From assembly GCA_016219375.1 (NCBI GenBank), contig JACRNC010000023.1, positions 186,001 to 250,000 of the forward strand: 64,000 nucleotides of DNA. The letters are read 5' to 3'. Made by a program: the position numbers and the translations under genes. Below are positions 1-64,000 of the stretch, one piece after another (within the stretch, counting starts at the first letter, position 1; each line of letters begins with the position of its first letter). The notes below the pieces were generated by a model, which saw nothing but the letters and a program-made list of their open reading frames with translations, was not told the origin of the DNA and searched no databases. The stretch comes from Burkholderiales bacterium. GTDB lineage: Bacteria; Pseudomonadota; Gammaproteobacteria; Burkholderiales; Burkholderiaceae_C.

Positions 1-74
1 GAGGCGAAGCTGGCGCTGGTGGTGGTCTTGCCGACGCCTCCCTTGCCAGAGGTCACCACGATGATTCGGGCCAT
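1..74 (-). CDS. minD: Septum-site determining ATPase MinD (N-terminal fragment)
   Basis: Only the first 24 codons lie in the window; the gene runs off the left edge on the minus strand. The reverse strand reads MARIIVVTSGKGGVGKTTTS, which contains the deviant Walker A motif KGGVGKTT of the MinD/ParA ATPases. MinD binds the membrane in its ATP form, recruits MinC and is driven off by MinE, so that division septa are kept away from the poles. It lies 196 bases downstream of minC on the same strand, the usual minC-minD(-minE) order. minE should follow outside the window. Confidence 0.95.
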   Translation of the reverse strand, partial: MARIIVVTSGKGGVGKTTTSASFA

Positions 75-270
75 CGGTTTGCAGTCCTTCGATTGATGCG
101 GGTGTGGGGTGTGCCGCCGAGCCGGCTGCGGGGCCGGGGCAGGGCGCATCGAGCCGGTGCTCGGCAGTGCGGATGGCCCTTGTGGCAGAAGGCCGCAAGT
201 GTAGCGGCGGGCCTTGTGGCCGCCGGCCGCGGGCGGGCTGTGCGCCAGCCGTGTTCGCCAGGGGCCGGGA

Positions 271-1032
271 TCAGTCCAGGCGCTCGAAGACCAGGCGGTC
301 GCCGTCCAGCCGCACCTGGGCGGCACGGCCCAGCACGTCGGCCGGCAGCGGGGTCTCGGTGGTGCGGTAGGTGCCGGCAATCGCCACCAGCTCCGCCTCC
401 AGGTGCAGCGCGAAGATGCGCGCCTCGGTGTTGCCCTTGGCGCCGGCGATGGCCTTGCCACGCAGCGGGGCGTAGACATGGATGTGGCCGTCGGCGATCA
501 CTTCGGCTCCGGGGTTGACCGCGGCCAGCACGATCAGGTCGCCGCCGCGCGCATAGGCCTGCTGGCCGGAGCGCAGGGGCTTGTCGACGACGAGCGTGGG
601 CACCGCCGCGCCGGGCACCTCGACGCGGACCTCGACCGGCACCTCGCGCACCACTTCGACCTCCCGCACCACTTCCACGGTCTGTGTGCGGGCGGGGGCG
701 CTGCCGCCTTCGGCCGCTTCGCCCAGGCCGGCCTGGCGGGCGGCTGCATGCTGGGCCGCGGTGCCGCCACGCACGGCCACGGGCAGCATGCCGTGGCGGC
801 GCAGCAGCTGCACCAGGCCGTCGAACTCCAGCGGGGTGTCCAGGCCGCTGCTGCCCGACTGGCCCAGCTGGCCCAGGTCGATGACGACCGGGTCGTGGTC
901 GAACATGGCACTGCCGCCCAGCTTGTCGTCAAGCGCAGCGGCCAGCTCGGCCAGGTCGGCTGACTTGATCACCACGGCTTCCAGCGTCAGCGAAGCGCTC
1001 TTGAGGTCGATGACGGCAGGGCCGGCGGGCAT
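271..1032 (-). CDS. minC: Septum formation inhibitor MinC
   Basis: A 253-residue protein with the two-domain layout of MinC. The N-terminal domain (about residues 5-110) contains the FtsZ-acting region. The C-terminal beta-helix (about 140-250) holds the family's RSGQQAYA motif followed by [19 protein letters not shown], the part that binds MinD. The frame stays open far upstream, so the start was chosen at ATG 1030-1032, which gives the family's N-terminus; it lies just before the likely promoter region shared with the divergent gene at 1231. The linker (about residues 115-140) is an odd repetitive stretch of alternating Val-Glu-Val-Val-Arg units. It acts with minD, which follows directly, to block FtsZ rings at the poles. 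Confidence 0.93.
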
Positions 1033-1230
1033 GGTGCGGGGCTCGGGATCGGACAGAGAAACAGGAGGTGGCGCAGCGGCGGGCGAGTGTACTGCCCGGG
1101 GGCGCGGGAGCTGGTGGGGCCGCGGTGCGCAGATCCATGCGGACGATGCGGGTGGAACTACCTGACAGAATGCTGAACACAGCACACTGTTTGCATCGTC
1201 TGCCTGCAGGCGTTTTTTGGAGACCGTTAC

Positions 1231-2175
1231 GTGAAAGCCTTTCTCGTTGCCCTGTCCGTTGCCGTGTCCGGCCTGACGCTGGGTGTGGCGCCCGTGGATG
1301 TGGAGGCCAAGCGCCTGGGTGGCGGCCGGGCGGCCGGCATGCAGCGCCAGGCGCCCAAGGCGCCGCCGCAGCAGCAGACGCCGCCCCAGCAGCCCGCCAA
1401 CACGGCGCCCAATGCCGGCGCTGCGGCGCCCGGTGCTGCGGGTGCGGCGGCTGCCGCGGGCAAGCGCTCGTGGATGGGCCCGATCGCCGGCCTGGCGGCG
1501 GGCCTGGGCATCGCCGCGCTGCTCAGCCATTTCGGGCTGGGGGCGGGCATGGCCAATTTCCTGACCATGCTGCTGCTGGCGGCGGCGGCCTTCTTCGTGA
1601 TCCGCTGGCTGCTGCGGCGCTTTGCCGGCGGGGCGGCGGCGCAGCGCCAGGGCGGGCTGCAGTACGCGGGTGCCGGTGCGCCGGCCGGCAGGGCTGATCC
1701 CTTCGCTCAGCCGATGCAGCGCCAGGCGCCGGCGGCCGGGGGCTTTTCGGCCGGGGCGCTGAATCCGGTGCCGATGGCGGGCGCGACCGGTGCAGCGACG
1801 CTGCCGGCGGACTTCGATGCCGAAGGTTTCCAGCGCATTGCCAAGATGCTCTTCATCCGCATGCAGGCGGCCAATGATGCGGGGCAGGTGGAGGATCTGC
1901 GCAAGTTCACCACGCCGGAGCTTTTCGCCTCACTGCGGCTGGATCTGCAGGAGCGCGGCAGCGCGGCACAGCAGACGGATGTGGTGCAGCTCGATGCGCA
2001 GGTGCTGGAAGCCGTGCAGGAACACGAGCAGTGGGTGGTCAGCGTGCGCTTTCACGGCCTGATCCGCGAGGAGGCCGATGCGCCGGCCGCGCCCTTCGAC
2101 GAGAACTGGCACTTCGTGCGGCCGCTGGACGGCAGCCGGGACTGGGCCATCGCGGGCATCACGCCCGCGGTTTGA
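1231..2175 (+). CDS. Tim44-like domain membrane protein
   Basis: A 314-residue protein starting at GTG 1231 with a purine-rich GGAG about 9 bases upstream. It has a signal peptide or first membrane segment (residues 1-26), a Gln/Pro/Ala-rich linker, two hydrophobic stretches (about residues 86-104 and 109-130), and from about residue 195 a domain matching the bacterial Tim44/MRPL45 family ([20 protein letters not shown], then [20 protein letters not shown]). In mitochondria Tim44 tethers the import motor; the role of bacterial homologues is unsettled, so no function is claimed. It is transcribed divergently from minC and ends before a terminator shared with the cold-shock gene. Confidence 0.85.
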
Positions 2176-2201
2176 TCGGCCCCGGGCATCACGCCCGCGG
2201 T
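2153..2201 (+). repeat. 19-bp direct repeat across a stop codon
   Basis: The 19-mer CGGGCATCACGCCCGCGGT occurs at 2153-2171 and again at 2183-2201. The first copy encodes the last residues of the Tim44-like protein (AGITPAV) and the second lies just past the TGA. This looks like a recent short tandem duplication of the gene's 3' end. Confidence 0.9.
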
Positions 2202-2246
2202 GGAAAAAGGCAATTGCGGGCAGATGAAGTTTTCCCCCGCCAACAA

Positions 2247-2272
2247 AAAACGGCGCCCTAGGGCGCCGTTTT
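2247..2272. terminator. Bidirectional rho-independent terminator
   Basis: A perfect inverted repeat: AAAACGGCGCCC at 2247-2258, spacer TA, GGGCGCCGTTTT at 2261-2272. It carries A-runs on the left and T-runs on the right, so it can end transcripts from both the Tim44-like gene (plus) and the cold-shock gene (minus), which converge on it. Confidence 0.93.
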
Positions 2273-2318
2273 CATCTACCCGCCGGTTGCCCGGCCGGGA
2301 GGCGTTTTACCGCCAGCT

Positions 2319-2528
2319 TTACAGCGGGCGGATGTTGGCCGCCTGCGGGCCCTTGGGGCCTTGCTTGACTTCGAATTCCACGCGCTGGTTTTCAGCCAGG
2401 CTCTTGAAGCCCTCGGCGCGGATTTCGCTGAAATGGGCGAACAGGTCCTTGGTGCCGGCGGTGGGCGTGATGAAGCCAAAGCCGCGGCCGTCGTCGAACC
2501 ATTTCACGGTGCCGGTCTGGGTGGTCAT
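2319..2528 (-). CDS. Cold-shock domain protein (CspA family)
   Basis: A 69-residue single cold-shock domain. It carries the RNA-binding motif RNP1 ([12 protein letters not shown], about residues 8-19), an RNP2-like LFAHFSEI, and the family C-terminus [10 protein letters not shown]. These proteins bind single-stranded RNA/DNA and act as RNA chaperones. The start at 2528 ([10 protein letters not shown]) is preferred because AAGGA lies 9 bases upstream; the alternative ATG three codons earlier would touch that site. The long upstream region is typical for csp genes. It ends at the shared terminator at 2247-2272. Confidence 0.95.
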
Positions 2529-2851
2529 GAGTGACATTCCTTGAAGAAAAAACGAAAAAGACGAGCGGAAATGAGCCCGCCGTCGGGACGCGGATAGGCG
2601 CAGGCCTGCCCGCAGGGCCAAACATTCAAGAAACGTCGGGGGATTCAAACCAGGCCGGCTGCCGGATGCGGCTTCATGAGAGCGAAGCCGATGACAGCGG
2701 AAGGGAGAGAAAAGACCTCTAGAAGACGGTCTCGTTGCATGTCTGAGCGGCTAATGTACCTGCTCGCTTGGCAATACGGGGATTTATTTTTCCTGGAGGG
2801 TCATCGCGGTGGATGCGGCTGTGGGACGCCCGCTGAGCCGGCGCCCGCGGC
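2529..2851. other. Intergenic region upstream of the cold-shock gene
   Basis: 323 bases with no credible gene. The stretch from about 2740 to 2800 is AT-richer than its surroundings and is the most likely site of the minus-strand cold-shock promoter, leaving a long 5' leader as in other csp genes. No clear -35/-10 pair with normal spacing could be assigned. Confidence 0.5.
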
Positions 2852-3661
2852 TCAACGGGCCAGATCCAGCCACTGGGTGGCGGCGGCGGTGAAGCGCCCG
2901 CTGCGGGCGTCGAAATCCAGCCGCTGCACCTCGCAGCGCAGCCGCCCGCCGTCGTCGACCCGGCGCAGCAGGTTGACCGAGTTGGGCTGGCCTTCGCGGA
3001 TGCGGCTGGACACTGCCGTGCCGGCCTGCACCACCCAGGCCGGGCGCGGCAGATCAGGATGGCGCTCGTGCAGGTCGCGCACATAGGGCAGGTGGATGTG
3101 GCCGCCCAGCAGCAGGTCGGCGCCGGCGGCCACCCAGGCGCGCACGGCGGCCTCGTGGCCGTGCAGCAGGTTGCGGCGGTCGCTGTCACGGATGGCCAGT
3201 ACCGGCTGGTGGGTGACGACCACGCGCACCTGCCCGGGCAGGGCGTCGCGCAGGCGGCGGGCCACCGCGTCGATCTGCCGGCTGGACACCTCGCCGTCCT
3301 TGTGGCGCAGACGGCGTGTGGTGCGCAGGCACAGCACCAGCCAGTGCGGGCAGGCGTGCACCGGCTGCAGGTCCGGGCCGAAGCTGCGGCTGAAGCCGCC
3401 ATAGGGCGCCAGCAGCCGCGCCGGCAGGTTGAAGAGCGGGATGTCGTGGTTGCCGGGGATGACCAGGCGGTGGCGGGCGGGCAGGGCGTCCCACATGCGG
3501 CGGGCGGCGGCGAACTGCCGCTCGCGGGCGCGCTGGGTGAGGTCGCCCGAGCACACGGCCAGGTGCGGGCGCAGCCGCTGGCCCAGGTCCAGCAGGGCGC
3601 GCACCACCGGCGCCTGCTCGGTGCCGAAGTGCGGGTCGGACAGGTGCAGCAGCAGGCTCAC
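2852..3661 (-). CDS. Calcineurin-like metallophosphoesterase
   Basis: A 269-residue protein with the complete set of metallophosphoesterase motifs: D-x-H (LSDPHFG, D9/H11), GD (SGDLT, 39-40), GNHD (70-73), a histidine in VVVTHQP, and GGHIH near residue 187. These residues normally hold a two-metal centre that cleaves phosphodiesters or phosphomonoesters; the substrate is not predictable here. The start is GTG 3661, which overlaps the TGA of the upstream lipid-kinase gene (GTGA), so the two genes are probably translationally coupled. That pairing hints at a role in phospholipid or nucleotide turnover. Confidence 0.88.
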   Translation of the reverse strand: MSLLLHLSDPHFGTEQAPVVRALLDLGQRLRPHLAVCSGDLTQRARERQFAAARRMWDALPARHRLVIPGNHDIPLFNLPARLLAPYGGFSRSFGPDLQPVHACPHWLVLCLRTTRRLRHKDGEVSSRQIDAVARRLRDALPGQVRVVVTHQPVLAIRDSDRRNLLHGHEAAVRAWVAAGADLLLGGHIHLPYVRDLHERHPDLPRPAWVVQAGTAVSSRIREGQPNSVNLLRRVDDGGRLRCEVQRLDFDARSGRFTAAATQWLDLAR

Positions 3662-4773
3662 GGGGCCGTGGGCGCCGGCCCGGATGCGCCGGCGCCGGCC
3701 TGCCCGCCGGGCACGTGTTCGCTGCTGGCCTGCGGCGGCACGACCAGGTGCAGGCGCTGCGGCGCGACGCGGAAGTGCAGCGGCGCCGCAAGGAAGAGGC
3801 TCTCGCCGTCGATGGCCACCTTGATGCCGCGGCGGTGGCGGGCCGACAGCGGCTCCACCCGCAGCGCGCGGCTGGCAAAGCGGGTGAGTTCCTCGGCGCC
3901 GTCCAGCGTGCCCAGTGCGCCGCGCAGCGCCAGGCCCAGGCGCGCGCTGCGCGACAGCGGCGGCATCAGCACGGCGGCCAGGCTGCCCTGGCGCACGTCG
4001 TCGGCCTCGTCCAGGCCCAGGCGTTCGAGCTGCAGCGGGTTGTTGCCGACGAAGAGGGTGGAGGTGCGCATCACCGTGCCCGCCTGGGCGGGGGCATTGC
4101 CGGTGCGGGCGCTGGCATCCAGGTGCAGCAGCAGCTCGCGCTGGCCCCCCAGCAGTGTGCGCAGGCCGGACCACAGGGCGACCAGGCGGCTGCGGCCCAG
4201 GCGGCGCTTGAGCGCCTCGCGGTCTTCGAGCAGGCGCGGGTACAGCCCCAGCGAGGCGTTGACCAGGAAGATGCGGTCGTTGACCAGGCCGACTTGCACC
4301 GCGCGGGTGTGCCCGGCCTGCACACCAGCCAGCAGCGCTGCCAGCGCCTCGGTGAGGTCCTGCGAGACGGCGTTGGCGCGGCCGAAGTAGTTGAAGGTGC
4401 CCTGCGGCAGGATGCCCATAGGCAGGCCGCTGGGCAGCACGGCCTGGGCCACGGTGTTGAGCGTGCCGTCGCCGCCGGCCGCGACGATGACGCCGCCGGC
4501 ATCGCGCGCGGCCTGCACCGCCTGCTGCGCCAGCCGCGGCAGGTCGGCCGGGCGGCGGGCGACGAGCAGCTCATGCCGATGGCCGGCGGCGCGCAGCAGC
4601 TCGCCCAGGCGCTGGCCGGCCGGCGTGCCGTGGTGGCCGGAGCGGCGGTTGAGCACGACGAACAGCGGCGCATCGGGCGCGAGCTGCGGCGCTGCGCGGC
4701 GCCGGTCGGCAGGCAGCGGCAGCACGGTGGCGGTGTGCGCCGGCGGGTGCAGGGACAGAACGGCAGCGGGCAT
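3658..4773 (-). CDS. Diacylglycerol/sphingosine kinase-family lipid kinase
   Basis: About 371 residues from ATG 4773 (a GTG ten codons upstream at 4803 is possible). It shows the DAGK catalytic signature: an LNRRSG nucleotide-binding strand near residue 41, GGDGTLN (100-106), and PQGTFNYFGR near residue 123, which corresponds to the family's P-x-GT-x-N-x-F-A-R motif. The C-terminal half has the beta-rich lipid-kinase domain (FVGNNP; IDGES). Such proteins phosphorylate diacylglycerol or related lipids with ATP. The stop overlaps the start of the metallophosphoesterase gene. Confidence 0.87.
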   Translation of the reverse strand: MPAAVLSLHPPAHTATVLPLPADRRRAAPQLAPDAPLFVVLNRRSGHHGTPAGQRLGELLRAAGHRHELLVARRPADLPRLAQQAVQAARDAGGVIVAAGGDGTLNTVAQAVLPSGLPMGILPQGTFNYFGRANAVSQDLTEALAALLAGVQAGHTRAVQVGLVNDRIFLVNASLGLYPRLLEDREALKRRLGRSRLVALWSGLRTLLGGQRELLLHLDASARTGNAPAQAGTVMRTSTLFVGNNPLQLERLGLDEADDVRQGSLAAVLMPPLSRSARLGLALRGALGTLDGAEELTRFASRALRVEPLSARHRRGIKVAIDGESLFLAAPLHFRVAPQRLHLVVPPQASSEHVPGGQAGAGASGPAPTAP

Positions 4774-5045
4774 GCCCGGGCAGGGCAGGCGCCGTGCCTG
4801 CACGGTGCGGCCGGCAGCCCGCGCCCGGGTGGGCGCCTGGCATGCCCCTTGCCGCGGCAGGGACGAGCCGGCGTGCGGCGCGTCTGGGCCGCCGCTGCGG
4901 CGGCACTGCGGCGGGCAGCTGTCGGCCCTTGCCGGCCCGTGCTGGCCCTTGCCGGCCGTCTGTCGCCGCCTTCCCGCCGCCTTGTTGCCGCCTTCTTTTT
5001 CCGCCTGTCCGTCCCGGCCACCATCCAGGACCCACGGAGCCCGTC

Positions 5046-5411
5046 ATGGCCGTCACCGATCTGCTCTTTCCTGACCACACCGTCGAGCTGCCCGCCGCGG
5101 CCGGCGACCAGACCGCCTCGCGCTTCGAGCCGGACGACGCCTGGCTGGCCGGCGCCTCGCGCGAGCACCAGCTGGCGGCGATGTGGCGCTGGTTCGCCAC
5201 CCGCTACGACGACCCGCGCGAGGCCGTGCCGCACGACGAATCGGGCGACTACCTCTACACCGACGGCGGGCCGTTCAAGGCCTCGCAGGTGCTGCGCGAG
5301 CGTTTTGGCGGCGTGGTGGCCGACGACGTGATCGCCACGCTGCTGGACGCCATCCACCGCGAGGTGGGCGAGGACTGGGCGCTGCGCGGGATCGACAAGG
5401 CCGGGGCGTGA
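5046..5411 (+). CDS. Conserved small acidic protein of unknown function
   Basis: A 121-residue soluble, acidic protein without signal peptide or membrane segment. The start ATG 5046 is followed by MAVTDLLFPDHTVELP. The motif WFATRYDDP followed by DYLYTDGGPFKASQVL and a C-terminal acidic helix resembles a small family often seen as stand-alone proteins. I do not know a function. The TGA overlaps a possible GTG start (5408) of the next gene, so the two may be coupled. Confidence 0.75.
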   Translation: MAVTDLLFPDHTVELPAAAGDQTASRFEPDDAWLAGASREHQLAAMWRWFATRYDDPREAVPHDESGDYLYTDGGPFKASQVLRERFGGVVADDVIATLLDAIHREVGEDWALRGIDKAGA

Positions 5412-5449
5412 GAATCGTCGGCCCATACCCGTCGCCCGGAGAGCCGCCG

Positions 5450-6106
5450 TTGAACAGCCAGCTTCGCCATGTCGCCCGCACCTTCCTGACCGGCCTGTTG
5501 GCCGCATTGCCGCTGCTGGCCACGGTGCTCGTGGTCGGCTGGGTGCTGCGGCTGCTGTGGGCCTGGCTGGGGCCCGAGAGCTTCATCGGCAGCGTGCTGG
5601 CGGCCATCGGCCTGGGGCTGACCGGCTCGCACTACGTGGGCTATGTGATCGGCGTGCTGCTGGTGCTGCTGAGCATCTTCGCGCTGGGCATGCTGGTGGA
5701 GGCGCGGCTGGAGCGCGGCCTGGCCCGGCTGGTCAACACGCTGATCAACCGCATCCCGCTGGTGCGCAACGTCTACGAGATGGCGCGCAAGTTCGTCGAT
5801 CTGCTCAGCCAGCGCGAGACCGACGGGCTCAAGTCGATGAGCCCGGTGTGGTGCCACTTCGGCGGCCCGGGCGGGGTGGCGGTGCTGGGCCTGCTGTCCA
5901 CGCCGCAGCCCATCGTGCTGAACGGCCAGCCCTTCCACGCCGTGCTGGTGCCCACCGCGCCGGTGCCGGTGGGCGGCGGGCTGCTCTACGTGCCGCAGCA
6001 CTGGGTCACGCCCGCCGACGTGGGCATGGACGGGCTGACCAGCATCTACGTGTCGATGGGCGTCACCTCGGGACAGCACCTCAAGGTGCAGGTGCCCAAG
6101 CAGTAG
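5450..6106 (+). CDS. DUF502 family inner-membrane protein (copy 1)
   Basis: About 218 residues from TTG 5450, chosen because GGAGAG lies 6-8 bases upstream and the resulting N-terminus (NSQLRHVARTFLTGLLAALP) matches the family; an in-frame GTG at 5408 overlapping the previous stop is the alternative. Two strong membrane segments (about residues 12-38 and 62-85) flank a short periplasmic loop. The conserved RIPLVRNVYEMARKF and VYVP/TPADV-like segments of DUF502 follow. Function unknown. A second member lies at 61362 in this window. Confidence 0.85.
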   Translation: MNSQLRHVARTFLTGLLAALPLLATVLVVGWVLRLLWAWLGPESFIGSVLAAIGLGLTGSHYVGYVIGVLLVLLSIFALGMLVEARLERGLARLVNTLINRIPLVRNVYEMARKFVDLLSQRETDGLKSMSPVWCHFGGPGGVAVLGLLSTPQPIVLNGQPFHAVLVPTAPVPVGGGLLYVPQHWVTPADVGMDGLTSIYVSMGVTSGQHLKVQVPKQ

Positions 6107-6117
6107 GCCGACCTTCC

Positions 6118-6405
6118 TCAGATCCCCATCTTGCCCAGCTTGTCGACCAGCTCGCGCAGCGTGGCCTCCAGCAGCGGATGCTCGCTGGCCAGGCGGGCCG
6201 ACGCGTTGCGGGCGCGGTCGACCAGCGGGTCGTCGTCGGACAGCATGGCCACGCCGTCCTCGGAGACGAGGGGCGGCTGGGACAGGGCGCGGTGGATGTC
6301 GCGGTCGAGCTCGGCGAGCTGGCTGCGCAGCTCCGCATCCAGCGGGGCGCCGCCATCGAGCTGGCGGCGCAGGTCGGTCAGGGCGCGGCGGATGTCTTCT
6401 TGCAT
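6118..6405 (-). CDS. DUF4404 family protein
   Basis: A 95-residue, mostly helical, charged protein starting at ATG 6403-6405 (MQEDIRRALTDLRRQL). The pattern LxELxxQL...LSEDxVxxL...FExxHPxLxxxLRELVDxLGKMGI is that of the DUF4404 family of proteobacterial small proteins. No catalytic residues or membrane segments are visible. It converges on the DUF502 gene with only 11 bases between stops. Confidence 0.8.
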   Translation of the reverse strand: MQEDIRRALTDLRRQLDGGAPLDAELRSQLAELDRDIHRALSQPPLVSEDGVAMLSDDDPLVDRARNASARLASEHPLLEATLRELVDKLGKMGI

Positions 6406-6757
6406 GGCAGGGGCGCGCGGGCGGCGCGGCTGGGTTGGTACAGGGATGGGCGGCGCCAGCGGCGGCCCGGCTGCTATCTTGCGCCATCGCCGCCGGCCGC
6501 GGCAGGCGCCGTGCCGCACGCGATGATCGGCGCTTGACCCCGGTCAGACGACGTGCGGTGCAGGCCCTGGTCGTGCACGCCGTGCATGCCGTGCGCGTGG
6601 CGGGCCTGCAGGCGTGCCTGTCCCACCATCCTTGCCGATCCTCCTTGCTGATCCCCAGCCGTTTTTCACCCCGCCGGCCCGGCCGCTTGCGCCGTCCATC
6701 CCTCGGCATCCCTGGCAGTCTGCCGTGCCCCCTCGCCACGTGACGCCCGATCTCCCG
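6406..6757. other. Intergenic region between divergent genes
   Basis: About 350 bases between the minus-strand DUF4404 gene and the plus-strand FUSC gene. It is slightly repetitive (several GTGCATGCC-like units near 6558-6600). On the plus strand the FUSC frame stays open back to 6614, so its true start is uncertain. No RNA gene or terminator is visible. Confidence 0.5.
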
Positions 6758-9490
6758 ATGCTCTTGCGACAGGCCCGCCGCGGCGGCTGGGCCGCCTGGC
6801 TGCAGGCCGTGCGCTGGTGGCGCCGGGTGCAGTGGGTGCTGGCCGCGCCGGCCACGCGGCTGCCGGCCTATCTGCTCAACGGCCTCAGCGTGGGCGCGGG
6901 GCTGGTGCTCATCGGTGCGGGCCTGAGCCTGCTGGCGGGCGTGCCGGCGGCGATGGCCGCTGCCGCCGGGGCTGCGGCCACCAGCGTGGCCGACACCGTG
7001 GTGCCGCGCCAGGCCAAGCTGGCGCAGATGCTGCCGGCCTGGGTGTCGAGCAGCCTGGTGGCGCTGGCGGTGCAGCTGGCCGCGCCCCACCCCTGGGCGC
7101 TGGCCGCGGTGGTGCTGGTGGTCACCTTTGCCAGCGTGCTGTGGCAGGCCTGGGGCAAGCGCGGCGGGCCGCAGACCTTCGTCATGGTGATGGCCCTGGT
7201 CTTCCAGATGGCCGCGCACGCGGGCTGGATGGGCGGGCATGACGGCTGGCCGCGCGCCGGCTGGGCGGTGGCCGGCAGCGGGCTGTTCGTGCTGTGGTCG
7301 CTGGCCAGCGCGCGGCTGCTGCAGCCGCGCTACCGGCGCCTGGCGGTGGTCGATGCCATCGACGCCGTGGCGGGCCTGCTGCGCGCCCAGGCGCGCTGGG
7401 CCGGCGCGCTGGGCCGGCTGGCCGGCTGCGATGACGACACGCCGCCTGCGCCGCGCGGCCCGGCGTGGCGGCGCTGGCCCGACTGGAGCCCCACGCTGCC
7501 CTGGCAGGAGCCCGGCCGTGATCCGGCGGCCGAGGCCGATGCCGCGCTGCTGGAGATCGTGCGCCGGCAGGCGGCGATGGCCGAGCCGCTGCAGCAGGCC
7601 CGCGACCTGGTCTACAGCGTGCGCGGCGACGGGCCGCTGCCGCGGCTGTCGGCCGTGCTCGTGCGCGTGATCGACATGCGCGACCAGGCCCTGGCCTGCC
7701 AGCTCGACCTCGACCTGCTGCCACGCAGCGCCGTGGGCTGCGCCGCGCTGCCGCATGCGCAGCGCCTGCTCGACCGCCTGGCCGATGACCTGGCCGATCT
7801 GGCCGGCGCCCTGCGCGACGGTAGCCTGTTGCCCCCCGCCCGCTCCATCGAGGCCGAGCTGCTGGCCATGCTGAGCACCGCCGAGGCGGCGGCCACGCGC
7901 GAGCTGCATGCCGGCGGGCTGTCCGGGATGCTGGGCCCGTCGCGGGCGCCGTGGCCGGCTGCCGCCCAGGCTGCGCCACGCCCGCTGGGGCTGTCGGGCC
8001 CTGCCGCCGCGGCCGGCCAGGCGCCGCTGGGCGCCTCGGACGCCCTGAGCCTGGTGCGCGGCGTGGCCAGCCGCGCCCGCCACGTCGCCCGCGCCCGCCA
8101 GCGCGTGGCGGCGGCCTGGTGCGCCGCGCCGGGTGAGGCGCAAGTGCCCGGCGTGGACCGCGCGGCGCTGCGCGGCTTCGTCTCGCCGGCCGACTGGCCG
8201 CTGGCCACGCTGCGCGGCCATCTGCGCTGGACCTCGCCCGTGCTGCGCCACGCCCTGCGCGCCACGCTGGCCATGGGCTGCGCTTATGCGCTGGCGCACG
8301 CGCTGCCCTGGGGCCAGCACAAGCACTGGCTGCTGCTGACCGTGGCTGCGGTGATGCGCGGCAACCTGGAGCAGACGCTGATGCGGCGCAATGCGCGCAT
8401 CGTCGGCACGCTGCTGGGCTGCATGGCCGCCTTCCTGCTGCTGGAGTTCACCACCGCGCCGGCGGTGGTCTTCGTGGCGATGGCGCTGGCGCTGAGCCTG
8501 GCCCATGCCTATGTGCTGGTGGACTACCGCGTCACCGCCGCGGCCGGCGCGGTGATGGCGCTGCTGCAGATCCACCTGCTGTCGCGCTACACCGGCGGGC
8601 TGGGCGCGGGGGTCGTGGTGGAGCGCGTGATTGATACCGTGCTCGGCGCGGGCCTGGCCTGGGCCTTCAGCTACGTGCTGCCGTCCTGGGAGCGCGAGCA
8701 GCTGCCGCGCCTGGTGCGCCGGCTGCTCAAGGCGCAGGCCGACTACGCGCGCCAGGTGCTGGTGTGGCAGCAGCCGGCCAGCGCCGAGCGCGGCTGGCGC
8801 GCCGCGCGGCGCGAGGTCTACGACGCGCTGTGGCTGCTGACGCAGACGCTGCAGCGCATGGCCCGCGAGCCGCAGGAGGTGCGCGCCGCGCTGCACGGGC
8901 TGGAGACGCTGCTGGTGCGCAGCTACCGGCTCATCACCCACCTGGCCGCGGCCCGCACCATGCTCACCGTGCGCGCCGACGAGCTGGACGCCGCCCGCGC
9001 CCAGGCCGCGCTGCGCGAGGCCGTGCAGGCCCTGGCGCGGCAGCTGGGCGCAGCCGCCCAGGGCGGCGAGGCGGCAGGTGCGCAGCCGGCATCGGCCGCG
9101 GGCCCGGCAACGGGCTCGGCAAGCAGCTCGACGACCCGGGCGGCGACGGCAGCGATGGCAGCGGCAACGATGAAGGCCGCCACGCCGGCGCCCACCTCGG
9201 CGGCGATGCCGGTGGCGACGCAGGGGGCCGCACAGGCGCCGACACAGGCGCCGACACAGGTGCCGACACAGGACACGACGACGGCGGCGACGCCGGCATC
9301 CCCGGCATCCTTCGCTGCCGCCGACGCCGCCCCCGGGCTGGACGACCTGCCCCGCGCCGCCGGCGGCGACCCCACGCCCTGGCTGCAGCGCCGCCTGGGC
9401 CTGGCCCGCCAGGAGGCCACCTTGCTCAGCCGCGCCGCCCAGGCGCTGCTGCGCGAGCTGGAGGCCCCGCCGCGGGCGGCACGGCGCTGA
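6758..9490 (+). CDS. FUSC/YccS-family inner-membrane transporter-like protein
   Basis: About 910 residues from ATG 6758 (MLLRQARRGGWAAW); GTG 6740 or earlier in-frame codons are possible. It has the two-halves layout of FUSC (fusaric-acid resistance-like/YccS) proteins. The first hydrophobic block (about residues 35-190, containing the VADTVVPRQAKLAQMLP stretch) is followed by a cytoplasmic region, then a second block (about 500-640) with LPWGQHKHWLLLTVAAVMRG and the family's ERVIDTVLGAGLAW motif. A cytoplasmic tail follows, with a low-complexity Ala/Thr/Pro stretch encoded by short tandem repeats. Members are thought to export aromatic acids or membrane-active compounds; the substrate here is unknown. 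Confidence 0.85.
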   Translation: MLLRQARRGGWAAWLQAVRWWRRVQWVLAAPATRLPAYLLNGLSVGAGLVLIGAGLSLLAGVPAAMAAAAGAAATSVADTVVPRQAKLAQMLPAWVSSSLVALAVQLAAPHPWALAAVVLVVTFASVLWQAWGKRGGPQTFVMVMALVFQMAAHAGWMGGHDGWPRAGWAVAGSGLFVLWSLASARLLQPRYRRLAVVDAIDAVAGLLRAQARWAGALGRLAGCDDDTPPAPRGPAWRRWPDWSPTLPWQEPGRDPAAEADAALLEIVRRQAAMAEPLQQARDLVYSVRGDGPLPRLSAVLVRVIDMRDQALACQLDLDLLPRSAVGCAALPHAQRLLDRLADDLADLAGALRDGSLLPPARSIEAELLAMLSTAEAAATRELHAGGLSGMLGPSRAPWPAAAQAAPRPLGLSGPAAAAGQAPLGASDALSLVRGVASRARHVARARQRVAAAWCAAPGEAQVPGVDRAALRGFVSPADWPLATLRGHLRWTSPVLRHALRATLAMGCAYALAHALPWGQHKHWLLLTVAAVMRGNLEQTLMRRNARIVGTLLGCMAAFLLLEFTTAPAVVFVAMALALSLAHAYVLVDYRVTAAAGAVMALLQIHLLSRYTGGLGAGVVVERVIDTVLGAGLAWAFSYVLPSWEREQLPRLVRRLLKAQADYARQVLVWQQPASAERGWRAARREVYDALWLLTQTLQRMAREPQEVRAALHGLETLLVRSYRLITHLAAARTMLTVRADELDAARAQAALREAVQALARQLGAAAQGGEAAGAQPASAAGPATGSASSSTTRAATAAMAAATMKAATPAPTSAAMPVATQGAAQAPTQAPTQVPTQDTTTAATPASPASFAAADAAPGLDDLPRAAGGDPTPWLQRRLGLARQEATLLSRAAQALLRELEAPPRAARR
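9232..9272 (+). repeat. 12-bp tandem repeat inside the FUSC gene
   Basis: Three consecutive copies of ACAGGCGCCGAC (the third with T for C) begin at 9232, 9244 and 9256, followed by a partial unit. They encode the in-frame repeat QAPTQAPTQVPTQ in the low-complexity tail of the FUSC protein, a site prone to length variation without frameshift. Confidence 0.9.
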
Positions 9491-9586
9491 GCCGCAGCGT
9501 GATATCCGCCCGCGTGCGGCCCCGGGATGCGGCGCGGCCGGACGGCGGCATTGCGCCGGATCAAACTGGGGGCAAAGGCGGTTTCC

Positions 9587-9592
9587 TAGAAT
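9587..9592 (+). promoter_or_regulatory. -10 box immediately before a start codon
   Basis: TAGAAT at 9587-9592 ends 7 bases before the ATG at 9600. Transcription from it would start at or next to the ATG, giving a leaderless mRNA. The -35 region is not recognisable, so this is a -10-only call. Confidence 0.5.
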
Positions 9593-9599
9593 CCGCCGC

Positions 9600-10148
9600 A
9601 TGCCCCGCTGGCTCAAGCTGCTGCTGACCTGGATGCTGGTGCTGGCCCTGCCGCTGCAGGCGCTGGCTGCGGCAGCCATGGTGCATTGCGGCGGCCACGC
9701 CGGCGCCGGCCACCATGCGGCGCCGGGGCATGTGCATGAAGGCGCCGCGTCCGCCCTGCCTGACCTGCCGCCCGCGGGGGCGCACGAGCCGCTCGCTGCC
9801 GGCGGCCCTGCCGCACATCACGGTGGCCACCATGCTGCTGCTCCTGCCGGTGACGGCGCGTCGCTGACGGCCGTGGCTTCTGCGTCGTCTGGGTCGCCGG
9901 GGTGGTTTTCGGCAACGTCGGCGGCCTCGGCCTCCCTGCCGCACTCCACCGACCCCGGCGCCCATCCTCACCAGGGCCTGCACGGCAAGTGCAGCGCCTG
10001 CGCGGCCTGCTGCGGCGGCGTCGCGCTGCCCTCGGCAGCGCTGGTCGTGGGCACCGTCACGCCTGCCGTGGTCTACAGCGTCGCCAGCCCGCCCGCGCCC
10101 GCGGGCCATGTGCCGGCAGGCGACGAGCGCCCACCCCGAAGCCTCTGA
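9600..10148 (+). CDS. Exported His/Cys-rich protein, DUF2946-like
   Basis: A 182-residue protein with a clear signal peptide (residues 1-24, hydrophobic core LLLTWMLVLALPLQALA). The mature part is rich in histidine (HHAAPGHVHE, HHGGHH) and has a cysteine cluster CSACAACC at residues 131-138, the pattern of DUF2946 proteins that accompany copper/heavy-metal efflux genes in betaproteobacteria. It probably binds metal in the periplasm. It is the first gene of the efflux operon and starts at ATG 9600 with no Shine-Dalgarno but a -10-like box directly upstream, suggesting a leaderless transcript. The family assignment is by resemblance. Confidence 0.7.
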   Translation: MPRWLKLLLTWMLVLALPLQALAAAAMVHCGGHAGAGHHAAPGHVHEGAASALPDLPPAGAHEPLAAGGPAAHHGGHHAAAPAGDGASLTAVASASSGSPGWFSATSAASASLPHSTDPGAHPHQGLHGKCSACAACCGGVALPSAALVVGTVTPAVVYSVASPPAPAGHVPAGDERPPRSL

Positions 10149-10319
10149 CCCTCTGACCCGCGCAGCGGGCTGGCCGGGCGTGCGTGCACGCCGGCCAGGC
10201 CGCCCGCGCGTTCCGCGCGGTGGCGCCCGCTGAGGCGGTGCCCCGCATGCCGTCAGACCGTTCGCGGTGCAGCAGCAGGCTGCCGCCGCGCCCAGGGGCC
10301 ACATGTCTTCACTCTCTCT

Positions 10320-11726
10320 TTGCCGGGACGGGCCTTCCGGCAGACCGCCGCCGCGCTTGCCACGCTGTCCGCATTTGCCGGGTTGGCCGCCTTGGCCGCG
10401 TTGACTGCGTTGGCGCCGGCCACCGCACGTGCCGGCGAGGCGCCGTTGCCCACCGCGGCCCGGACTGCGTCTGCGTCACCGCAGGCCGCCGTCGGGGCGG
10501 CTGCAACCGATGCCGCCGTCACCGCCCCCACCTGGGCCCAGGCCGTGGACCAGGCCTGGCAGCGCAGCCCCGGCGGGCGGGCCCAGGCAGCGCGGCGCGT
10601 GCAGCTGCAGGCCCGGCAGGACGAGGCGGGCGCCTGGCTGGCCGATACGCCGGCCGTCACGCTCAGCGATCGCAGCGACCGCTGGCAGGCCGACCACGGC
10701 CGGCGCGAGTGGGAAGCCGAGCTGGACCTGCCCCTGCGTCTGCCCGGCGTGCGCCGCGCCACGCAGGCGGCCGCCCAGGCTCAGGGCGATGCCGCGCAGG
10801 CGCGCTGGGCCGCCGATCGCCTGGCCCTGGCCGGCGAGGTGCGCGAAGCGGCCTGGGCCCTGCGCCTGGCCCTGGTGGACCACCAGGCCGCGGGCCTGCG
10901 CGCCGACGAGGCCCAGGCCCTGGCGCGCGACGTGGCTCGCCGCGTGGCCGCCGGTGACCTGGCCCGGCTGGATGGCCATCGCGCCGATGCCGCCGCGCAG
11001 CAGGCGCTGGCCGCCGTGGCCCGGGCCGAGGCCGCGCTGCTGCGCGCCCGCTCGGCCTACCAGGCGCTGACCGGCCAGAGCGATCCGCCAGCGGACGAGG
11101 AGCCGCTGCCCGATCCCGCGGCCGGCGTGCCCATCGTTCACCCGCTGCTGCAAGCCACCCGCCTGGCTGCCCGGCAGGCGCGGGCTGATCTGGCCCTGGC
11201 CGAGGCCGACAACGGTGGCTCGCCGGCACTGGTCGTCGGCCTGACGCGCGAGCGCGACGGCTTCAACGACCCCTCGGCCACGACCACCCGCATCGGCCTG
11301 CGCTGGCCGCTGGCCAGCGAGCTGCGCAACCGCCTGGGCACGACTGCCGCCCTGGCCGACCTGGCCCAGGCCGAGGGCGAAGCCGACGCGCTGCAGGCCC
11401 GCCTGGCCGCCGACGTGCAGGCGGCGCAGGCCGAACACGAGCAGGCCCGGCGCGTGCGGCAGCTGGCCCTCACCCAGGCCGCGCTGACACAGCAGGCCCA
11501 GGCGCTGGTTGCCCGCGCCTTCGAGCTGGGCGAGGCCGACCTGCCCACCCGGCTGCGCGCCGATGCCGAGCACCGGCAGGCCCTGCTGGACGCCCGCCGC
11601 GCCGAACTGGAAGCCGGCCTGACCTTGTCGCGCCTGCGCCAGGCGCTGGGGCTGCTGCCTGCGGGCCCCACCGACCTGGCCGGATCCGTGTCCACCGCGC
11701 CGATGCCGAGCGGAGCGTCGCAATGA
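10320..11726 (+). CDS. TolC-like outer-membrane component of metal efflux (CzcC type)
   Basis: About 468 residues. It has a signal peptide (about residues 1-38, ending ATARA) and two long alpha-helical coiled regions rich in Ala/Gln/Glu with family repeats (ARRVAAGDLARLDGHRADAA and ARAFELGEADLPTRLRAD), as in CzcC/CusC outer-membrane factors that form the channel of tripartite pumps. The only start that yields the signal peptide is TTG 10320. An ATG at 10303 with GGGG upstream is in a different frame, so a small indel at the 5' end is conceivable. Its stop overlaps the next start (ATGA). Confidence 0.85.
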   Translation: MPGRAFRQTAAALATLSAFAGLAALAALTALAPATARAGEAPLPTAARTASASPQAAVGAAATDAAVTAPTWAQAVDQAWQRSPGGRAQAARRVQLQARQDEAGAWLADTPAVTLSDRSDRWQADHGRREWEAELDLPLRLPGVRRATQAAAQAQGDAAQARWAADRLALAGEVREAAWALRLALVDHQAAGLRADEAQALARDVARRVAAGDLARLDGHRADAAAQQALAAVARAEAALLRARSAYQALTGQSDPPADEEPLPDPAAGVPIVHPLLQATRLAARQARADLALAEADNGGSPALVVGLTRERDGFNDPSATTTRIGLRWPLASELRNRLGTTAALADLAQAEGEADALQARLAADVQAAQAEHEQARRVRQLALTQAALTQQAQALVARAFELGEADLPTRLRADAEHRQALLDARRAELEAGLTLSRLRQALGLLPAGPTDLAGSVSTAPMPSGASQ

Positions 11727-12439
11727 ACAGGCTGCAAACGATGACCGATGCACGACCCCGCAGCGCCCGTGGCGGGCTCGGCCGGCGCCATGCGTTGGCG
11801 AATCTCCTGAACGCACGCGGCGCAAGCCAGCCAGGCAACACCGGCAACACCGGCAGGGCGGGCAAGCTCCTCGCTGCCGCCTTGCTCACGCTGCCGCTGC
11901 TCGTCGGCACCCGCGCCATCGCGGCGCCCGCCGGGCCTGCTGCGCCCGGCGCAGACGCGCGCATCGAGGCGCAGACCGAGAGCTTCGAGCTGCTGGTTCA
12001 GGCCCAAGGCCCGCGGCTGACGCTCTACCTGGACCGCTATGCCGACAACGTGCCGGTGACGGATGCGCGCATCGAGCTGGATGCCGGCGGCAGCAGCGTG
12101 GCGGTGAAGGCGCAGCCCGATGGCAGCTATGCCGCCGAACTGCCGGACGGCGCCCGCCGCACCACGCTGCCGCTGACGGTGGTCGTCACGGCCGGCGAGA
12201 CCAGCGACCTGCTGGCCCTGGAGCTGCCCGCCCAGCCCGCGGCCAGCGCCTCGGCTGCCGATGCGAATGCGGATGGCGCGCCCCCTGACCGGGACGTCAC
12301 CCCCGCCGCCGTGCTGCGCGGCCTGCTGGTGGCTGCAGGGCTGATCGCCCTGACCGCGTGGGCGCTGCGCGCCCTGGGCCGCCGCCGCCACACCCTCCAC
12401 GCCCACCGGCCGCCCGCGTCGGGAAAGGACCCGGCATGA
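11723..12439 (+). CDS. Membrane-anchored accessory protein of the efflux operon
   Basis: A 238-residue protein whose start overlaps the stop of the TolC-like gene (ATGA) and whose stop overlaps the start of the adaptor gene (ATGA), so it is an integral part of the operon. It has an N-terminal signal or membrane segment (about residues 46-68), a periplasmic domain of about 100 residues with a beta-sandwich-like pattern (ESFELLVQAQGPRLTLYLDR; DGSYAAELPDGAR) and a C-terminal membrane segment (about 198-215) followed by a His/Arg-rich tail. Similar genes are often found between czcC-like and czcB-like genes. No function is assigned. Confidence 0.7.
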   Translation: MNRLQTMTDARPRSARGGLGRRHALANLLNARGASQPGNTGNTGRAGKLLAAALLTLPLLVGTRAIAAPAGPAAPGADARIEAQTESFELLVQAQGPRLTLYLDRYADNVPVTDARIELDAGGSSVAVKAQPDGSYAAELPDGARRTTLPLTVVVTAGETSDLLALELPAQPAASASAADANADGAPPDRDVTPAAVLRGLLVAAGLIALTAWALRALGRRRHTLHAHRPPASGKDPA

Positions 12440-13716
12440 CGCCGCGTGCATCGCTGCTGCCCCGGCGCAAGCCGGGCTCCTGGTCTGCCCTGCTGAACAC
12501 GCTTGCCGTGCTGGCCGTGCTGGCCGCATGGGCCGCGCTGGGCACCCACCCCGCCCAAGCCCACGGGGGCCATGACCACGGCGGCGCTGCATCGGCTGCC
12601 GTGCCCACGGCCGCGCCGCGCGACAGCCGCGTGCCGCAGCGCCTGGCCGATGGCAGCCTCTTCGTGCCCAAGCCGGTGCAGCGCCAGCTGGGTGTGCGTA
12701 CCGTGCTGACCGAAGCGGGCGAGCATGCCGCCGTGCACGAGCTGATGGGCCGCGTGGTGGCCGACCCGGCCGCCGGCGGCGCGGTGCAGCCGCTGCAGGC
12801 GGGCCGGCTGGAGGCGGGGCCGCTGGGCTGGCCGGTGCCCGGGCAGCGCGTGCAGCGCGGCCAGGTGCTGGCGCGGCTGCAGCCCGCGCTCGGTGCCCAG
12901 GATCTGGCTGCCCAGCAGGCGCAGGTGGCCGAGCTGCGCGCCGGCCTGCCGCTCGCGCGCCAGCGGCTGGACCGGCTGCAGCAGCTGGAGGGCAGCGTGC
13001 CGGCCAAGGAGATCCAGGCCGCGCGTGCCGAGGTCGCTGCGCTCGACGGCCGGCTGCGGGCGCTGCAAGCCGGCCTGGCCGCGGTGGAGCTGCTGCGCGC
13101 GCCGGTCACCGGCGTGGTCAGCCGCGTGGCCGCCCGCGCCGGCGAGGTGGTCGAGCCGCGCCAGACGCTGTTCGAGGTGGTGGACCCGGCGCGGCTGCGC
13201 GTGGAGGCCCGGCTGGCCGACGTGGCCCAGGCGCGCGCCATCGGTGCCGACGCCACGGCGGTGATCCTGGCGCCCGGGTCTGCGGCGCCATCCACTGCGG
13301 GCGGGTCTGCCGCTGCCCCGGTTACGCCGGCATCCACGCCGTCCGCGCCGTCCGCAGCGGCCATCCCGCTGCGCCGCATCGGCGCCGGCCTGGCGCTGGA
13401 GGAGGGCACGCTGCCGCTGTGGTTCGCGGTGGCGTCCACCGCGGCCGATGCGCCGCCCCTGGCCGTGGGCCAGCCGGTGACGGTGCTCGCGCGCGGTGCG
13501 TCGCGGCAACGCGGCGTAGCCGTGCCGGCCTCGGCCGTGGTCAAGAGTGCAGCCAACCTCGACCAGGTCTTCATCCATCCCAGCGCCGAGCGCTTCACCC
13601 CGGTGGCTGTATCCGTGCAGCCGCTCGACGGCCGGCGCGTACTGGTCACCGCGGGCCTGGCCGCCGGCCAGCGCGTGGTGGTGCAGGGTGCTGCGCTGCT
13701 CAACCAGGTCAGGTGA
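12436..13716 (+). CDS. Periplasmic adaptor (membrane fusion protein) of RND efflux, CzcB/CusB type
   Basis: A 426-residue protein from ATG 12436, overlapping the previous stop. A signal/anchor segment (residues 18-42) is followed by a metal-ligand-like HGGHDHGG (43-50). Then come the split barrel-sandwich (lipoyl-like) halves GPLGWPVPGQRVQRGQVLARL and LRAPVTGVVSRVAARAGEVV around an alpha-helical hairpin (about 155-215), then beta-barrel and membrane-proximal domains ending in LVTAGLAAGQRVVVQGA. This protein joins the inner-membrane pump to the outer-membrane channel. An Ala/Pro/Ser insert (about residues 277-310) interrupts the beta-barrel domain. Confidence 0.9.
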   Translation: MTPRASLLPRRKPGSWSALLNTLAVLAVLAAWAALGTHPAQAHGGHDHGGAASAAVPTAAPRDSRVPQRLADGSLFVPKPVQRQLGVRTVLTEAGEHAAVHELMGRVVADPAAGGAVQPLQAGRLEAGPLGWPVPGQRVQRGQVLARLQPALGAQDLAAQQAQVAELRAGLPLARQRLDRLQQLEGSVPAKEIQAARAEVAALDGRLRALQAGLAAVELLRAPVTGVVSRVAARAGEVVEPRQTLFEVVDPARLRVEARLADVAQARAIGADATAVILAPGSAAPSTAGGSAAAPVTPASTPSAPSAAAIPLRRIGAGLALEEGTLPLWFAVASTAADAPPLAVGQPVTVLARGASRQRGVAVPASAVVKSAANLDQVFIHPSAERFTPVAVSVQPLDGRRVLVTAGLAAGQRVVVQGAALLNQVR

Positions 13717-13720
13717 GCCC

Positions 13721-16700
13721 GTGTTCTTCAATGCCTTGATCTCCGCCAGCCTGCGCCAGCGCGTGCTGGTGCTGGCCGCCGCGCTGCTGTTGCTGATCGC
13801 CGGCGGCTGGGCGCTGCAGCGCACCCCGGTGGACGTGTTCCCGGATCTGGACAAGCCCACCGTCACGCTGATGACCGAGGCCGGCGGCATGGCGCCGGAG
13901 GAGGTGGAGCAGCTCATCACCTTGCCGCTGGAGCAGGCCATGAGCGGCCTGCCCGGCGTGGCCAGCGTGCGCTCCACATCGGGCGTGGGGCTGTCGTTCG
14001 TCTACGTGCAGTTCGACTTTGGCGTGGACATCCACCGCGCCCGCCAGGGCGTGACCGAGCGGCTGGCCCTGGTGCGCGAGCGGCTGCCCGCCGAGGCGCA
14101 GCCGCAGATGGGGCCCATCAGCTCGATCATGGGCGAGATCTTGCTGATCGCCGTGCCGCTGGATGCCGCGCGCACCAGCCCGATGGCCGTGCGCGAGTGG
14201 GCCGACTTCGTCATGCGACCGCGGCTGCTGGCCATCCCCGGCATCGCGCAGGTCATCCCCATCGGCGGCGAGGTGCGGCAGTTCCAGGTGCAGCCCGATG
14301 CGCGGCTGATGGCCGAGCGCGGCATCACGCCCGAGCAGCTGCGCGCAGCCCTCCAGGGCTTTGCCGGCAACACGGCGGGCGGCTTCCTGGAGATCAACGG
14401 CCGCGAGCTGCTGATCCGCAACATCGCCACCGCCGGCGGCCTGCCCGCGCGGCTGGAGGCGCTGCGCAAGCTGCCGGTGGGCTGGGTGAGCCAGGCGGGC
14501 AACGGTGGCGACGCATCAGGCGGCCAGCCGGTGCTGCTCAGCCAGGTGGCCGACGTGCGCTTTGCTGCGGCCGTCAAGCGCGGCGATGCGGGCTACAACG
14601 GCCGCCCCGCCGTGATCCTGGGCGTGGCCAAGCAGCCGGGGGCCGACACCCTGGCCCTGACCCGCCAGGTGGAGGCGGCGCTGGCCGGGCTGTCCCGCGC
14701 CCGGCCCGCGGGCGTCGACGAGCCGCGTGTGACGGTGCGCCAGGCCAGCTTCATCGAGGCCTCCATCGGCAACCTGCAGGCCAAGCTGATGACGGCCGCG
14801 GTGGTGGTCATGCTGGTGCTCTACGCCTTCCTGGGCAATGCGCGCACGACGTTGATCTCGCTGACCGCCATCCCGCTGTCCTTCGTCATCGCCGGCGTGG
14901 TCTTCCACCTGCTGGGCCTGTCCATCAACACCATGACGCTCGGCGGCCTGGCCATTGCCATCGGCGAGCTGGTGGACGACGCCGTGGTGGACCTGGAGAA
15001 CATCCAGCGCCGGCTGCGCCTGAACCGCCAGGCCGCCCAGCCGCAGCCGGTGCTGGACGTGATCCTGCGCGCCTGCGTGGAGGTGCGCAGCGGCGTGGTG
15101 CTGGCCACGCTGATCATCGTGCTGGTCTTCGTGCCGCTGCTCTTCCTGCCCGGGCTGGAGGGGCGGCTGTTCGTGCCGCTGGGCGTGGCCTACATGACGG
15201 CCATCGCCGCCAGCCTGCTGGTGGCCACCACGGTGACGCCGGTGCTCGCGTACTACGTGTTGCCGGGCCTTGAGACAAGGAAACGCCGGGCCGCCCCAAG
15301 TTTCCGGGCTCCCCTCGGGGGGCGGGTGGGGCCAGGCCCCGCCCTTGGGGCTCACGCCTCCGACCATGCCGAGCCGCGTCTGGTGCGCCGCATCAAGGCC
15401 GGCTATGCGCGCGTGCTGAAGCGCGCGCTGGATCACGGTCACACCATCCTGGCTGCCGCCGCGGTGGCGGTGCTGCTGGCCGCGGCCAGCGTGCCCTTCA
15501 TGGCGCGCAGCTTCCTGCCGCCGTTCAACGAGGGCATGCTGACCGTCAGCCTGCGCCTGGCGCCCGGCACCACGCTGGGCGAGTCGGTACGGCTGGCGGC
15601 GCAGGCCGAGCGGCTGCTGCTGCAGGTCGATGGCGTGCAGGCCGTGGGCCGGCGCTCGGGCCGTGCCGAGCTCGATGAGCATGCCGAGGGCGTGCATGTG
15701 TCGGAGATCGACGTGGTGCTGGCCCCGCACGGCCGCGCGGTGGAGGCCATCACCGCCGACATCCGCCAGCAGTTGGCGCCGCTGCCGGCCAGCGTGGCCA
15801 TCGGCGCGCCGCTGGCCCACCGCATCGACCACATGCTCTCCGGCGTGTCGGCGCAGATCTCGGTCAAGGTCTTCGGCGACGACCTGGACGCCCTGCGCGG
15901 GCAGGCCGCGGCGCTGCGCGAGCGGCTGGCCGCCATCCCGGGCCTGGCCGACGTGAACGTGGAGCGGCAGACGCTGATCCCGCAGGTCAAGGTGCGCGTG
16001 GATGCCGACGCCGCGGCCCGCTACGGCATCGCCACCGGCGTGCTGCTGCAGGAGCTGCAGACCCTCATCGACGGCGAGCGCGTGGCCCAGGTGCTGGAGG
16101 GCAGCCGCCGCTTCGACGTGGTGCTGCGCCTGCCCGATGCCGCGCGCGGCCCGGATGCGCTGGCCGGCCTGGTGATCGACACGCCCGCCGGGCGCGTGCC
16201 GCTGCAGCAGCTGGCGCAGGTGGAGCTGGCCGACGGGCCCAACGAGATCCGCCGCGACGAGGGCAAGCGCCGCATCGTCATCAGCGCCGCCGCGCAGGGC
16301 CGCGCGCTGTCCGACGTGGTGGCCGACATCCGCGCCGTGCTGGCTGCAGAGCCGCTCGCAGCCGGCCAGTTCGCCAGCGTGGGCGGGCAGTTCCAGGCGC
16401 AGGAGCAGGCCAGCCGCCTGATCGCCGTGCTGGCCAGCGTGTCGGCCGCGCTGATCTTTGCCGTGCTCTACAGCCGATACCGCTCGCCGCGCCTGGCGCT
16501 GATGGTGATGGCCAGCATCCCGCTGGCCCTGGTCGGTGCGGTCGTTGGCCTGTGGCTCAGCGGGCAGCCGCTGTCCATCGCCGCGCTGATCGGCTTCATC
16601 ACGCTGGCGGGCATCGCCACGCGCAACGGCATCCTCAAGATCAGCCACTGCATCAACCTGTGCGCCTTCGAAGGCGAGACCTTCACGCGGCAGATGATCC

Positions 16701-16999
16701 TGCGCGCCTCGCTGGAGCGCCTGGCCCCGGTGCTGATGACCGCGCTGGTGGCCGCGCTGGCCCTGGCCCCGCTGCTCTTCGAGGCCGGCGAGCCGGGCAC
16801 CGAGATCCTGCACCCGGTGGCGGTGGTCATCTTCAGCGGCCTGATCGGCGCCACGCTGCTCGACAGCTTCGTCACGCCGGTGCTGGTGTGGCGCTTCGGC
16901 CGCGCACCCATCGAGGCCCGCGTGGCCGAGGTTCGGTCGCATGCCGCCGCAAGTGCGCCCGCCGGCGTGCCGCCCGCTGCCTTGCCCGAGGCCTTCTGA
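13721..16999 (+). CDS. Heavy-metal efflux RND pump (HME family, CzcA/CusA type)
   Basis: A 1092-residue inner-membrane proton/metal antiporter starting at GTG 13721, four bases after the adaptor stop. It shows the RND N-terminus (TPVDVFPDLDKPTVTLMTEA), the HME GxVEN-like motif in TM4 (IAIGELVDDAVVDLENI, about residues 412-428, with two adjacent Asp) and the late membrane block GFITLAGIATRNGILKI. The porter-domain motif RRSGRAELDEHAEGVHVSEI is also typical. The operon context (cupredoxin, DUF411, Cys-rich exported protein) suggests copper or silver, but the substrate is inferred. The loop after about residue 515 carries an unusual Arg/Gly/Pro-rich insertion encoded by a dispersed repeat (15284-15350). 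Confidence 0.93.
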   Translation: MFFNALISASLRQRVLVLAAALLLLIAGGWALQRTPVDVFPDLDKPTVTLMTEAGGMAPEEVEQLITLPLEQAMSGLPGVASVRSTSGVGLSFVYVQFDFGVDIHRARQGVTERLALVRERLPAEAQPQMGPISSIMGEILLIAVPLDAARTSPMAVREWADFVMRPRLLAIPGIAQVIPIGGEVRQFQVQPDARLMAERGITPEQLRAALQGFAGNTAGGFLEINGRELLIRNIATAGGLPARLEALRKLPVGWVSQAGNGGDASGGQPVLLSQVADVRFAAAVKRGDAGYNGRPAVILGVAKQPGADTLALTRQVEAALAGLSRARPAGVDEPRVTVRQASFIEASIGNLQAKLMTAAVVVMLVLYAFLGNARTTLISLTAIPLSFVIAGVVFHLLGLSINTMTLGGLAIAIGELVDDAVVDLENIQRRLRLNRQAAQPQPVLDVILRACVEVRSGVVLATLIIVLVFVPLLFLPGLEGRLFVPLGVAYMTAIAASLLVATTVTPVLAYYVLPGLETRKRRAAPSFRAPLGGRVGPGPALGAHASDHAEPRLVRRIKAGYARVLKRALDHGHTILAAAAVAVLLAAASVPFMARSFLPPFNEGMLTVSLRLAPGTTLGESVRLAAQAERLLLQVDGVQAVGRRSGRAELDEHAEGVHVSEIDVVLAPHGRAVEAITADIRQQLAPLPASVAIGAPLAHRIDHMLSGVSAQISVKVFGDDLDALRGQAAALRERLAAIPGLADVNVERQTLIPQVKVRVDADAAARYGIATGVLLQELQTLIDGERVAQVLEGSRRFDVVLRLPDAARGPDALAGLVIDTPAGRVPLQQLAQVELADGPNEIRRDEGKRRIVISAAAQGRALSDVVADIRAVLAAEPLAAGQFASVGGQFQAQEQASRLIAVLASVSAALIFAVLYSRYRSPRLALMVMASIPLALVGAVVGLWLSGQPLSIAALIGFITLAGIATRNGILKISHCINLCAFEGETFTRQMILRASLERLAPVLMTALVAALALAPLLFEAGEPGTEILHPVAVVIFSGLIGATLLDSFVTPVLVWRFGRAPIEARVAEVRSHAAASAPAGVPPAALPEAF
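15284..15350 (+). repeat. Palindromic dispersed repeat inserted in the RND pump gene
   Basis: Bases 15284-15300 (CGCCGGGCCGCCCCAAG) are identical to 39025-39041 and to the matching part of the next copy there. The element continues with CCCCTCGGGGG, also shared, and closes with CTTGGGG at 15344-15350, the inverted complement of CCCCAAG at 15294-15300. It keeps the reading frame and encodes an atypical Arg/Pro/Gly-rich stretch in a loop between membrane segments. Confidence 0.75.
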
Positions 17000-17122
17000 C
17001 CGTGCGCCGCCCAGCCCTTGTGCCCGAGCTTGCGTGAACTTTCCCGGCGATCGGCGCACGCGTGCGCCTGCTGCCGGCACCGCTGTTGAACTGCCCGCCC
17101 CACCCACCATCTGAGGAGGTCG

Positions 17123-17521
17123 ATGATGAAGAGACTGCTCGCCCCCGCCGCCCTGGCCGCTGCGCTGTGCGCACCGCTGGCCAGCCTGCTGCCTGCTGCA
17201 GCGCTTGCGCACGAGAACACGCTCACGCCCCGCCATGGCGGCGTGGTGGTGGAGGTGCGCGATGTCGAGTACGAGCTCGTCGCCCAGCCCCAGCGCCTGG
17301 CCCTGCACCTGCGCGACCACGGCCGTGCGCTGATCGCGCCCGAGGCCCGGGCCCGCGTCACCCTGCTGTCGGCCGGCAAGACCCAGCAGGTGGAGCTGCA
17401 GCCCAGCGGCGACCACCTGCAGGCCGATGGCGCGTTTGCAGTCGGCCCCGGTGCCAAGGCCGTGGCCGTGGTGACCATGCCCGGCCGCCAGCCGGCCACG
17501 GCGCGCTTCGTCTTGCGCTGA
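17123..17521 (+). CDS. Small exported protein of the metal-efflux operon
   Basis: A 132-residue protein with a strong ribosome binding site (GAGGAGG at about 17113-17119) and a signal peptide (residues 1-30, ending ALAHE). The mature part is a small beta-rich domain with HENTLTPRHGGVVVEVRDVE and YELVAQPQRLALHLRDHG. The early HGG pattern is common in exported copper-handling proteins next to HME pumps. Either of the two adjacent ATG codons (17123 or 17126) could be used. Exact function is unknown; periplasmic metal binding or folding help for the pump is an inference. Confidence 0.75.
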   Translation: MMKRLLAPAALAAALCAPLASLLPAAALAHENTLTPRHGGVVVEVRDVEYELVAQPQRLALHLRDHGRALIAPEARARVTLLSAGKTQQVELQPSGDHLQADGAFAVGPGAKAVAVVTMPGRQPATARFVLR

Positions 17522-17527
17522 CGGGCC

Positions 17528-17587
17528 CGCTTGCAACACAGGCGCTTGCAACACCGGCGCTTGCAACACCGGCGCTTGCAACAAGGG
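17528..17587 (+). repeat. 15-bp tandem repeat, four units
   Basis: Four head-to-tail copies of CGCTTGCAACACCGG start at 17528, 17543, 17558 and 17573, the last diverging at its end. They fill most of the gap between the small exported protein and the cupredoxin gene. There are no spacers, so this is a simple tandem array and not a CRISPR. Confidence 0.95.
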
Positions 17588-17648
17588 CTGGCTGCCCCGC
17601 TGCCTGCTCTTTGCCTCTTCTTCCTTCTTGCTCCCAGGAGCCCACGCC

Positions 17649-18203
17649 ATGAACCGCTTGTCCCGCCCCGCCATGCACCGCTTGGCCGCCATTGCCCTGA
17701 GCCTGGCTGCCGCAGCCGCCACTCCCGCCCATGCCCATGGCAGCGGCCATGACGACCATGCCGCGCACGGCGCAGCCGATGCCCACGCCGGCCACGGTGC
17801 GGCCACGCCCGGTGCACCGCACGCCCAGACCGCCTGGGGCAAGGCCGGTGCGGCCAAGGCGGCCAAGCGCACCGTCACCATCCGCATGGACGACCAGATG
17901 CGCTTCTCGCCCAGCCGCCTGCGCGTCAAGCTGGGCGAGACCGTGCGCCTGGTGGTGCACAACGACGGCCAGCTGATGCACGAGCTGGTGCTGGGCAGCC
18001 GCGAGTCCATCCAGCACCATGCCGAGCTCATGGCCCAGCAGCCCGACATGCCGCACGGCGGGCCCGACATGGCCCACGTGCCGCCGGGCAAGAGCGCCGA
18101 GATCGTCTGGACCTTCAACCGCGCCGGCACCGTGCACTTCGCCTGCCTGGTCGACGGCCATCACCTGGCCGGCATGGTCGGCAGCATCGAGGTGGTGCGA
18201 TGA
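17649..18203 (+). CDS. Periplasmic cupredoxin-like copper protein
   Basis: A 184-residue protein from ATG 17649 with AGGAG at 17636-17640. A signal peptide (residues 1-29) is followed by a His-rich tract (HGSGHDDHAAHG). The C-terminal cupredoxin domain (about residues 75-184) holds the ligand pattern of type 1 copper sites: an early His in GQLMHELVLG, then Cys and His in HFACLVDGHHLAGM with Met at the end. This resembles CopI-type proteins linked to copper tolerance. The stop overlaps the DUF411 start (ATGA), indicating coupled translation within the efflux operon. Confidence 0.88.
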   Translation: MNRLSRPAMHRLAAIALSLAAAAATPAHAHGSGHDDHAAHGAADAHAGHGAATPGAPHAQTAWGKAGAAKAAKRTVTIRMDDQMRFSPSRLRVKLGETVRLVVHNDGQLMHELVLGSRESIQHHAELMAQQPDMPHGGPDMAHVPPGKSAEIVWTFNRAGTVHFACLVDGHHLAGMVGSIEVVR

Positions 18204-18694
18204 AGCGCCGCCACCTGCTCCTGGGCGCGGCGCTGCTGCCGCTGGCCGGTCTGCCGGTGCATGCGGCCTCGTCATCGGCCTCATCCTCGGCTCCTGCCGC
18301 AGCGCAACCCGCCGGCCCCACGGTCAACATCTGGAAGAGCCCCACCTGCGGCTGCTGCGGCGACTGGGTGGCTCACCTGCAGGCCAGCGGCTTTCGCACC
18401 CGCGTCTTCGACACCGGCAACGAGGCCATGCGCGAGCGGCTGCGCATACCCGCGCGCTACGGCTCCTGCCACACCGCGCAGGTGGAGGGCTATGCCCTGG
18501 AGGGCCACGTGCCCGCTGCCGACATCCGCCGCCTGCTTCGCGATAAGCCACAGGCCATCGGCCTGGCCGTGCCGGGCATGCCCATCGGCTCCCCCGGCAT
18601 GGACGGCCCTGCCTATGGCGGCCGACGCGATGCGTATGACGTGCTGCTGATCAAGGCCGACGGCTCGGCCCGCACCTGGCAGGCCTATCGCTGA
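18200..18694 (+). CDS. DUF411 family metal-binding protein
   Basis: A 164-residue protein overlapping the cupredoxin stop. The N-terminus looks like a signal peptide (RRHLLLGAALLPLAGLPVHA). The domain has the family's SPTCGCCGDW motif (Cys50, Cys52, Cys53) followed by a conserved Cys/His in YGSCHTAQVEGYALEGHVP and the GLAVPGMPIGSPGM stretch. DUF411 proteins are found with copper and silver resistance genes and are thought to bind metal in the periplasm. It is the last gene of the 9.6-18.7 kb operon. Confidence 0.9.
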   Translation: MKRRHLLLGAALLPLAGLPVHAASSSASSSAPAAAQPAGPTVNIWKSPTCGCCGDWVAHLQASGFRTRVFDTGNEAMRERLRIPARYGSCHTAQVEGYALEGHVPAADIRRLLRDKPQAIGLAVPGMPIGSPGMDGPAYGGRRDAYDVLLIKADGSARTWQAYR

Positions 18695-18818
18695 TCAAGG
18701 TCGGGCTGCGGCCCCGCATCGCCATGCAGCCGGCGCGCCTGCGGGCCAGGCCGCATGATCGGCGGCTGACCGCGCCGGCTTGGCCGCGCCCTTCGTCTTC
18801 ACCAGCCCTGCCGTCACC

Positions 18819-19415
18819 ATGCACCGCCGCCCCGTCCCCCTGTCCAAGGCCTATCGCCTGCTCAACCACGGCCCGACCGTGATGGTCACCAGTGCCCACG
18901 CCGGGCGGCGCAACGTGATGTCGGCGGCCTGGAACATGCCGCTGGACTTCAGCCCGCCCAAGGTGGCGGTGGTCATCGACAAGTCCACCTACAGCCGCCA
19001 GCTCATCGAGGCCAGCGGCGTCTTCGGCCTGAACGTGCCGTGCCGCGCGCTGGCGCAGGCCGCGCACGATGCCGGCCAGGTGTCCGGGCGCGATCTGCCG
19101 GCCGAGGCCGACAAGTTCCAGCGCCTGGGCCTGCAGACCTGGCAGGAGGACGGCCAGGATGGCCTGGGCCTGCCGATGATCGAGGGCTGCGTCGCCTGGC
19201 TGGCCTGTCGCGTGCTGCCCGAGCCGCGCAACGAGCAGGTGTACGACCTGTTTCTGGCCGAAGTGGTGGGCGCCTGGGCCGACGAGCGGGTCTTTGCCGA
19301 TGGTCATTGGCTCTACGGCCCGGAGACCGACCCGGCGCTGCGCACGCTGCACTACGTGGCCGGCGGCCACTTCCTCACCATCGGCGAGCCGCTGAGCGTG
19401 GACCTGGGCGACTGA
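18819..19415 (+). CDS. Flavin reductase-like, FMN-binding split-barrel protein
   Basis: A 198-residue protein from ATG 18819 (MHRRPVPLSKAYRLLNHGP). The sequence VMVTSAHAGRRNVMSAAWNM and the following PPKVAVVIDKSTYSRQLIE and GVFGLNVPCRALAQ match the flavin-reductase-like (NADH:FMN oxidoreductase) family, which binds FMN in a dimer. No signal peptide is present, so it is cytosolic. It converges on the acr3 gene, whose stop lies 24 bases further on. The physiological substrate is unknown. Confidence 0.85.
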   Translation: MHRRPVPLSKAYRLLNHGPTVMVTSAHAGRRNVMSAAWNMPLDFSPPKVAVVIDKSTYSRQLIEASGVFGLNVPCRALAQAAHDAGQVSGRDLPAEADKFQRLGLQTWQEDGQDGLGLPMIEGCVAWLACRVLPEPRNEQVYDLFLAEVVGAWADERVFADGHWLYGPETDPALRTLHYVAGGHFLTIGEPLSVDLGD

Positions 19416-19439
19416 GCTGCTCGACCCCGGCCGTCTGGA

Positions 19440-20525
19440 TCAGCCCGCGCGCCGCGCGCCAGCCTCATACCAGCCGCGGCTGCGGTTGACCACGCGCACC
19501 ACGGCCAGCATCAGCGGCACCTCGATCAGCACGCCCACCACCGTGGCCAGGGCCGCGCCGGACTGGAAGCCGAACAGGCTGATCGCCGCGGCCACGGCCA
19601 GCTCGAAGAAGTTGCTGGCGCCGATCAGCGCCGAGGGGCAGGCTACTTCGTGGGCCTCGCCCGCGCGGCGGTTGAGCCCGTAGGCCAGGGCCGCGTTGAA
19701 GACCACCTGGATCACGATGGGCACGGCCAGCATGGCGATCACCAGCGGCTGGGCCAGGATGGCCTGGCCCTGGAAGGCGAACAGCAGCACCAGCGTGGCC
19801 AGCAGTGCGGCCATGGACCACGGACCGATGCGTGCCAGTGCCGCGTCCAGCGCCTGCGCCCCGCGCCGCAGCAGGGCGCGCCGCCACACCTGCGCCACGA
19901 TCACCGGCACCACGATGTAGAGCCCCACCGAGGTGAGCAGCGTGTCCCAGGGCACGCTGATGGCCGACATCCCCAGCAGCAGCGCCACGATGGGCGCGAA
20001 GGCAAACACCATGATGGCGTCGTTGAGCGCCACCTGCGACAGCGTGAACAGCGCATGCCCGCCGGTCAGCCGGCTCCAGACGAAGACCATCGCGGTGCAG
20101 GGTGCCGCGGCCAGCAGGATCAGGCCGGCGATATAGCTGTCCAGCTGGTCGGCCGGCAGCCACGGCGCAAAGACATGGCGCACGAAGACCCAGCCCAGCA
20201 GCGCCATCGAGAACGGCTTGACCGCCCAGTTGACGAAGAGCGTGATGGCGATGCCGCGCCAGTGCTGGCCCACCGCCGCCAGGCTGGTGAAGTCCACCTT
20301 CAGCAACATGGGGATCACCATCACCCAGATCAGCACGCCCACCGGCAGGTTGACCTGGGCCACCTCCATGCGGCCGATGGCCTGGAACAGCGCCGGCCAC
20401 GCGCGGCCGGCGGCGATGCCGGCGACGATGCACAGCGCCACCCACAGGCTCAGCCAGCGCTCGAACAGGTTCATCGGTGCGGCGGCCGGGTCGCAGCCGC
20501 GCGTGGGGGTCAAGGCCTGCGCCAT
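19440..20525 (-). CDS. acr3: Arsenite efflux transporter, ACR3 family
   Basis: A 361-residue inner-membrane protein with about ten hydrophobic segments. It has the ACR3 hallmarks: LPVGVLIWVMVIPMLLKVDF near residue 60, VNWAVKPFSMA near residue 98, and the conserved Cys in ILLAAAPCTAMVFVWSRL (C143) needed for arsenite transport, then QVALNDAIMV. It exports arsenite/antimonite with the proton-motive force. The start is ATG 20523-20525; MNLFERW 17 codons later is an alternative. It is the third gene of arsR-arsC-acr3, 11 bases after arsC. Confidence 0.95.
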   Translation of the reverse strand: MAQALTPTRGCDPAAAPMNLFERWLSLWVALCIVAGIAAGRAWPALFQAIGRMEVAQVNLPVGVLIWVMVIPMLLKVDFTSLAAVGQHWRGIAITLFVNWAVKPFSMALLGWVFVRHVFAPWLPADQLDSYIAGLILLAAAPCTAMVFVWSRLTGGHALFTLSQVALNDAIMVFAFAPIVALLLGMSAISVPWDTLLTSVGLYIVVPVIVAQVWRRALLRRGAQALDAALARIGPWSMAALLATLVLLFAFQGQAILAQPLVIAMLAVPIVIQVVFNAALAYGLNRRAGEAHEVACPSALIGASNFFELAVAAAISLFGFQSGAALATVVGVLIEVPLMLAVVRVVNRSRGWYEAGARRAG

Positions 20526-20536
20526 GGCGTGCTCCT

Positions 20537-21046
20537 TCAGCTGCGTGCGATGGCCTGCAGCGCCTGCTGCAGCGCGGCGCGGTCGGCCTGCAGCCGCTCC
20601 AGCGGCAGGGCCAGCAGCTGCAGCATGCGGTAGCCCAGCGCCTGGCGCGTGAGCTCGAAGGCGCGCAGCCGGCCGGCCTCGCCACCCTCTGCAAGGGACG
20701 GGTCCGGATAGCCCCAATGCACCTTGACGGGCGCGTGATCGCCGCCCAGGAACACGGGGCAGGCCTCGGCCGCGGCGCTGTCGCACACGGTGATGACGAT
20801 GGACAGCGGCGGCGCATCGGCGGCGGCAAAGCGGTCCCAGCTCTTGCTGTGGCAGCCGGTGGTGTCGATGCCGGCCTCATGCAGCACCTGCAGCGCCAGC
20901 GGGTTGATGCGGCCACTGGGCGCGCTGCCGGCGCTGTGCGCCTGCACGTCGCGGCCCAGCCGGCGGGCCCAGTGGTTGAGCAGGGCCTCGGCCAGCACGC
21001 TGCGGGCCGAGTTGTGGGTGCACAGGATGAGGACGTGGGTGGTCAT
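20537..21046 (-). CDS. arsC: Arsenate reductase, low-molecular-weight phosphatase type
   Basis: A 169-residue cytosolic enzyme with the phosphatase-like P-loop C-x5-R at residues 9-15 (CTHNSARS) and the conserved AHSAGSAPSGRINPLALQVL and VITVCDSAAAEACPVF segments, including the second redox Cys in VCD. It reduces arsenate to arsenite, which the adjacent Acr3 pump expels. It sits 5 bases downstream of arsR and 11 upstream of acr3 in one operon. Confidence 0.94.
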   Translation of the reverse strand: MTTHVLILCTHNSARSVLAEALLNHWARRLGRDVQAHSAGSAPSGRINPLALQVLHEAGIDTTGCHSKSWDRFAAADAPPLSIVITVCDSAAAEACPVFLGGDHAPVKVHWGYPDPSLAEGGEAGRLRAFELTRQALGYRMLQLLALPLERLQADRAALQQALQAIARS

Positions 21047-21051
21047 TGCGC

Positions 21052-21447
21052 TCAGTCGGTGGCGGCGGGCTTGCAGGGTACGGAGGGTGCCGGGGTCACC
21101 GCGCAGGGCTGGCCGCCGCAGCAGTGCCGGGTGAGGTAGGCCAGCAGCTGGTTCATGCGGCCGAAGGCGGCGCGGTAGACCAGGTGCCGGCCCTGGCGCT
21201 CCTGCGTCACCAGGCCGGCATGCATCAGGTCCTTGAGGTGATGCGACAGCGTGGCCGGCGCCACGTCCACGCCGGGCCCCATCGCGCCCGGGGTCAGGCC
21301 CGGATCACCCACCACCACCAGCGCGCGGAAGATGCGCAGCCGCACCGGATGGGCCAGGGCCGACAGGGCCAGGACGACCTGCTCATCCGGCAGCGGGGCG
21401 GCGGGCGCTTCAGCGTCGGCCGGGGCGGGGAGGGGCAGCGCAGACAC
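21052..21447 (-). CDS. arsR: ArsR-family metalloregulator
   Basis: About 131 residues from GTG 21447; a TTG at 21471 in frame is also possible, but it would lie within the likely promoter. The winged helix-turn-helix is clear: LSALAHPVRLRIFRALV, then APATLSHHLKDLMHAGLVTQ and RQGRHLVYRA. The C-terminal tail carries CCGGQPC and a further Cys, which could ligate arsenite or antimonite; the classic CVCDLC motif of the DNA-binding helix is absent. It is the first gene of the ars operon and should repress it until metalloid binds. Confidence 0.93.
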   Translation of the reverse strand: MSALPLPAPADAEAPAAPLPDEQVVLALSALAHPVRLRIFRALVVVGDPGLTPGAMGPGVDVAPATLSHHLKDLMHAGLVTQERQGRHLVYRAAFGRMNQLLAYLTRHCCGGQPCAVTPAPSVPCKPAATD

Positions 21448-21460
21448 GATGAGGGGCTGG

Positions 21461-21488
21461 ATCGATATCAATTCGAGGATTCGACAAT
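21461..21488 (-). promoter_or_regulatory. Candidate ArsR operator/promoter of the ars operon
   Basis: An AT-rich island in very GC-rich DNA directly upstream of arsR. It contains the direct repeat ATTCGA-GG-ATTCGA (21471-21484) preceded by ATCGATATCA. Known proteobacterial ArsR sites contain similar ATTCG/TCGAAT half-sites. GATATC on the minus strand at 21462-21467 could serve as the -10. Confidence 0.6.
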
Positions 21489-21985
21489 AAACGAAGTGAG
21501 CGCCGCGGCGCAAGCCCCGCGTGGCTGCTGGCGCGCCCCTGCGGGCCGCTGAGGGCACCGTGGGCGTGAGCCCTTGCTCACCGCTGCGGTGCGCTCCCCC
21601 CTGAACAGGGCGGGGCGGCGCACGAACCTGGCGCGGGCTTGGTCCGAACGGATCACGGGTCCACCCCTGGCGATGGGGTGGCTTGTCACTTGCGTGCCCA
21701 AGAATCCGGGTCGCACCAGCCGCAAAGGGCTTTCTACACGCCTAGGCTGTCGCACGGCGGATCGCAGTTCGCCGCCAGCCCAGCGCTCTTTGGATCCCGC
21801 GTTCCTCTCGCGTTCGACGCGGCGCCTGCCGCGTCAACCGCCCGATCAATCGCCGCGCCAGCAAGGGGGCCCCGCGCCCGTTTGCGTCGCCAGTGGTTGT
21901 CATCAGGCGGCGAGCCGTCGCCCCCACACCTTCGCAAGGGTGGCGCCGGCCCTCCGACCATGACCTCAACTCTGGAGAAGCAAGC
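21489..21985. other. Long intergenic region between arsR and the PEP-CTERM gene
   Basis: About 500 bases without a credible gene. A perfect hairpin lies at 21816-21835 (GACGCGGC, loop GCCT, GCCGCGTC) without a T-run. A promoter for the plus-strand PEP-CTERM gene should lie here, but no convincing -35/-10 pair, Pho box or riboswitch could be assigned. The gene itself has a TGGAGAAG ribosome site at about 21972. Confidence 0.5.
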
Positions 21986-22774
21986 ATGAAGATCAAGTCT
22001 CTCGCCCTGGCCGCCGCCCTGGCCCTGACCGCCGGCGCCGCTAACGCCAACCTGCTCAAGGGTGACAACATCACCACCGGCAGCTCGCTGATGCTGATTG
22101 CCTATGACGAAGTGGCCCAGGTGTCCTACGTCAAGGATCTCGGCACCTACACCAACGACTTCTACACCACGGGCAAGCTGAGCCCGGCCTCCTGGCTGGT
22201 GAACGACGGTGAATGGAGCGAGTTCCTGGCCGCCTCCACCGTGTCCAACATCAACTGGCTGGTGCTGGGCTATCAAGCCTCCGGCTCGGCCGTCGAGTCG
22301 CGCAAGATCATGACGACCGCCCAGGTCGGCACCACGCACGAGCAGATCCTGTCGGGCAACAACTCCAACCTGAACGGCACGTTCACCACGCTGACCAACT
22401 TCGTCGGCGCCGCCAGTCTCACCGGCACCCACCTGAGCCAGGCCGACGGCACCAGCTTCAACCAGCTGGGCGAAGGCGTCAACGGTTACGCCTACTTCAT
22501 GGGCGTGGACCGCTCGAACGCCCAGGGCAACCTGAAGTACCAGACCAACAACCTGCTGGGCGCCACCGCCGAGTTCGTGTTCCTGGCCCGCCCGGGCACC
22601 AGCGGCCTGGCCACCCCGCTGTTCCAGCAGCCCGGCACCTTCACCTTCGGTGCTGACAACGCTGGCGCCTACAACCTGGTCTACGCCCCCGTGCCGGAGC
22701 CCACGACCTACGCGCTGATGGTGGCCGGCCTGGCCGCCGTGGGCCTGGTGGCCCGCCGCCGCGCCGCCCGCTGA
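21986..22774 (+). CDS. PEP-CTERM sorting-signal protein
   Basis: A 262-residue exported protein. The signal peptide is residues 1-22 (MKIKSLALAAALALTAGA, ending ANA). The mature part is Asn/Thr/Ser-rich and low in charge. The C-terminus is a textbook PEP-CTERM signal: VPEP at 236-239, a hydrophobic segment (TYALMVAGLAAVGLVA) and a basic end RRRAAR. Such proteins are cut by an exosortase and released or attached at the surface, and the family goes with exopolysaccharide genes, as at 51-57 kb here. No exosortase gene lies in the window. It may be co-transcribed with the binding protein downstream. Confidence 0.9.
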   Translation: MKIKSLALAAALALTAGAANANLLKGDNITTGSSLMLIAYDEVAQVSYVKDLGTYTNDFYTTGKLSPASWLVNDGEWSEFLAASTVSNINWLVLGYQASGSAVESRKIMTTAQVGTTHEQILSGNNSNLNGTFTTLTNFVGAASLTGTHLSQADGTSFNQLGEGVNGYAYFMGVDRSNAQGNLKYQTNNLLGATAEFVFLARPGTSGLATPLFQQPGTFTFGADNAGAYNLVYAPVPEPTTYALMVAGLAAVGLVARRRAAR

Positions 22775-22810
22775 TCGGCGGGGCCGACCGGCCCTCTGCT
22801 CCCCGACCCA

Positions 22811-22856
22811 CCCGCCGGCCGCAACCGGCGGGTCCAGTCCGGCACCCAGGTGCCGG
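22811..22856 (+). other. Two tandem intercistronic hairpins
   Basis: Between the PEP-CTERM and binding-protein genes, CCCGCCGG (22811-22818) pairs with CCGGCGGG (22825-22832), and CCGGCACC (22839-22846) pairs with GGTGCCGG (22849-22856). Neither is followed by a T-run, so they look like mRNA-processing or stabilising stem-loops rather than classical terminators. Confidence 0.6.
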
Positions 22857-22930
22857 TGGGGCGCAGCCTTGCCCCTTCCTTTCCCTTCTCCCTTCCTCCC
22901 GCCCCGCTCACCCGACCGAAGGACCAGATC

Positions 22931-24304
22931 ATGAAGCTCCGTCACCTCACGCTGGCCGCCTTGGCCGTCGTCGCCGGCCAGGCCCACGCCCTGGACATCG
23001 CCACCACCAACGCCGCCGGCACCTTCAAGGTGTACGTGTCGGGCGCCTCGGCCACCAAGGCCATCATCGGCGGCCTGTTCACGCAGAACTGCCAAGCCGG
23101 CACGCTGGACGTCTACCGCAGCAAGACCGGCGCCACCGCCGGCCAGGGCGACAGCGCCGCGGGCGATTCGTACAACGTCTACAGCTGCACGATGATCGCC
23201 GGCAACGACTTCAACCTGGCCACCGGCACCAACGTGGCCTTCCACAAGCGTGACCGCGGCGGCTCCGGCTACGGCGTGTTCCCGGTGGCCCTGAACCGTG
23301 CCATCGACTTCCTGGAAGTCAGCACCGGCAGCTGCGGCACCTCGCCCGTGGCCACCACCGCCACCCAGCGCAACTGGGACTGCGGCAACGTGATCCAGCG
23401 CGCCCCGGACGGCGGCACGTCCGACGTCGAGCCCGCGCTGTTCCTGTTCGAGAACAACAAGCCGGCCGACTTCGTGGCCGACACCTTCAACGCCGGCTCG
23501 GCCTTCCAAGTGGTGCGCCCGCTGTTCCAGACCGTGATCGGCCTGGCCGTCAGCAACCCGCTGTACGCCGCGCTGCAAACGGCCCAGGGCACGACCGGCC
23601 AGCCGTCCATCCCGTCGACCATCGCCTCGGCCCTGACCCGCGCCGGCTATGACTACTCCCTGGGCTGGTCCGCCCTGGGCGTGGCCAATGCCGACAACCA
23701 GCTCAACGTCTGCCGCCGCGAGAACGGCTCGGGCACGCAGGCCGCGGCCAACCTGTTCTTCCACCAGTACCCGTCCAACTCCGGTGCCGGCATCAGTGCC
23801 GCCAGCAACATCGACTCGTCGGTGGGCGCGGTGGGCAACACGGCCGGCGAGTACTTCGTCGGCGAGGGCACGTCCAGCGGCCAGGTGCGCAGCTGCCTGA
23901 ACAACGCCTCCGCGGCCGGCGCCTATGCCATCGGCCACATCTCGCTGGAGAACGATCCCAACGCCTCGGGCCAGAGCTGGAAGTTCGTGCGCATCGACGG
24001 CGCCATCCCCAGCCGTGACGAAGCCAAGGCCGGCCGCTATGGCTACTGGGTGGAGTCGACCCTGCAGGTCAACAAGGCTGCCGCCACCAACGTGCGCAAC
24101 TTCCTGACCCGCTTTGCCGACCAAGCCGGCCTGCCCAACAACCTGGCCCTGCTGTCCACCGCCGCCCGCAACGGCGTGATGGCCACGCCGACCAGCGCCG
24201 GCTGCAACGTCGCCTTTGGCACCGGCACGGCCAACCAGCAGACCTTCTGCTCGCGTGTCAGCCGCGAAGGCAACAACCAGAACCTGCCGGTCATCCTGAA
24301 GTGA
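22931..24304 (+). CDS. PstS-like periplasmic substrate-binding protein
   Basis: A 457-residue protein from ATG 22931 with a signal peptide (residues 1-22, ending GQAHA). The mature N-terminus KVYVSGASATKAIIGGLF matches the start of phosphate-type (PstS-like) binding proteins, in which the SGAS/T segment helps bind the anion; the rest is long and has several Cys residues (for instance YSCTMIAGND, TGSCGTSP, WDCGN). No ABC permease or ATPase is adjacent. Its position next to a two-partner secretion and Ton-motor cluster suggests a linked role, perhaps ligand sensing or scavenging. A strong terminator follows about 100 bases downstream. Confidence 0.7.
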   Translation: MKLRHLTLAALAVVAGQAHALDIATTNAAGTFKVYVSGASATKAIIGGLFTQNCQAGTLDVYRSKTGATAGQGDSAAGDSYNVYSCTMIAGNDFNLATGTNVAFHKRDRGGSGYGVFPVALNRAIDFLEVSTGSCGTSPVATTATQRNWDCGNVIQRAPDGGTSDVEPALFLFENNKPADFVADTFNAGSAFQVVRPLFQTVIGLAVSNPLYAALQTAQGTTGQPSIPSTIASALTRAGYDYSLGWSALGVANADNQLNVCRRENGSGTQAAANLFFHQYPSNSGAGISAASNIDSSVGAVGNTAGEYFVGEGTSSGQVRSCLNNASAAGAYAIGHISLENDPNASGQSWKFVRIDGAIPSRDEAKAGRYGYWVESTLQVNKAAATNVRNFLTRFADQAGLPNNLALLSTAARNGVMATPTSAGCNVAFGTGTANQQTFCSRVSREGNNQNLPVILK

Positions 24305-24400
24305 TCGGCTGACCCCGGGGCGGGCCGCGCCAGCCGCCCGCGGCGGGGTCTCTTGAGTTCCTCATCCTGAGCTCCTCGCCGGGCGCCCGCCCGGCTTGAC

Positions 24401-24436
24401 AGGCGCCTCGTGGGCATCCGCCCCGGGCGCCTTTTT
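24401..24436 (+). terminator. Rho-independent terminator after the binding-protein gene
   Basis: AGGCGCC (24401-24407) pairs with GGCGCCT (24426-24432), with an inner GGGC/GCCC stem (24412-24415/24420-24423), and is followed by a run of T. A second GC-rich hairpin (24378-24395) lies just upstream. It separates the 22-24 kb genes from the secretion operon. The rest of the 311-base gap (24305-24615) holds no gene; the promoter for the secretion operon must lie in 24440-24615. Confidence 0.88.
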
Positions 24437-24615
24437 GCATCTGGCGTGCGCCAGGCGGGAGCCGGCCCGGCCCGATGGCGACCCGGCGCGTTGCCTTGGC
24501 TCCTTCGGCTCATGGGGAGGAGGCTGCAACGTCCCCCCGACACGGGGCCGCATGGTCCGATCGGCTCACATCGGTTCATGGCCCTTTCACCCCCGCTGCC
24601 CACACTGCCGGCCTC

Positions 24616-26373
24616 ATGAAAGCACCTTTTCCCGCCCGCTGGTGGGCGAGGGGAGTGGCTTGCAGTCTCATCGTGTGCGGCGCCGTGGCGCCGGCCCAGG
24701 CGCAGCATGCTTCCCCCGCCGCCGCGCCGGCCTCCGCCCCCACTGACGCTGCGCAGGGTTCTGCGGCGGAGGCCGCCCGGCAGGCCCCGCGTTTCGGCAT
24801 CTACGAGTTCGAGGTCGAGGGCAACACCGTGCTGCCGGTGCTGGCCATCGAGCGCGCGGTGTCGCCCTTCATGGGCGAGGGCCGCACCGTGGCCGACGTG
24901 GAGGCCGCCCGCGCCGCGCTGGAGAAGACCTACCAGGACGCCGGCTACCTGAGCGTGTTCGTGGACGTGCCCGAGCAGCGCGTGGACGAAGGCGTGGTGC
25001 AGCTCAAGGTCCTGGAGGGCCGCGTGGAGCGCCTGGCGGTGACCGGCTCGCGCTACTACGACCAGGGCGTGATCCGCAGCCGGGTGCCGGAGCTGGCCGA
25101 GGGCCGCGTGCCCAACTTCAACGTGGTGCAGGCCCAACTGGCCACGGTCAACACCAACGAGCTGCGCCGCGTGCAGCCGGTGCTGCGCCCGGGCCGCGAC
25201 CCCGGCACGGTGGAGACCGAGCTGCAGGTCAGCGACCGCCTGCCGGTGGGCGGCAGCATCGAGCTCAACAACCACCACGCGCAGTTCACCAAGCCGCTGC
25301 GGCTGCAGGCCTCGGTGCGCCACGACAACCTCTTCCAGTCCGACCACAGCCTGGTGCTGACGGCCATCACCGCGCCGCAGGACACCGCGCAGAGCAAGGT
25401 GCTGGTGCTCAACTACACCGCGCCGCTGGTCGGCGGCGACGCGTGGATGGGCTTCCTCGTCGCATCTGACAGCGCCATCGAGCCGCTGGGCGTGGCCAAC
25501 GTGATCGGCAAGGGCACCAGCCTGGGCCTGCACCGCATCTGGAACCTGCCGGCCTCGCCCTATTTGCCCGGTTTCTTCCACAACCTGGCCCTGGGCGTGG
25601 ACGTCAAGGACCAGAAGGAAAACACCGTGGCCGGCAACAGCGGCCTGGCCACGCCGATGCGCTACGCGCCGATCACGGCGGGCTACACGGCCAACTGGCT
25701 GGGCGAGCAGGGCAGCCGCACGCAAGCCTCGGTCAACCTGGTGGCCAACCTGCGCACCACGCTCAAGCGCCGCGTGTTGCAGAGCGAATGCGGCGTCGCC
25801 GATCCGGGCGATCCGCGCGACAGCGTGGACCAGTTCGAGTGCAAGCGCGAGAACGCAGACGGCGGCTTCGCCCTGGTCAAGCTGGACCTGCGCCACGTGC
25901 ACAAGGCCTGGGAGACGGCCGCCGGCGCCTGGGAGGCCGAGTGGCACCTGGGCGGCCAGCTCGCCAGCCAGCCGCTGGTGGCAGCCGAGCAATACGCCAT
26001 CGGCGGCGCCGACACCGTGCGCGGCTATCTGGAGGCCGAGGCCATCGGCGACCACGGCGTGCTGGCCGGGGTGGAGCTGCGCGGCCCCAATCTCGCCCGG
26101 CGCGATGCGCCCGCCGATGCCGCCGGCGGGGGCAGCGTCTTCGACGAGATCACCGCCTACGGCTTCCTGGAGGGCGGCTCCATCCGCCTGATCGGCGGTG
26201 ACCGCCAGACGCTGGCCGGCACCGGCGTGGGCCTGAAGCTGCGCGCGCGCAAGAGCCTGTCGGCCAACGTGGATGTGGCCTGGCCGCTCAAGAGCACGCC
26301 CGCGGCCGACGGCGGCCATGTCACCCAGGCGGGCCAGCCGCGCCTGCACGTGCGCGTGGGCGCCGAGTTCTGA
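24616..26373 (+). CDS. Two-partner secretion outer-membrane transporter (TpsB, FhaC/ShlB family)
   Basis: A 585-residue outer-membrane protein from ATG 24616. The signal peptide is residues 1-31 (ending APAQAQ). Two POTRA domains follow: the first has FGIYEFEVEGNTVLP and the AALEKTYQDAGYLSVFVDVP loop (about 58-140), the second RVERLAVTGSRYYDQGVIRS (about 141-215). A C-terminal beta-barrel contains the conserved L6 motif VRGY (near residue 468, in GGADTVRGYLEAEA). TpsB proteins recognise the TPS domain of their partner in the periplasm and thread it to the surface. The partner gene begins 31 bases downstream. It is the first gene of the 24.6-43.2 kb operon. Confidence 0.95.
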   Translation: MKAPFPARWWARGVACSLIVCGAVAPAQAQHASPAAAPASAPTDAAQGSAAEAARQAPRFGIYEFEVEGNTVLPVLAIERAVSPFMGEGRTVADVEAARAALEKTYQDAGYLSVFVDVPEQRVDEGVVQLKVLEGRVERLAVTGSRYYDQGVIRSRVPELAEGRVPNFNVVQAQLATVNTNELRRVQPVLRPGRDPGTVETELQVSDRLPVGGSIELNNHHAQFTKPLRLQASVRHDNLFQSDHSLVLTAITAPQDTAQSKVLVLNYTAPLVGGDAWMGFLVASDSAIEPLGVANVIGKGTSLGLHRIWNLPASPYLPGFFHNLALGVDVKDQKENTVAGNSGLATPMRYAPITAGYTANWLGEQGSRTQASVNLVANLRTTLKRRVLQSECGVADPGDPRDSVDQFECKRENADGGFALVKLDLRHVHKAWETAAGAWEAEWHLGGQLASQPLVAAEQYAIGGADTVRGYLEAEAIGDHGVLAGVELRGPNLARRDAPADAAGGGSVFDEITAYGFLEGGSIRLIGGDRQTLAGTGVGLKLRARKSLSANVDVAWPLKSTPAADGGHVTQAGQPRLHVRVGAEF

Positions 26374-26404
26374 ACCCTCGAAGTCGTCTGCTGAGGACCG
26401 CCCC

Positions 26405-29400
26405 ATGAAGCCCGCCCACCTGCTCCCCCCGGCTCGCCAGGTTCGCCCGCGCACGCTGCGGCGCCAGGCCCTGCGCCGCATGCTGCGCGCGCTGCGGCGG
26501 GGCCGCGGGCTGCGGCCGCTGGTGTCGGCCCTGGTGGGCGCGCTGCCGCTCGTGGCCCTGCACCCTGCCGCCGTGGCCGGCAGCTTCCCGCGCGGGGTGG
26601 TGCGCGCCATCGCGGCGCCCTCGCCGCTGGCGGTCCCCACGCCGGGCACCGACTGGCTGCAGCAGGGCAGCGCGACGAACAACCACACGCAGGCGCAGAC
26701 CACCGGCCAGATGCAGGTGGACCAGGCTAGCACCCGGGCCATCTACCGCTGGAGCCGCTTCGACATCGGCTCGCGCGCATCGCTCACCATCAACACGCCC
26801 AGCGGCGGCAGCTCGCTCAACCTGGTCAGCGGCGGCGACGTGAGCCGCATCTTCGGCTCGCTCACGTCCAACGGCGAGGTCTACCTCATCAACCCCAGCG
26901 GCATCTGGTTCGGCCAGGGGGCCAGCGTCAACGTGGCGGGGCTGTTCGCCTCCACGCTGCAGCTGGATGCGGCGGACTACATGGCCGGGCTGGCGGGCAG
27001 CCTGCGCAGCGCGGCACCCACCTTCACCTGGCAGGACGTGAAGGATGCGGACGGCGCGGTGCTGCAGACCTTTGATCACCCCAGCAACTTCGTGCACGTG
27101 GACATCGGTGCGGCGCTGACCACGCCCAGCGGCGGGCGGGTCTTCCTGCTGGCGCGCGAGGCGACCAATGCCGGCCGCATCGAGACGCCCGGCGGGCAGA
27201 CCGTGCTGGCCGCGGGCCGCGAGGTCTACCTGCAGGCGCCCAGCACCGACACCAGCCCGCTGTATGCGTCCGAGGCCAATGCCAAGGTGCCGGCTACGCG
27301 CGGGCTGCTGGTGGAGGTGGGCGGCGGCGCCAGTGGCGAGGCGGCGAGCAACCTCGGCGAGATCCTGGCCGCGCGCGGCAACGTGACGCTGGTGGGCCTG
27401 GCCGTCAACCAGAGCGGGCGCATCTCGGCCACGACCAGCGTGCAGGAGAACGGGTCGGTCTTCCTGCTGGCACGCAGCGGGGCCACGGCGCTCAATGACA
27501 ACGGCGGCGTCATCAAGCGCGCCAACGTGGGTGGCCAGCTCACCCTGGGCGCGGGCAGCCGCATCGACATCACGCCCGAGGCGTCCGCCGCCACGTCCAC
27601 CGACTCGTCGGCCTTCACGCGCTCGCGCATCGAGCTCTCAGCCCAGACCATCGAGCTGCAGAGCGGCGCGGCCATCCGCGCGCCGGGCGCCATCGTCAAC
27701 GCGCGGGCGGCCGACGTGCCGGACTATGAGAACGCGGCCGTGGAGCTGCCTCCCTCATCCACCGCGCGCATCGTGCTGGGGGCGGGCAGCAGCATCGATG
27801 TGTCGGGCACCACGGATGCGCAGGTCTCCGCGGCGCGCAACTACGTCAGCACCGAGCTGATCGGCCAGGCCGACCTCAAGGACGCGCCGCTGCAGAAGCT
27901 GGGCCCGCTCTACCAGAAGAGCGGCGTGGTCTTCGACGTGCGCGAGGACGTGCCCATCCTGGGCGTGAAGGCCGGCGACGCAGCCAACCCCTATGTGCAG
28001 GCCACCGCGCGCACCGCCAGCGAGCGGCTGGCCAGCGGCGGCACGATCACCCTGCAGTCCACCGGGCTGGTGGCCGCGCATGCGACGTCCGTGCTCAACG
28101 TGTCCGGCGGGCAGGTCACCTACACCGGCGCCACCGTGCCCAGCGTGAGCGTGCTGGTGGCGGCAGACGGCACGCGCTACACGCTCAACGACGCGCCGGT
28201 GGACCTGGCCTACCGCAGCCTGGAGGGCTATGCCCCAGGCAGCGTGGACCGCTTCGGCGTCAATGCGCCGGCAGGGGCCAACCTGCAGGGCCGCTGGGAC
28301 CCGGGCTATGTGGAAGGCCGCGCCGCCGGCACCGTGAGCGTGACCGCGCCGGTGGCCCTGCTGGACGGGCAGATGAGCGCCGGCACCGTCACCGGCGCGC
28401 GCCAGGCCGCCGGGCGCGACGCGCTGGCTGCCGCGGGCACGCTGAGCCTGGGCCGCACCACCGCGCCGGGCGACCAGTCGGCCGTGCTGGGCTCGCTGGC
28501 GATCACCGCCGCGCCGGCCGCAACAGATGCCGCCGCCCCGGCCTTCTGGGCCGACCCGCTGGCCGCGGCCGTGACGGATGAAGCCGGCCAGCCGCTGGCC
28601 AGCCGCGTCAGTGCGGCGCAGATCCGCGCTGCCGGCTTCGGCAAGCTCAACGTGGCGGCCGAAGGCCGCATCGAGCAGCAGGCCGGCGCGGACCTGCTGC
28701 TGCCCGAGCAGTCGTCCGTCACGCTGCGCAGCCGGCTGGGCGACGTGGCGCTGAACGCGTCCACCGTGACCCGCGGCGGCACGGTGGCGGTGACCGCCGG
28801 CTACGGCACGACGGCGCAAAGCGGCCCCGGTGCGCCGGCCATCACGCTGGCCGCCGGGCAGCGCATCGACGTGGCCGGCAACTGGGTCAACCGCTGGCGC
28901 GACGGCGCCGATGCCCGCGCGGCCGTCAACGGCGGCAGCATCGCGCTCAAGGCGGGCGGCGCGCTGACGCTGGGCACCGGCAGCGTGCTGGATGCCTCCG
29001 GTGGTGCCACGCTGGCCGCCAATGGCAGCACGGTGACGGGCACCGCCGCCGGCAGCATCGTGCTGGAGAGCAACAACGGCTCGGCCAGCGACCAGGCGCT
29101 TGCGCCCCTCACCCTGGGCGGCGAGCTGCGCGCCTACGGCTGGGGCCAAGGCCAGGGCGGCAGCCTGCGGGTGAAGGCCGGCGAGGTGCTGGTCCAGGCT
29201 GGTGACGCCGCGCCGCGCAGCGATGGCGCCACCCTGGTGCTGGGCGATCGCTTCTTCGAGCAGGGCGGCTTTGCCACCTACGACATCGAGGGCGTGCGCT
29301 CGCTGACGGTGGCGGATGGTGCAACGATTGCGCCGCGCACCGCCGCCTGGCTGGGCCGCGCCGGCCTGCGCAACGAGGCAAGCGGCACCGACATGGCCCG

Positions 29401-32400
29401 CGTGCTGGCCACCGGCCTGCCGCTGGACGGGCGGCTGTCGCCCATCAAGCTCACGCTGCAATCCAGGGGCTCGTCCAACATCACGACGCAGCAGGGCGAG
29501 GGCGCGCTGCGCCTGGCCGCGGGCGCCCGCATCCAGGCGGACCCGCGCAGCACCATCACGCTGGTGGGCGGCAACAGCCTGGTGGTGGAGGGTGACATCG
29601 CCAGCGCCGGCGGCAGCGTCAGCCTGTCGCTGGCCGGGCGCAATGCCACCGCCAACGAGCCCTTCGCCGGCACGCTGCGCGTGGCGGGCACGGCCGAGAT
29701 CGACGTGTCCGGCACCACGCTGATCACGCCCGATCGTGACCGCTACAACCAGGGCGAGGTGCTGGCCGGCGGCAGCATCACGGTGAGCACCACCACGGGC
29801 GACGGCGCGGCCGGCACGCGCACGCTGATCGACATCGAGGACGGCGCCGCGCTGCGCGCCAATGGCGCGGCCGGCGTGCTCGACGTGCCGCGCGCCGTGG
29901 GCGCCACCGGCCCGGCCCTCGCCCGCAACCAGATGGTGGCCAGCGACGGTGGCCGCATCAGCATCAACTCGCGCGAGGGCGGGGCCTACCTGGGCGGCAC
30001 CTTGGAGGCCCGCGCCGGCCAGATCCAGGCCGCCGATGGCCGCACCGTGCGCGGCGAGGGCGGCACGCTGGCGGTGGGCATCACCGGCAGCTCGCGCGAC
30101 AGCGCCAGCGGCATCGTGGGTGCCGTGCCCGAGGTGGCCGTGGTGCTGCAGCAGGCCGCACCCACGCGGGCCGACATCGCCGAAGGCAGGGTCACCGTGT
30201 CGGCCGACCGGCTGCGGGCCGGTGGCTTTGCCGACGTGCACCTGGCGTCTGCCGACCGCATCGTGCTGCTGGGCGACGTGAGCTACGCCACCAGCGGCAC
30301 GCTGAGCCTGGACGCGCCCGTGCTCACCGCCCGCCAGGCGCTGCAGGCGGGCCAGGCCGCGCAGCGCGTGAACCTGTCGGCCGCCACCGCGCTGCGCCTG
30401 GGCAGCAGCACGCGCATCGGCACGTCGCAGCCCTTGCCGGACAGCGGCCCCACGGCCGGCATGGCGCAGCTGGCCTTCAGCGGCGGGCTGATGGAGCTGT
30501 TCGGCGACCTGGTGGTGCAGGGCGCGCGGCAGATCGGCCTGGCTGGCGGCAGCGAGCTGCGCCTGCGCGGCGTGGCTCTGAGCGAGGACGGCCGCATCAC
30601 GCAGGCAGGCAGCCTGCGCGCCGCAGCCGACGTCACCTTCCGCGCGCCGCAGGTGGCACCCACCACCGCCACGCGCTACACGGTGGACCTGACCGGCGAG
30701 GACGGCACGGCCCAGCACAAGCTGCTGATCACCGGCGGCGATGCCGCCAGCGCCGCGCCGCTGTCCGCGGCCGCGGTCTTCACCGCCAAGGCGGCCGACA
30801 TCGAGCTCAACAGTGGCGTCATCCGCGCGCCCTTCGGCCAGGTGGACCTGCAGGCCACGCGCTCCATCACCGTGCAGGGCGACAGCCTCATCTCCGTCAG
30901 CGGCAACGGCCTGGCCGTGCCCTACGGCGGCACGCTGGATGGCGGCAAGAGCTGGTCTTACAACGGCAACCCCATCGAGGCGCCGCTGGCCAAGTCGGTG
31001 ACGCTGGCCGCACCGGGCCAGACGGTGCAACTGCTGTCGGGCGAGGTGGACCTCTCCGGCGGTGGGCAGATGCTGGGCTGGGAGTTCGTGCCCGGCCCGG
31101 GCGGCTCCACCGACATCTTCACCGGGGCAGGCTCAGGAGGCGGTGGCGCCTACGCCATCGTGCCCGGCGTGGCGGGCTACGCGCCGCACGACGCGGCCAT
31201 CGCTGCCACCCAGGGCAGCACCACGCTGGGCGGCGCGCTGCCGCTGGGCCAGCAGATCACCCTCGGCGAGGGCGGTCCGCTGCCGGCAGGCACCTACACG
31301 CTGCTGCCGGCGCGCTATGCGCTGCTGCCCGGTGCCTTCCTGGTCAGCCCGCTGGGCCGCACAGCCACCGCGCTGGGCGCTACCCAGGCGCAGCCGGACG
31401 GCTCTTACGTGGTGGGCGCCGTGACCAGCCGCATCGGCTCATCGGCCAACAACCAGGTGGCCACGGCCTGGAGCCTCACGCCGTCGGCCATCGCGCGGCG
31501 CAGCTCCGAAGTGCGCACCACCGACACCGACACCTACTTCGCCGCCCAGGCAGCCAAGGCCGGCACGGCCGCCCCGCGCCTGGCGCGCGATGCCGGCGCG
31601 CTGAACATCGAAGCCCTGAGCCTGGCGCTGGAGAGCGTCAACCGCTTCGCCGTGCAGGACGCCGTGGCCCGCGGCGGCAGCCTCAACATCAGCTCCGAGC
31701 GCATCCACGTGGCCGGCGCCGGCACCCCGGCCGTGGCGGGCGCGCTCAACCTGTCGGTGGAGCAGCTCAACGCCACCGGCGCCTACAGCCTGATGCTGGG
31801 CGGCCGCCGCGGCGCCAGCACCGCTGCCGGCACCGAGGTGCAGGTGACCGCGCGCGAGGTGACGGTGGACACCGGCGCCGCCACGGCCCTGCAGGCCGGC
31901 GACATCGTGCTGGCCGCCACCGACAAGGTGGACGTGGCCGCCGGCTCGCGGCTGACCGCGCGCGAGCAGGCCGGATCGGCCGAGCAGCTGGCGTTGAGCG
32001 GCGACGGCGCGCTGCTGCGCGTGGCCGAGGACGTGGACGCCGCATCCGTGCGCACCGGCGCGATGGGCAACACCGGCGACCTGAGCCTGGGCGCCGGCGT
32101 GGCGCTGACGGGCGGCTCGGTGACGGTGGAGGCCACCAACAGCCTCAACCTCGACCCGAGCGCAGGCTTCAGCGCCGACACCATCAACGTCGGCGCCCGC
32201 CGCATCGACGTGGCCCCGGCCGCGGGCGGTGCGGGCGCCGGCGTGCAAGCCGGCACGGCCAACCTGGCCGCGCAACTGGCCGGCGCGCGCCGCGTGGCCC
32301 TGCGTGGCTTCGAGCGCATCACGCTGGCCGCCGGCACGCAGCTGGGCTCCGACCGGCTGGCGCGCATCACGCTGGACACTGCCTCGCTGCGCGCCGGCGG

Positions 32401-35400
32401 GGAAGCGGGAGTTGGGGCCAGCGTGCAGGCCGGCGGCATCACGCTGACCAACACCACCGGCGTGGCGCCCGGCGACCTGCGCGAGACGGGCCCGGGCGCG
32501 CTGACGCTCCAAGCCCACGGCCAGGCCGGCGGCGACGGCCACGTGCAGATCACCGGCGCGCAAGCCATCGACGGCGTGCAGCAGGTGCAGCTCACCGCCG
32601 CCGGCAGCGTGGTGATCGGCAAGGACGCGCAGCTGTCCACCGGCGGTGACCTGCTGCTGACCGCGCGCACGCTGACCGCTGCCACCGGCGCGGCGCCCAC
32701 CGTGCTCGATGCCGGCCTGAGCAGCGAGCGCACGCTGCCGCAGCTGCAGGCCGGCGGCCTGCTGAGCCTGGCCCGCCCCGGCGCGGGCGCGCCGCAGTCT
32801 GCCGCCGCCGCGGCCGGCCTGGGAGCCCACGTCATCCTGGCGGCCGACCGCATCGAGCAGGGCGGCACCATCGACCTGCCCACCGCGCGGCTGGAGCTGC
32901 ACGCGGCCGGCAGCGCGGGGGGCACCGCCGTGCTCTTCAAGGGCGAGGCACGCGATGCCCAGGGCGCCGTGGTGACGCCGGGCTCGCAGACCCTGCTGCC
33001 CGGCGTGGTGCGCACCTACGACGGCCAGGCCGTGGCCGCACCGGCCGGCCAGCTCATCGTGCAGGCCGCCAGCGGCGACGTGGTGGCCGAGGCCGGCAGC
33101 GTGATCGACGTGTCCGCCGCCGCGGCGCCGGCATCGGCCGGTGGCGGCGCGGGCAGCGTGAGCATCTCCGCCCCCGCGGGCGACGTGACGCTGGACGGCC
33201 GCCTGTTGGCCACGTCCGGCGCGGGCCAGACGGGCGGCAGCCTGTCGGTGGACAGCCTGCGCGCGCTCAACCTGGCCGCGCTGGCCGCGCGCCTTGCCGA
33301 CGAGCGCGACGCGGTCCAGGGCATCCAGAACTTCGGCGCGGCGCTCAAGCTGCGCAACCGCAGCGGCGACCAGACCGTGGCCGCCGGCACCGTGCTGCAG
33401 GCCCAGCAGATCGCCCTGACCAGCGACGCGGGTGCGCTTACCGTGGCCGGCACGCTGGCGGCCGGGGCCGGCGACGGCGTCAACGCGGGCGGCGTGCAGC
33501 TGCAGGCCGGCGGCGACGTGACCCTGGCCAGCGGCGCACGCGTGTCGGCCCATGCGGCCGATGCAGGCCAGGCCGGCGGCACGGTGTTCATCGGCACGCA
33601 GCAGGGCCGCATCGCGCTGCACGGCGGCGCGGTGGTGGAGGCCCGCGGACAGGACGCGGCCGACGGCACGCTCAAGCTGCGCGCCCCGCGCACCGGCAGC
33701 GGTGCAGGCAGCGACGTGGCGGTGGATGCCATCGCCGCCGACGTGTCGGGCATGGGCGCCATCCAGGTCGAGGCCTTCAAGACCTATGAGGCCACCACCA
33801 TCAACCAGACCGCCAGCGTGGCCCAGGGCACCATCCGCGGCGGCGCCAGCGGCACGGTGGACACCGTGGCCGAGGCCGAGCGCTTCCTGGCCGGCAGCGC
33901 GGCCATCGTCTCGCGCCTGACCGCGGGCCTGGCGGCCGACCAGCGCGCCAAGCTGGCCCTGCGTGCCGGCATCGACATCACCTCGCCCGGCGACCTGACC
34001 CTGGCCAATGCCTGGAACCTGACCCGCTTCAGCGCCAGCGGCGGCATCGACCGCGCCGGCGGCCAGCCCATCAACCTGACCCTGCGCGCAGCCGGCAACC
34101 TGCTCATCCACGCCAGCCTGAGCGACGGCTTCAAGGCCGCGGGCGCGACCAACGCCACCACCGCGCGCACCATCGCGGCCAACGGCGTGATCGTGGGCGA
34201 GCAGGGCAGCGACCTGCGCCTGGTCGGCGGGGCGGACCTGGGCTCGGCCGACGTGCTGGCCACCGTGGCGCCCGGCGACAGCAGCGCCGAGACCGGCGAC
34301 GTGAGGATCGGCCGCAACGGCCGCGCCACCTTCGTGCGCACGACCACCGGCAGCATCGACCTCGCCGCCGGGCGCGACGTGGTGCTCGACAGCCGCCAGG
34401 CCGTGGTCTACAGCAGCGGCTTGCCGGTCAGCGTGGACGGCTTTGCCGGCCTGCGCTTCGCCAACGAAGGCCTGTCCGACGGATCGGTGCGGCAGTCGCC
34501 CTTCCTGAGCGGCTCGGGCAACGTCAGCATCAGCGCCCTGCGCGACGTGGTGGGCGGCAGCAACGGCGCCACGCCCTATCTGACCAACTGGTGGTGGCGC
34601 ACCCTGGACACCGACGGCCAGGCCCTCTGGTACACGCGCTACGACCAGTTCGAGCAGGGCTTCGGCAGCTTCGGCGGCGGTGACGTGCGCGTGAGCGCCG
34701 GCCGCGACGCGCTGCAGGTGCAGCTGGCCGCGCCGGAGACCGGGCTGCTGCGCCAGGACGGCGCCACGCGCCTGAAGGGCGGCGACGTCAGCCTGAACGC
34801 CGGCCGGCAGGTGGTGGCCGGCATGCTCATCGCGGGCGGCGACGAGGCCCGGGTGACGGCGGCGGAGATCGTGGCCCAGCCCAGCCCGGACGAGCTGACG
34901 GCAGGCGATGCGCTGGTGGTGCTGCATGGCGACACCGCAGTGACGCTGCAGGCACGCCAGGGCCTGGAGGTGGGCCGTGTCGGCGAGGCCGGCATGGTCA
35001 ACGGCGCCCGCCAGGGCACCCGCTTCTCCCCGCAGCTGGTCAGTGGCCTGGCGTCGTCGGCCCGGCTGGCCGCCACCACCACCTCCGGGGATCTGATCTA
35101 CCGCGTGGCCCGCCCGGTCAACATCGACGGCCTGGGCGCCGGCGGCAATGAGCTGGCCGACTCGGCCTGGGCCGCGGCGGCGCCGCGCGCCACCCGCCTG
35201 GCCGCGATGAGCGGCGACCTGGCGGTGTTCGACACGCTGACGGTCAACCCCGCCACGTCGGCCGACGTGCAGCTCTTCGCCCAGGGCAGCGTGGCCCTCG
35301 GCGGCCTGTCGCTGATGGGTGGCACGGCGCAGCGCTCCCGCGTGACGTACGACAGCTGGATCCCGCCGTCGAGCATCTTCGGCGACGTGACGCGGCCGCT

Positions 35401-37252
35401 GCTGAGCACGGGCGAGGTGTCGCCGCTGCGCGTGGTGGCGCAAGAAGGCGCGATCACCTACGGCGGCGACGCGGCGGCCACCTTCCCCGTGGAGCTGGCG
35501 GTGCCCTTGCGCTTCATCGCGGCCCAGGGCATCACCGGCTATGCCGCCATCACGGCGCAGCACCAGGGCGCGACCGACCTGTCGCTGATGCAGGCCGGCG
35601 GCGACATCGTGTCGGCCAACACCGTGGGCGCCTCCGAGCTGGTGCGCCTGCACGGCCCGGGCGACCTGGTGGTGATGGCCGGCGGCGACATCGACCTGGG
35701 CCTCGGTGCGGGCATCGTCGCCATCGGCAACCAGGAGAACAGCCTGCTGCCGCGCGGCAGCGCCGCGGTGCACGTGCTGGCCGGCGTGGACCCGCGCCGC
35801 GGCGACTACACGCAGGCCGCGCAGCGCCACTTCGCCGTGCTGGCCGGTGGGCTGACCGGCGTGCCGGACGAGTTGGCGGCGCAGATCGAGGCCGCGCGCG
35901 GCCTGGCGGTGGGGGCGTCTTCTGACGACGACGCCCTGCTGGCCCGCGCCCGCGGCCTGGCCGGCGAGGCCGCGCACGACGCGGCCCTGTTGCGCGCCAT
36001 GCAGCGCGAGCTGGAAGACCCGGCGCTGACGCTGGCCCAGGCCCGGGCCGCCTTCACCGCGCTGCCCGCCACGCAGCGCGGCCTGATGGCGCGCCAAGTG
36101 GCCGGCGACCTGCTGGCGGCCACCTGGCTGGCCACCATCCCGGCCGCCGAGCAGGCCGGCCGCGTGCTGGCCCTGGCCGCGCAGCAAAGCGGCGGGGCGC
36201 AGCGCGTGGCGGCCGTGCGGGCCTTCGTGGCCCAGCGCACGGGCACGGACCCGGGCAGCGATGCCGCGGCGCTGGAGCGCTTTGCCGCGCTGCCGGTGGA
36301 GCAGCAGATCCTGGCGCTGCAGCCGGTGCTGGAGCAGGTGGTCACCGATGCCGGCAAGGCCGCAGCCCAGGCACAGGGCACGGCCAAGACGCTGGCCTAT
36401 GCGCCGGCCTACCAGGCGCTGGCGGCCGTCTTCCCGCAGGCCGCCGCCACGGCCGACCTGCTGATGGGCTCCAGCCAGATCGCCACGCGCCAGGGCAGCG
36501 CCCTGCACGTGCTGGCGCCCCGGGGCGGCGTCAACGTGGGCGAGCTCACGGGCAACAGCAAGTCCGCCAGCCAGCTCGGCGTGGTCACGCTGGGCGGCAC
36601 GGCCGCGCAGCCCGCGCCCATCAACATGCTGGTGCGCGACGACATCGCGGTGAACCAGTCGCGCGTGTTCTCGGTGGACGAGGGCGACGTGCTGATGTGG
36701 TCGTCCACCGGCAACCTGGACGCCGGCCGCGGCGCCAAGACGGTGACCGGCGCGCCGGCGCCCGTGTACTCCATCGACTCCACCGGCAAGGTGCAGGTGG
36801 ACGTCTCCAGCGCCTTCTCCGGCAGCGGCATCGCGGTGCTGGATGCCGACAGCACGCTCTACCTCTTCGCCCCGCGCGGCGAGATCAACACCGGCGATGC
36901 CGGCATCCAGTCGGCCGGCGCGGCCTTCATCGACGCGGTGCGCGTGGTCGGCCCCAGCCTGCAGGTGGCCGGCCCGGCGGTGGGCCTGCCTGCGCCGGCG
37001 GCCATCGCCACCACCGCGTCCAGCCTGGGCGGCCTGGGCCAGTCCGCCACCGCTGCCGGCCAGGCCGCGCCCAGCACCGGCGAGCGCGGCGAGGACGCCC
37101 CGCGCCGCAACCTGTCGCTGGACTTCATCGCCTTCGGCGAGATCCCGGCCGAGCCCACGGCCGCCGGGCCGGCGCCATCCAGCCCGCCGGCAGCCGGCGA
37201 CGGTCCGCGCGAGCCAGGTGACGACGAGCGCCGCAAGAAGCGCAGCAACTGA
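26405..37252 (+). CDS. Giant filamentous-haemagglutinin-like exoprotein (TpsA)
   Basis: A 3615-residue protein from ATG 26405 with GAGGA upstream. It has a long basic signal region (about residues 1-60, Arg-rich then hydrophobic). The TPS secretion domain follows (about 70-310) with LINPSGIWFGQGASVNVAGL near residue 162, a variant of the NPNGI motif. A very long beta-helical rod made of repeating Gly/Ala/Thr/Asn-rich strands fills most of the length. A conserved C-terminal region near 3350-3550 (ATRQGSALHVLAPRGGVNVG; LFAPRGEINTGDAGI) resembles DUF3739 of this family. The last 60 residues are Pro-rich, end in a basic KKRSN tail, and contain no Cys pair or toxin module. It is probably a surface adhesin or matrix protein. 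Confidence 0.93.
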   Translation: MKPAHLLPPARQVRPRTLRRQALRRMLRALRRGRGLRPLVSALVGALPLVALHPAAVAGSFPRGVVRAIAAPSPLAVPTPGTDWLQQGSATNNHTQAQTTGQMQVDQASTRAIYRWSRFDIGSRASLTINTPSGGSSLNLVSGGDVSRIFGSLTSNGEVYLINPSGIWFGQGASVNVAGLFASTLQLDAADYMAGLAGSLRSAAPTFTWQDVKDADGAVLQTFDHPSNFVHVDIGAALTTPSGGRVFLLAREATNAGRIETPGGQTVLAAGREVYLQAPSTDTSPLYASEANAKVPATRGLLVEVGGGASGEAASNLGEILAARGNVTLVGLAVNQSGRISATTSVQENGSVFLLARSGATALNDNGGVIKRANVGGQLTLGAGSRIDITPEASAATSTDSSAFTRSRIELSAQTIELQSGAAIRAPGAIVNARAADVPDYENAAVELPPSSTARIVLGAGSSIDVSGTTDAQVSAARNYVSTELIGQADLKDAPLQKLGPLYQKSGVVFDVREDVPILGVKAGDAANPYVQATARTASERLASGGTITLQSTGLVAAHATSVLNVSGGQVTYTGATVPSVSVLVAADGTRYTLNDAPVDLAYRSLEGYAPGSVDRFGVNAPAGANLQGRWDPGYVEGRAAGTVSVTAPVALLDGQMSAGTVTGARQAAGRDALAAAGTLSLGRTTAPGDQSAVLGSLAITAAPAATDAAAPAFWADPLAAAVTDEAGQPLASRVSAAQIRAAGFGKLNVAAEGRIEQQAGADLLLPEQSSVTLRSRLGDVALNASTVTRGGTVAVTAGYGTTAQSGPGAPAITLAAGQRIDVAGNWVNRWRDGADARAAVNGGSIALKAGGALTLGTGSVLDASGGATLAANGSTVTGTAAGSIVLESNNGSASDQALAPLTLGGELRAYGWGQGQGGSLRVKAGEVLVQAGDAAPRSDGATLVLGDRFFEQGGFATYDIEGVRSLTVADGATIAPRTAAWLGRAGLRNEASGTDMARVLATGLPLDGRLSPIKLTLQSRGSSNITTQQGEGALRLAAGARIQADPRSTITLVGGNSLVVEGDIASAGGSVSLSLAGRNATANEPFAGTLRVAGTAEIDVSGTTLITPDRDRYNQGEVLAGGSITVSTTTGDGAAGTRTLIDIEDGAALRANGAAGVLDVPRAVGATGPALARNQMVASDGGRISINSREGGAYLGGTLEARAGQIQAADGRTVRGEGGTLAVGITGSSRDSASGIVGAVPEVAVVLQQAAPTRADIAEGRVTVSADRLRAGGFADVHLASADRIVLLGDVSYATSGTLSLDAPVLTARQALQAGQAAQRVNLSAATALRLGSSTRIGTSQPLPDSGPTAGMAQLAFSGGLMELFGDLVVQGARQIGLAGGSELRLRGVALSEDGRITQAGSLRAAADVTFRAPQVAPTTATRYTVDLTGEDGTAQHKLLITGGDAASAAPLSAAAVFTAKAADIELNSGVIRAPFGQVDLQATRSITVQGDSLISVSGNGLAVPYGGTLDGGKSWSYNGNPIEAPLAKSVTLAAPGQTVQLLSGEVDLSGGGQMLGWEFVPGPGGSTDIFTGAGSGGGGAYAIVPGVAGYAPHDAAIAATQGSTTLGGALPLGQQITLGEGGPLPAGTYTLLPARYALLPGAFLVSPLGRTATALGATQAQPDGSYVVGAVTSRIGSSANNQVATAWSLTPSAIARRSSEVRTTDTDTYFAAQAAKAGTAAPRLARDAGALNIEALSLALESVNRFAVQDAVARGGSLNISSERIHVAGAGTPAVAGALNLSVEQLNATGAYSLMLGGRRGASTAAGTEVQVTAREVTVDTGAATALQAGDIVLAATDKVDVAAGSRLTAREQAGSAEQLALSGDGALLRVAEDVDAASVRTGAMGNTGDLSLGAGVALTGGSVTVEATNSLNLDPSAGFSADTINVGARRIDVAPAAGGAGAGVQAGTANLAAQLAGARRVALRGFERITLAAGTQLGSDRLARITLDTASLRAGGEAGVGASVQAGGITLTNTTGVAPGDLRETGPGALTLQAHGQAGGDGHVQITGAQAIDGVQQVQLTAAGSVVIGKDAQLSTGGDLLLTARTLTAATGAAPTVLDAGLSSERTLPQLQAGGLLSLARPGAGAPQSAAAAAGLGAHVILAADRIEQGGTIDLPTARLELHAAGSAGGTAVLFKGEARDAQGAVVTPGSQTLLPGVVRTYDGQAVAAPAGQLIVQAASGDVVAEAGSVIDVSAAAAPASAGGGAGSVSISAPAGDVTLDGRLLATSGAGQTGGSLSVDSLRALNLAALAARLADERDAVQGIQNFGAALKLRNRSGDQTVAAGTVLQAQQIALTSDAGALTVAGTLAAGAGDGVNAGGVQLQAGGDVTLASGARVSAHAADAGQAGGTVFIGTQQGRIALHGGAVVEARGQDAADGTLKLRAPRTGSGAGSDVAVDAIAADVSGMGAIQVEAFKTYEATTINQTASVAQGTIRGGASGTVDTVAEAERFLAGSAAIVSRLTAGLAADQRAKLALRAGIDITSPGDLTLANAWNLTRFSASGGIDRAGGQPINLTLRAAGNLLIHASLSDGFKAAGATNATTARTIAANGVIVGEQGSDLRLVGGADLGSADVLATVAPGDSSAETGDVRIGRNGRATFVRTTTGSIDLAAGRDVVLDSRQAVVYSSGLPVSVDGFAGLRFANEGLSDGSVRQSPFLSGSGNVSISALRDVVGGSNGATPYLTNWWWRTLDTDGQALWYTRYDQFEQGFGSFGGGDVRVSAGRDALQVQLAAPETGLLRQDGATRLKGGDVSLNAGRQVVAGMLIAGGDEARVTAAEIVAQPSPDELTAGDALVVLHGDTAVTLQARQGLEVGRVGEAGMVNGARQGTRFSPQLVSGLASSARLAATTTSGDLIYRVARPVNIDGLGAGGNELADSAWAAAAPRATRLAAMSGDLAVFDTLTVNPATSADVQLFAQGSVALGGLSLMGGTAQRSRVTYDSWIPPSSIFGDVTRPLLSTGEVSPLRVVAQEGAITYGGDAAATFPVELAVPLRFIAAQGITGYAAITAQHQGATDLSLMQAGGDIVSANTVGASELVRLHGPGDLVVMAGGDIDLGLGAGIVAIGNQENSLLPRGSAAVHVLAGVDPRRGDYTQAAQRHFAVLAGGLTGVPDELAAQIEAARGLAVGASSDDDALLARARGLAGEAAHDAALLRAMQRELEDPALTLAQARAAFTALPATQRGLMARQVAGDLLAATWLATIPAAEQAGRVLALAAQQSGGAQRVAAVRAFVAQRTGTDPGSDAAALERFAALPVEQQILALQPVLEQVVTDAGKAAAQAQGTAKTLAYAPAYQALAAVFPQAAATADLLMGSSQIATRQGSALHVLAPRGGVNVGELTGNSKSASQLGVVTLGGTAAQPAPINMLVRDDIAVNQSRVFSVDEGDVLMWSSTGNLDAGRGAKTVTGAPAPVYSIDSTGKVQVDVSSAFSGSGIAVLDADSTLYLFAPRGEINTGDAGIQSAGAAFIDAVRVVGPSLQVAGPAVGLPAPAAIATTASSLGGLGQSATAAGQAAPSTGERGEDAPRRNLSLDFIAFGEIPAEPTAAGPAPSSPPAAGDGPREPGDDERRKKRSN

Positions 37253-37294
37253 TCCCCCGGTTTCCTCTTTCGACCCTTTCCTTCGCCGCACACC

Positions 37295-38989
37295 ATGAAG
37301 CCCCTGCTGCCCGCCCTGGCCCTGATGGCCGCCGCGCTGCTCCCCGCCTCGGCCCATGCCTGGTGGGACGACGCCTGGACCCAGCGCACCCGCATCACGC
37401 TCAACACCTCGGCCGCCGGCGTGGAGACCAAGGAGGCGGCGCAGGACGTGGCCGTGCCGCTGCGCCTGCACTCCGGCAACTTCGACTTCCTGGGCGCCAA
37501 GCCCGACGGCAGCGACCTGCGCGTGGTCGCCGCCGACGACAAGACGCCGCTGCCCTTCTGGGTCGAGCGCTGGGATGCCACCAACGAGCTGGCGGTGGTC
37601 TGGGTCAAGCTGCCGCAGGTGCTGCCCGGCAGCGACCAGAACGTGGTTCACGTCTACGCAGGCAACGCGCAGGCCCCGGCCCAGGCCGCCGAGGCCCGGG
37701 CGGTGCTGCCCGGCGCCGCGCTGGCGGTGGTGCACTTCTCGGGCAACGCCGGGCCGGCCGCGGATGCGAGCGGCGCATGGGCGAGCACCGGCAGCGTCAG
37801 CCGCGAGCCCAACGGCTTCATCGGCGCCAGCGCCCGCCTGTCCGGCCAGCCGGTGGTCTGGCCCGCCGGCAGCATCAAGGCCGCATCCGGCGCGCCCTAC
37901 AGCCTGAGCTTCTGGCTGCGGCCCGACGCCGCGCCGACGGACGCCACGCTGCTGGCCCAGGGTGCCCTGCGCATCGGCACCGAGGGCGGCAAGCTCACCG
38001 CTCGCGTCGGCAATGCCGTGCTGCAGGCCGGCGAGCTGGCCGCCAGCAGCTGGACCCAGGTGGCGCTGACCCTCGGCAACGGCCGGGCCACGCTCTACGT
38101 CAACGGTGCCCAGGCCGCGCAGGCCGACGTGCCGGCCAGCCCGGCCATCGAAGGCGAGCTGCGCATGGGCGAGGGCTACACCGGCCTGATCGATGAGCTG
38201 CAGATCGCCTCCACCGTGCGCAGCGCCGATGCCGTCCGCCTGGCGCATGCGGCGCAGGCCGGTGAGGCCAAGCTCATCGCCGCGGCCATGCAGACCCCGG
38301 ACGATGCGCAGGAGGGCAGCGGCGACCACGGCTACATGGGCATCCTGGTGAGCAACCTCACGGTGGACGCCTGGGTGGTCATCGGCATCTGCGGCCTGAT
38401 GCTGCTGGTGGCCATCTGGGTGATGGCCTCCAAGGCCATGCTGGTGGCGCGTGCCGATGCGGACAACCGCCGCTTCCTGGCGCACTTTCGCGAGGCGCGC
38501 GACGTGCTGGGCGTGGACGGCCGCTATGCCCACTCGTCGCTGCAGCGCCTGTACCTGGCCGGCCTGCGCGAGTTGAAGAAGCGCGACGTCGGCCAGCCCG
38601 GCGCACCGGCCCTGTCCGGCGCTTCCATCGACGCGGTCAAGGCCGCGGTCGATGCTGACCTGGTGCGCGAGACGCACACCCTCAACGCCAAGATGGTGCT
38701 GCTGACCATCGCCATCTCCGGCGGGCCCTTCCTCGGCCTGCTGGGCACGGTGGTGGGCGTGATGATCACCTTCGCCGCCATCGCCGCGGCCGGCGACGTC
38801 AACGTCAATGCCATCGCGCCCGGCATCGCCGCCGCCCTGCTGGCCACCGTGGCCGGCCTGGGCGTGGCCATCCCCTCGCTGTTTGGCTACAACTACCTGG
38901 CCGCCCGCATCAAGAACATCTCGTCGGACATGCAGATCTTCGTCGACGAGTTCGTCACCCGCGTGGCCGAAACGCACGGAGCCCGCTGA
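37295..38989 (+). CDS. Exported DUF2341/LamG-like domain fused to an ExbB/TolQ proton channel
   Basis: A 564-residue fusion. A signal peptide (1-22) leads to a DUF2341 domain (about 25-130, starting WWDDAWTQRTRITLN) and a concanavalin/LamG-like domain (about 140-320, PYSLSFWLRPDAAP and GLIDELQIASTVRSADAV). Three membrane segments of the MotA/TolQ/ExbB family follow: about 358-380, 465-492 (GLLGTVVGVMITF) and 506-531 (PGIAAALLATVAGLGVAIP). The two channel threonines (GTV, ATV) are kept, but the acidic residue seen in E. coli ExbB (GIAEALIAT) is Ala here. It likely forms a proton-driven motor with the two ExbD proteins downstream while its periplasmic lectin-like domain contacts glycan or secreted protein. 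Confidence 0.9.
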   Translation: MKPLLPALALMAAALLPASAHAWWDDAWTQRTRITLNTSAAGVETKEAAQDVAVPLRLHSGNFDFLGAKPDGSDLRVVAADDKTPLPFWVERWDATNELAVVWVKLPQVLPGSDQNVVHVYAGNAQAPAQAAEARAVLPGAALAVVHFSGNAGPAADASGAWASTGSVSREPNGFIGASARLSGQPVVWPAGSIKAASGAPYSLSFWLRPDAAPTDATLLAQGALRIGTEGGKLTARVGNAVLQAGELAASSWTQVALTLGNGRATLYVNGAQAAQADVPASPAIEGELRMGEGYTGLIDELQIASTVRSADAVRLAHAAQAGEAKLIAAAMQTPDDAQEGSGDHGYMGILVSNLTVDAWVVIGICGLMLLVAIWVMASKAMLVARADADNRRFLAHFREARDVLGVDGRYAHSSLQRLYLAGLRELKKRDVGQPGAPALSGASIDAVKAAVDADLVRETHTLNAKMVLLTIAISGGPFLGLLGTVVGVMITFAAIAAAGDVNVNAIAPGIAAALLATVAGLGVAIPSLFGYNYLAARIKNISSDMQIFVDEFVTRVAETHGAR

Positions 38990-39016
38990 CATGTGCCTCG
39001 ACGTTGATCAAAGCGC

Positions 39017-39189
39017 GGGCCGAGCGCCGGGCCGCCCCAAGCCGGCCCGCATCCCCTCGGGGGATCGACCGTCGTACTCGACGGGCGAGGGGCGGTCATC
39101 TCTGCGGGGCCGAGCGCCGGGCCGCCCCAAGCCGGCCCGCATCCCCACGGGGGATCGACCGGCGTACTCGACGGGCGAGGGGCAGTCAT
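39017..39189 (+). repeat. Two 83-bp direct repeats between exbB-like and exbD genes
   Basis: Copy 1 spans 39017-39099 and copy 2 spans 39107-39189, with only a few mismatches. Each contains the hairpin CGGGCCG...CGGCCCG (39028-39034/39043-39049 in copy 1) and CCC-T/A-CGGGGG. Copy 2 ends in CAT of the exbD start ATG (39188), so the repeat supplies the translation-initiation region. Part of the element recurs at 15284 in the RND pump gene. Confidence 0.95.
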
Positions 39190-39595
39190 GAGCGGGGATG
39201 TGAAGGGCGACAACCAGCCCTACGACGACATCAACATCACGCCGATGCTGGACCTGGCCTATGTGCTGCTGGTGACCTTCATCATCATGACCACCGCCTC
39301 GGTGCAGGGCGTCAAGGTGGACTCGCCGCTGACCCAGGCCGCGGGCAACCTGGCCAAGCCGCAGACCCGGGCCATCACCATCACGGCCGATGGCAGCGTC
39401 TACCTCGACGCCTACCCGGTCAGCATGGAGCAGCTGCAGAGCTCGCTGGCGCAATACAAGGCCGCCAATCCCAACCTGCCCGTCGTCCTCAAGGGCGATG
39501 CGGCGGCGCAGTACGACAAGGTGATGGAGGTGCTGGAGATCGCCAAGCTTCTCAACATCACCGAGATCGGCCTGGTCACCAAGCGCGCGCCCTGA
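39188..39595 (+). CDS. exbD: ExbD/TolR-family motor protein (copy 1)
   Basis: A 135-residue protein with a short cytoplasmic N-terminus, one membrane segment (about residues 20-42) and a periplasmic domain. The membrane segment carries the essential acid of the family: INITPMLDLAYVLLV, D22, equivalent to the proton-carrying Asp of ExbD/TolR. The C-terminal domain has the typical VVLKGDAAAQYDKVMEVLEI helix. It starts at ATG 39188, within the end of the second 83-bp repeat. It should form the rotor/peptidoglycan-binding part of a Ton-type motor with the ExbB fusion. Confidence 0.93.
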   Translation: MSGDVKGDNQPYDDINITPMLDLAYVLLVTFIIMTTASVQGVKVDSPLTQAAGNLAKPQTRAITITADGSVYLDAYPVSMEQLQSSLAQYKAANPNLPVVLKGDAAAQYDKVMEVLEIAKLLNITEIGLVTKRAP

Positions 39596-39608
39596 GGAGG
39601 ACCGGACC

Positions 39609-40010
39609 ATGCAAGTCCAGGACGACGCCAAGCCCTACGACACCATCAACGTCACGCCGATGCTGGACCTGGCGTACGTGCTGCTCGTGGTCTTCATCCT
39701 GATGACGACCGCTTCGGTGCAGGGCCTGTCCATCACCATGCCCAAGCCCTCCAACCAGCCGTCCACCGAGAAGCACGAGGTCAAGATCGTGCAGGTCATG
39801 CCCGGTGGCCAGGTGCTGCTCAACGGCGCCAACGTGACGCTGGCGCAGCTGGAGTCGGAGCTGGCCGCGGCCCAGGCCCGCGATCCCAAGATGTCGGTGG
39901 CCATCAAGGGCGATGCCCGCACGCAGTACGCCTCGGTGGTCGCCATCGTGGACCTGTGCAACAAGCTGGGCGTGAGCATGGGCCTGGTCACGTCGCGCAT
40001 CGGTAATTAG
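39609..40010 (+). CDS. exbD: ExbD/TolR-family motor protein (copy 2)
   Basis: A 133-residue paralogue of the preceding gene, 13 bases downstream, with a strong GAGGAGG ribosome site. It has the same layout and the conserved acid D20 in INVTPMLDLAYVLLV. The periplasmic parts of the two copies differ (here ITMPKPSNQPSTEKHEVKIV), so they may form an ExbD heterodimer inside the ExbB pentamer. Paired exbD genes are common in Ton systems dedicated to one outer-membrane partner. Confidence 0.92.
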   Translation: MQVQDDAKPYDTINVTPMLDLAYVLLVVFILMTTASVQGLSITMPKPSNQPSTEKHEVKIVQVMPGGQVLLNGANVTLAQLESELAAAQARDPKMSVAIKGDARTQYASVVAIVDLCNKLGVSMGLVTSRIGN

Positions 40011-40018
40011 GAGAACCT

Positions 40019-40732
40019 GTGAGCGACCTCGCCGAAGCCGAACTGGGCCACTCGCCGGCCCGCCGCTGGGCCGCGCGAGCGGGCATCGCTGCCGCGGTGC
40101 TGGCCGCACTCGCCCTGCTGGCCTGGCTGATCAGCGGCGTGGGCACGAGCAGCCCCAGCGGCCCGAAGCGCCAGGTGGCCAAGATCGCCATCCTGCCGGA
40201 CACGCCCCCGCCGCCTCCTCCGCCGCCCAAGGAAGACACGCCGCCGCCGCCCAAGGAGGCGCCCAAGCAGGCCCTGCAGACCGAGGCCCCCAAGGCCGAA
40301 GCGCCGCCCGAGCCCACCGAGTCGCTGAAGATGGAAGGCCCCGCCGGCGACGGCCCCAGCGCCTTCTCCGCCGGTGCCGTCACGCAGGACTACCAGGGCG
40401 GCGCGGTGATCTCCGGCGGCAATGCCAATGCGTCGGGCGCCGACCGCTCGCGCTTCATGTTCTATGCCAACAGCGCGCGGCAGATGCTGCGCGGCGAGCT
40501 CGACAAGCAGCTCGACCGCGAGGTGCTGCGCCTGGGCGCGCGGCTGCGCATCTGGGTGGCCCCGGGTGGCGGCATCGAGCGCTACGAGATCGCGCAGATC
40601 GGCAACCCCGCCTTCGAGGACGAGCTGCGCGCCGCGCTGGACCGCGCCGCGCGCGGCTACCGCCTGCCGCCGCCGCCCGGCCTGCCCCAGCCGCTGGAGC
40701 TGCAGCTCTCCGTGCGGCCGGCCGGCGGCTGA
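40019..40732 (+). CDS. TonB-like energy-transducing protein
   Basis: A 237-residue protein from GTG 40019 with AGGAG 6 bases upstream. It has an N-terminal membrane anchor (about residues 20-42, containing AAVLAALALLAWLISG) and a Pro/Lys-Glu-rich spacer (DTPPPPPPPPKEDTPPPPKE, 61-80) that can span the periplasm. A C-terminal domain (about 145-237, RLRIWVAPGGGIERYEIAQI, then FEDELRAALDRAARGYRLP) has the TonB C-terminal pattern. It would transmit motor force to an outer-membrane protein of the same operon, either TpsB or the porin downstream. Confidence 0.88.
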   Translation: MSDLAEAELGHSPARRWAARAGIAAAVLAALALLAWLISGVGTSSPSGPKRQVAKIAILPDTPPPPPPPPKEDTPPPPKEAPKQALQTEAPKAEAPPEPTESLKMEGPAGDGPSAFSAGAVTQDYQGGAVISGGNANASGADRSRFMFYANSARQMLRGELDKQLDREVLRLGARLRIWVAPGGGIERYEIAQIGNPAFEDELRAALDRAARGYRLPPPPGLPQPLELQLSVRPAGG

Positions 40733-40770
40733 CCCGCTCCCTTTTCATCACACACACCCAAGAGTCCGAC

Positions 40771-42510
40771 ATGACGGTCACCCCGCCCTGCCTGGATGCC
40801 GCGCGCCGCGCGGTCGCCCGCTCCGCGTCCTCCTGCCCCGGCCGCCTGCGCCTGGCCCCGCTCACCCTGGCCCTGCTGATGGCCGGCGCCGCCGCCCAGG
40901 CCGCGCCTGCCGATGAACGCGCCGAGCTGGAGCAACTGCGCGCCACCACCCATGCGCTGATCCAGGCCCTGGTCGACTCCGGCCTCATCAGCCCGGAGAA
41001 GGCGCAGACCCTGGTGCAGCAGGCCCAGCGCGCCCGCCCGGCCGAGGCCGCCGCTGCAACGGGCACAGCGCCCGCGCGCAACGTCGTGCGCATCCCCTAC
41101 GTCAGCGAGACGGCCAAGGCCGAGATGCGCGAGCAGATCAAGCAGGAGGTGCTGGCCCAGGCGCGCAGCGAGCGCTGGGGCGAGCCCGGCGCGCTGCCCG
41201 ACTGGCTCAGCCGCATCGGCCTGGAAGGCGACGTGCGCGTGCGCCTGCAGCGCGAGTTCTTCAGCAAGGACAACATCACGCCCAACGACATCAACGGCGG
41301 CTGGCGCTCGCAGGACCAGACGCCCGCCTGGGCGCCGGACCTGGCCAACACCACCAACGACCGCGACCGCGTCACCCTGCGCGCGCGCCTGGGCGTCAGC
41401 GGCGAGCTGGGCGGCGGCTGGGCGGCCGGCCTGCGCGCGGCCACCGGCAGCGATGCCTCGCCGGTGTCCACGTCGCAGACCCTGGCCGGCAGCGACGGCC
41501 ACCTGGGCAAGTACCAGCTCTGGCTGGACCGCGCCTTCGTCAAGTGGCAGGCCCAGCCGGGCCAGGTGCTGGAGGGCACCACGCTGGTCGCCGGCCGCTT
41601 TGCCAACCCCTTCTTCGGCACCGACCTGAGCTGGCCGTCGGACCTCAACTTCGACGGCCTGGCCGCCAGCCACCGGCGCGCGCTCGGCAGCCGCGCCGCC
41701 GTGTTCGCCCATGCCGGCGCCTTCCCGCTGCAGGAGTTCAGCATCAGCGGCGCGGACAAGTGGCTCTACGGCGGCCAGATCGGCGGCGAGTGGAAGCCCG
41801 ACGAGCGCACCCAGCTCACCCTGGGCCTGGCCTATTACGACTTCAACCGCATCGAGGGCCATGCCAGCGACCAGGCCACGCCCAGCGGTGTCGATGCCGG
41901 CGTGGTGCCGTATCTCACCTCGCAGTACCCGCGCTCGGTGCGCCAGAAGGGCAACACGCTGATCCGGTTGAACCAGTCGCCGCTGGAGGTGACCGATGCG
42001 GCCGTCTGGGGCCTGGCCTCCAGGTTCCGCCCCATCGACCTGACGCTGGCGGCCAGCTTCCACCACTTCGCGCCCGTCACCGTGCGCGCATCCTTCGACT
42101 ACATCAAGAACACCGCCTTCGACTTGGACGACATCCGCCGCCGCTCGCTCACGCCGGCGCTGGAGCTCAAGGACAAGACCACCGCCATGCAGGCGCGCGT
42201 CACCGTGGGCAGCGCGCGCGTGGACAAGGCTGGCGACTGGCAGGCCGGCTTCACCTGGCGGCGCATCGAGCGCGACGCCTGGCCCGACGCCTTCACCGAC
42301 ACCACCTGGCACCTGGGCGGCACCAACTACGACGGCTGGAGCCTCGGTGGCGAATACGGCATCGGCCCCGGCACCTCGCTGGGCTTGCGCTGGACCAGCA
42401 CGCGCAACCTGGACGACGGTCAGTCGCTGCTCTTCAACGGGCAGAAGAACTTCAGCAACGCCGACCTGAAGATCGACGTGCTGCAAGTCGAGCTCAACAG
42501 CCGCTTCTGA
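40771..42510 (+). CDS. Large outer-membrane porin-like protein (putative porin family)
   Basis: A 579-residue protein with a signal peptide (about residues 1-45, ending AAQA). A coiled N-terminal stretch (ADERAELEQLRATTHALIQALVDSGLISPEKAQTLV) follows. A long beta-barrel ends in NSRF with terminal Phe, the usual signature of outer-membrane barrels; motifs WLSRIGLEGDVRVRLQREF and FGTDLSWPSDLNFDG match the putative-porin family. It is in the Ton-motor operon, 38 bases after the TonB-like gene. It could form the channel or receptor energised by that motor, but no TonB box or plug domain is evident. Confidence 0.85.
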   Translation: MTVTPPCLDAARRAVARSASSCPGRLRLAPLTLALLMAGAAAQAAPADERAELEQLRATTHALIQALVDSGLISPEKAQTLVQQAQRARPAEAAAATGTAPARNVVRIPYVSETAKAEMREQIKQEVLAQARSERWGEPGALPDWLSRIGLEGDVRVRLQREFFSKDNITPNDINGGWRSQDQTPAWAPDLANTTNDRDRVTLRARLGVSGELGGGWAAGLRAATGSDASPVSTSQTLAGSDGHLGKYQLWLDRAFVKWQAQPGQVLEGTTLVAGRFANPFFGTDLSWPSDLNFDGLAASHRRALGSRAAVFAHAGAFPLQEFSISGADKWLYGGQIGGEWKPDERTQLTLGLAYYDFNRIEGHASDQATPSGVDAGVVPYLTSQYPRSVRQKGNTLIRLNQSPLEVTDAAVWGLASRFRPIDLTLAASFHHFAPVTVRASFDYIKNTAFDLDDIRRRSLTPALELKDKTTAMQARVTVGSARVDKAGDWQAGFTWRRIERDAWPDAFTDTTWHLGGTNYDGWSLGGEYGIGPGTSLGLRWTSTRNLDDGQSLLFNGQKNFSNADLKIDVLQVELNSRF

Positions 42511-42527
42511 TGCGACAGGAGCCCGCC

Positions 42528-43244
42528 ATGCCGACCCCCGTGCCCTTTGCGCCGACCCACGGGCGCCCTGCGCGCCCGCGCCCCAGCGTGCTGGCCGGTG
42601 CCGCGCTGCTGGCGCTGCTGGTGACCCTGATGCCGGCCGGCTCCTGGGCACAGGAGCGCGCCAGCCGCGAGCGAGAGGCGCTGCGCCGTGCCCAGCAGGC
42701 CCTGCGCGACGCTCAGGCCGAGAACGCCACGCTGCAGCAGGCACGCAGCGCGCTGGCGACCGAGAAGGACGCCCTGGCCGCGGACAAGGCCCGGCTCGAC
42801 GCCGAACTCGGCCGCGCCCGCGCCCGTGCCGCCCAGGTGGAGGCCGCCCGCCAGCAGGTCGAGCGCATGCAGACGGAGCTTGCCGAGCTTCGCGCCCAGC
42901 GCGACACGGCGATGGTCCGCATCGAGGACCTCAACACGCAGCTCCAGGCCTCCAAGGCCGCGGTGGCCAGCGTGCGCGCGATGCTGGAGCGCGCCACGGC
43001 CACGCAGGCGCTGCTCGTGCAGCGCAACCGCGCGCTCTACGACGTGGGCCTTGCAGCCATCGAGCTCTATCGCTCGCGCGACGCCGCAGCCACTTGGGCG
43101 CAGCGCGAGCCCGTCCTCGGCCTGGGCCAGGTCAGGGTGGAGAACGCCGCCGAGGCCCTGCGTGACCGGCTGGAAGCCGCCCGCCACATCACCTCCGAGG
43201 GCACGGCGCATGCAGACGGGACCGGCTCCGATCCTCAGCCTTGA
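42528..43244 (+). CDS. Exported periplasmic coiled-coil protein
   Basis: About 238 residues from ATG 42528, chosen for the AGGAG at 42516-42520; an ATG at 42510 overlapping the porin stop is in the same frame but lacks a ribosome site. A signal peptide or anchor (about residues 20-42, ending GSWAQ) is followed by about 120 residues of heptad-rich coiled coil (ERASREREALRRAQQALRDA; QVERMQTELAELRAQ). A short globular end follows (ALLVQRNRALYDVGLAAIEL). It is the last gene of the operon and may act as a periplasmic tether or spacer for the porin or motor. Confidence 0.78.
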   Translation: MPTPVPFAPTHGRPARPRPSVLAGAALLALLVTLMPAGSWAQERASREREALRRAQQALRDAQAENATLQQARSALATEKDALAADKARLDAELGRARARAAQVEAARQQVERMQTELAELRAQRDTAMVRIEDLNTQLQASKAAVASVRAMLERATATQALLVQRNRALYDVGLAAIELYRSRDAAATWAQREPVLGLGQVRVENAAEALRDRLEAARHITSEGTAHADGTGSDPQP

Positions 43245-43457
43245 TGCCGGCGTTGATGGCTGCCTGATGCCGGTCTGGACGCCGCCTTGCGCCACATGAG
43301 CCGTGCCGCATAAGCCGTCCGGCCTAGGCTGCATGGCCCGATCAGCCTGCGCATGAGCCGCATGGCCCACCTGGGCCGGCAACGCTGACACGGCGGCGTC
43401 GAACCGTCTGGGCACACTGCCGCGCATGCACAAGGAACAGGCGGCGAGGGCAGTGAC

Positions 43458-44642
43458 GTGTTGACGGAAAAGGCAAGGGACAAGACGCGGCGTGCCGCCA
43501 CCGGCGCGGTGGCCGTGCTGGGCCTGGGGGGCCTGATCTGGGGGGTGACGACGGCGTCGGCCGGCTGGCGCCAGCCCGAACGGCCCCCGGCCGATGCATG
43601 GGTGACGCTGCCCCCCACGGCAGCCGGCCCGGGGCCGACGACCCCGGCTGCAGCGCTCATTGCGGCATCCACTGCGGCCCGGCTGCACCCGGGCTCCACG
43701 GCTGACGACGCATCTGCCGCCCCGCCGCCGCAGGCTGCGGCCAGCGCGGCATCCGCCGAAGACCGCGCGGCCTTCCAGCGTGATTGCGTGCAGCCCCTGC
43801 GCGAGCAGCACTACCGGCAAGCCGTGCGCCAGTGCTCGGCCTATACCGACCACGCTGCGCTGTCGGGCCAGGCGCATGCCGCGCTGGCTGCTGCCTACAG
43901 CGCGCCGGGCCACGCCGACCTGCGTGCATCGGCCCGCCATGCCGAAAGCGCCGCGGCCGCCGGGGATGCGCGGGGCAAGTTCATGGCCGCCCTGCACCTG
44001 CTGGCCGGCCGTGGCGAGCAGCCCTTCGACCTGGGCCGGGCCGAAGCCTGGCTGGACGAGGCCGCCCGTGAGGGCGTACCCAACGCCCAGCATGTGCGCG
44101 CCCGCCTGGACGACGCATATGCCTGTCGCCGGGCCGCCCGCTTCAGGCTGCTCGATGCGCCGATCTTCTGCCTCTTGCGGCCCGAGCTGGAGCAGGTGCT
44201 GCGCGAGCAGGGCATGACGGCATCCGAAGGTGACCCTGAAGAAGCCTGGTCCGCGCGCTGGCAGCCCGGCCCCACGCTGGCCGGCGCCGCTGCCGCACAG
44301 CTGGACTACGACCGCGACACCAGCGACGAGCTGCTGCGCCTGGCGCGCTTTGCCTACCGCTTCGAGCCCGCCGCCGCGCATGAACGCCTGCCGGCGCTGG
44401 CCCAGGCGCTGCAGCGCAAGTACGGCCCGCCGCACACCGGCCAGGCCGCGCCGGTCCCGGGCGCAGCGGCACTGTGGCGCCTGGCTGACGGTGTGGAGCT
44501 GCGCCTGCTGCGCGAGGGCGATGGCGCGTTGATCATCGAATACCGCCATGCCGCGCGCTGGCAGGCACGTGCCGAGCACTGGGCGCAGGCCCTGCGCGCC
44601 CAGCAGCTGGCCCGGCTGCGCCGCGACGAGGCGGCGCTGTAG
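43458..44642 (+). CDS. Sel1-like repeat protein with membrane anchor
   Basis: A 394-residue protein starting at GTG 43458 (VLTEKARDK). It has one N-terminal membrane segment (about residues 14-35) and an Ala/Pro-rich linker. A helical region (about 105-235) contains at least one Sel1-type unit (AAGDARGKFMAALHLLAGRG, then AWLDEAAREGVPNAQ). The C-terminal 150 residues are not assigned. Sel1 repeats usually mediate protein-protein contacts. It follows the Ton-motor operon by 213 bases on the same strand; whether it belongs to it is unclear. Confidence 0.7.
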   Translation: MLTEKARDKTRRAATGAVAVLGLGGLIWGVTTASAGWRQPERPPADAWVTLPPTAAGPGPTTPAAALIAASTAARLHPGSTADDASAAPPPQAAASAASAEDRAAFQRDCVQPLREQHYRQAVRQCSAYTDHAALSGQAHAALAAAYSAPGHADLRASARHAESAAAAGDARGKFMAALHLLAGRGEQPFDLGRAEAWLDEAAREGVPNAQHVRARLDDAYACRRAARFRLLDAPIFCLLRPELEQVLREQGMTASEGDPEEAWSARWQPGPTLAGAAAAQLDYDRDTSDELLRLARFAYRFEPAAAHERLPALAQALQRKYGPPHTGQAAPVPGAAALWRLADGVELRLLREGDGALIIEYRHAARWQARAEHWAQALRAQQLARLRRDEAAL

Positions 44643-44856
44643 CCGCCCCTCCTGCCCACTCCGGGCAAGGCTCTTGCGCCGTGGCTGCCGGCGGGTGGCC
44701 CGCCCACCCTCCGCGGCATCCTGCACGCCGCATGCTGCTGCCGGCACCGGGTAGGACTGCGCTGACAACCCCTCGGCCCCACAGCCGATGCGGCCCGGCG
44801 CCCGGTTCACCGCAGAATGTTCCGACAATGTTTTCACATCGGTCGGGCGGAACAAC

Positions 44857-45273
44857 GTGAGTGCGCGCTTGAGAGTCGTGTTGGTCGAGGATGCCTTGTC
44901 CATCCGTCAGCGCTTGGTCGCCCTGATCGAGCAAAGCGGCTTCGCCACCGTGGTGGCCGAGTTCGAAGGCGAGGACGAGGCCATCGCCTGGATGGCCGAT
45001 CACAGCTTCGACATGGCCATCCTCGACCTGGACCTGCGCCAGGGCTCGGGCTTCGGCGTGCTGCGCGCGCTCAACGCGCTGCCGGTGGACCGCCAGCCGG
45101 CCATCAAGCGCATCGTGCTCACCAACTACGGCACCTCCCGCCTGCGCTCCATCGCCATGCAGCTGGGCGCGGATGCCTTCTTCGACAAGTCCTCGCAGAT
45201 CGAGGACATGCTCGACTTCACCCACCAGTGGTCGCAGATGCTGGGCGACCGGCAGGGGCAGGCCAGCGCCTGA
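44857..45273 (+). CDS. Stand-alone response-regulator receiver protein
   Basis: A 138-residue single receiver domain from GTG 44857 (an ATG at 44788 is in frame). It shows the acidic pocket VLVEDALSIRQRL, the phospho-acceptor Asp57 in MAILDLDLRQGSG, Thr in VLTNYG and the conserved Lys in FFDKSSQ. There is no output domain, so it would act by protein contact, in the manner of CheY or as a phosphate sink. It converges on the NarL-type regulator gene and could be phosphorylated by the nearby CHASE3 kinase (inference). Confidence 0.88.
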   Translation: MSARLRVVLVEDALSIRQRLVALIEQSGFATVVAEFEGEDEAIAWMADHSFDMAILDLDLRQGSGFGVLRALNALPVDRQPAIKRIVLTNYGTSRLRSIAMQLGADAFFDKSSQIEDMLDFTHQWSQMLGDRQGQASA

Positions 45274-45323
45274 GGCCGTCCCGCGCGGCGCCGCGCCGCC
45301 ACCGTGATCGACCCGCCATGAAG

Positions 45324-45348
45324 AACGGCCGCACGATGCGGCCGTTTT
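45324..45348 (+). terminator. Rho-independent terminator between converging regulators
   Basis: AACGGCCGCA (45324-45333) and TGCGGCCGTT (45337-45346) form a perfect 10-bp stem with a 3-base loop, followed by TT. It ends the plus-strand receiver gene and may also serve the minus-strand regulator, which reads toward it. Confidence 0.85.
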
Positions 45349-45384
45349 CGTGGGCAGTCCTCCGCCTGGAGGACCGGCCTCAGC

Positions 45385-46017
45385 TCACTGGATCAGGCCA
45401 TGCTGCAGCGCGTAGTAGGTCAGGTCGCTGTTGGTGCGCTGGTTGAGCTTCTCCAGCACGCGGGCGCGATAGGTGCTCACCGTCTTGACGCTCACGTGCA
45501 GGCTCTCGGCGATGTCGCTCACCGTCTCGCCCTGGGCCAGGCGCAGGAAGACCTGCAGCTCGCGGTCGGACAAGGCCTCATGAGCCGGGGAGTCATCGCG
45601 CTTGCCCAGGCCTTGCGCCAGCAGCTCGCCCACCTGCGGGCTGATGTAGCTGCGCCCGCGGGCCACCACGCGGATGGCGTCCACCAGCTCCTGCGGCTCG
45701 CAGTCCTTGGACAGATAGCCGTTGGCGCCCATCTTGAGCAGGCTGGTGGCGTACTTGTCGGCGGCAAAGCCGCTGAGCATGAGCACCGGCAGGTCGCGCT
45801 GGGCCAGCCGGATGGCGCGCAGCGTGTCCACGCCGCTCTGGTCGGGCATGGAGATGTCCAGCAGCAGCACGTGGCAGGCGCCGCGGCGGGCGATGTCCAG
45901 CGCCTCGCGGCCGCTGGTGGCCTCGGCCACCACCCGCATGTCCACCTGCGACGAGATGAACTGCCGGAATCCGGCGCGCACGATGCTGTGGTCGTCGGCG
46001 ATCGCAACGTCGATCAT
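45385..46017 (-). CDS. NarL/FixJ-family response regulator
   Basis: A 210-residue transcription regulator. The receiver domain (residues 1-120) has the acidic pair ADDHSIVRAGF and phospho-acceptor Asp54 in LLLDISMPDQSG, with Lys in YLSKDCEP. The C-terminal LuxR-type helix-turn-helix (about 145-208) has LSDRELQVFLRLAQGETVSDIAESLHVSVKTV split over positions 147-178. Start ATG 46015-46017. It probably pairs with the HisKA_3 kinase at 46419, since both are of the NarL/NarX type and lie side by side around the entericidin gene. Confidence 0.95.
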   Translation of the reverse strand: MIDVAIADDHSIVRAGFRQFISSQVDMRVVAEATSGREALDIARRGACHVLLLDISMPDQSGVDTLRAIRLAQRDLPVLMLSGFAADKYATSLLKMGANGYLSKDCEPQELVDAIRVVARGRSYISPQVGELLAQGLGKRDDSPAHEALSDRELQVFLRLAQGETVSDIAESLHVSVKTVSTYRARVLEKLNQRTNSDLTYYALQHGLIQ

Positions 46018-46092
46018 GATGGGCGTTCCGTGTCGGGTGCGGGGGCCACGATTGTGCGGCAGCGTGCTGCCGCGGCCCGGTTCAGTCCCGGC

Positions 46093-46236
46093 TCAGCGCT
46101 TGGCATCCTGTGCGGCTCCCTGCACCTTCTCGCCGGCGCGCTCGACGTCCTTGCCGGCGCCTTCCACCGTGTTGCAGGCGCTCAGCGTCAGGCTGCACAG
46201 CAGCGCGCCCAGCAGGCTCCAGGTGGTCTTGCTCAT
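46093..46236 (-). CDS. Entericidin-like small lipoprotein
   Basis: A 47-residue protein starting at ATG 46234-46236 with AAGGAG 7 bases upstream. The sequence begins MSKTTWSLLGALLCSLTLSA and has a lipobox ending in Cys21 (LTLSAC), followed by NTVEGAGKDVERAGEKVQ and ending in a basic KR. This is the entericidin A/B pattern: a tiny membrane lipoprotein, whose EcnB members are linked to stress-induced cell lysis. It lies between the NarL-type regulator and the divergent histidine kinase. Confidence 0.9.
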   Translation of the reverse strand: MSKTTWSLLGALLCSLTLSACNTVEGAGKDVERAGEKVQGAAQDAKR

Positions 46237-46418
46237 GTCTTGCTCCTTGGGGTGAGGCCACCGGCCGTGCGTGCGGGCCAGTGGCAGGATGGGTGATGCA
46301 AGTCACTGTAGGAAGGGCCGGGCACGCGGCCTGCCAGTGAAGCGTGCGGGCGCTTGTCAGACCAGACCGACAGCCCCGGCGCCGTGCGCCTGATAAAACG
46401 GCGTCTCAAGAGGATGAC

Positions 46419-48086
46419 ATGACAGCCAAAGGGACAACGCGCCCGGGTCGGCGCGCCGCCCCGCCAACAGACGACGCGCAGCTGCGCGACGCCTGGATCG
46501 ACTCCGACCTGCCCACCAGCACCGACCCCGTCGGCCTGGACGACGCACCCGCCGCCACGGGCGAGCCGCATCCCTGGCTGGGGCTGCGCCAGGCCAGCGC
46601 GCGGGCCTGGGACGCAGCGCGCCGCTGGATGGGCGGCTCGCCCATGCTGGGCGCCTTCGTCTGCGCGGTGGTGTCGCTGCTGGTGCTGGGCGTCTCGGAG
46701 GTCGGCTACCGCCAGCTCAAGGACGGCTTTGCCAACTACGAGGCCAGCCACCGCGAGGAGAACGACCTGCGGCTGCTGATGTCCATGATGATCGACGCCG
46801 AGGCCGGCCAGCGCGGCTACCTCTACACCGGCGACGAGCACTACTTGCGCTCCTATGAAGAAGCCGTGGCCCGCGTGCCCGGCATGATCACCAAGCTGCG
46901 CGACCGTTATCTGCAGGACCCCAGGGCCCTGGCGCTGATCACCGCCATCAGCCGCGCCACCCATGCCAAGCTGACCGAGATGGACATCACCATCCGGCTG
47001 CGCCGCGACGGCCTGCTGGATGCCACGCGCGCGGTCGTCGCCTCCAACCTCGGCATGGCCAAGATGGAGACCATCCGCGTGGCCGTGCGCGACCTGTCCA
47101 TCCTGCAGGCCGAGGCCCGGCGCGTGCAGCGCGACAGCTGGATGCGCCTGGTGTTGTGGGTGCGCCTGGGCGTGGCGGTGACGGCCGCGCTCAGCCTCGT
47201 CACCTTCTTCTTCTATGCCAGCCACTACGGGCGCATGGCCCAGCGCAAGGCCGCGCAGGCGCGCTACATGGCCACCCAGCGCCAGCAGCTCGAAGGCGAG
47301 GTGCAGCGCCGCACTGCCGAGCTCACCGACCTGGCCGTGCACCTGCAGCGCGCACGCGAGGACGAGCGCGCCAGCCTGGCCCGCGAGCTGCACGACGAAC
47401 TCGGCGCGCTGCTGACCACGGCCAAGATGGACCTGACCGCGCTGCGCATGGAGCTGCGCAACAGCGCGCCGCAGGCCCTGCCGCGCATCGCCCAGCTCAC
47501 CGAAACGCTGCACGAGGTCATCACGCTCAAGCGCCGCATCATCGAAGACCTCAGCCCCAGCATGCTCAAGCACCTGGGCCTGGTGCCCACGCTGCAGCAG
47601 CTGGCCGACGACTTCGCCGAGCGCAGCGGGCTGGAGGTCATCACCCGGCTGGACGACCGCGTGGCCCCCGATCCGCAGACTTCGATCGCGCTCTACCGCA
47701 CCGTGCAGGAGGCGCTGACCAACGTCGAGAAGTACGCCCAGGCGCGGCGGGTGCACATCGAGCTGGAGGCGCGGCCGGCCGACACGCTGCTGCGCATCCG
47801 CGACGACGGCATCGGCTTCGATGCGGCGCAGGCGATCCGCGCCGGCGCACACGGGCTGGTCGGCATGCGCCATCGCGCCACCGCGCTGCGCGGCGAGCTG
47901 CGCGTGCACAGCCGCCCGGGGCGCGGCACGCTGATCGAGGTCGTCATGCCTTGGGTGCCACCCGCTCCGCTCGACGGGGCCGCCGCGCCGCATCCGGCCG
48001 GCGTGGCGCCCGTGGCCACGGCGCAGGCCGCGCGCACCGCACTGGCCGAGCCCGGCCCGGTGCCGCCCCTGCCGGCCGGACGCTGA
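46419..48086 (+). CDS. Membrane sensor histidine kinase (CHASE3-HisKA_3-HATPase)
   Basis: A 555-residue kinase from ATG 46419 with AGAGG just upstream. There are two membrane segments, about residues 76-96 and 245-268. The periplasmic part between them matches CHASE3 (MIDAEAGQRGYLYTGDEHYL). The cytoplasmic half has the HisKA_3 dimerisation/phospho-acceptor motif ARELHDELGALL with His325, and a HATPase domain with the N-box QEALTNVEKYAQA, G1 RDDGIGFD and G2 GLVGMRHRA. It belongs to the NarX-like family and is the likely partner of the NarL-type regulator. A Pro/Ala-rich tail ends the protein. Confidence 0.94.
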   Translation: MTAKGTTRPGRRAAPPTDDAQLRDAWIDSDLPTSTDPVGLDDAPAATGEPHPWLGLRQASARAWDAARRWMGGSPMLGAFVCAVVSLLVLGVSEVGYRQLKDGFANYEASHREENDLRLLMSMMIDAEAGQRGYLYTGDEHYLRSYEEAVARVPGMITKLRDRYLQDPRALALITAISRATHAKLTEMDITIRLRRDGLLDATRAVVASNLGMAKMETIRVAVRDLSILQAEARRVQRDSWMRLVLWVRLGVAVTAALSLVTFFFYASHYGRMAQRKAAQARYMATQRQQLEGEVQRRTAELTDLAVHLQRAREDERASLARELHDELGALLTTAKMDLTALRMELRNSAPQALPRIAQLTETLHEVITLKRRIIEDLSPSMLKHLGLVPTLQQLADDFAERSGLEVITRLDDRVAPDPQTSIALYRTVQEALTNVEKYAQARRVHIELEARPADTLLRIRDDGIGFDAAQAIRAGAHGLVGMRHRATALRGELRVHSRPGRGTLIEVVMPWVPPAPLDGAAAPHPAGVAPVATAQAARTALAEPGPVPPLPAGR

Positions 48087-48361
48087 GCCCGCCTCGGGTG
48101 TGGCCGGCCGCCGGCCGGCAGCGCCCCGCCGTCAGCCCTTGGGTCGGCAGCCCGCCTGTCTACACGCCGGTTGAATGCCTCGCGCTTGTCAGCCTCGGAC
48201 GACGGGCCCTTCGGCTGGCGCCGACGGCCCACCCCGGTGGACGCTGAGTGGCAAGGCTGGGCGCGCGCCCGAACATGGCCTCACCGAATGCCCCGTATCG
48301 GCTCGCACCGGCTTCAAGCGCCGGCACCGCAGCGGGGCCCAACCACCGTGAGGAGCCTGCC

Positions 48362-48526
48362 ATGCTGCACTACGCCGTCGTCTTCTTCATCATCGCGCTG
48401 ATCGCCGCCGTGTTCGGCTTCGGCGGCATCGCCGCCGGCGCGGCCGAGATCGCCAAGATCCTGTTCTTCATCTTCGTGATCATGGCCGCCGTGTCCTTCG
48501 TGCTGAGCCTGCTGCGCAAGGGATGA
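48362..48526 (+). CDS. DUF1328 small membrane protein
   Basis: A 54-residue protein from ATG 48362 with GAGGAG upstream. Two hydrophobic segments ([20 protein letters not shown] and [19 protein letters not shown]) with the [12 protein letters not shown] turn between them are exactly the DUF1328 pattern, found next to or near stress-response genes in proteobacteria. It is a tiny inner-membrane protein of unknown role. Confidence 0.93.
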
Positions 48527-48660
48527 CGGCCGCCGGCCGGGCGCGCGTGAGCCGCGGCTCCGCCCGGCGTCCGGCCGGCTGATCCGAGCCTCCTATGGCC
48601 GGCTGCCTGCCCGCTGCAGCAGCCCGCCGCCCATGTCTGATCGCCGCCGAGGAGCCCCCC

Positions 48661-48993
48661 ATGTGCGATCGCCTGCCCCCGCAACGCATCGACGCGCGCA
48701 ACATGGCCAGCCTCGGCCGGATGGCCGCCCGTGCCCAGGCCCTGGCCGACGAAGGCGCGGACCTGCTGCTGCCCGATGCCGTCGATGACGCGGATCACCT
48801 GCAAGGCGCCGGCTCAAGCCGCGATTGGTCCGATGTGCGCCCCGAGGACCGCTACGCCCACGGGTGCCATCCCCCGGCCTGGCCCGATCTGGCGCCGCTT
48901 GCAGGCACCGCGCCGGCACCAGCCTGGGCCCGCCGCCTGGCCGCATGGCTGCGCGACGCCGAGCGCCCGGACGGGCGTCTCGCCGGGCACTGA
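48661..48993 (+). CDS. Hypothetical small soluble protein
   Basis: A 110-residue protein from ATG 48661 (MCDRLPPQRIDARNMASLGR) with GAGGAG 6-7 bases upstream. It is acidic and Ala/Asp-rich, without signal or membrane segment. I do not recognise a domain. The good ribosome site and codon use like the neighbours support a real gene, but a lone frame of this size in such GC-rich DNA could be chance. Confidence 0.5.
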   Translation: MCDRLPPQRIDARNMASLGRMAARAQALADEGADLLLPDAVDDADHLQGAGSSRDWSDVRPEDRYAHGCHPPAWPDLAPLAGTAPAPAWARRLAAWLRDAERPDGRLAGH

Positions 48994-49300
48994 AGGTGGC
49001 GCAGCCGCGCGGGCGGCCCGTCACTGCACCGGCCGGGTGGGCGATGCGCCGGATTGCAGAATCGGCGCCGCACCGGCCGCCGGCTCGCCCGCGCACCGTG
49101 CGGCTGGCGCCCGCCGTGGTCGCCCATCACCGGGCACACCGCCCACCGCCGACACGCCGGAAACAGCGCCCAGCCGGCCCGTTCACGTTGTGCCGTCCCT
49201 GCCCGGATGCTTGCCGCATCCAGGCATTAGGGTGTCCCGCGCCGCCCCTCGCGCGTCGTCTTGTTGCGCTGCACAATAGGCTCGCTTCCTGCTCCACGTC
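48994..49300. other. Intergenic region
   Basis: About 300 bases with no convincing gene. CACAAT near 49272 could be a -10 box for the DUF1840 gene that starts at 49301, but the matching -35 is not apparent. No hairpin terminator or repeat was seen. Confidence 0.4.
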
Positions 49301-49633
49301 ATGCTCTACCGCTTCCAGTCCAAGGCCACCGGCGATGTCGTCATGCTCCCCGTCCACGCGGAGGCGCTGCTGCGCATCATCGGCAAGGATGCCGCTCCCA
49401 AGGGCATCCTGACCGCTGACGACATGCCCGCTGCGCTGGCTGCCCTGCATCGGGCCATCGCCGAGGACGAGGCGCGTCGCGCCCAGCCGGCCGACGCCGT
49501 CCCGCCGGATGCGGACGAGACCGACGACGGGCCGGAAGAGGAGCGGCCCGGCCTGCGCCAGCGCGCCTGGCCGCTGATGCAGATGATCGAGCGCGCAGCG
49601 GCCGAGGGCCAGGCGGTGGTGTGGGGCGTCTAG
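49301..49633 (+). CDS. DUF1840 family protein
   Basis: A 110-residue soluble protein from ATG 49301. The beginning MLYRFQSKATGDVVMLPVHA and following LLRIIGKD...KGILTADDMPAALAALHRAIAEDE, an acidic linker (ADAVPPDADETDDGPEEE) and the end LRQRAWPLMQMIERAAAEG match the DUF1840 family. It is widespread in betaproteobacteria and of unknown function. Confidence 0.92.
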   Translation: MLYRFQSKATGDVVMLPVHAEALLRIIGKDAAPKGILTADDMPAALAALHRAIAEDEARRAQPADAVPPDADETDDGPEEERPGLRQRAWPLMQMIERAAAEGQAVVWGV

Positions 49634-49688
49634 TCCTGCTGCCTTGCCGCCACCGCGGCTGTGCGCTCCTGGCTTGTGGAGCGCCGAC

Positions 49689-50330
49689 ATGCGTCTGACC
49701 TGTGAAGCCTGGGCCGACGGAGCCTTCATCCCGCCCTTGTACGCCGCGGGCCGCCGCGACGAGCAGGGCGGCGTGACCTTCAGCGACAACCTCAACCCGC
49801 CGCTGGCTTGGCGCGACGTGCCGCTGGGCACGCGCAGCCTGGTGCTGCTGTGCCATGACCCGGATGCGCCCAGCGTCGGCGACGACGTCAACCAGCCCGA
49901 CCGCGAGGTGCCGCACGACCTGCCGCGCGCCGATTTCTTCCACTGGGTGCTGGTGGACCTGCCGCCCGTGCTGCGCGAGATCACCGCCGGCGAGTTCAGC
50001 CAGGGCGTCACGCCGCGCGGCAAGCCCGGCCCCGAGGCGCTGCACGGTGCCCGCCAGGGCCTGAACGACTACACCGGCTGGTTCTCGGGCGACGAGGCCC
50101 TGGCCGGACGGTACTTCGGCTACGACGGTCCCTTCCCGCCGTTCAACGACGCCCGGGTGCACCGCTATCTCTTCATGCTCTACGCGCTCGACGTGGACCG
50201 ATGTCCGGTGGATGGCGCCTTCACCGGCCCGCAGGTGCTGGAGGCCATCCGCGGCCACGTGCTGGCCCAGGCCTGCTACAGCGGCCGCTACACGCTCAAC
50301 CCGCGCCTGATCGAGGCCGACAAGGCCTGA
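49689..50330 (+). CDS. YbhB/YbcL-family (phosphatidylethanolamine-binding-like) protein
   Basis: A 213-residue protein from ATG 49689. The motifs FSDNLNPPLAWRDVP, LVLLCHDPDAP, DFFHWVLVDLPP, GVTPRGKPG and YDGPFPP with HRYLFMLYAL form the ligand pocket of the PEBP/Raf-kinase-inhibitor-like family. Bacterial members bind small phosphorylated ligands; the ligand is unknown. There is no signal peptide, so it is cytosolic. Confidence 0.9.
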   Translation: MRLTCEAWADGAFIPPLYAAGRRDEQGGVTFSDNLNPPLAWRDVPLGTRSLVLLCHDPDAPSVGDDVNQPDREVPHDLPRADFFHWVLVDLPPVLREITAGEFSQGVTPRGKPGPEALHGARQGLNDYTGWFSGDEALAGRYFGYDGPFPPFNDARVHRYLFMLYALDVDRCPVDGAFTGPQVLEAIRGHVLAQACYSGRYTLNPRLIEADKA

Positions 50331-50394
50331 GGCGATCCCTTTCGTGCCGCGCGGGCGCCTGGCCTGCCGGCCCTTGCGCCGTGCGCCCGCCGCC

Positions 50395-51105
50395 ATGCCC
50401 TACAGCCAGATCACCCGCATCCTCGCCATCCGCCACGGCGAGACCGCCTGGAACGTGGATACCCGCATCCAAGGCCAGCTCGACATCCCGCTCAACGACA
50501 CCGGCCGCTGGCAGGCGCGCCGGCTGGCACAGGCCCTGGCTGCCGAAGACCTGCATGCCGTCTACGCCAGCGACCTGAGCCGGGCCCACGCCACCGGCGA
50601 GATCGTTGCCCGTGAACTCGGCCTGCCCATCGAGACCCACATGGGCCTGCGCGAGCGGCACTTCGGCGGCTTCCAGGGCCACACCCATGCCGAGGTCGAG
50701 ACCCGCTGGCCGATGGAAGCCCGCCGCTGGCGCCAGCGCGACCCGGATTTCTCCCCGCCCGAAGGCGAGCGCCTGGCCGACTTCTACGAGCGCTGCGTGG
50801 CCACCGCGCGCGAGCTGGCCCTGCGCCATCCCGGCCAGACCATCGCCTTGGTCGCCCACGGCGGCGTGCTGGACTGCCTCTACCGCGCCGCCACCCACCA
50901 GCCGCTCGATGCCCCGCGCGCCTGGTCCATCACCAACGCCAGCATCAACCGCCTGCTGCACGGTGAGCAGGGCTTCAGCCTGGTCGGCTGGGGCGACACC
51001 GGCCATCTGGAGCGGGCCGATGATCCGGCAGCAGGCGCCGGCGCCCGGGACGAGACCACCGACGGCGCGCTTGCCGCACATCGTCTGCGCGACAGCGCGG
51101 CTTGA
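50395..51105 (+). CDS. Histidine phosphatase (phosphoglycerate mutase-like)
   Basis: A 236-residue protein from ATG 50395. The catalytic RHGETAWN near residue 12 and the second active-site His in VAHGGVLDCLYRA are intact, with the intermediate Arg/Glu in ASDLSRAHATGE and LRERHFGGFQG. The family includes broad phosphatases (GpmB-like, CobC/AlphaRP-like); the substrate cannot be told from sequence. The long variable tail (after about residue 215) is Ala/Asp-rich. It converges with manC, whose stop lies 40 bases beyond. Confidence 0.88.
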   Translation: MPYSQITRILAIRHGETAWNVDTRIQGQLDIPLNDTGRWQARRLAQALAAEDLHAVYASDLSRAHATGEIVARELGLPIETHMGLRERHFGGFQGHTHAEVETRWPMEARRWRQRDPDFSPPEGERLADFYERCVATARELALRHPGQTIALVAHGGVLDCLYRAATHQPLDAPRAWSITNASINRLLHGEQGFSLVGWGDTGHLERADDPAAGAGARDETTDGALAAHRLRDSAA

Positions 51106-51144
51106 TCGGCGTCGCGCTCCCGGCCTTCTCGGCCTCCCGGCGGC

Positions 51145-52590
51145 TCAGCGCCCGTACTTGTCCTCGAAGCGGACGATGTCGTCCTCGCCCAGGTAGCTGC
51201 CCGACTGCACCTCGATGATCTCCAGCGGGATGGTCCCCGGGTTGGCCAGCCGGTGCGTCTCACCCAGCGGGATGTAGGTGGACTGGTTCTCGCTGAGCAG
51301 GATCTTCTTGTCGCCGCAGGTCACCTCGGCGGTGCCACTCACCACGATCCAGTGCTCGGCGCGGTGGTGGTGCATCTGCAGGCTCAGCGTGGCCTTGGGC
51401 TTGACCATGATGCGCTTGACCTGGAAGCGCTCGCCCGCATCCACTGAGTCGTACCAGCCCCAGGGGCGGTGCACGCGGCGGTGCAGCGTGCCTTCGCTGC
51501 GGCCTTGCTTCTCCAGCGCGCCGACGATCTTCTTGACCTCCTGGCTCTTGCTGCGGTCGGCGACCAGCACGGCGTCGGGCGTCTCCACGATCACCACGTT
51601 GTCCAGGCCGACGGCGCCCACCAGCCGGCTGGTGGCATGCACCAGGGTGTTGCGGCTGTCGTGCAGCACGGCGTCGCCCTGCACCGCATTGCCGGCGCCG
51701 TCGTGGTCGCTGACCTGCCACACGGCATCCCAGGCGCCCAGGTCGGACCAGCCGGCGTCCAGCGGCACCATGCGCACCGCGAAGCCGGCCTGGGCATCGC
51801 CCGGCACCTTCTCCATCACCGCGTAGTCCACCGACTCGGACGGCACGTCGGCAAACACCGCCTTGTCCGGCCGCACGAAGGTGCCGTCGCTCTTGCGGCC
51901 GGCCCAGGCGGCCTCGGTGGCCTGGGCGATGTCCGGACGGTAGTGGCGCAGCGCCGCCAGCCAGCGCGAGGCGCGCATCACGAACATGCCGCTGTTCCAG
52001 AAGTAGCTGCCGTCGTCCACGTAGCGCTGGGCGGTGGCGGCGTCCGGCTTCTCGACGAAAGCGGCCACGTTGAACACCTTGGCATCACTGGGCTCCACGC
52101 GGATGTAGCCGTAGCCGGTCTCGGGCCGGTCCGAGCGGATGCCCAGGATCACGATGTCGCCGCCCGCCGCCGCGTGGGCGGCCTCGCGCAGCGCGGTGCA
52201 GAAGGTGGCCTCGTTGGTGATCGCCTGGTCGGCCGGGGTGACCACCATGACCGGGTCTTCACCGCTCTCGACGGCCGCCAGCGCGGCGAGCGTGACCGCC
52301 GGCGCGGTGTTGCGCCCCACAGGCTCCAGCACCAGCGACGACGGCGTCGTGCCGTCCTCGCGCAGCTGGTCCAGCACCAGGAAGCGATGCTCCTCGTTGC
52401 CCACCACGCACGGCGCGGCCACCGCGATACCGTCGCCCGCCAGCGCCTTCAGCCGCCGGTTGGCCTGCTGGAACAGGCTGCGGTTGCCCTGGAAGACGAG
52501 GAACTGCTTGGGGTAGAGCGCCCGCGACAGCGGCCACAGCCGGGTGCCGGAGCCGCCGGCCATGATGACGGGAAGGATCTGCAGGGTCAT
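51145..52590 (-). CDS. manC: Mannose-1-phosphate guanylyltransferase / mannose-6-phosphate isomerase
   Basis: A 481-residue bifunctional enzyme from ATG 52588-52590 (MTLQILPVIMAGG). The N-terminal nucleotidyltransferase has the signature GGSGTRLWPLSRALYPKQF and makes GDP-mannose from GTP and mannose-1-phosphate. The C-terminal cupin-type PMI domain has RPWGWYDSVD, then LSLQMHHHRAEHWIVVSGTA and YIPLGETHRLANPG. GDP-mannose feeds exopolysaccharide synthesis, fitting galE, epsL and the priming transferase upstream on the same strand. A 12-residue N-terminal extension (start 52623) is possible. Confidence 0.95.
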   Translation of the reverse strand: MTLQILPVIMAGGSGTRLWPLSRALYPKQFLVFQGNRSLFQQANRRLKALAGDGIAVAAPCVVGNEEHRFLVLDQLREDGTTPSSLVLEPVGRNTAPAVTLAALAAVESGEDPVMVVTPADQAITNEATFCTALREAAHAAAGGDIVILGIRSDRPETGYGYIRVEPSDAKVFNVAAFVEKPDAATAQRYVDDGSYFWNSGMFVMRASRWLAALRHYRPDIAQATEAAWAGRKSDGTFVRPDKAVFADVPSESVDYAVMEKVPGDAQAGFAVRMVPLDAGWSDLGAWDAVWQVSDHDGAGNAVQGDAVLHDSRNTLVHATSRLVGAVGLDNVVIVETPDAVLVADRSKSQEVKKIVGALEKQGRSEGTLHRRVHRPWGWYDSVDAGERFQVKRIMVKPKATLSLQMHHHRAEHWIVVSGTAEVTCGDKKILLSENQSTYIPLGETHRLANPGTIPLEIIEVQSGSYLGEDDIVRFEDKYGR

Positions 52591-52951
52591 GGTGGTCTGC
52601 GTCTGATTGAGTCGAGATTGCATGTAGCGGGAGGCAGGTCGGCGGCTGGCGGTGCAGAGATACCGCTGCCCCAGCGCGGCAACCTCGGGCGGTGTCGAAG
52701 GCGGGAGAGGGCAGCAGAGCGCGGGAAGAGGGCGGAAGAGAACGGAAGAGGGCAGAACCGCCGTCATCCCGTACAAGGCGCAACGCATGCGCGAGCCTTG
52801 CAAGACTGCCTGCGCCAGGCGCAACACGCAAGGCCTGCGCCGTGGCTGCGGTGCCCGCATGCCGGGGGGCCGGCTGGGCCGCGGCGGCGCTGCGTGAGTC
52901 GCCCGGAGCGGCGCGAAGCGCCTCATGCCGCGCCTGCCTGCGGCCGCGCGA
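52591..52951. other. Intergenic region upstream of manC
   Basis: About 360 bases between galE and manC. The plus strand from about 52695 to 52760 is purine-rich with repeated GGAAGAGGGC-like units; on the transcribed (minus) strand this gives a pyrimidine-rich leader. No gene is evident; it may hold a separate manC promoter. Confidence 0.5.
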
Positions 52952-53995
52952 TCAGCCGTTGAAGCCGCGCGGATTCTGGCTCTGCCAGCGCCAGGAGTCG
53001 GCGCACATGTCGTCGATGTCGCGGCGCGCGCGCCAGCCCAGCGCCTGGGCGGCGAGCGTCGGGTCGGCATAGCAGGCGTCCACGTCGCCCGGGCGGCGCG
53101 GGGCAAAGTGCAGCGGCACCTCGCGGCCACTGGCCTTCTCGTAGGCGCGCGCCACCTCCAGCACGCTGTAGCCGCGGCCCGTGCCCAGATTGACCGTCAG
53201 CGAGCGGCCCTGCTCGAACAGATGGCGCAAAGCGGCCACATGGCCATCGGCCAGGTCGCAGATGTGGATGTAGTCGCGCACGCCGGTGCCGTCGGGCGTG
53301 TCGTAGTCCTGACCGAAGACGTTGAGCCGCTCGCGCTGGCCCACGGCCACCTGGGCCACATAGGGCATCAGGTTGTTGGGCACCCCCCGCGGGTCCTCGC
53401 CGATGCGCCCGCTCGGGTGGGCGCCGACCGGGTTGAAGTAGCGCAGGCTGGCGATCAGCCAGCGGGCGTCGCAGCGCTGCAGCTCGGCCAGGATCTGCTC
53501 GCCCATCAGCTTGGTCGCGCCATAGGGGTTGGTGGCGCTCAGAGGCGCGTCCTCGCGGATGGGCAACTGCTCCGGCTTGCCATACACCGTGGCCGACGAG
53601 CTGAACACCATGCGCAGCGGCTGGTCCGCGGCGGTATGCCGCTGCAGGGCCTGGCAGGTGGCCACCAGCCCGCCGATGTTGTTGGCGAAGTACTCCAGCG
53701 GCTTCTCGGTGGATTCGCCCACCGCCTTGAGCGCGGCGAAGTGCACGACCGCCTGCACACCGCCCCAGCGCTGCTGGCCCAGCGCAAAAGCGCGGTCGAG
53801 CGACTGCGCGTCGCGCACGTCGCCCTCGACGAAGCTCGGCACGCGGCCGCTGAGCTCGGCCAGCCGCTCCAGCACGCGCGGCGAGCTGTTGCAGAAGTTG
53901 TCGATGCCGACCACATCCCAGCCCGCTTCCAGCAGGGCGAGCCAGGTGTGGGAGGCGATGTAGCCGGTCGCGCCGGTGAGCAGGATGCAGGGCAT
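52952..53995 (-). CDS. galE: UDP-glucose 4-epimerase
   Basis: A 347-residue short-chain dehydrogenase. It shows the NAD-binding LTGATGYIASHTW, the DVRD and FAALKAVGES segments, the SSSATVYG strand and the catalytic YxxxK in NPYGATKLMGEQ, then LRYFNPVGAHPSGRIGEDP and GTGVRDYIHICDLADGH specific to GalE. It interconverts UDP-glucose and UDP-galactose. Start ATG 53993-53995. It lies three bases downstream of the EpsL-like gene in the exopolysaccharide block. Confidence 0.95.
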   Translation of the reverse strand: MPCILLTGATGYIASHTWLALLEAGWDVVGIDNFCNSSPRVLERLAELSGRVPSFVEGDVRDAQSLDRAFALGQQRWGGVQAVVHFAALKAVGESTEKPLEYFANNIGGLVATCQALQRHTAADQPLRMVFSSSATVYGKPEQLPIREDAPLSATNPYGATKLMGEQILAELQRCDARWLIASLRYFNPVGAHPSGRIGEDPRGVPNNLMPYVAQVAVGQRERLNVFGQDYDTPDGTGVRDYIHICDLADGHVAALRHLFEQGRSLTVNLGTGRGYSVLEVARAYEKASGREVPLHFAPRRPGDVDACYADPTLAAQALGWRARRDIDDMCADSWRWQSQNPRGFNG

Positions 53996-53998
53996 GGG

Positions 53999-55285
53999 TC
54001 AATACATCCCGTTGATGTAGAAGGTGCCGCTGCAGTAGACGATGTCCGCGTCGAAGCTGTTGTAGCCGAAGGTCAGGTCTGCCGTGCGCTTGAGGCGCTG
54101 CGCCCCGCAGCTCAGCTGCAGCCAGCGATAGGGGGTGTAGCTGGCCGACAGACCGAAGGCCGTGAAGTGGCTGCTGGTCGAGGCCGAGGCGCTGCTGTTG
54201 CCGAAGAGGCCCGAGGCCTGGGCCACGCGGCGGCTGCGGTCATAGAGCGTGTAGTCGGCGCTGGCTTCCAGGCGGATCTTGGCCGTGGCCTCCCAGCCCA
54301 CCTTGAGGTTCAGCGCGGTGGAGGTGGTGGCCTCGTTCTGCGAGGTGGTGAAGAAGCCGAAGAGGCCGTAATCGGTCTCGGTCAGCGAGCCGGTGCTGCC
54401 CGTGGTGCGCGACAGCGTGGCGTCGAAGACGAGGCGGCCGCGCGGGCGGTAGTTCCAGGTGACGAGGGCCGACCAGTTGTCGTTCTTCCACGAGTTGGCG
54501 CCCGGCAGGTCGCGTTCTTCCTTGCCCAGGCTGACACGGCCGAAGAGCGAACTCACCCCGGTTACCTGCCAGCGGGTCGAGAGGTCCACCGAGCGGCGCG
54601 TCTTGTCATAGGCGACGGAGCCACTGTCCACATCGCTGTCGGTCTGCGACACGCCCACGCCGAAGCTCAGCAGCTGCCGGGGCGACCAACTCAAGCCGGC
54701 GCCCAGCGTGCGGCTCTTCACGTCCTCGAAGTAGCCGTTGTTGACGTCGTAGTCCTGCTTGAAGCCGCTCCAGTTGAAGTTCAGCGACAGCGGGCCGTGC
54801 AGGCCGTAGGTCAGCCGGGCATTGGCCTGGCGGACGTTGCGCGTGTTCTTGGTGGTCAGGCCCGATCGCCCGGCATCCTCGAAGCGGGCGAGCTCTTCCG
54901 TCGTGTTGCCGTTCAGGCCCAGCGCGATGTCGCGGCCGATCTCGGTCTGGAAGCCGCCGTTGAGGTCGTAGCTGTTGTTGTTGTAGACGTCGAAATTGCT
55001 GTAGCGGTTGATGCGCCCGACCAGGTCGGCCGTGTAGCGCTGGCGCCCATAGGACTTGTCCAGACCGATCTGCAGGCCGGTGGACGAGATGGTGTCGGAC
55101 TCGATGTTGGTGTCGCGGCGCAGCAGGTTGGAGTCGTGCTGCACCTGCTGGCTCACGCCCAGCGACAGCGGGAAGTTCTCGGCCGATGCCGGCGCAGCGC
55201 AAAAGCCCCCGGCCAGCGCGGCGAGCATGGCAAGAGGCCTGGGGGGCAGGGGGGCCAAGCGGGTGGTCGGGCGGCGTGCGCGCAT
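53999..55285 (-). CDS. EpsL-like outer-membrane beta-barrel (exopolysaccharide export)
   Basis: A 428-residue outer-membrane protein with a signal peptide (about residues 1-35, ending PASA). Barrel strands follow throughout (LSLGVSQQVQHDSNLLRRDT at the N-terminus; YTPYRWLQLSCGAQRLKRTA near the end), with a terminal aromatic residue (Tyr). The N-terminal motif with HDSNLLR and the position beside a priming glycosyltransferase match the EpsL protein of exosortase-B-linked polysaccharide clusters. It probably forms the outer-membrane exit of the polymer. Two Cys (SCGAQ and YCSG) near the end are unusual for such barrels. Confidence 0.8.
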   Translation of the reverse strand: MRARRPTTRLAPLPPRPLAMLAALAGGFCAAPASAENFPLSLGVSQQVQHDSNLLRRDTNIESDTISSTGLQIGLDKSYGRQRYTADLVGRINRYSNFDVYNNNSYDLNGGFQTEIGRDIALGLNGNTTEELARFEDAGRSGLTTKNTRNVRQANARLTYGLHGPLSLNFNWSGFKQDYDVNNGYFEDVKSRTLGAGLSWSPRQLLSFGVGVSQTDSDVDSGSVAYDKTRRSVDLSTRWQVTGVSSLFGRVSLGKEERDLPGANSWKNDNWSALVTWNYRPRGRLVFDATLSRTTGSTGSLTETDYGLFGFFTTSQNEATTSTALNLKVGWEATAKIRLEASADYTLYDRSRRVAQASGLFGNSSASASTSSHFTAFGLSASYTPYRWLQLSCGAQRLKRTADLTFGYNSFDADIVYCSGTFYINGMY

Positions 55286-55321
55286 GGGTGTCGTCCTCGT
55301 TCGTCTCGTCTCGTGTCGTTG

Positions 55322-56854
55322 TCAGTACGCGTTGCGGTCGAACAGCATGAGCCGCACGGTGCGGGCGATGATCTGCAGATCCAGGCCCAGCGACCAGTTT
55401 CGCAGGTACTCCAGGTCGAACTCGACGCGGGCCTGCATCTTCTCGAGCGTCTCGGTTTCGCCGCGAAAGCCGTTGACCTGCGCCCAGCCGGTGATGCCCG
55501 GCTTGACCTTGTGGCGCACCATGTAGGCCTTGATCAGCTTGCGGTACTGCTCGTTGTGGGCCACGGCGTGCGGGCGCAGGCCGACGATGCTCATGCGGCC
55601 CTGCAGCACGTTGATGAACTGCGGCAGCTCGTCCAGCGACGTGCGGCGGATGAAGGCGCCGAACTTGGTGATGCGTGGATCGTCCTTGGTGGCCTGCTTG
55701 ACCACCGCGCCGTTGTCCATCACGCGCATCGAGCGGAACTTGTAGACGATGATCTCCTCGCCATCCAGCCCGTTGCGCCGCTGCTTGAAGATGATGGGCC
55801 CCGGCGAGCTGAGCTTCACGCCGATGGCGCAGGCCAGCAGGATGGGCGAGATCAGCACCAGGATGATGGACGCGAGGATGATGTCCGACACCCGCTTGAC
55901 CAGCTCGTTGGTGCCGGTGAAGGGCGTGTCGCAGATGCCGACGACCGGCACGCCGTTCACGTCCTCGAGGCGGCCCTGGATGATGCTGATGCCGAAGACG
56001 TCGGGCACGAAGTACAGCGACGCCGTGGTGCCCTGCAGCGACTCCAGCAGCTCCAGGATGCGCGGCTGCGAGCCCAGCGGCAGCGTGATGTAGACCTCGT
56101 GGATGCCGTGCGCGTAGACGTAGCCTGCGATGTCCTTGAGCCCGCCGATGCGCTTGCCGGCCGCCTCGGCGTGAACGCGCTCATCGGTGCGGTCGTCGAA
56201 ATAGCCGACGAACTCCACCTGATGGTCCAGCCGCCCGGCCATGGCCTTTTCGACCTTCAGGCCGAGGCTGCCGGCGCCGACCACGATCACGCGGCGGCGG
56301 CGCTGCGGCAGGTTGGCGCGATGGCGCAAGATCTCCTGACCGGCGACCACGGCGGCCCACTGCAGCATCGGGGTGGCGATGCCCCAGGCGAGGAGCACGT
56401 CGCTCGAGAAGAAGCCGAAGCTGTTGGTCGCGTAGCCGCACAGGCCCAGGATGGCCAGCAGGGCGATCCAGGAGGTGAGGATGTCCACGCCCGCAGCCAG
56501 GCGCGAGTCCTTGAAGCGGTTGCGGCCCGGGAAGGTGAGCGCGAACACCAGCAGGCACAGCGTGAGCGTGGCGCGCAGCACCGGCTCGTCGTAGAACGCG
56601 TTGACGGCCAGGAAGGTGACGACCGTCAGCGTGGGTTCGAGGAAGGCCGCAACCAGGGAAGTGACCGACTGGGGGGCGCTGAAGAAGGTGCGGTCGTAGG
56701 TGCGGTTTTCGAACATCATGGGCGCCCGTGCCGGACGGGCCGGGCTGACGACGGCCGCGGCAGGCCGCACGGCCTCGGGCCGGGCCTGGCGGCGTGGTGC
56801 ACGGGGGGATTCGGACAGGCGGGCGGCCTGTGCGGAACGGGGCTTCACTGCCAT
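55322..56854 (-). CDS. Undecaprenyl-phosphate glucose phosphotransferase (priming glycosyltransferase)
   Basis: Up to 510 residues from ATG 56852-56854; a 465-residue form from 56719 (MMFENRTYDRTFF) is nearer the usual family length, and neither start has a clear ribosome site. N-terminal membrane segments, a CoA-binding-like central domain (VIVVGAGSLGLKVEKAM) and the C-terminal bacterial sugar transferase domain are visible. The last has KRVSDIILASIILVLISPIL, FKQRRNGLDGEEI, YKFRSMRV, RRTSLDELPQFINVLQGRMS and KPGITGWAQVNGF. It places the first sugar on undecaprenyl phosphate, starting exopolysaccharide repeat synthesis. First gene of the block with epsL, galE and manC. Confidence 0.9.
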   Translation of the reverse strand: MAVKPRSAQAARLSESPRAPRRQARPEAVRPAAAVVSPARPARAPMMFENRTYDRTFFSAPQSVTSLVAAFLEPTLTVVTFLAVNAFYDEPVLRATLTLCLLVFALTFPGRNRFKDSRLAAGVDILTSWIALLAILGLCGYATNSFGFFSSDVLLAWGIATPMLQWAAVVAGQEILRHRANLPQRRRRVIVVGAGSLGLKVEKAMAGRLDHQVEFVGYFDDRTDERVHAEAAGKRIGGLKDIAGYVYAHGIHEVYITLPLGSQPRILELLESLQGTTASLYFVPDVFGISIIQGRLEDVNGVPVVGICDTPFTGTNELVKRVSDIILASIILVLISPILLACAIGVKLSSPGPIIFKQRRNGLDGEEIIVYKFRSMRVMDNGAVVKQATKDDPRITKFGAFIRRTSLDELPQFINVLQGRMSIVGLRPHAVAHNEQYRKLIKAYMVRHKVKPGITGWAQVNGFRGETETLEKMQARVEFDLEYLRNWSLGLDLQIIARTVRLMLFDRNAY

Positions 56855-57036
56855 GGGAGCAGTGTCGACACGACCTCTGGCTCGATTCAATCGATTGTCG
56901 CAAAAGAGTGTGACATCCTGCCCACCCGACCAAGGGGCAACTCCCAGCGAACCAGGCCACTTGCAGGCCAGCGCGGGTAAAGCCTGCCGGCGTGCGGGCA
57001 AGGCGTCGGGGCCCGGTCGGCTTCAGAGGCGCTCCC

Positions 57037-57042
57037 TACAAT
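57037..57042 (+). promoter_or_regulatory. -10 box overlapping an upstream ATG of ubiJ
   Basis: TACAAT at 57037-57042 is followed by GCCCCGC and ATG at 57050. Transcription would begin near 57050, favouring that ATG and a leaderless transcript; the in-frame ATG at 57041 lies within the box itself. No convincing -35 was found. Confidence 0.5.
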
Positions 57043-57049
57043 GCCCCGC

Positions 57050-57586
57050 ATGTCTTCCCTCTTCGATTGGCTGGGGCCGGCGCTCCGCGAGCGGGCCGTG
57101 CTGGTGGTCAACCACCTGCTGGCCGCCGAGCCGCAGGCCAGGGCGCGGCTGCGGCCGCATGCCGGGCGGGCCATCCGCGTCAGGCTGGCCCTGCCAGGCC
57201 GCGAAGGCCGCGACGCCGACATCGCGCTCGTCGTCACGCCGGCCGGTCTGGTGGAGGCCGCCGATGGGCCGCTGCCGGCCGATGGCCTGGACGTGGTGGC
57301 CGATGGCCGCCAGCCGCTGCAGGCGGCACTCGGCCTGCTGGCCGGCCGGCGCCCGCCGCTGCGCATCGAAGGCGACGCCGCCTTTGCCGCCGATGTGGCC
57401 TGGCTCATCGACCACGTGCGCTGGGAGGCCGAGGAAGACCTGGCCCGCGTGATCGGCGATGCCCCGGCGCACCAGGCGATGCGGGCCGCGCGTGCGCTGC
57501 GCCAGGCTCTGCAGCCGCTGCTCGGCCGCCTGTCGGAGGCGGCCGGCGTGACCGGGGCAGACACCGCCGGCGGCGCGACGCGATGA
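57050..57586 (+). CDS. ubiJ: Ubiquinone biosynthesis accessory protein UbiJ (SCP2-like)
   Basis: About 178 residues ([20 protein letters not shown]). The N-terminal helix and the SCP2-like lipid-binding region with [34 protein letters not shown] and [14 protein letters not shown] near the end match UbiJ, a lipid-binding scaffold for the ubiquinone-synthesising complex. The stop overlaps the ubiB start (ATGA), the usual ubiJ-ubiB order, which supports the call. The start at 57050 is preferred because of the -10 box overlapping the earlier ATG. Confidence 0.88.
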
Positions 57587-59136
57587 GATCGCTGCTGCGC
57601 ACCGCCTTCATCTTCTTCATCGTCCTGCGCTACGGGCTGGACACGCTGGCGCTGGGCAGCCTGCGCGGCGCGGGCTGGTCGCTGCTGGCGCGGCTGAGCT
57701 CGGTGGGCCGGCGGCTGGATGCGCCGCGCGGCGTGCGGCTGCGCCTGGCGCTGGAGCGGCTGGGGCCGATCTTCGTCAAGTTCGGCCAGGTGCTCTCCAC
57801 CCGGCGCGACATCCTGCCGCCGGATGTGGCCGAGGAGCTGGCCCTGCTGCAGGACCGCGTGCCGCCCTTCCCGGACGAGGTGGCCGTCGCCCTGATCGAG
57901 AAGGCCTACGGCCGGCCGCTGCAGACGCTGTTTCGAAGCTTCGAGCGCAAGCCGGTGGCCAGCGCCTCCATCGCGCAGGTGCACTTCGCGGTGCTGCACG
58001 ACGGCCGCGAGGTGGCGGTCAAGGTGCTGCGCCCGGGCATGCTGGCCGTGATCGACGACGACCTGGCGCTGATGCGCCGGCTGGCCCGCTGGGTGGAGCG
58101 GCTGTGGGCCGACGGCAAGCGCCTGAAGCCCCGCGAGGTGGTCGCCGAGTTCGACAAGTACCTGCACGACGAGCTCGACCTGGTGCGCGAGGCGGCCAAT
58201 GCCGCGCAGCTGCGCCGCAACATGGAAGACCTGCAGCTGGTGCTGATCCCGGAGATGGTGTGGGATCTGTGCACGCCCACGGTCATCGTCATGCAGCGCA
58301 TGAAGGGTGTGCCGATCAGCCAGCTGCAGCGGCTGCGCGAGGCCGGCGTGGACATCAAGAAGCTCGCGCGCGACGGCGTGGAGATCTTCTTCAACCAGGT
58401 GTTCCGCGACGGCTTCTTCCATGCCGACATGCACCCCGGGAACATCCAGGTGTCGCTCGACCCCGCCACCTTCGGCCGCTACATCGCGCTGGACTTCGGG
58501 ATCATCGGCACGCTGACCGAATACGACAAGGACTACCTGGCGCAGAACTTCATCGCCTTTTTCCGCCGCGACTACAAGCGTGTGGCCGAGCTGCATGTGG
58601 AAAGCGGCTGGGTGCCGCCGGGCACGCGCATCGACGAGCTGGAGGCCGCGGTGCGCACGGTGTGCGAGCCCTACTTCGACCGGCCGCTCAAGGAGATCTC
58701 GCTGGGCCAGGTGCTGCTGCGGCTGTTCCAGATCTCGCGGCGCTTCAACGTCTCCATCCAGCCCCAGCTGGTGCTGCTGCAGAAGACGCTGCTCAACGTC
58801 GAAGGCCTGGGCCGCGACCTCGACCCCGACCTGGACCTGTGGAGCACCGCGCGGCCTTTCCTTGAGCGCTGGATGAACGAGCAGGTCGGCTGGCGCGCGG
58901 TGTGGACGCAGCTGCGCAAGGAGGCGCCGCGCTATGCCCGCCAGCTGCCGCAACTGCCGCGCCTGCTGCACGACGCACTGGCCGCGCAGGGCGCCAATGT
59001 GCGGCCCGAGCTGCTGGCCATCCTGGCCGAGCAGCGGCGCACCAACCGGCTGCTGGGCGGGCTGGTCTGGGCCGGTGCCGGCTTCGTCGTCGGCCTGCTT
59101 GCGACCCGGCTGCTGCTCGCTCTGGGGCTGTGGTGA
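57583..59136 (+). CDS. ubiB: Ubiquinone biosynthesis regulatory kinase-like protein UbiB
   Basis: A 517-residue ABC1/ADCK-family protein from ATG 57583. It has the KxGQ motif ([17 protein letters not shown]), the ASIAQVHFA nucleotide-binding loop, VKVLRPG with the conserved Lys, the catalytic HADMHPGN and LDFGIIG, and C-terminal membrane segments (about residues 485-515). It is needed for ubiquinone synthesis, probably as an atypical ATPase acting on lipid precursors. Overlaps ubiJ by four bases. Confidence 0.97.
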
Positions 59137-59423
59137 ACGCGGGCCGGGCCGCCCGCATTGCCGGGCCGCCGTCCTGCATATCGGCCCGTATCCGCGTGGA
59201 GCCGTGAAGTCATCCGCACGCCGGCGGCTGACGGCTTGCACCCGGCAGCTGCCAGGTGCAAACCATGCGGGCGCGCCGGCACTAAACTTGCGCGCCTTTT
59301 TACCGGCCGCCGGCTGATCGCCGCAGCGCCTGTCGCCCACGCCCGCTCCTCCCGCACCGGCCGTCGCGCCGACGGAAGGCGCCGCGTGCCCCGTCCACGC
59401 CGCCACCGCTAGGGCCCGCCGGC

Positions 59424-60899
59424 ATGAACACCGAACTCCTCGTCCTCGTCATCGCCTACCTGGTGGGCACGCTGGCCATCGGCGCCTGGGCCGGGACACG
59501 GGTCAAGAGCACGGCCGACTTCGCGGTGGCCGGCCGCAGCCTGCCGCTGGTGATGGTCATCACCACCACCTTCGCCACCTGGTTCGGCGCCGAGACGGTG
59601 ATGGGCATCCCGGCCAAGTTCGTGCAGGGCGGGCTCAACGCCGTGGTCGAGGACCCGTTCGGCGCCTCGATGTGCCTGGTGCTGGTGGGCCTCGTTTTCG
59701 CGGCGCGGCTCGACCGCATGAACCTGCTGACCATCGGCGACTTCTACCGCGAGCGCTACGGCCGCGGCGTGGAGGTGTTCTGCTCCATCGCCATCATCCT
59801 CAGCTACCTAGGCTGGGTGGCGGCGCAGATCACGGCGCTGGGGCTGGTGTTCTCGGTGCTCTCGGGTGGGACGATCTCGGCCTCCACCGGCATGCTGATC
59901 GGCACGGCGTCGGTGCTGGTTTACGTGATGCTGGGCGGCATGCTGGCCGTGGCCTGGACCGACTTCATCCAGATGATCGTGCTGGTGCTGGGCCTGACGG
60001 CGATCGCCTTCATTGCCGCCGGCGAGGCGGGCGGTGCGGACAAGGTGCTGGAGCTGGCCCGCTCGCGCGAGTGGTTCAGCTTCTTTCCGGCGCCGTCGCT
60101 CAACGACTGGATCTGGTTCGTCGCCGCGGGCATCACCATGATGTTCGGCTCCATCCCGCAGCAGGACGTCTTCCAGCGCGTGATGTCGGCCAAGGATGCG
60201 ACCACGGCCTCGCGCGGCGCGGTCATCGGCGGGCTGGGCTACCTGGCGTTCGCCTTCGTGCCGATGTTCATCGTGGCGTCTTCGCTGCTCATCATGCCGA
60301 CCGAGACGGCCGCGCTGCTCAAGGACGATCCGCAGAAGGTGCTGCCCACGCTGATCCTGGGCCACATGCCGTTCTTTGCGCAGGTGCTGTTCTTCGGGGC
60401 GCTGCTGTCGGCCATCAAGTCCACCGCGTCGGCCACGCTGCTGGCGCCGTCCACCAGCTTCGTGGAGAACATCCTGAAGAACCTGGTGCCGGGCCTCTCC
60501 GACCGCCAGCAGCTGCTGGCCATGCGCATCACGATCGTCGTCTTCACCGCGCTGGTGCTGGCCTATGCCATCTTCATGAGCGGCACGCCGATCTACGAGA
60601 TGGTGTCGGCCGCCTATCAGGTGACGCTGGTGGGCGCCTTCGTGCCGCTGACCTGCGGCCTGTTCTGGAAGCGGGCGACCACGCAGGGGGCGGTGCTGTC
60701 CATCCTGGCCGGGCTGGGCGTGTGGGGCGCCTTCCTGGCCGTGCCGGCCTTGGGCGAGGCCTTTCCGGGCCAGCTCGCCGGGCTGCTGTCAGCCGTGGCC
60801 GGCATGTTGATCGGGTCGCTGGCGCCGCAGTGGATTGGTGCGCGGGGCGGGCATCCGGCACACCCTGCTGCGGCCGGCCGGGCCGGCATGCAGGCTTGA
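59424..60899 (+). CDS. Sodium:solute symporter (SSS family)
   Basis: A 491-residue inner-membrane protein with about 13 hydrophobic segments. Family motifs are GRSLPLVMVITTTFATWFGA near residue 37, the Na+ site loop SAIKSTASATLLAPSTSF and GLFWKRATTQGAVLSIL near the end. It imports a solute (family members move proline, pantothenate, acetate or choline) with sodium; the substrate is not evident. It starts at ATG 59424; the 287 bases upstream hold no gene. Confidence 0.93.
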   Translation: MNTELLVLVIAYLVGTLAIGAWAGTRVKSTADFAVAGRSLPLVMVITTTFATWFGAETVMGIPAKFVQGGLNAVVEDPFGASMCLVLVGLVFAARLDRMNLLTIGDFYRERYGRGVEVFCSIAIILSYLGWVAAQITALGLVFSVLSGGTISASTGMLIGTASVLVYVMLGGMLAVAWTDFIQMIVLVLGLTAIAFIAAGEAGGADKVLELARSREWFSFFPAPSLNDWIWFVAAGITMMFGSIPQQDVFQRVMSAKDATTASRGAVIGGLGYLAFAFVPMFIVASSLLIMPTETAALLKDDPQKVLPTLILGHMPFFAQVLFFGALLSAIKSTASATLLAPSTSFVENILKNLVPGLSDRQQLLAMRITIVVFTALVLAYAIFMSGTPIYEMVSAAYQVTLVGAFVPLTCGLFWKRATTQGAVLSILAGLGVWGAFLAVPALGEAFPGQLAGLLSAVAGMLIGSLAPQWIGARGGHPAHPAAAGRAGMQA

Positions 60900-60922
60900 A
60901 TTCACGGGCGGCGGCCTAAAAT
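60896..60922 (+). promoter_or_regulatory. Sigma-70-like promoter before the fmdB-aspS operon
   Basis: TTGAAT (60896-60901) and TAAAAT (60917-60922) with a 15-base spacer, slightly short. It lies at the end of the symporter gene, about 60 bases upstream of the fmdB ATG at 60983. Confidence 0.5.
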
Positions 60923-60982
60923 CCCGGGTTTTCCGCGATCCGGCGGTTGTCCCCCAATTCCTGCGGTTTCCCGAGGTCTGCC

Positions 60983-61309
60983 ATGCCCATCTACGCCTAT
61001 CGCTGCGAGTCTTGCGGCCATGCCAAGGACATCCTGCAGAAGGTGTCCGACCCCGTCCTCACCACCTGCCCCGCCTGCGGCGCCGAGTCGTTCAAGAAAC
61101 AGCTCACCGCGGCCGGCTTCCAGCTCAAGGGCTCGGGCTGGTACGTGACCGATTTTCGCGGCGGCTCCTCCGGTGCATCGGCCACGGCTGCGGCGTCCGC
61201 GCCCGCGGCCAAGGAGGCGTCCGCCGCTTCGGAGTCGTCCTCGTCTTCTTCTTCCGACGGCGGCTCCGCTGCGCCGGCGGCCTGCGGCGGCTCCTGCGCC
61301 TGCCACTGA
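60983..61309 (+). CDS. FmdB-family zinc-ribbon regulatory protein
   Basis: A 108-residue protein from ATG 60983 (MPIYAYRCESCGHAKDILQK). Two CxxC pairs (CESC and CPAC, about residues 8-11 and 35-38) form a zinc ribbon with the conserved GFQLKGSGWYVTDF. The tail is Ser/Ala-rich and ends in a Cys-rich CGGSCACH, which may add a metal site. It precedes a DUF502 gene, aspS and nudB, a common betaproteobacterial gene order. Confidence 0.95.
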   Translation: MPIYAYRCESCGHAKDILQKVSDPVLTTCPACGAESFKKQLTAAGFQLKGSGWYVTDFRGGSSGASATAAASAPAAKEASAASESSSSSSSDGGSAAPAACGGSCACH

Positions 61310-61361
61310 CGCCCAGCCCCGGCTCCTGTTGAGCCGGGCGGCGGCCTGACTGCTCCTCCTC

Positions 61362-62021
61362 GTGCGCAAATACATCATCACCGGCCTGCTGGCCTGGCTG
61401 CCGCTGGCCGTGACGGTCTGGCTGCTGGCCTATGTCTTCGGGCTGGTCGACGGCCTGTTCGCCTCGCTGGTCGGCGCGGTCCAGGCGGTGCTGCCGGCCT
61501 CGGCCCAGCCGGCGCTCAAGAGGCTGCTCGACATCCCGGGGCTCAGCGTGCTGGTGGTGCTGCTGGGTCTGTTCCTGACCGGGGTGCTGGTGCGCAACAT
61601 GGCCGGCAACTGGCTGGCCGGCCAGTGGATGGCCATCGTCCAGCGCATCCCCATCGTCAAGTCCATCTACACCTCGGTCAAGCAGGTGTCGGACACGCTG
61701 TTTTCCAGCAGTGGCCAGGCCTTCCGCCAGGCCGTGCTGGTGGAATATCCGCGCGCCGGCTCCTGGACCATCGCGTTTGTCACCGGTCGCCCGGGCGGCG
61801 AGGTGGGCGGCCTGCTGCCTGCCGACAGCGTGAGCCTGTACGTGCCGACCACGCCCAACCCCACGTCGGGCTTCATGCTGATGGTGCCGCGCAGCCAGGT
61901 GATCGAGCTGCGCATGAGCGTCGATGAGGCGCTCAAGTACATCATCTCGATGGGCGTGGTCGCCCCGCCGCAGCCGCGGCCCGTGCGCCAGGCCGAGCGC
62001 CCCGCGTCGCTGGTCGAATGA
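61362..62021 (+). CDS. DUF502 family inner-membrane protein (copy 2)
   Basis: A 219-residue protein starting at GTG 61362. The two membrane segments (about residues 4-27 and 58-83) and RIPIVKSIYTSVKQVSDTLF plus VYVPTTPNPTSGFMLMV give the canonical DUF502 pattern. This copy is in the conserved fmdB-DUF502-aspS context, whereas the one at 5450 is more diverged (RIPLVRNVYEMARKF). Function unknown. Confidence 0.95.
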   Translation: MRKYIITGLLAWLPLAVTVWLLAYVFGLVDGLFASLVGAVQAVLPASAQPALKRLLDIPGLSVLVVLLGLFLTGVLVRNMAGNWLAGQWMAIVQRIPIVKSIYTSVKQVSDTLFSSSGQAFRQAVLVEYPRAGSWTIAFVTGRPGGEVGGLLPADSVSLYVPTTPNPTSGFMLMVPRSQVIELRMSVDEALKYIISMGVVAPPQPRPVRQAERPASLVE

Positions 62022-62099
62022 ATCCGCGCCGGCTGTCCATCGTGGCGGCCGGCGCTTGCCCTTTTCTGCTGAACTGAACCCTTTCGGAGACACCTTCGC

Positions 62100-63890
62100 A
62101 TGCGTACCACCTATGCCGGTCTGGTGAGCGAACAACTGCTGGGCCAGACGGTCACGCTGATGGGCTGGGCCCACCGCCGCCGCGACCACGGCGGCGTCAT
62201 CTTCATCGACCTGCGTGACCGCGAGGGTCTGGTGCAGGTGGTCTGCGACCCGGACCGCGCCGAGATGTTCAAGACCGCCGAGGGCGTGCGCAACGAGTTC
62301 TGCCTGAAGGTCACCGGCGTGGTCCGCGCCCGCCCGGCCGGCACCGAGAACGCCAACCTGACCAGCGGCAAGATCGAGGTGCTCTGCCACGAGCTGGAGG
62401 TGCTCAACGCCAGCGTGACGCCGCCCTTCCAGATCGACGACGAGAACCTGTCGGAGACCACGCGCCTGACGCACCGCGTGCTGGACCTGCGCCGCCCGCA
62501 GATGCAGAAGAACCTCATGCTGCGCTACCGCGTGGCCATGGAGGTGCGCAAGTTCCTGGATGCCAACGGCTTCGTCGACATCGAGACGCCGATGCTCACC
62601 AAGTCCACGCCCGAAGGTGCGCGCGACTACCTGGTGCCCAGCCGCGTGCACGACGGCCACTTCTTCGCGCTGCCGCAGTCGCCGCAGCTGTTCAAGCAGT
62701 TGCTGATGGTGGCCGGCTTCGACCGCTACTACCAGATCACCAAGTGCTTCCGTGACGAGGACCTGCGCGCCGACCGCCAGCCCGAATTCACGCAGATCGA
62801 TATCGAGACCTCGTTCATGTCGGAGCAGGAGATCCGCGACATGTTCGAGGGGATGATCCGCACGACCTTCAAGAACGTGCTGGGCGTGGAGCTGCCGGCC
62901 TACCCGGTGATGCAGTACGCCGACGCCATGCGGCTCTACGGCTCGGACAAGCCGGACCTGCGCGTCAAGCTCGAGTTCACCGAGCTGACGGACGTGATGA
63001 AGGACGTGGACTTCAAGGTCTTCTCCGGCCCGGCCAATGCCGCCGGGGGCCGCGTGGCCGCGCTGCGCATCCCGCGCGGCGGCGAGATGAGCCGCGGCGA
63101 GATCGACGGCTACACCGAGTTCGTCAAGATCTACGGCGCCAAGGGCCTGGCGTGGATCAAGGTCAACGAGGTGGACAAGGGCCGCGACGGCCTGCAGAGC
63201 CCCATCGTCAAGAACCTGCATGACGCCGCGCTCACCGAGGTGCTCAAGCGCACCGGGGCGCAGAACGGCGACCTGATCTTCTTCGGTGCCGACAAGGCCA
63301 AGGTGGTCAACGATGCCTTGGGCGCCCTGCGCGTGAAGATCGGCCACAGCGACTTCGGCAAGAAGAACGGCCTCTTCGAAGACCGCTGGGCGCCGCTGTG
63401 GGTGGTCGACTTCCCGATGTTCGAGTACGACGAGGACGACGACCGCTGGGTGGCCGCGCACCATCCGTTCACCGCGCCCAAGGACGGCCATGAGGACCTG
63501 ATGGAGTCCAACCCCGGCGCCTGCGTGGCCAAGGCCTACGACATGGTGCTCAACGGCTGGGAGATCGGCGGCGGCTCGGTGCGCATCCACCGCGCCGAGG
63601 TGCAGAGCAAGGTGTTCAGCGCGCTGAAGATCGGCCCGGAAGAGGCGCAGGCCAAGTTCGGCTTCCTGCTCGACGCGCTGCAGTACGGCGCGCCGCCGCA
63701 CGGTGGCCTGGCCTTCGGCCTGGACCGCATCGTGACCATGATGACCGGTGCGGAGTCCATCCGCGACGTGATCGCCTTCCCCAAGACGCAGCGCGCCCAG
63801 TGCCTGCTGACGCACGCGCCCAGCGCGGTGGACGAAAAGCAGCTGCGCGAGCTGCACATCCGCCTGCGCAACGTGCAGCCGGCGGCCTGA
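62100..63890 (+). CDS. aspS: Aspartyl-tRNA synthetase
   Basis: A 596-residue class II synthetase from ATG 62100. An N-terminal OB-fold anticodon domain ([20 protein letters not shown]) is followed by motif 2 ([20 protein letters not shown]), the bacterial insertion domain, and motif 3 ([20 protein letters not shown]). It charges tRNA(Asp) with aspartate; whether it also accepts tRNA(Asn) cannot be told here. Length and motifs are those of bacterial-type AspRS. Confidence 0.98.
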
Positions 63891-63905
63891 GGCCGGGGCC
63901 AGGCA

Positions 63906-64000
63906 ATGGCGACGGCGGCCCAGGGCCCAGCGGCCCGCCCGCCCAAGATCCCCGAGTCGGTGCTGGTGGTCATCCACACCGACGACCTGCGGGTGCTGCT
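63906..64000 (+). CDS. nudB: Dihydroneopterin triphosphate diphosphatase, NUDIX (N-terminal fragment)
   Basis: The first 31 codons before the window edge. The sequence after the start (ATG 63906) leads to PKIPESVLVVIHTDDLRVLL, the first strand of NUDIX hydrolases of the NudB type. NudB follows aspS in many betaproteobacteria and removes pyrophosphate from dihydroneopterin triphosphate in folate synthesis. The catalytic NUDIX box lies outside the window. Confidence 0.8.
   Translation, partial: MATAAQGPAARPPKIPESVLVVIHTDDLRVL

Follow-up and report, generated by a model that had tools for sequence, protein, structure and literature searches.

The genes analysed here form, near certainly, one conserved unit in which a two-partner secretion (TPS) pair is linked to its own Ton-type motor, a porin and a coiled-coil protein (CC), and this unit is a variant of the Pdt/PUMA3-type locus, the link being made by published gene order and by Klebsiella and Burkholderia loci. 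The window, that is, the whole stretch of 64,000 nucleotides that was analysed, had been described in an earlier note as holding seven features in one direction and in short spacing, and this description was borne out, with ORF and profile calls finding all of the genes on the + strand where the note had placed them (Table 1) and intergenic gaps from TpsB on of 31, 42, 198, 13, 8, 38, and -1 nt. The block is larger than first described; two conserved upstream genes, encoding a PEP-CTERM protein and a PstS/DING-type protein, also recur in relatives and had been missed, as had a conserved C-terminal motif of TpsA.

Table 1. Features of the block in window coordinates
Feature	Position	Strand	Basis
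PEP-CTERM protein	about 21986..22774	+	PF07589 2.2e-07; start set at Met preceding signal-like stretch
PstS/DING-type protein (putative relative), 457 aa	about 22931..24304	+	family profile against DING and PstS structures
TpsB transporter	24616..26373	+	POTRA_2 PF08479 2.3e-16, ShlB PF03865 4.8e-13
TpsA exoprotein, 3615 aa	26405..37252	+	TPS PF05860 1.1e-19 (N-terminus), DUF3739
TpsA predicted all-helical domain	35960..36430	+	AlphaFold2 model residues 1-157
DUF3739 of TpsA, predicted beta-solenoid end	36683..36991	+	Pfam match and model
TpsA C-terminal ten-residue motif, here LSLDFIAFGE	37112..37141	+	114 of 122 tails
DUF2341-Laminin_G_3-MotA_ExbB fusion (DUF2341-LamG-ExbB)	37295..38989	+	Pfam; PF01618 8.9e-28
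90-bp tandem duplication, ExbB-ExbD1 gap	39017..39189	+	repeat unit, 1.9 copies
ExbD1	39188..39595	+	PF02472 5.6e-26
ExbD2	39609..40010	+	PF02472 6.1e-25
TonB-like protein	40019..40732	+	weak alone (TonB_2 E=0.0086); family support
Porin_5 outer membrane protein	40771..42510	+	PF16930 5.1e-156; barrel model
Coiled-coil protein (CC), signal-like N-terminus	42510..43244	+	alignments; conserved in 56/56 visible loci

The search for conserved linkage in related genomes that had been proposed was run, and linkage was strong rather than absent, in support of the claim of one linked system with its own motor. Among 250 genomes of the order, DUF3739-TpsA was found in 28, DUF2341 in 30, and full-length Porin_5 in 28 (leaving out 5 genomes with partial matches only), with all three in 27; taken two at a time, these markers give Fisher p values for co-occurrence of 1e-31 to 1e-33 which, like the motif counts below, take no account of relatedness among sequences. 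This is the less selected test because the loci of the neighborhood sets were picked by carrying DUF2341, DUF3739, or this ExbB, so that the counts on 56 loci describe linkage among such loci. At these 56 loci, which have enough downstream sequence, ExbB is followed by ExbD, TonB, and CC in every case and by the porin in 54, and Tps genes are present at 91 of 93 loci; 7 loci duplicating contigs already in the set were dropped, except where stated, and G319 and G471 were left out of the class set. Because the gene content recurs across order and class and the markers co-occur, the arrangement is more than chance. The same gene set is also carried on plasmids, where, among the best 30 of 94 TpsB records, the 11 records with this ExbB are the 11 top TpsB matches (neighborhoods examined for 8 of the 11: H1, H2, H4, H5, H6, H8, H9, and H11, gene tables being at hand for 6 of these). 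Classical TPS systems of the FhaB/FhaC type share the TPS domain and the POTRA/ShlB transporter, but a profile scan matched motor, porin, and CC at none of five other plasmid TPS loci. The Klebsiella version of the locus gave no megablast match in E. coli genomes.

The genes tpsA, tpsB, exbB, exbD, tonB, and those for a porin and a helical protein occur together in the window and its relatives, and the Pdt/PUMA3 (VreI) regulon PA0690-PA0701 has TpsA, TpsB, ExbB, ExbD, TonB, and a putative porin in common with them, together with a colicin-like protein, PA0697, which we take to be helical. The resemblance to the Pseudomonas aeruginosa Pdt cluster had been pointed out in the earlier note and agrees with the gene order in print. 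The porin and coiled coil, on the other hand, had been held to go beyond Pdt, but in the published annotation PA0696 is already a putative porin of the outer membrane, and PA0697 is a protein with structural homology with channel-forming colicins (PMC7035377). The second exbD, placed beyond Pdt as well, is indeed extra relative to it but is a lineage trait, with two ExbD at 28 distinct loci and one at 64 (duplicates removed). The promoter PphdA is described as transcribing phdA, pdtB, exbB2D2, tonB4, and PA0696-PA0701 as one unit (PMC4971064), and homologues of TPS, ExbBD, and PA0696 are reported to go with PUMA3 in other bacteria (PMC2729926). Compared with Pdt/PUMA3, the window locus is without STN-ECF-FecR, YbjN, and PpiC (STN, ECF, FecR, PPIase, and YbjN gave no match in window positions 15001-55000), all of which are found at L212, L214, L216, L218, and G138, whereas it adds the second ExbD and the PEP-CTERM gene, has the order tpsB-tpsA, and has no detectable Pho box.

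The motor is an extra, dedicated one, because other contigs of the genome carry 4 more matches to ExbD as well as 5 TonB-dependent receptors (PF00593 had no match on the contig of the window), and a profile search of the genome gave a single POTRA_2 (TPS-type) match and a single Porin_5 match, both at this locus. The ExbB part is matched by solved TolQ and ExbB chains, and regex searches for the usual ExbB channel motifs succeeded in 93 and 94 ORFs out of 98, a set that still contains duplicates. The membrane Asp of ExbD is present in both window proteins and meets the regex in 118 of 125 sequences (duplicates included), and of the seven misses the five that were inspected all keep it, in PMLD, so that by these motifs the ExbB/ExbD channel is apparently intact. 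The TonB-like protein taken alone falls under the Pfam cut-off for TonB_2, but with a threshold of E<=0.01 this profile is hit by 36 of 44 aligned members of its family, that of the window among them, the lowest E value being 7.5e-14, so that relatives do have TonB-type C-terminal domains. An assignment as GltJ was rejected; the match (0.0029) is far below the GltJ cut-off and falls in the proline-rich part.

The predicted fold of the Porin_5 protein gives generic matches, with OmpM1, chitoporin, AlgE, and PorB above OprO/OprP. Because a strict regex found its N-terminal peptide in only 38 of 84 sequences, the porin N-terminus is termed conserved from alignments only. Concerning CC, a DUF3450 assignment was discarded (match in 3 of 37 members only), its matches among solved structures were generic coiled coils, and a defense-system reading was set aside, the PADLOC matches being for CC only and to coiled-coil SMC-like models.

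A phosphate role of the block is moderately likely. The window protein encoded upstream of TpsB has by itself no significant Pfam or NCBIfam match and is assigned as a putative PstS/DING-type relative through its family profile, whose best match to DING/PstS chains is 6.7e-06. This family was matched at 22 loci; of 13 members, 5 give a match to PBP_like_2 and 7 to the PstS family, and R...SG[TS] is present in all 13 and [ST]D.E in 12, R...SGT being the phosphate-site motif of the PBP fold. The PstS/DING-type gene lies upstream at 23 of 37 loci (a set still containing L169, a copy of G561), is absent from 7 with visible upstream sequence, and marks one of two locus architectures. The PEP-CTERM gene has matches in 18 loci, its own included, and adjoins the PstS-like gene in 12 of them. 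A Pho box search with a crude consensus gave nothing beyond chance in the window or at the 37 block starts. As the PstS/DING-type gene adjoins the window block, so DING-like genes, described as PA0688/PA0689, adjoin the Pdt genes (PMC2225411), which are reported to require PhoB and VreI in low phosphate (PMC4971064, PMC7035377). In P. putida BIRD-1, phosphate depletion induces a PF16930 porin that the exoproteome of the phoBR mutant lacks (PMC5082522), and SBW25 secretes its DING protein together with a large FhaB-like exoprotein.

TpsA is conserved along its whole length in a sample of 46, and its length is uniform across genomes holding the family, fragments running off contig ends being excluded. 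A polymorphic-toxin reading was rejected on this length-wide conservation and on Pfam matches confined to TPS and DUF3739. The ten-residue motif near the C-terminus was found in 114 of 122 tails and in 64 of 79 of a held-out set divided by source, not by clade; it is preceded by a variable Ala/Ser-rich linker, and the AlphaFold2 model gives the tail low confidence and apparent disorder. No PDB structure matched the C-terminal model at E<=0.001. Compared by eye, tail motif and TonB boxes share a core of the form hydrophobic-[ST]-V-[ED]-V; a matrix test of TonB-box identity was negative, the tail matrix finding no boxes in the stretches from the 5 receptors of the genome itself (2 of them without a clear N-terminus).

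The reading we prefer, and to which we give about an even chance, is that the block encodes a machine that spans the envelope, runs on protons, and probably scavenges phosphate compounds, with TonB acting on TpsA and/or the porin. TpsB would export TpsA, which would stay anchored as a surface scaffold, and the DUF2341-LamG-ExbB/ExbD motor would drive the TonB-like protein, whose partner would be not a classical TonB-dependent receptor but the flexible tail of TpsA, the N-terminus that the porin exposes to the periplasm, or both; CC, called a tether in the note, may span the periplasm as a bridge, and the task done would be to capture phosphate, or a ligand that contains it, and to let it enter. 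The TpsA tail and porin N-terminus are candidate docking sites, and the location of the tail and all part-part contacts are putative. A functional parallel may be found in Haemophilus influenzae HxuCBA, described as combining a TPS exoprotein and TonB-dependent entry in one operon (PMC4873976, PMC5422565), although HxuC is a TonB-dependent receptor whereas the window block has its own motor genes and a porin, which might replace the receptor in Ton-energized entry. A more specific form, in which the TpsA C-terminal peptide docks the dedicated TonB (or periplasmic partners) and the motor pulls the exoprotein as a moving capture device feeding a Ton-gated porin with phosphate compounds, is possible but doubtful. 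Should TpsA or the porin prove to be what the motor acts on, Ton coupling would no longer be confined to classical receptors, and the general view that type V secretion runs without energy would need qualifying. The P. aeruginosa genes exbB2-exbD2-tonB4 and PA0696-PA0700 are described as uncharacterized or of unknown function in a regulon active in phosphate starvation and infection (PMC7035377). Seeing the set as one widespread unit makes the job of a Ton motor for a type Vb exoprotein a question that can be tested in harmless relatives from the environment, and it singles out as targets the tail motif of TpsA, the N-terminus of the porin, the LamG-ExbB domains, and the neighbor of phosphate-binding type.

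It is unlikely that the motor instead powers a step in the making of TpsA itself, be it export, folding, or surface release, as a proton-driven type Vb variant for a cargo of ~3500 residues and with no nutrient role. The giant and uniform length of TpsA, its co-occurrence with TpsB and the motor, and a tail motif that would be the last part to leave are all consistent with this, and Myxococcus xanthus offers a precedent in Ton-dependent secretion of PopC through Oar, although a TonB-dependent transporter is used there and the abstract mentions no TPS pair (PMC6434023). Type V translocation is, however, described as needing no such energy source (PMC5422565), this reading gives no account of the dedicated porin, of LamG-ExbB, or of the PstS-like gene, and TpsB, whose N-terminus before POTRA is not conserved in alignment, shows no conserved peptide of TonB-box type.

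Harder to credit is a motor that makes TpsA an adhesive tether, mechanically holding, tensioning, or retracting it via its tail, with phosphate limitation as the induction signal only. The conserved motif after a variable linker, the apparent disorder of the tail, and the conservation of coiled coil and TonB-like protein would fit such a tether, but adhesion needs neither a porin nor a PstS/DING-type protein, and the periplasmic site of the tail is putative. That the genes serve independent phosphate-starvation or envelope functions and are clustered through co-regulation only is improbable, since the families co-occur almost one to one throughout order and class, the paralogues are dedicated, and plasmids carry the same set, against which stand a motor block sometimes separate from tpsAB in relatives and, in SBW25, a porin of the same family (PFLU4536) distant in locus number from the FhaB-like exoprotein (PFLU2428), so that the parts may work apart. 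It is very improbable that the Ton-like proteins serve mainly in cell-surface signaling, with an ECF sigma factor as the recipient, and not in powering transport, since, although 8 loci have STN and ECF genes next to them and the VreA C-terminal domain is said to resemble TolA/TonB (PMC2729926), the STN and ECF families are lacking at the window locus, STN plus ECF occurs at 0 of 36 loci with the PstS-like gene, and the channel motifs are conserved.

In and around the block, no RNA families were found in 20000-48000 and no sigma-70-like site in 24000-43999, the latter search being uninformative at this G+C. The 90-bp repeat lies inside the 198-nt gap, and a weak terminator-like hairpin lies at 40724-40738, at the tonB/porin junction, such sites being not above chance. 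The TpsB ORF has a possible alternative start at 24475.

It is almost certain that the two-partner secretion genes and the Ton-type motor genes that follow them constitute a real conserved unit. The earlier note had named co-occurrence across genomes as the check on this block, and the linkage proved widespread: DUF3739, DUF2341 and full-length Porin_5 occur together in 27 of 250 Burkholderiales genomes, the separate totals being 28, 30 and 28 (the last setting aside five genomes with partial matches only). The exceptions to this three-marker pattern are genomes G135, G052 and G082, whose matches lie near the edge of a contig or on very short contigs, and G038 and G137, where DUF2341 sits in other proteins, namely very large ORFs with no adjoining ExbD, TonB or porin gene. 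In 28 of the 30 genomes, the DUF2341 match is an ExbB fusion with adjoining ExbD and TonB genes; at these loci a porin gene adjoins in 26, tpsA or tpsB in 26, and the gene for the coiled-coil protein (CC) in 27 (one is cut by a contig end). Across 369 genomes of Gammaproteobacteria, DUF3739 is found in 24 and DUF2341 in 30, with 22 genomes having the two together, and the ExbB-to-CC block stands beside Tps genes at 12 of 20 fetched loci, the other eight having DUF2341 elsewhere on the contig (five) or on another contig (one), or stopping at a contig edge (two). Three of these genomes (G367, G384 and G398) have two DUF2341 matches each, in frames of ExbB-fusion size, which suggests that they carry two motor copies. 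Altogether, tpsA or tpsB is present at 91 of 93 distinct ExbB-fusion loci; the 56 with at least 6.5 kb downstream all have ExbD, TonB and CC, and 54 have the porin.

In the window, Pfam places every gene named in the earlier note where that note had put it: TpsB, TpsA (3615 residues, with TPS and DUF3739 domains), an ExbB-type channel with an N-terminal DUF2341 and a LamG-like domain fused ahead, two ExbD proteins, a TonB-like protein and Porin_5, with CC encoded by the last gene. All are on the plus strand, with successive gaps from tpsB on of 31, 42, 198, 13, 8, 38 and -1 nt. The 198-nt gap, between the ExbB fusion and exbD1, holds a tandem repeat (1.9 copies) whose 28-base core has no other occurrence in the window with up to three mismatches allowed. 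Long minus-strand ORFs opposite TpsA are expected because the G+C content is 72.5%. The ORF directly after the block has no Pfam match and no match in the relatives' neighbourhoods examined, and the regulator and kinase genes beyond it have few matches close to relatives' blocks. The motor is dedicated to the block: of the genome's six ExbD matches two lie in the block, as do its single POTRA_2 match and its single Porin_5 match, and its five TonB-dependent receptors are all on contigs other than the block's. Among relatives, alignments and motif patterns show conservation of the channel motifs of ExbB and the membrane Asp of ExbD, which we take from ExbB/ExbD work to be the channel-critical residues, and the TonB C-terminal domain was recognised in 36 of 44 aligned TonB-like members.

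Coordinates of features in the window and at related loci
Feature	Source	Position	Strand
PEP-CTERM gene	window	21986-22774	
PstS-like gene	window	22931-24304	
Block, tpsB to CC gene	window	24616-43244	+
90-bp unit, tandem	window	39017-39189	
CC gene	window	42510-43244	+
394-aa ORF	window	43458-44642	+
Response regulator, LuxR-type regulator, CHASE3 histidine kinase	window	44788-48086	
DUF2341 in other ORF	G038, C1	1849692-1849907	
DUF2341 in other ORF	G137, C102	14858-15043	
Block copy	L210, Klebsiella pneumoniae plasmid	2133-5247	
Type II secretion cluster adjoining the block	L215, Cupriavidus plasmid	1-13800	
Regulator-bearing form	L216, Klebsiella quasipneumoniae conjugative plasmid	1-26380	
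Motor genes and CC	L217, Methylomagnum plasmid	11602-22293	

On gene order and relatives, the block is very probably of the Pdt kind, the membership of Pseudomonas aeruginosa being taken from published gene order only. That account lists vreAIR, pdtA, phdA, pdtB, exbB2, exbD2, tonB4, PA0696-PA0699 and a LysR gene, with PA0696 a putative porin, PA0697 showing structural homology with channel-forming colicins, PA0698 a YbjN protein and PA0699 a PpiC protein (PMC7035377). The Klebsiella plasmid locus agrees with this list in gene content, phdA excepted. We take PA0697 to be helical and, by position, the CC counterpart. A Cupriavidus plasmid carries a type II secretion cluster next to the block; in P. 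aeruginosa, hxc likewise borders the Pdt genes. Llamas et al. (2009) report that homologues of TPS, ExbBD and PA0696 go with PUMA3 elsewhere, including in Burkholderia vietnamiensis (PMC2729926). Among the papers searched, none treats DUF2341 together with two-partner secretion, or DUF3739, and none listed by further searches was recognised as describing the role of the motor; work on stators mentions DUF2341 among appendages without an explanation (PMC12505986).

Upstream of tpsB, the PEP-CTERM protein has matches in 18 loci and the 457-residue PstS-like protein in 22, the window locus included in both, and the two genes lie side by side at 12 of those 18. The window's PstS-like protein searched alone gave no significant match, its assignment coming from the family profile, which matches DING and PstS structures (2v3q, 6.7e-06; 3w9v, 1.4e-05); among 13 members, five match PBP_like_2 and seven the PstS family, all carry R-x-x-x-S-G-[TS], and 12 carry [ST]D.E. 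At 37 loci with more than 2.5 kb before tpsB (one a duplicate), the PstS-like gene lies within 1.5 kb upstream of tpsB in 19 and directly ahead of tpsA, with tpsA before tpsB, in four; 14 are without it, of which seven start in or just before tpsA, where the gene could not show, and seven remain. STN and ECF regulator genes, which mark a second architecture, occur at eight loci, with FecR, YbjN and PPIase also present at five of these, and none of the 36 loci with the PstS-like gene overlaps these eight. The regulator-bearing form is found on plasmids of K. quasipneumoniae, Variovorax, Burkholderia and Methylosinus, among others; the K. quasipneumoniae plasmid has a second large FHA-type gene upstream of the system and arsenic genes farther along.

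We lean slightly towards the block serving phosphate or phospho-ligand scavenging. A PstS/DING-type gene adjoins it; PhoB and VreI are required for Pdt expression in low phosphate (PMC4971064); PA0688 and PA0689 are described as the DING-like LapA and LapB, their numbers adjoining pdtA (PA0690) (PMC2225411); phosphate depletion induces a PF16930 porin in P. putida BIRD-1, whose phoBR mutant lacks it in the exoproteome (PMC5082522); and the SBW25 DING protein (PFLU2427) is described as secreted with the large exoprotein PFLU2428, which has an adhesin-type domain. On the other hand, matches to a crude Pho-box consensus are no more frequent than chance predicts, both in the window and in relatives, the fold matches of the porin are generic, and the SBW25 porin (PFLU4536) has a locus number distant from the exoprotein's.

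Because of which components are present and absent, the motor somewhat more probably acts on TpsA and/or the porin than on a receptor; all such odds are judgements, not computed. TpsA is uniform in length (78 copies above 3000 aa, median 3472, interquartile range 3408-3504), and across 46 sampled sequences it is conserved throughout its length, most strongly in the DUF3739-containing stretch. A model of its last 430 residues (mean pLDDT 83) has a helical domain, a beta-solenoid end and a low-confidence tail. This tail contains a motif of ten residues with the consensus [LI][ST]V[ED]VLGFG[DE], which scores at least 12 in 114 of 122 proteins versus 1 of 2969 internal segments and none of 2440 shuffled tails. 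At most 15 residues follow it in 79 of the 114; the window copy, LSLDFIAFGE, is followed by 36. A matrix trained on the order and class genomes only recovered the motif in 64 of the other 79 tails, with a single hit among 1817 internal segments, and the motif is absent from two TpsA proteins encoded at other TPS loci. The linker ahead is Ala/Ser-rich (median 42 aa), with a mean pairwise identity of 0.29 versus 0.24 for shuffled linkers. By eye, the first half of the motif is TonB-box-like; the matrix did not pick out the TonB boxes in the genome's own receptors. The motif is a candidate docking peptide; the bolder idea, that the tail is held by TonB or its partners, is rather doubtful. In the porin model a helical N-terminal part precedes the barrel; it includes a segment well conserved in the alignments and is a second docking candidate. 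The TpsB region ahead of POTRA is not conserved in the alignment.

Among the best 30 of 94 plasmid records with TpsB matches, the 11 that carry this ExbB rank first (33.7-39.0% identity, with 86-90% of the query covered); the other 19 are lower in identity or much shorter. A profile scan of five other plasmid TPS loci found TpsB in all five and the TPS N-terminal domain in three, and the profiles for the motor, the porin, CC and the DUF3739 end matched at none of them. The K. pneumoniae plasmid copy is apparently decayed, with tpsB split over two reading frames, tpsA partial, and the ExbB, ExbD, TonB, porin and CC frames open (fragments scanned separately, frames unrepaired). The Methylomagnum plasmid has no porin adjoining its motor genes and CC, and two alkaline phosphatase genes, PhoX among them, lie nearby.
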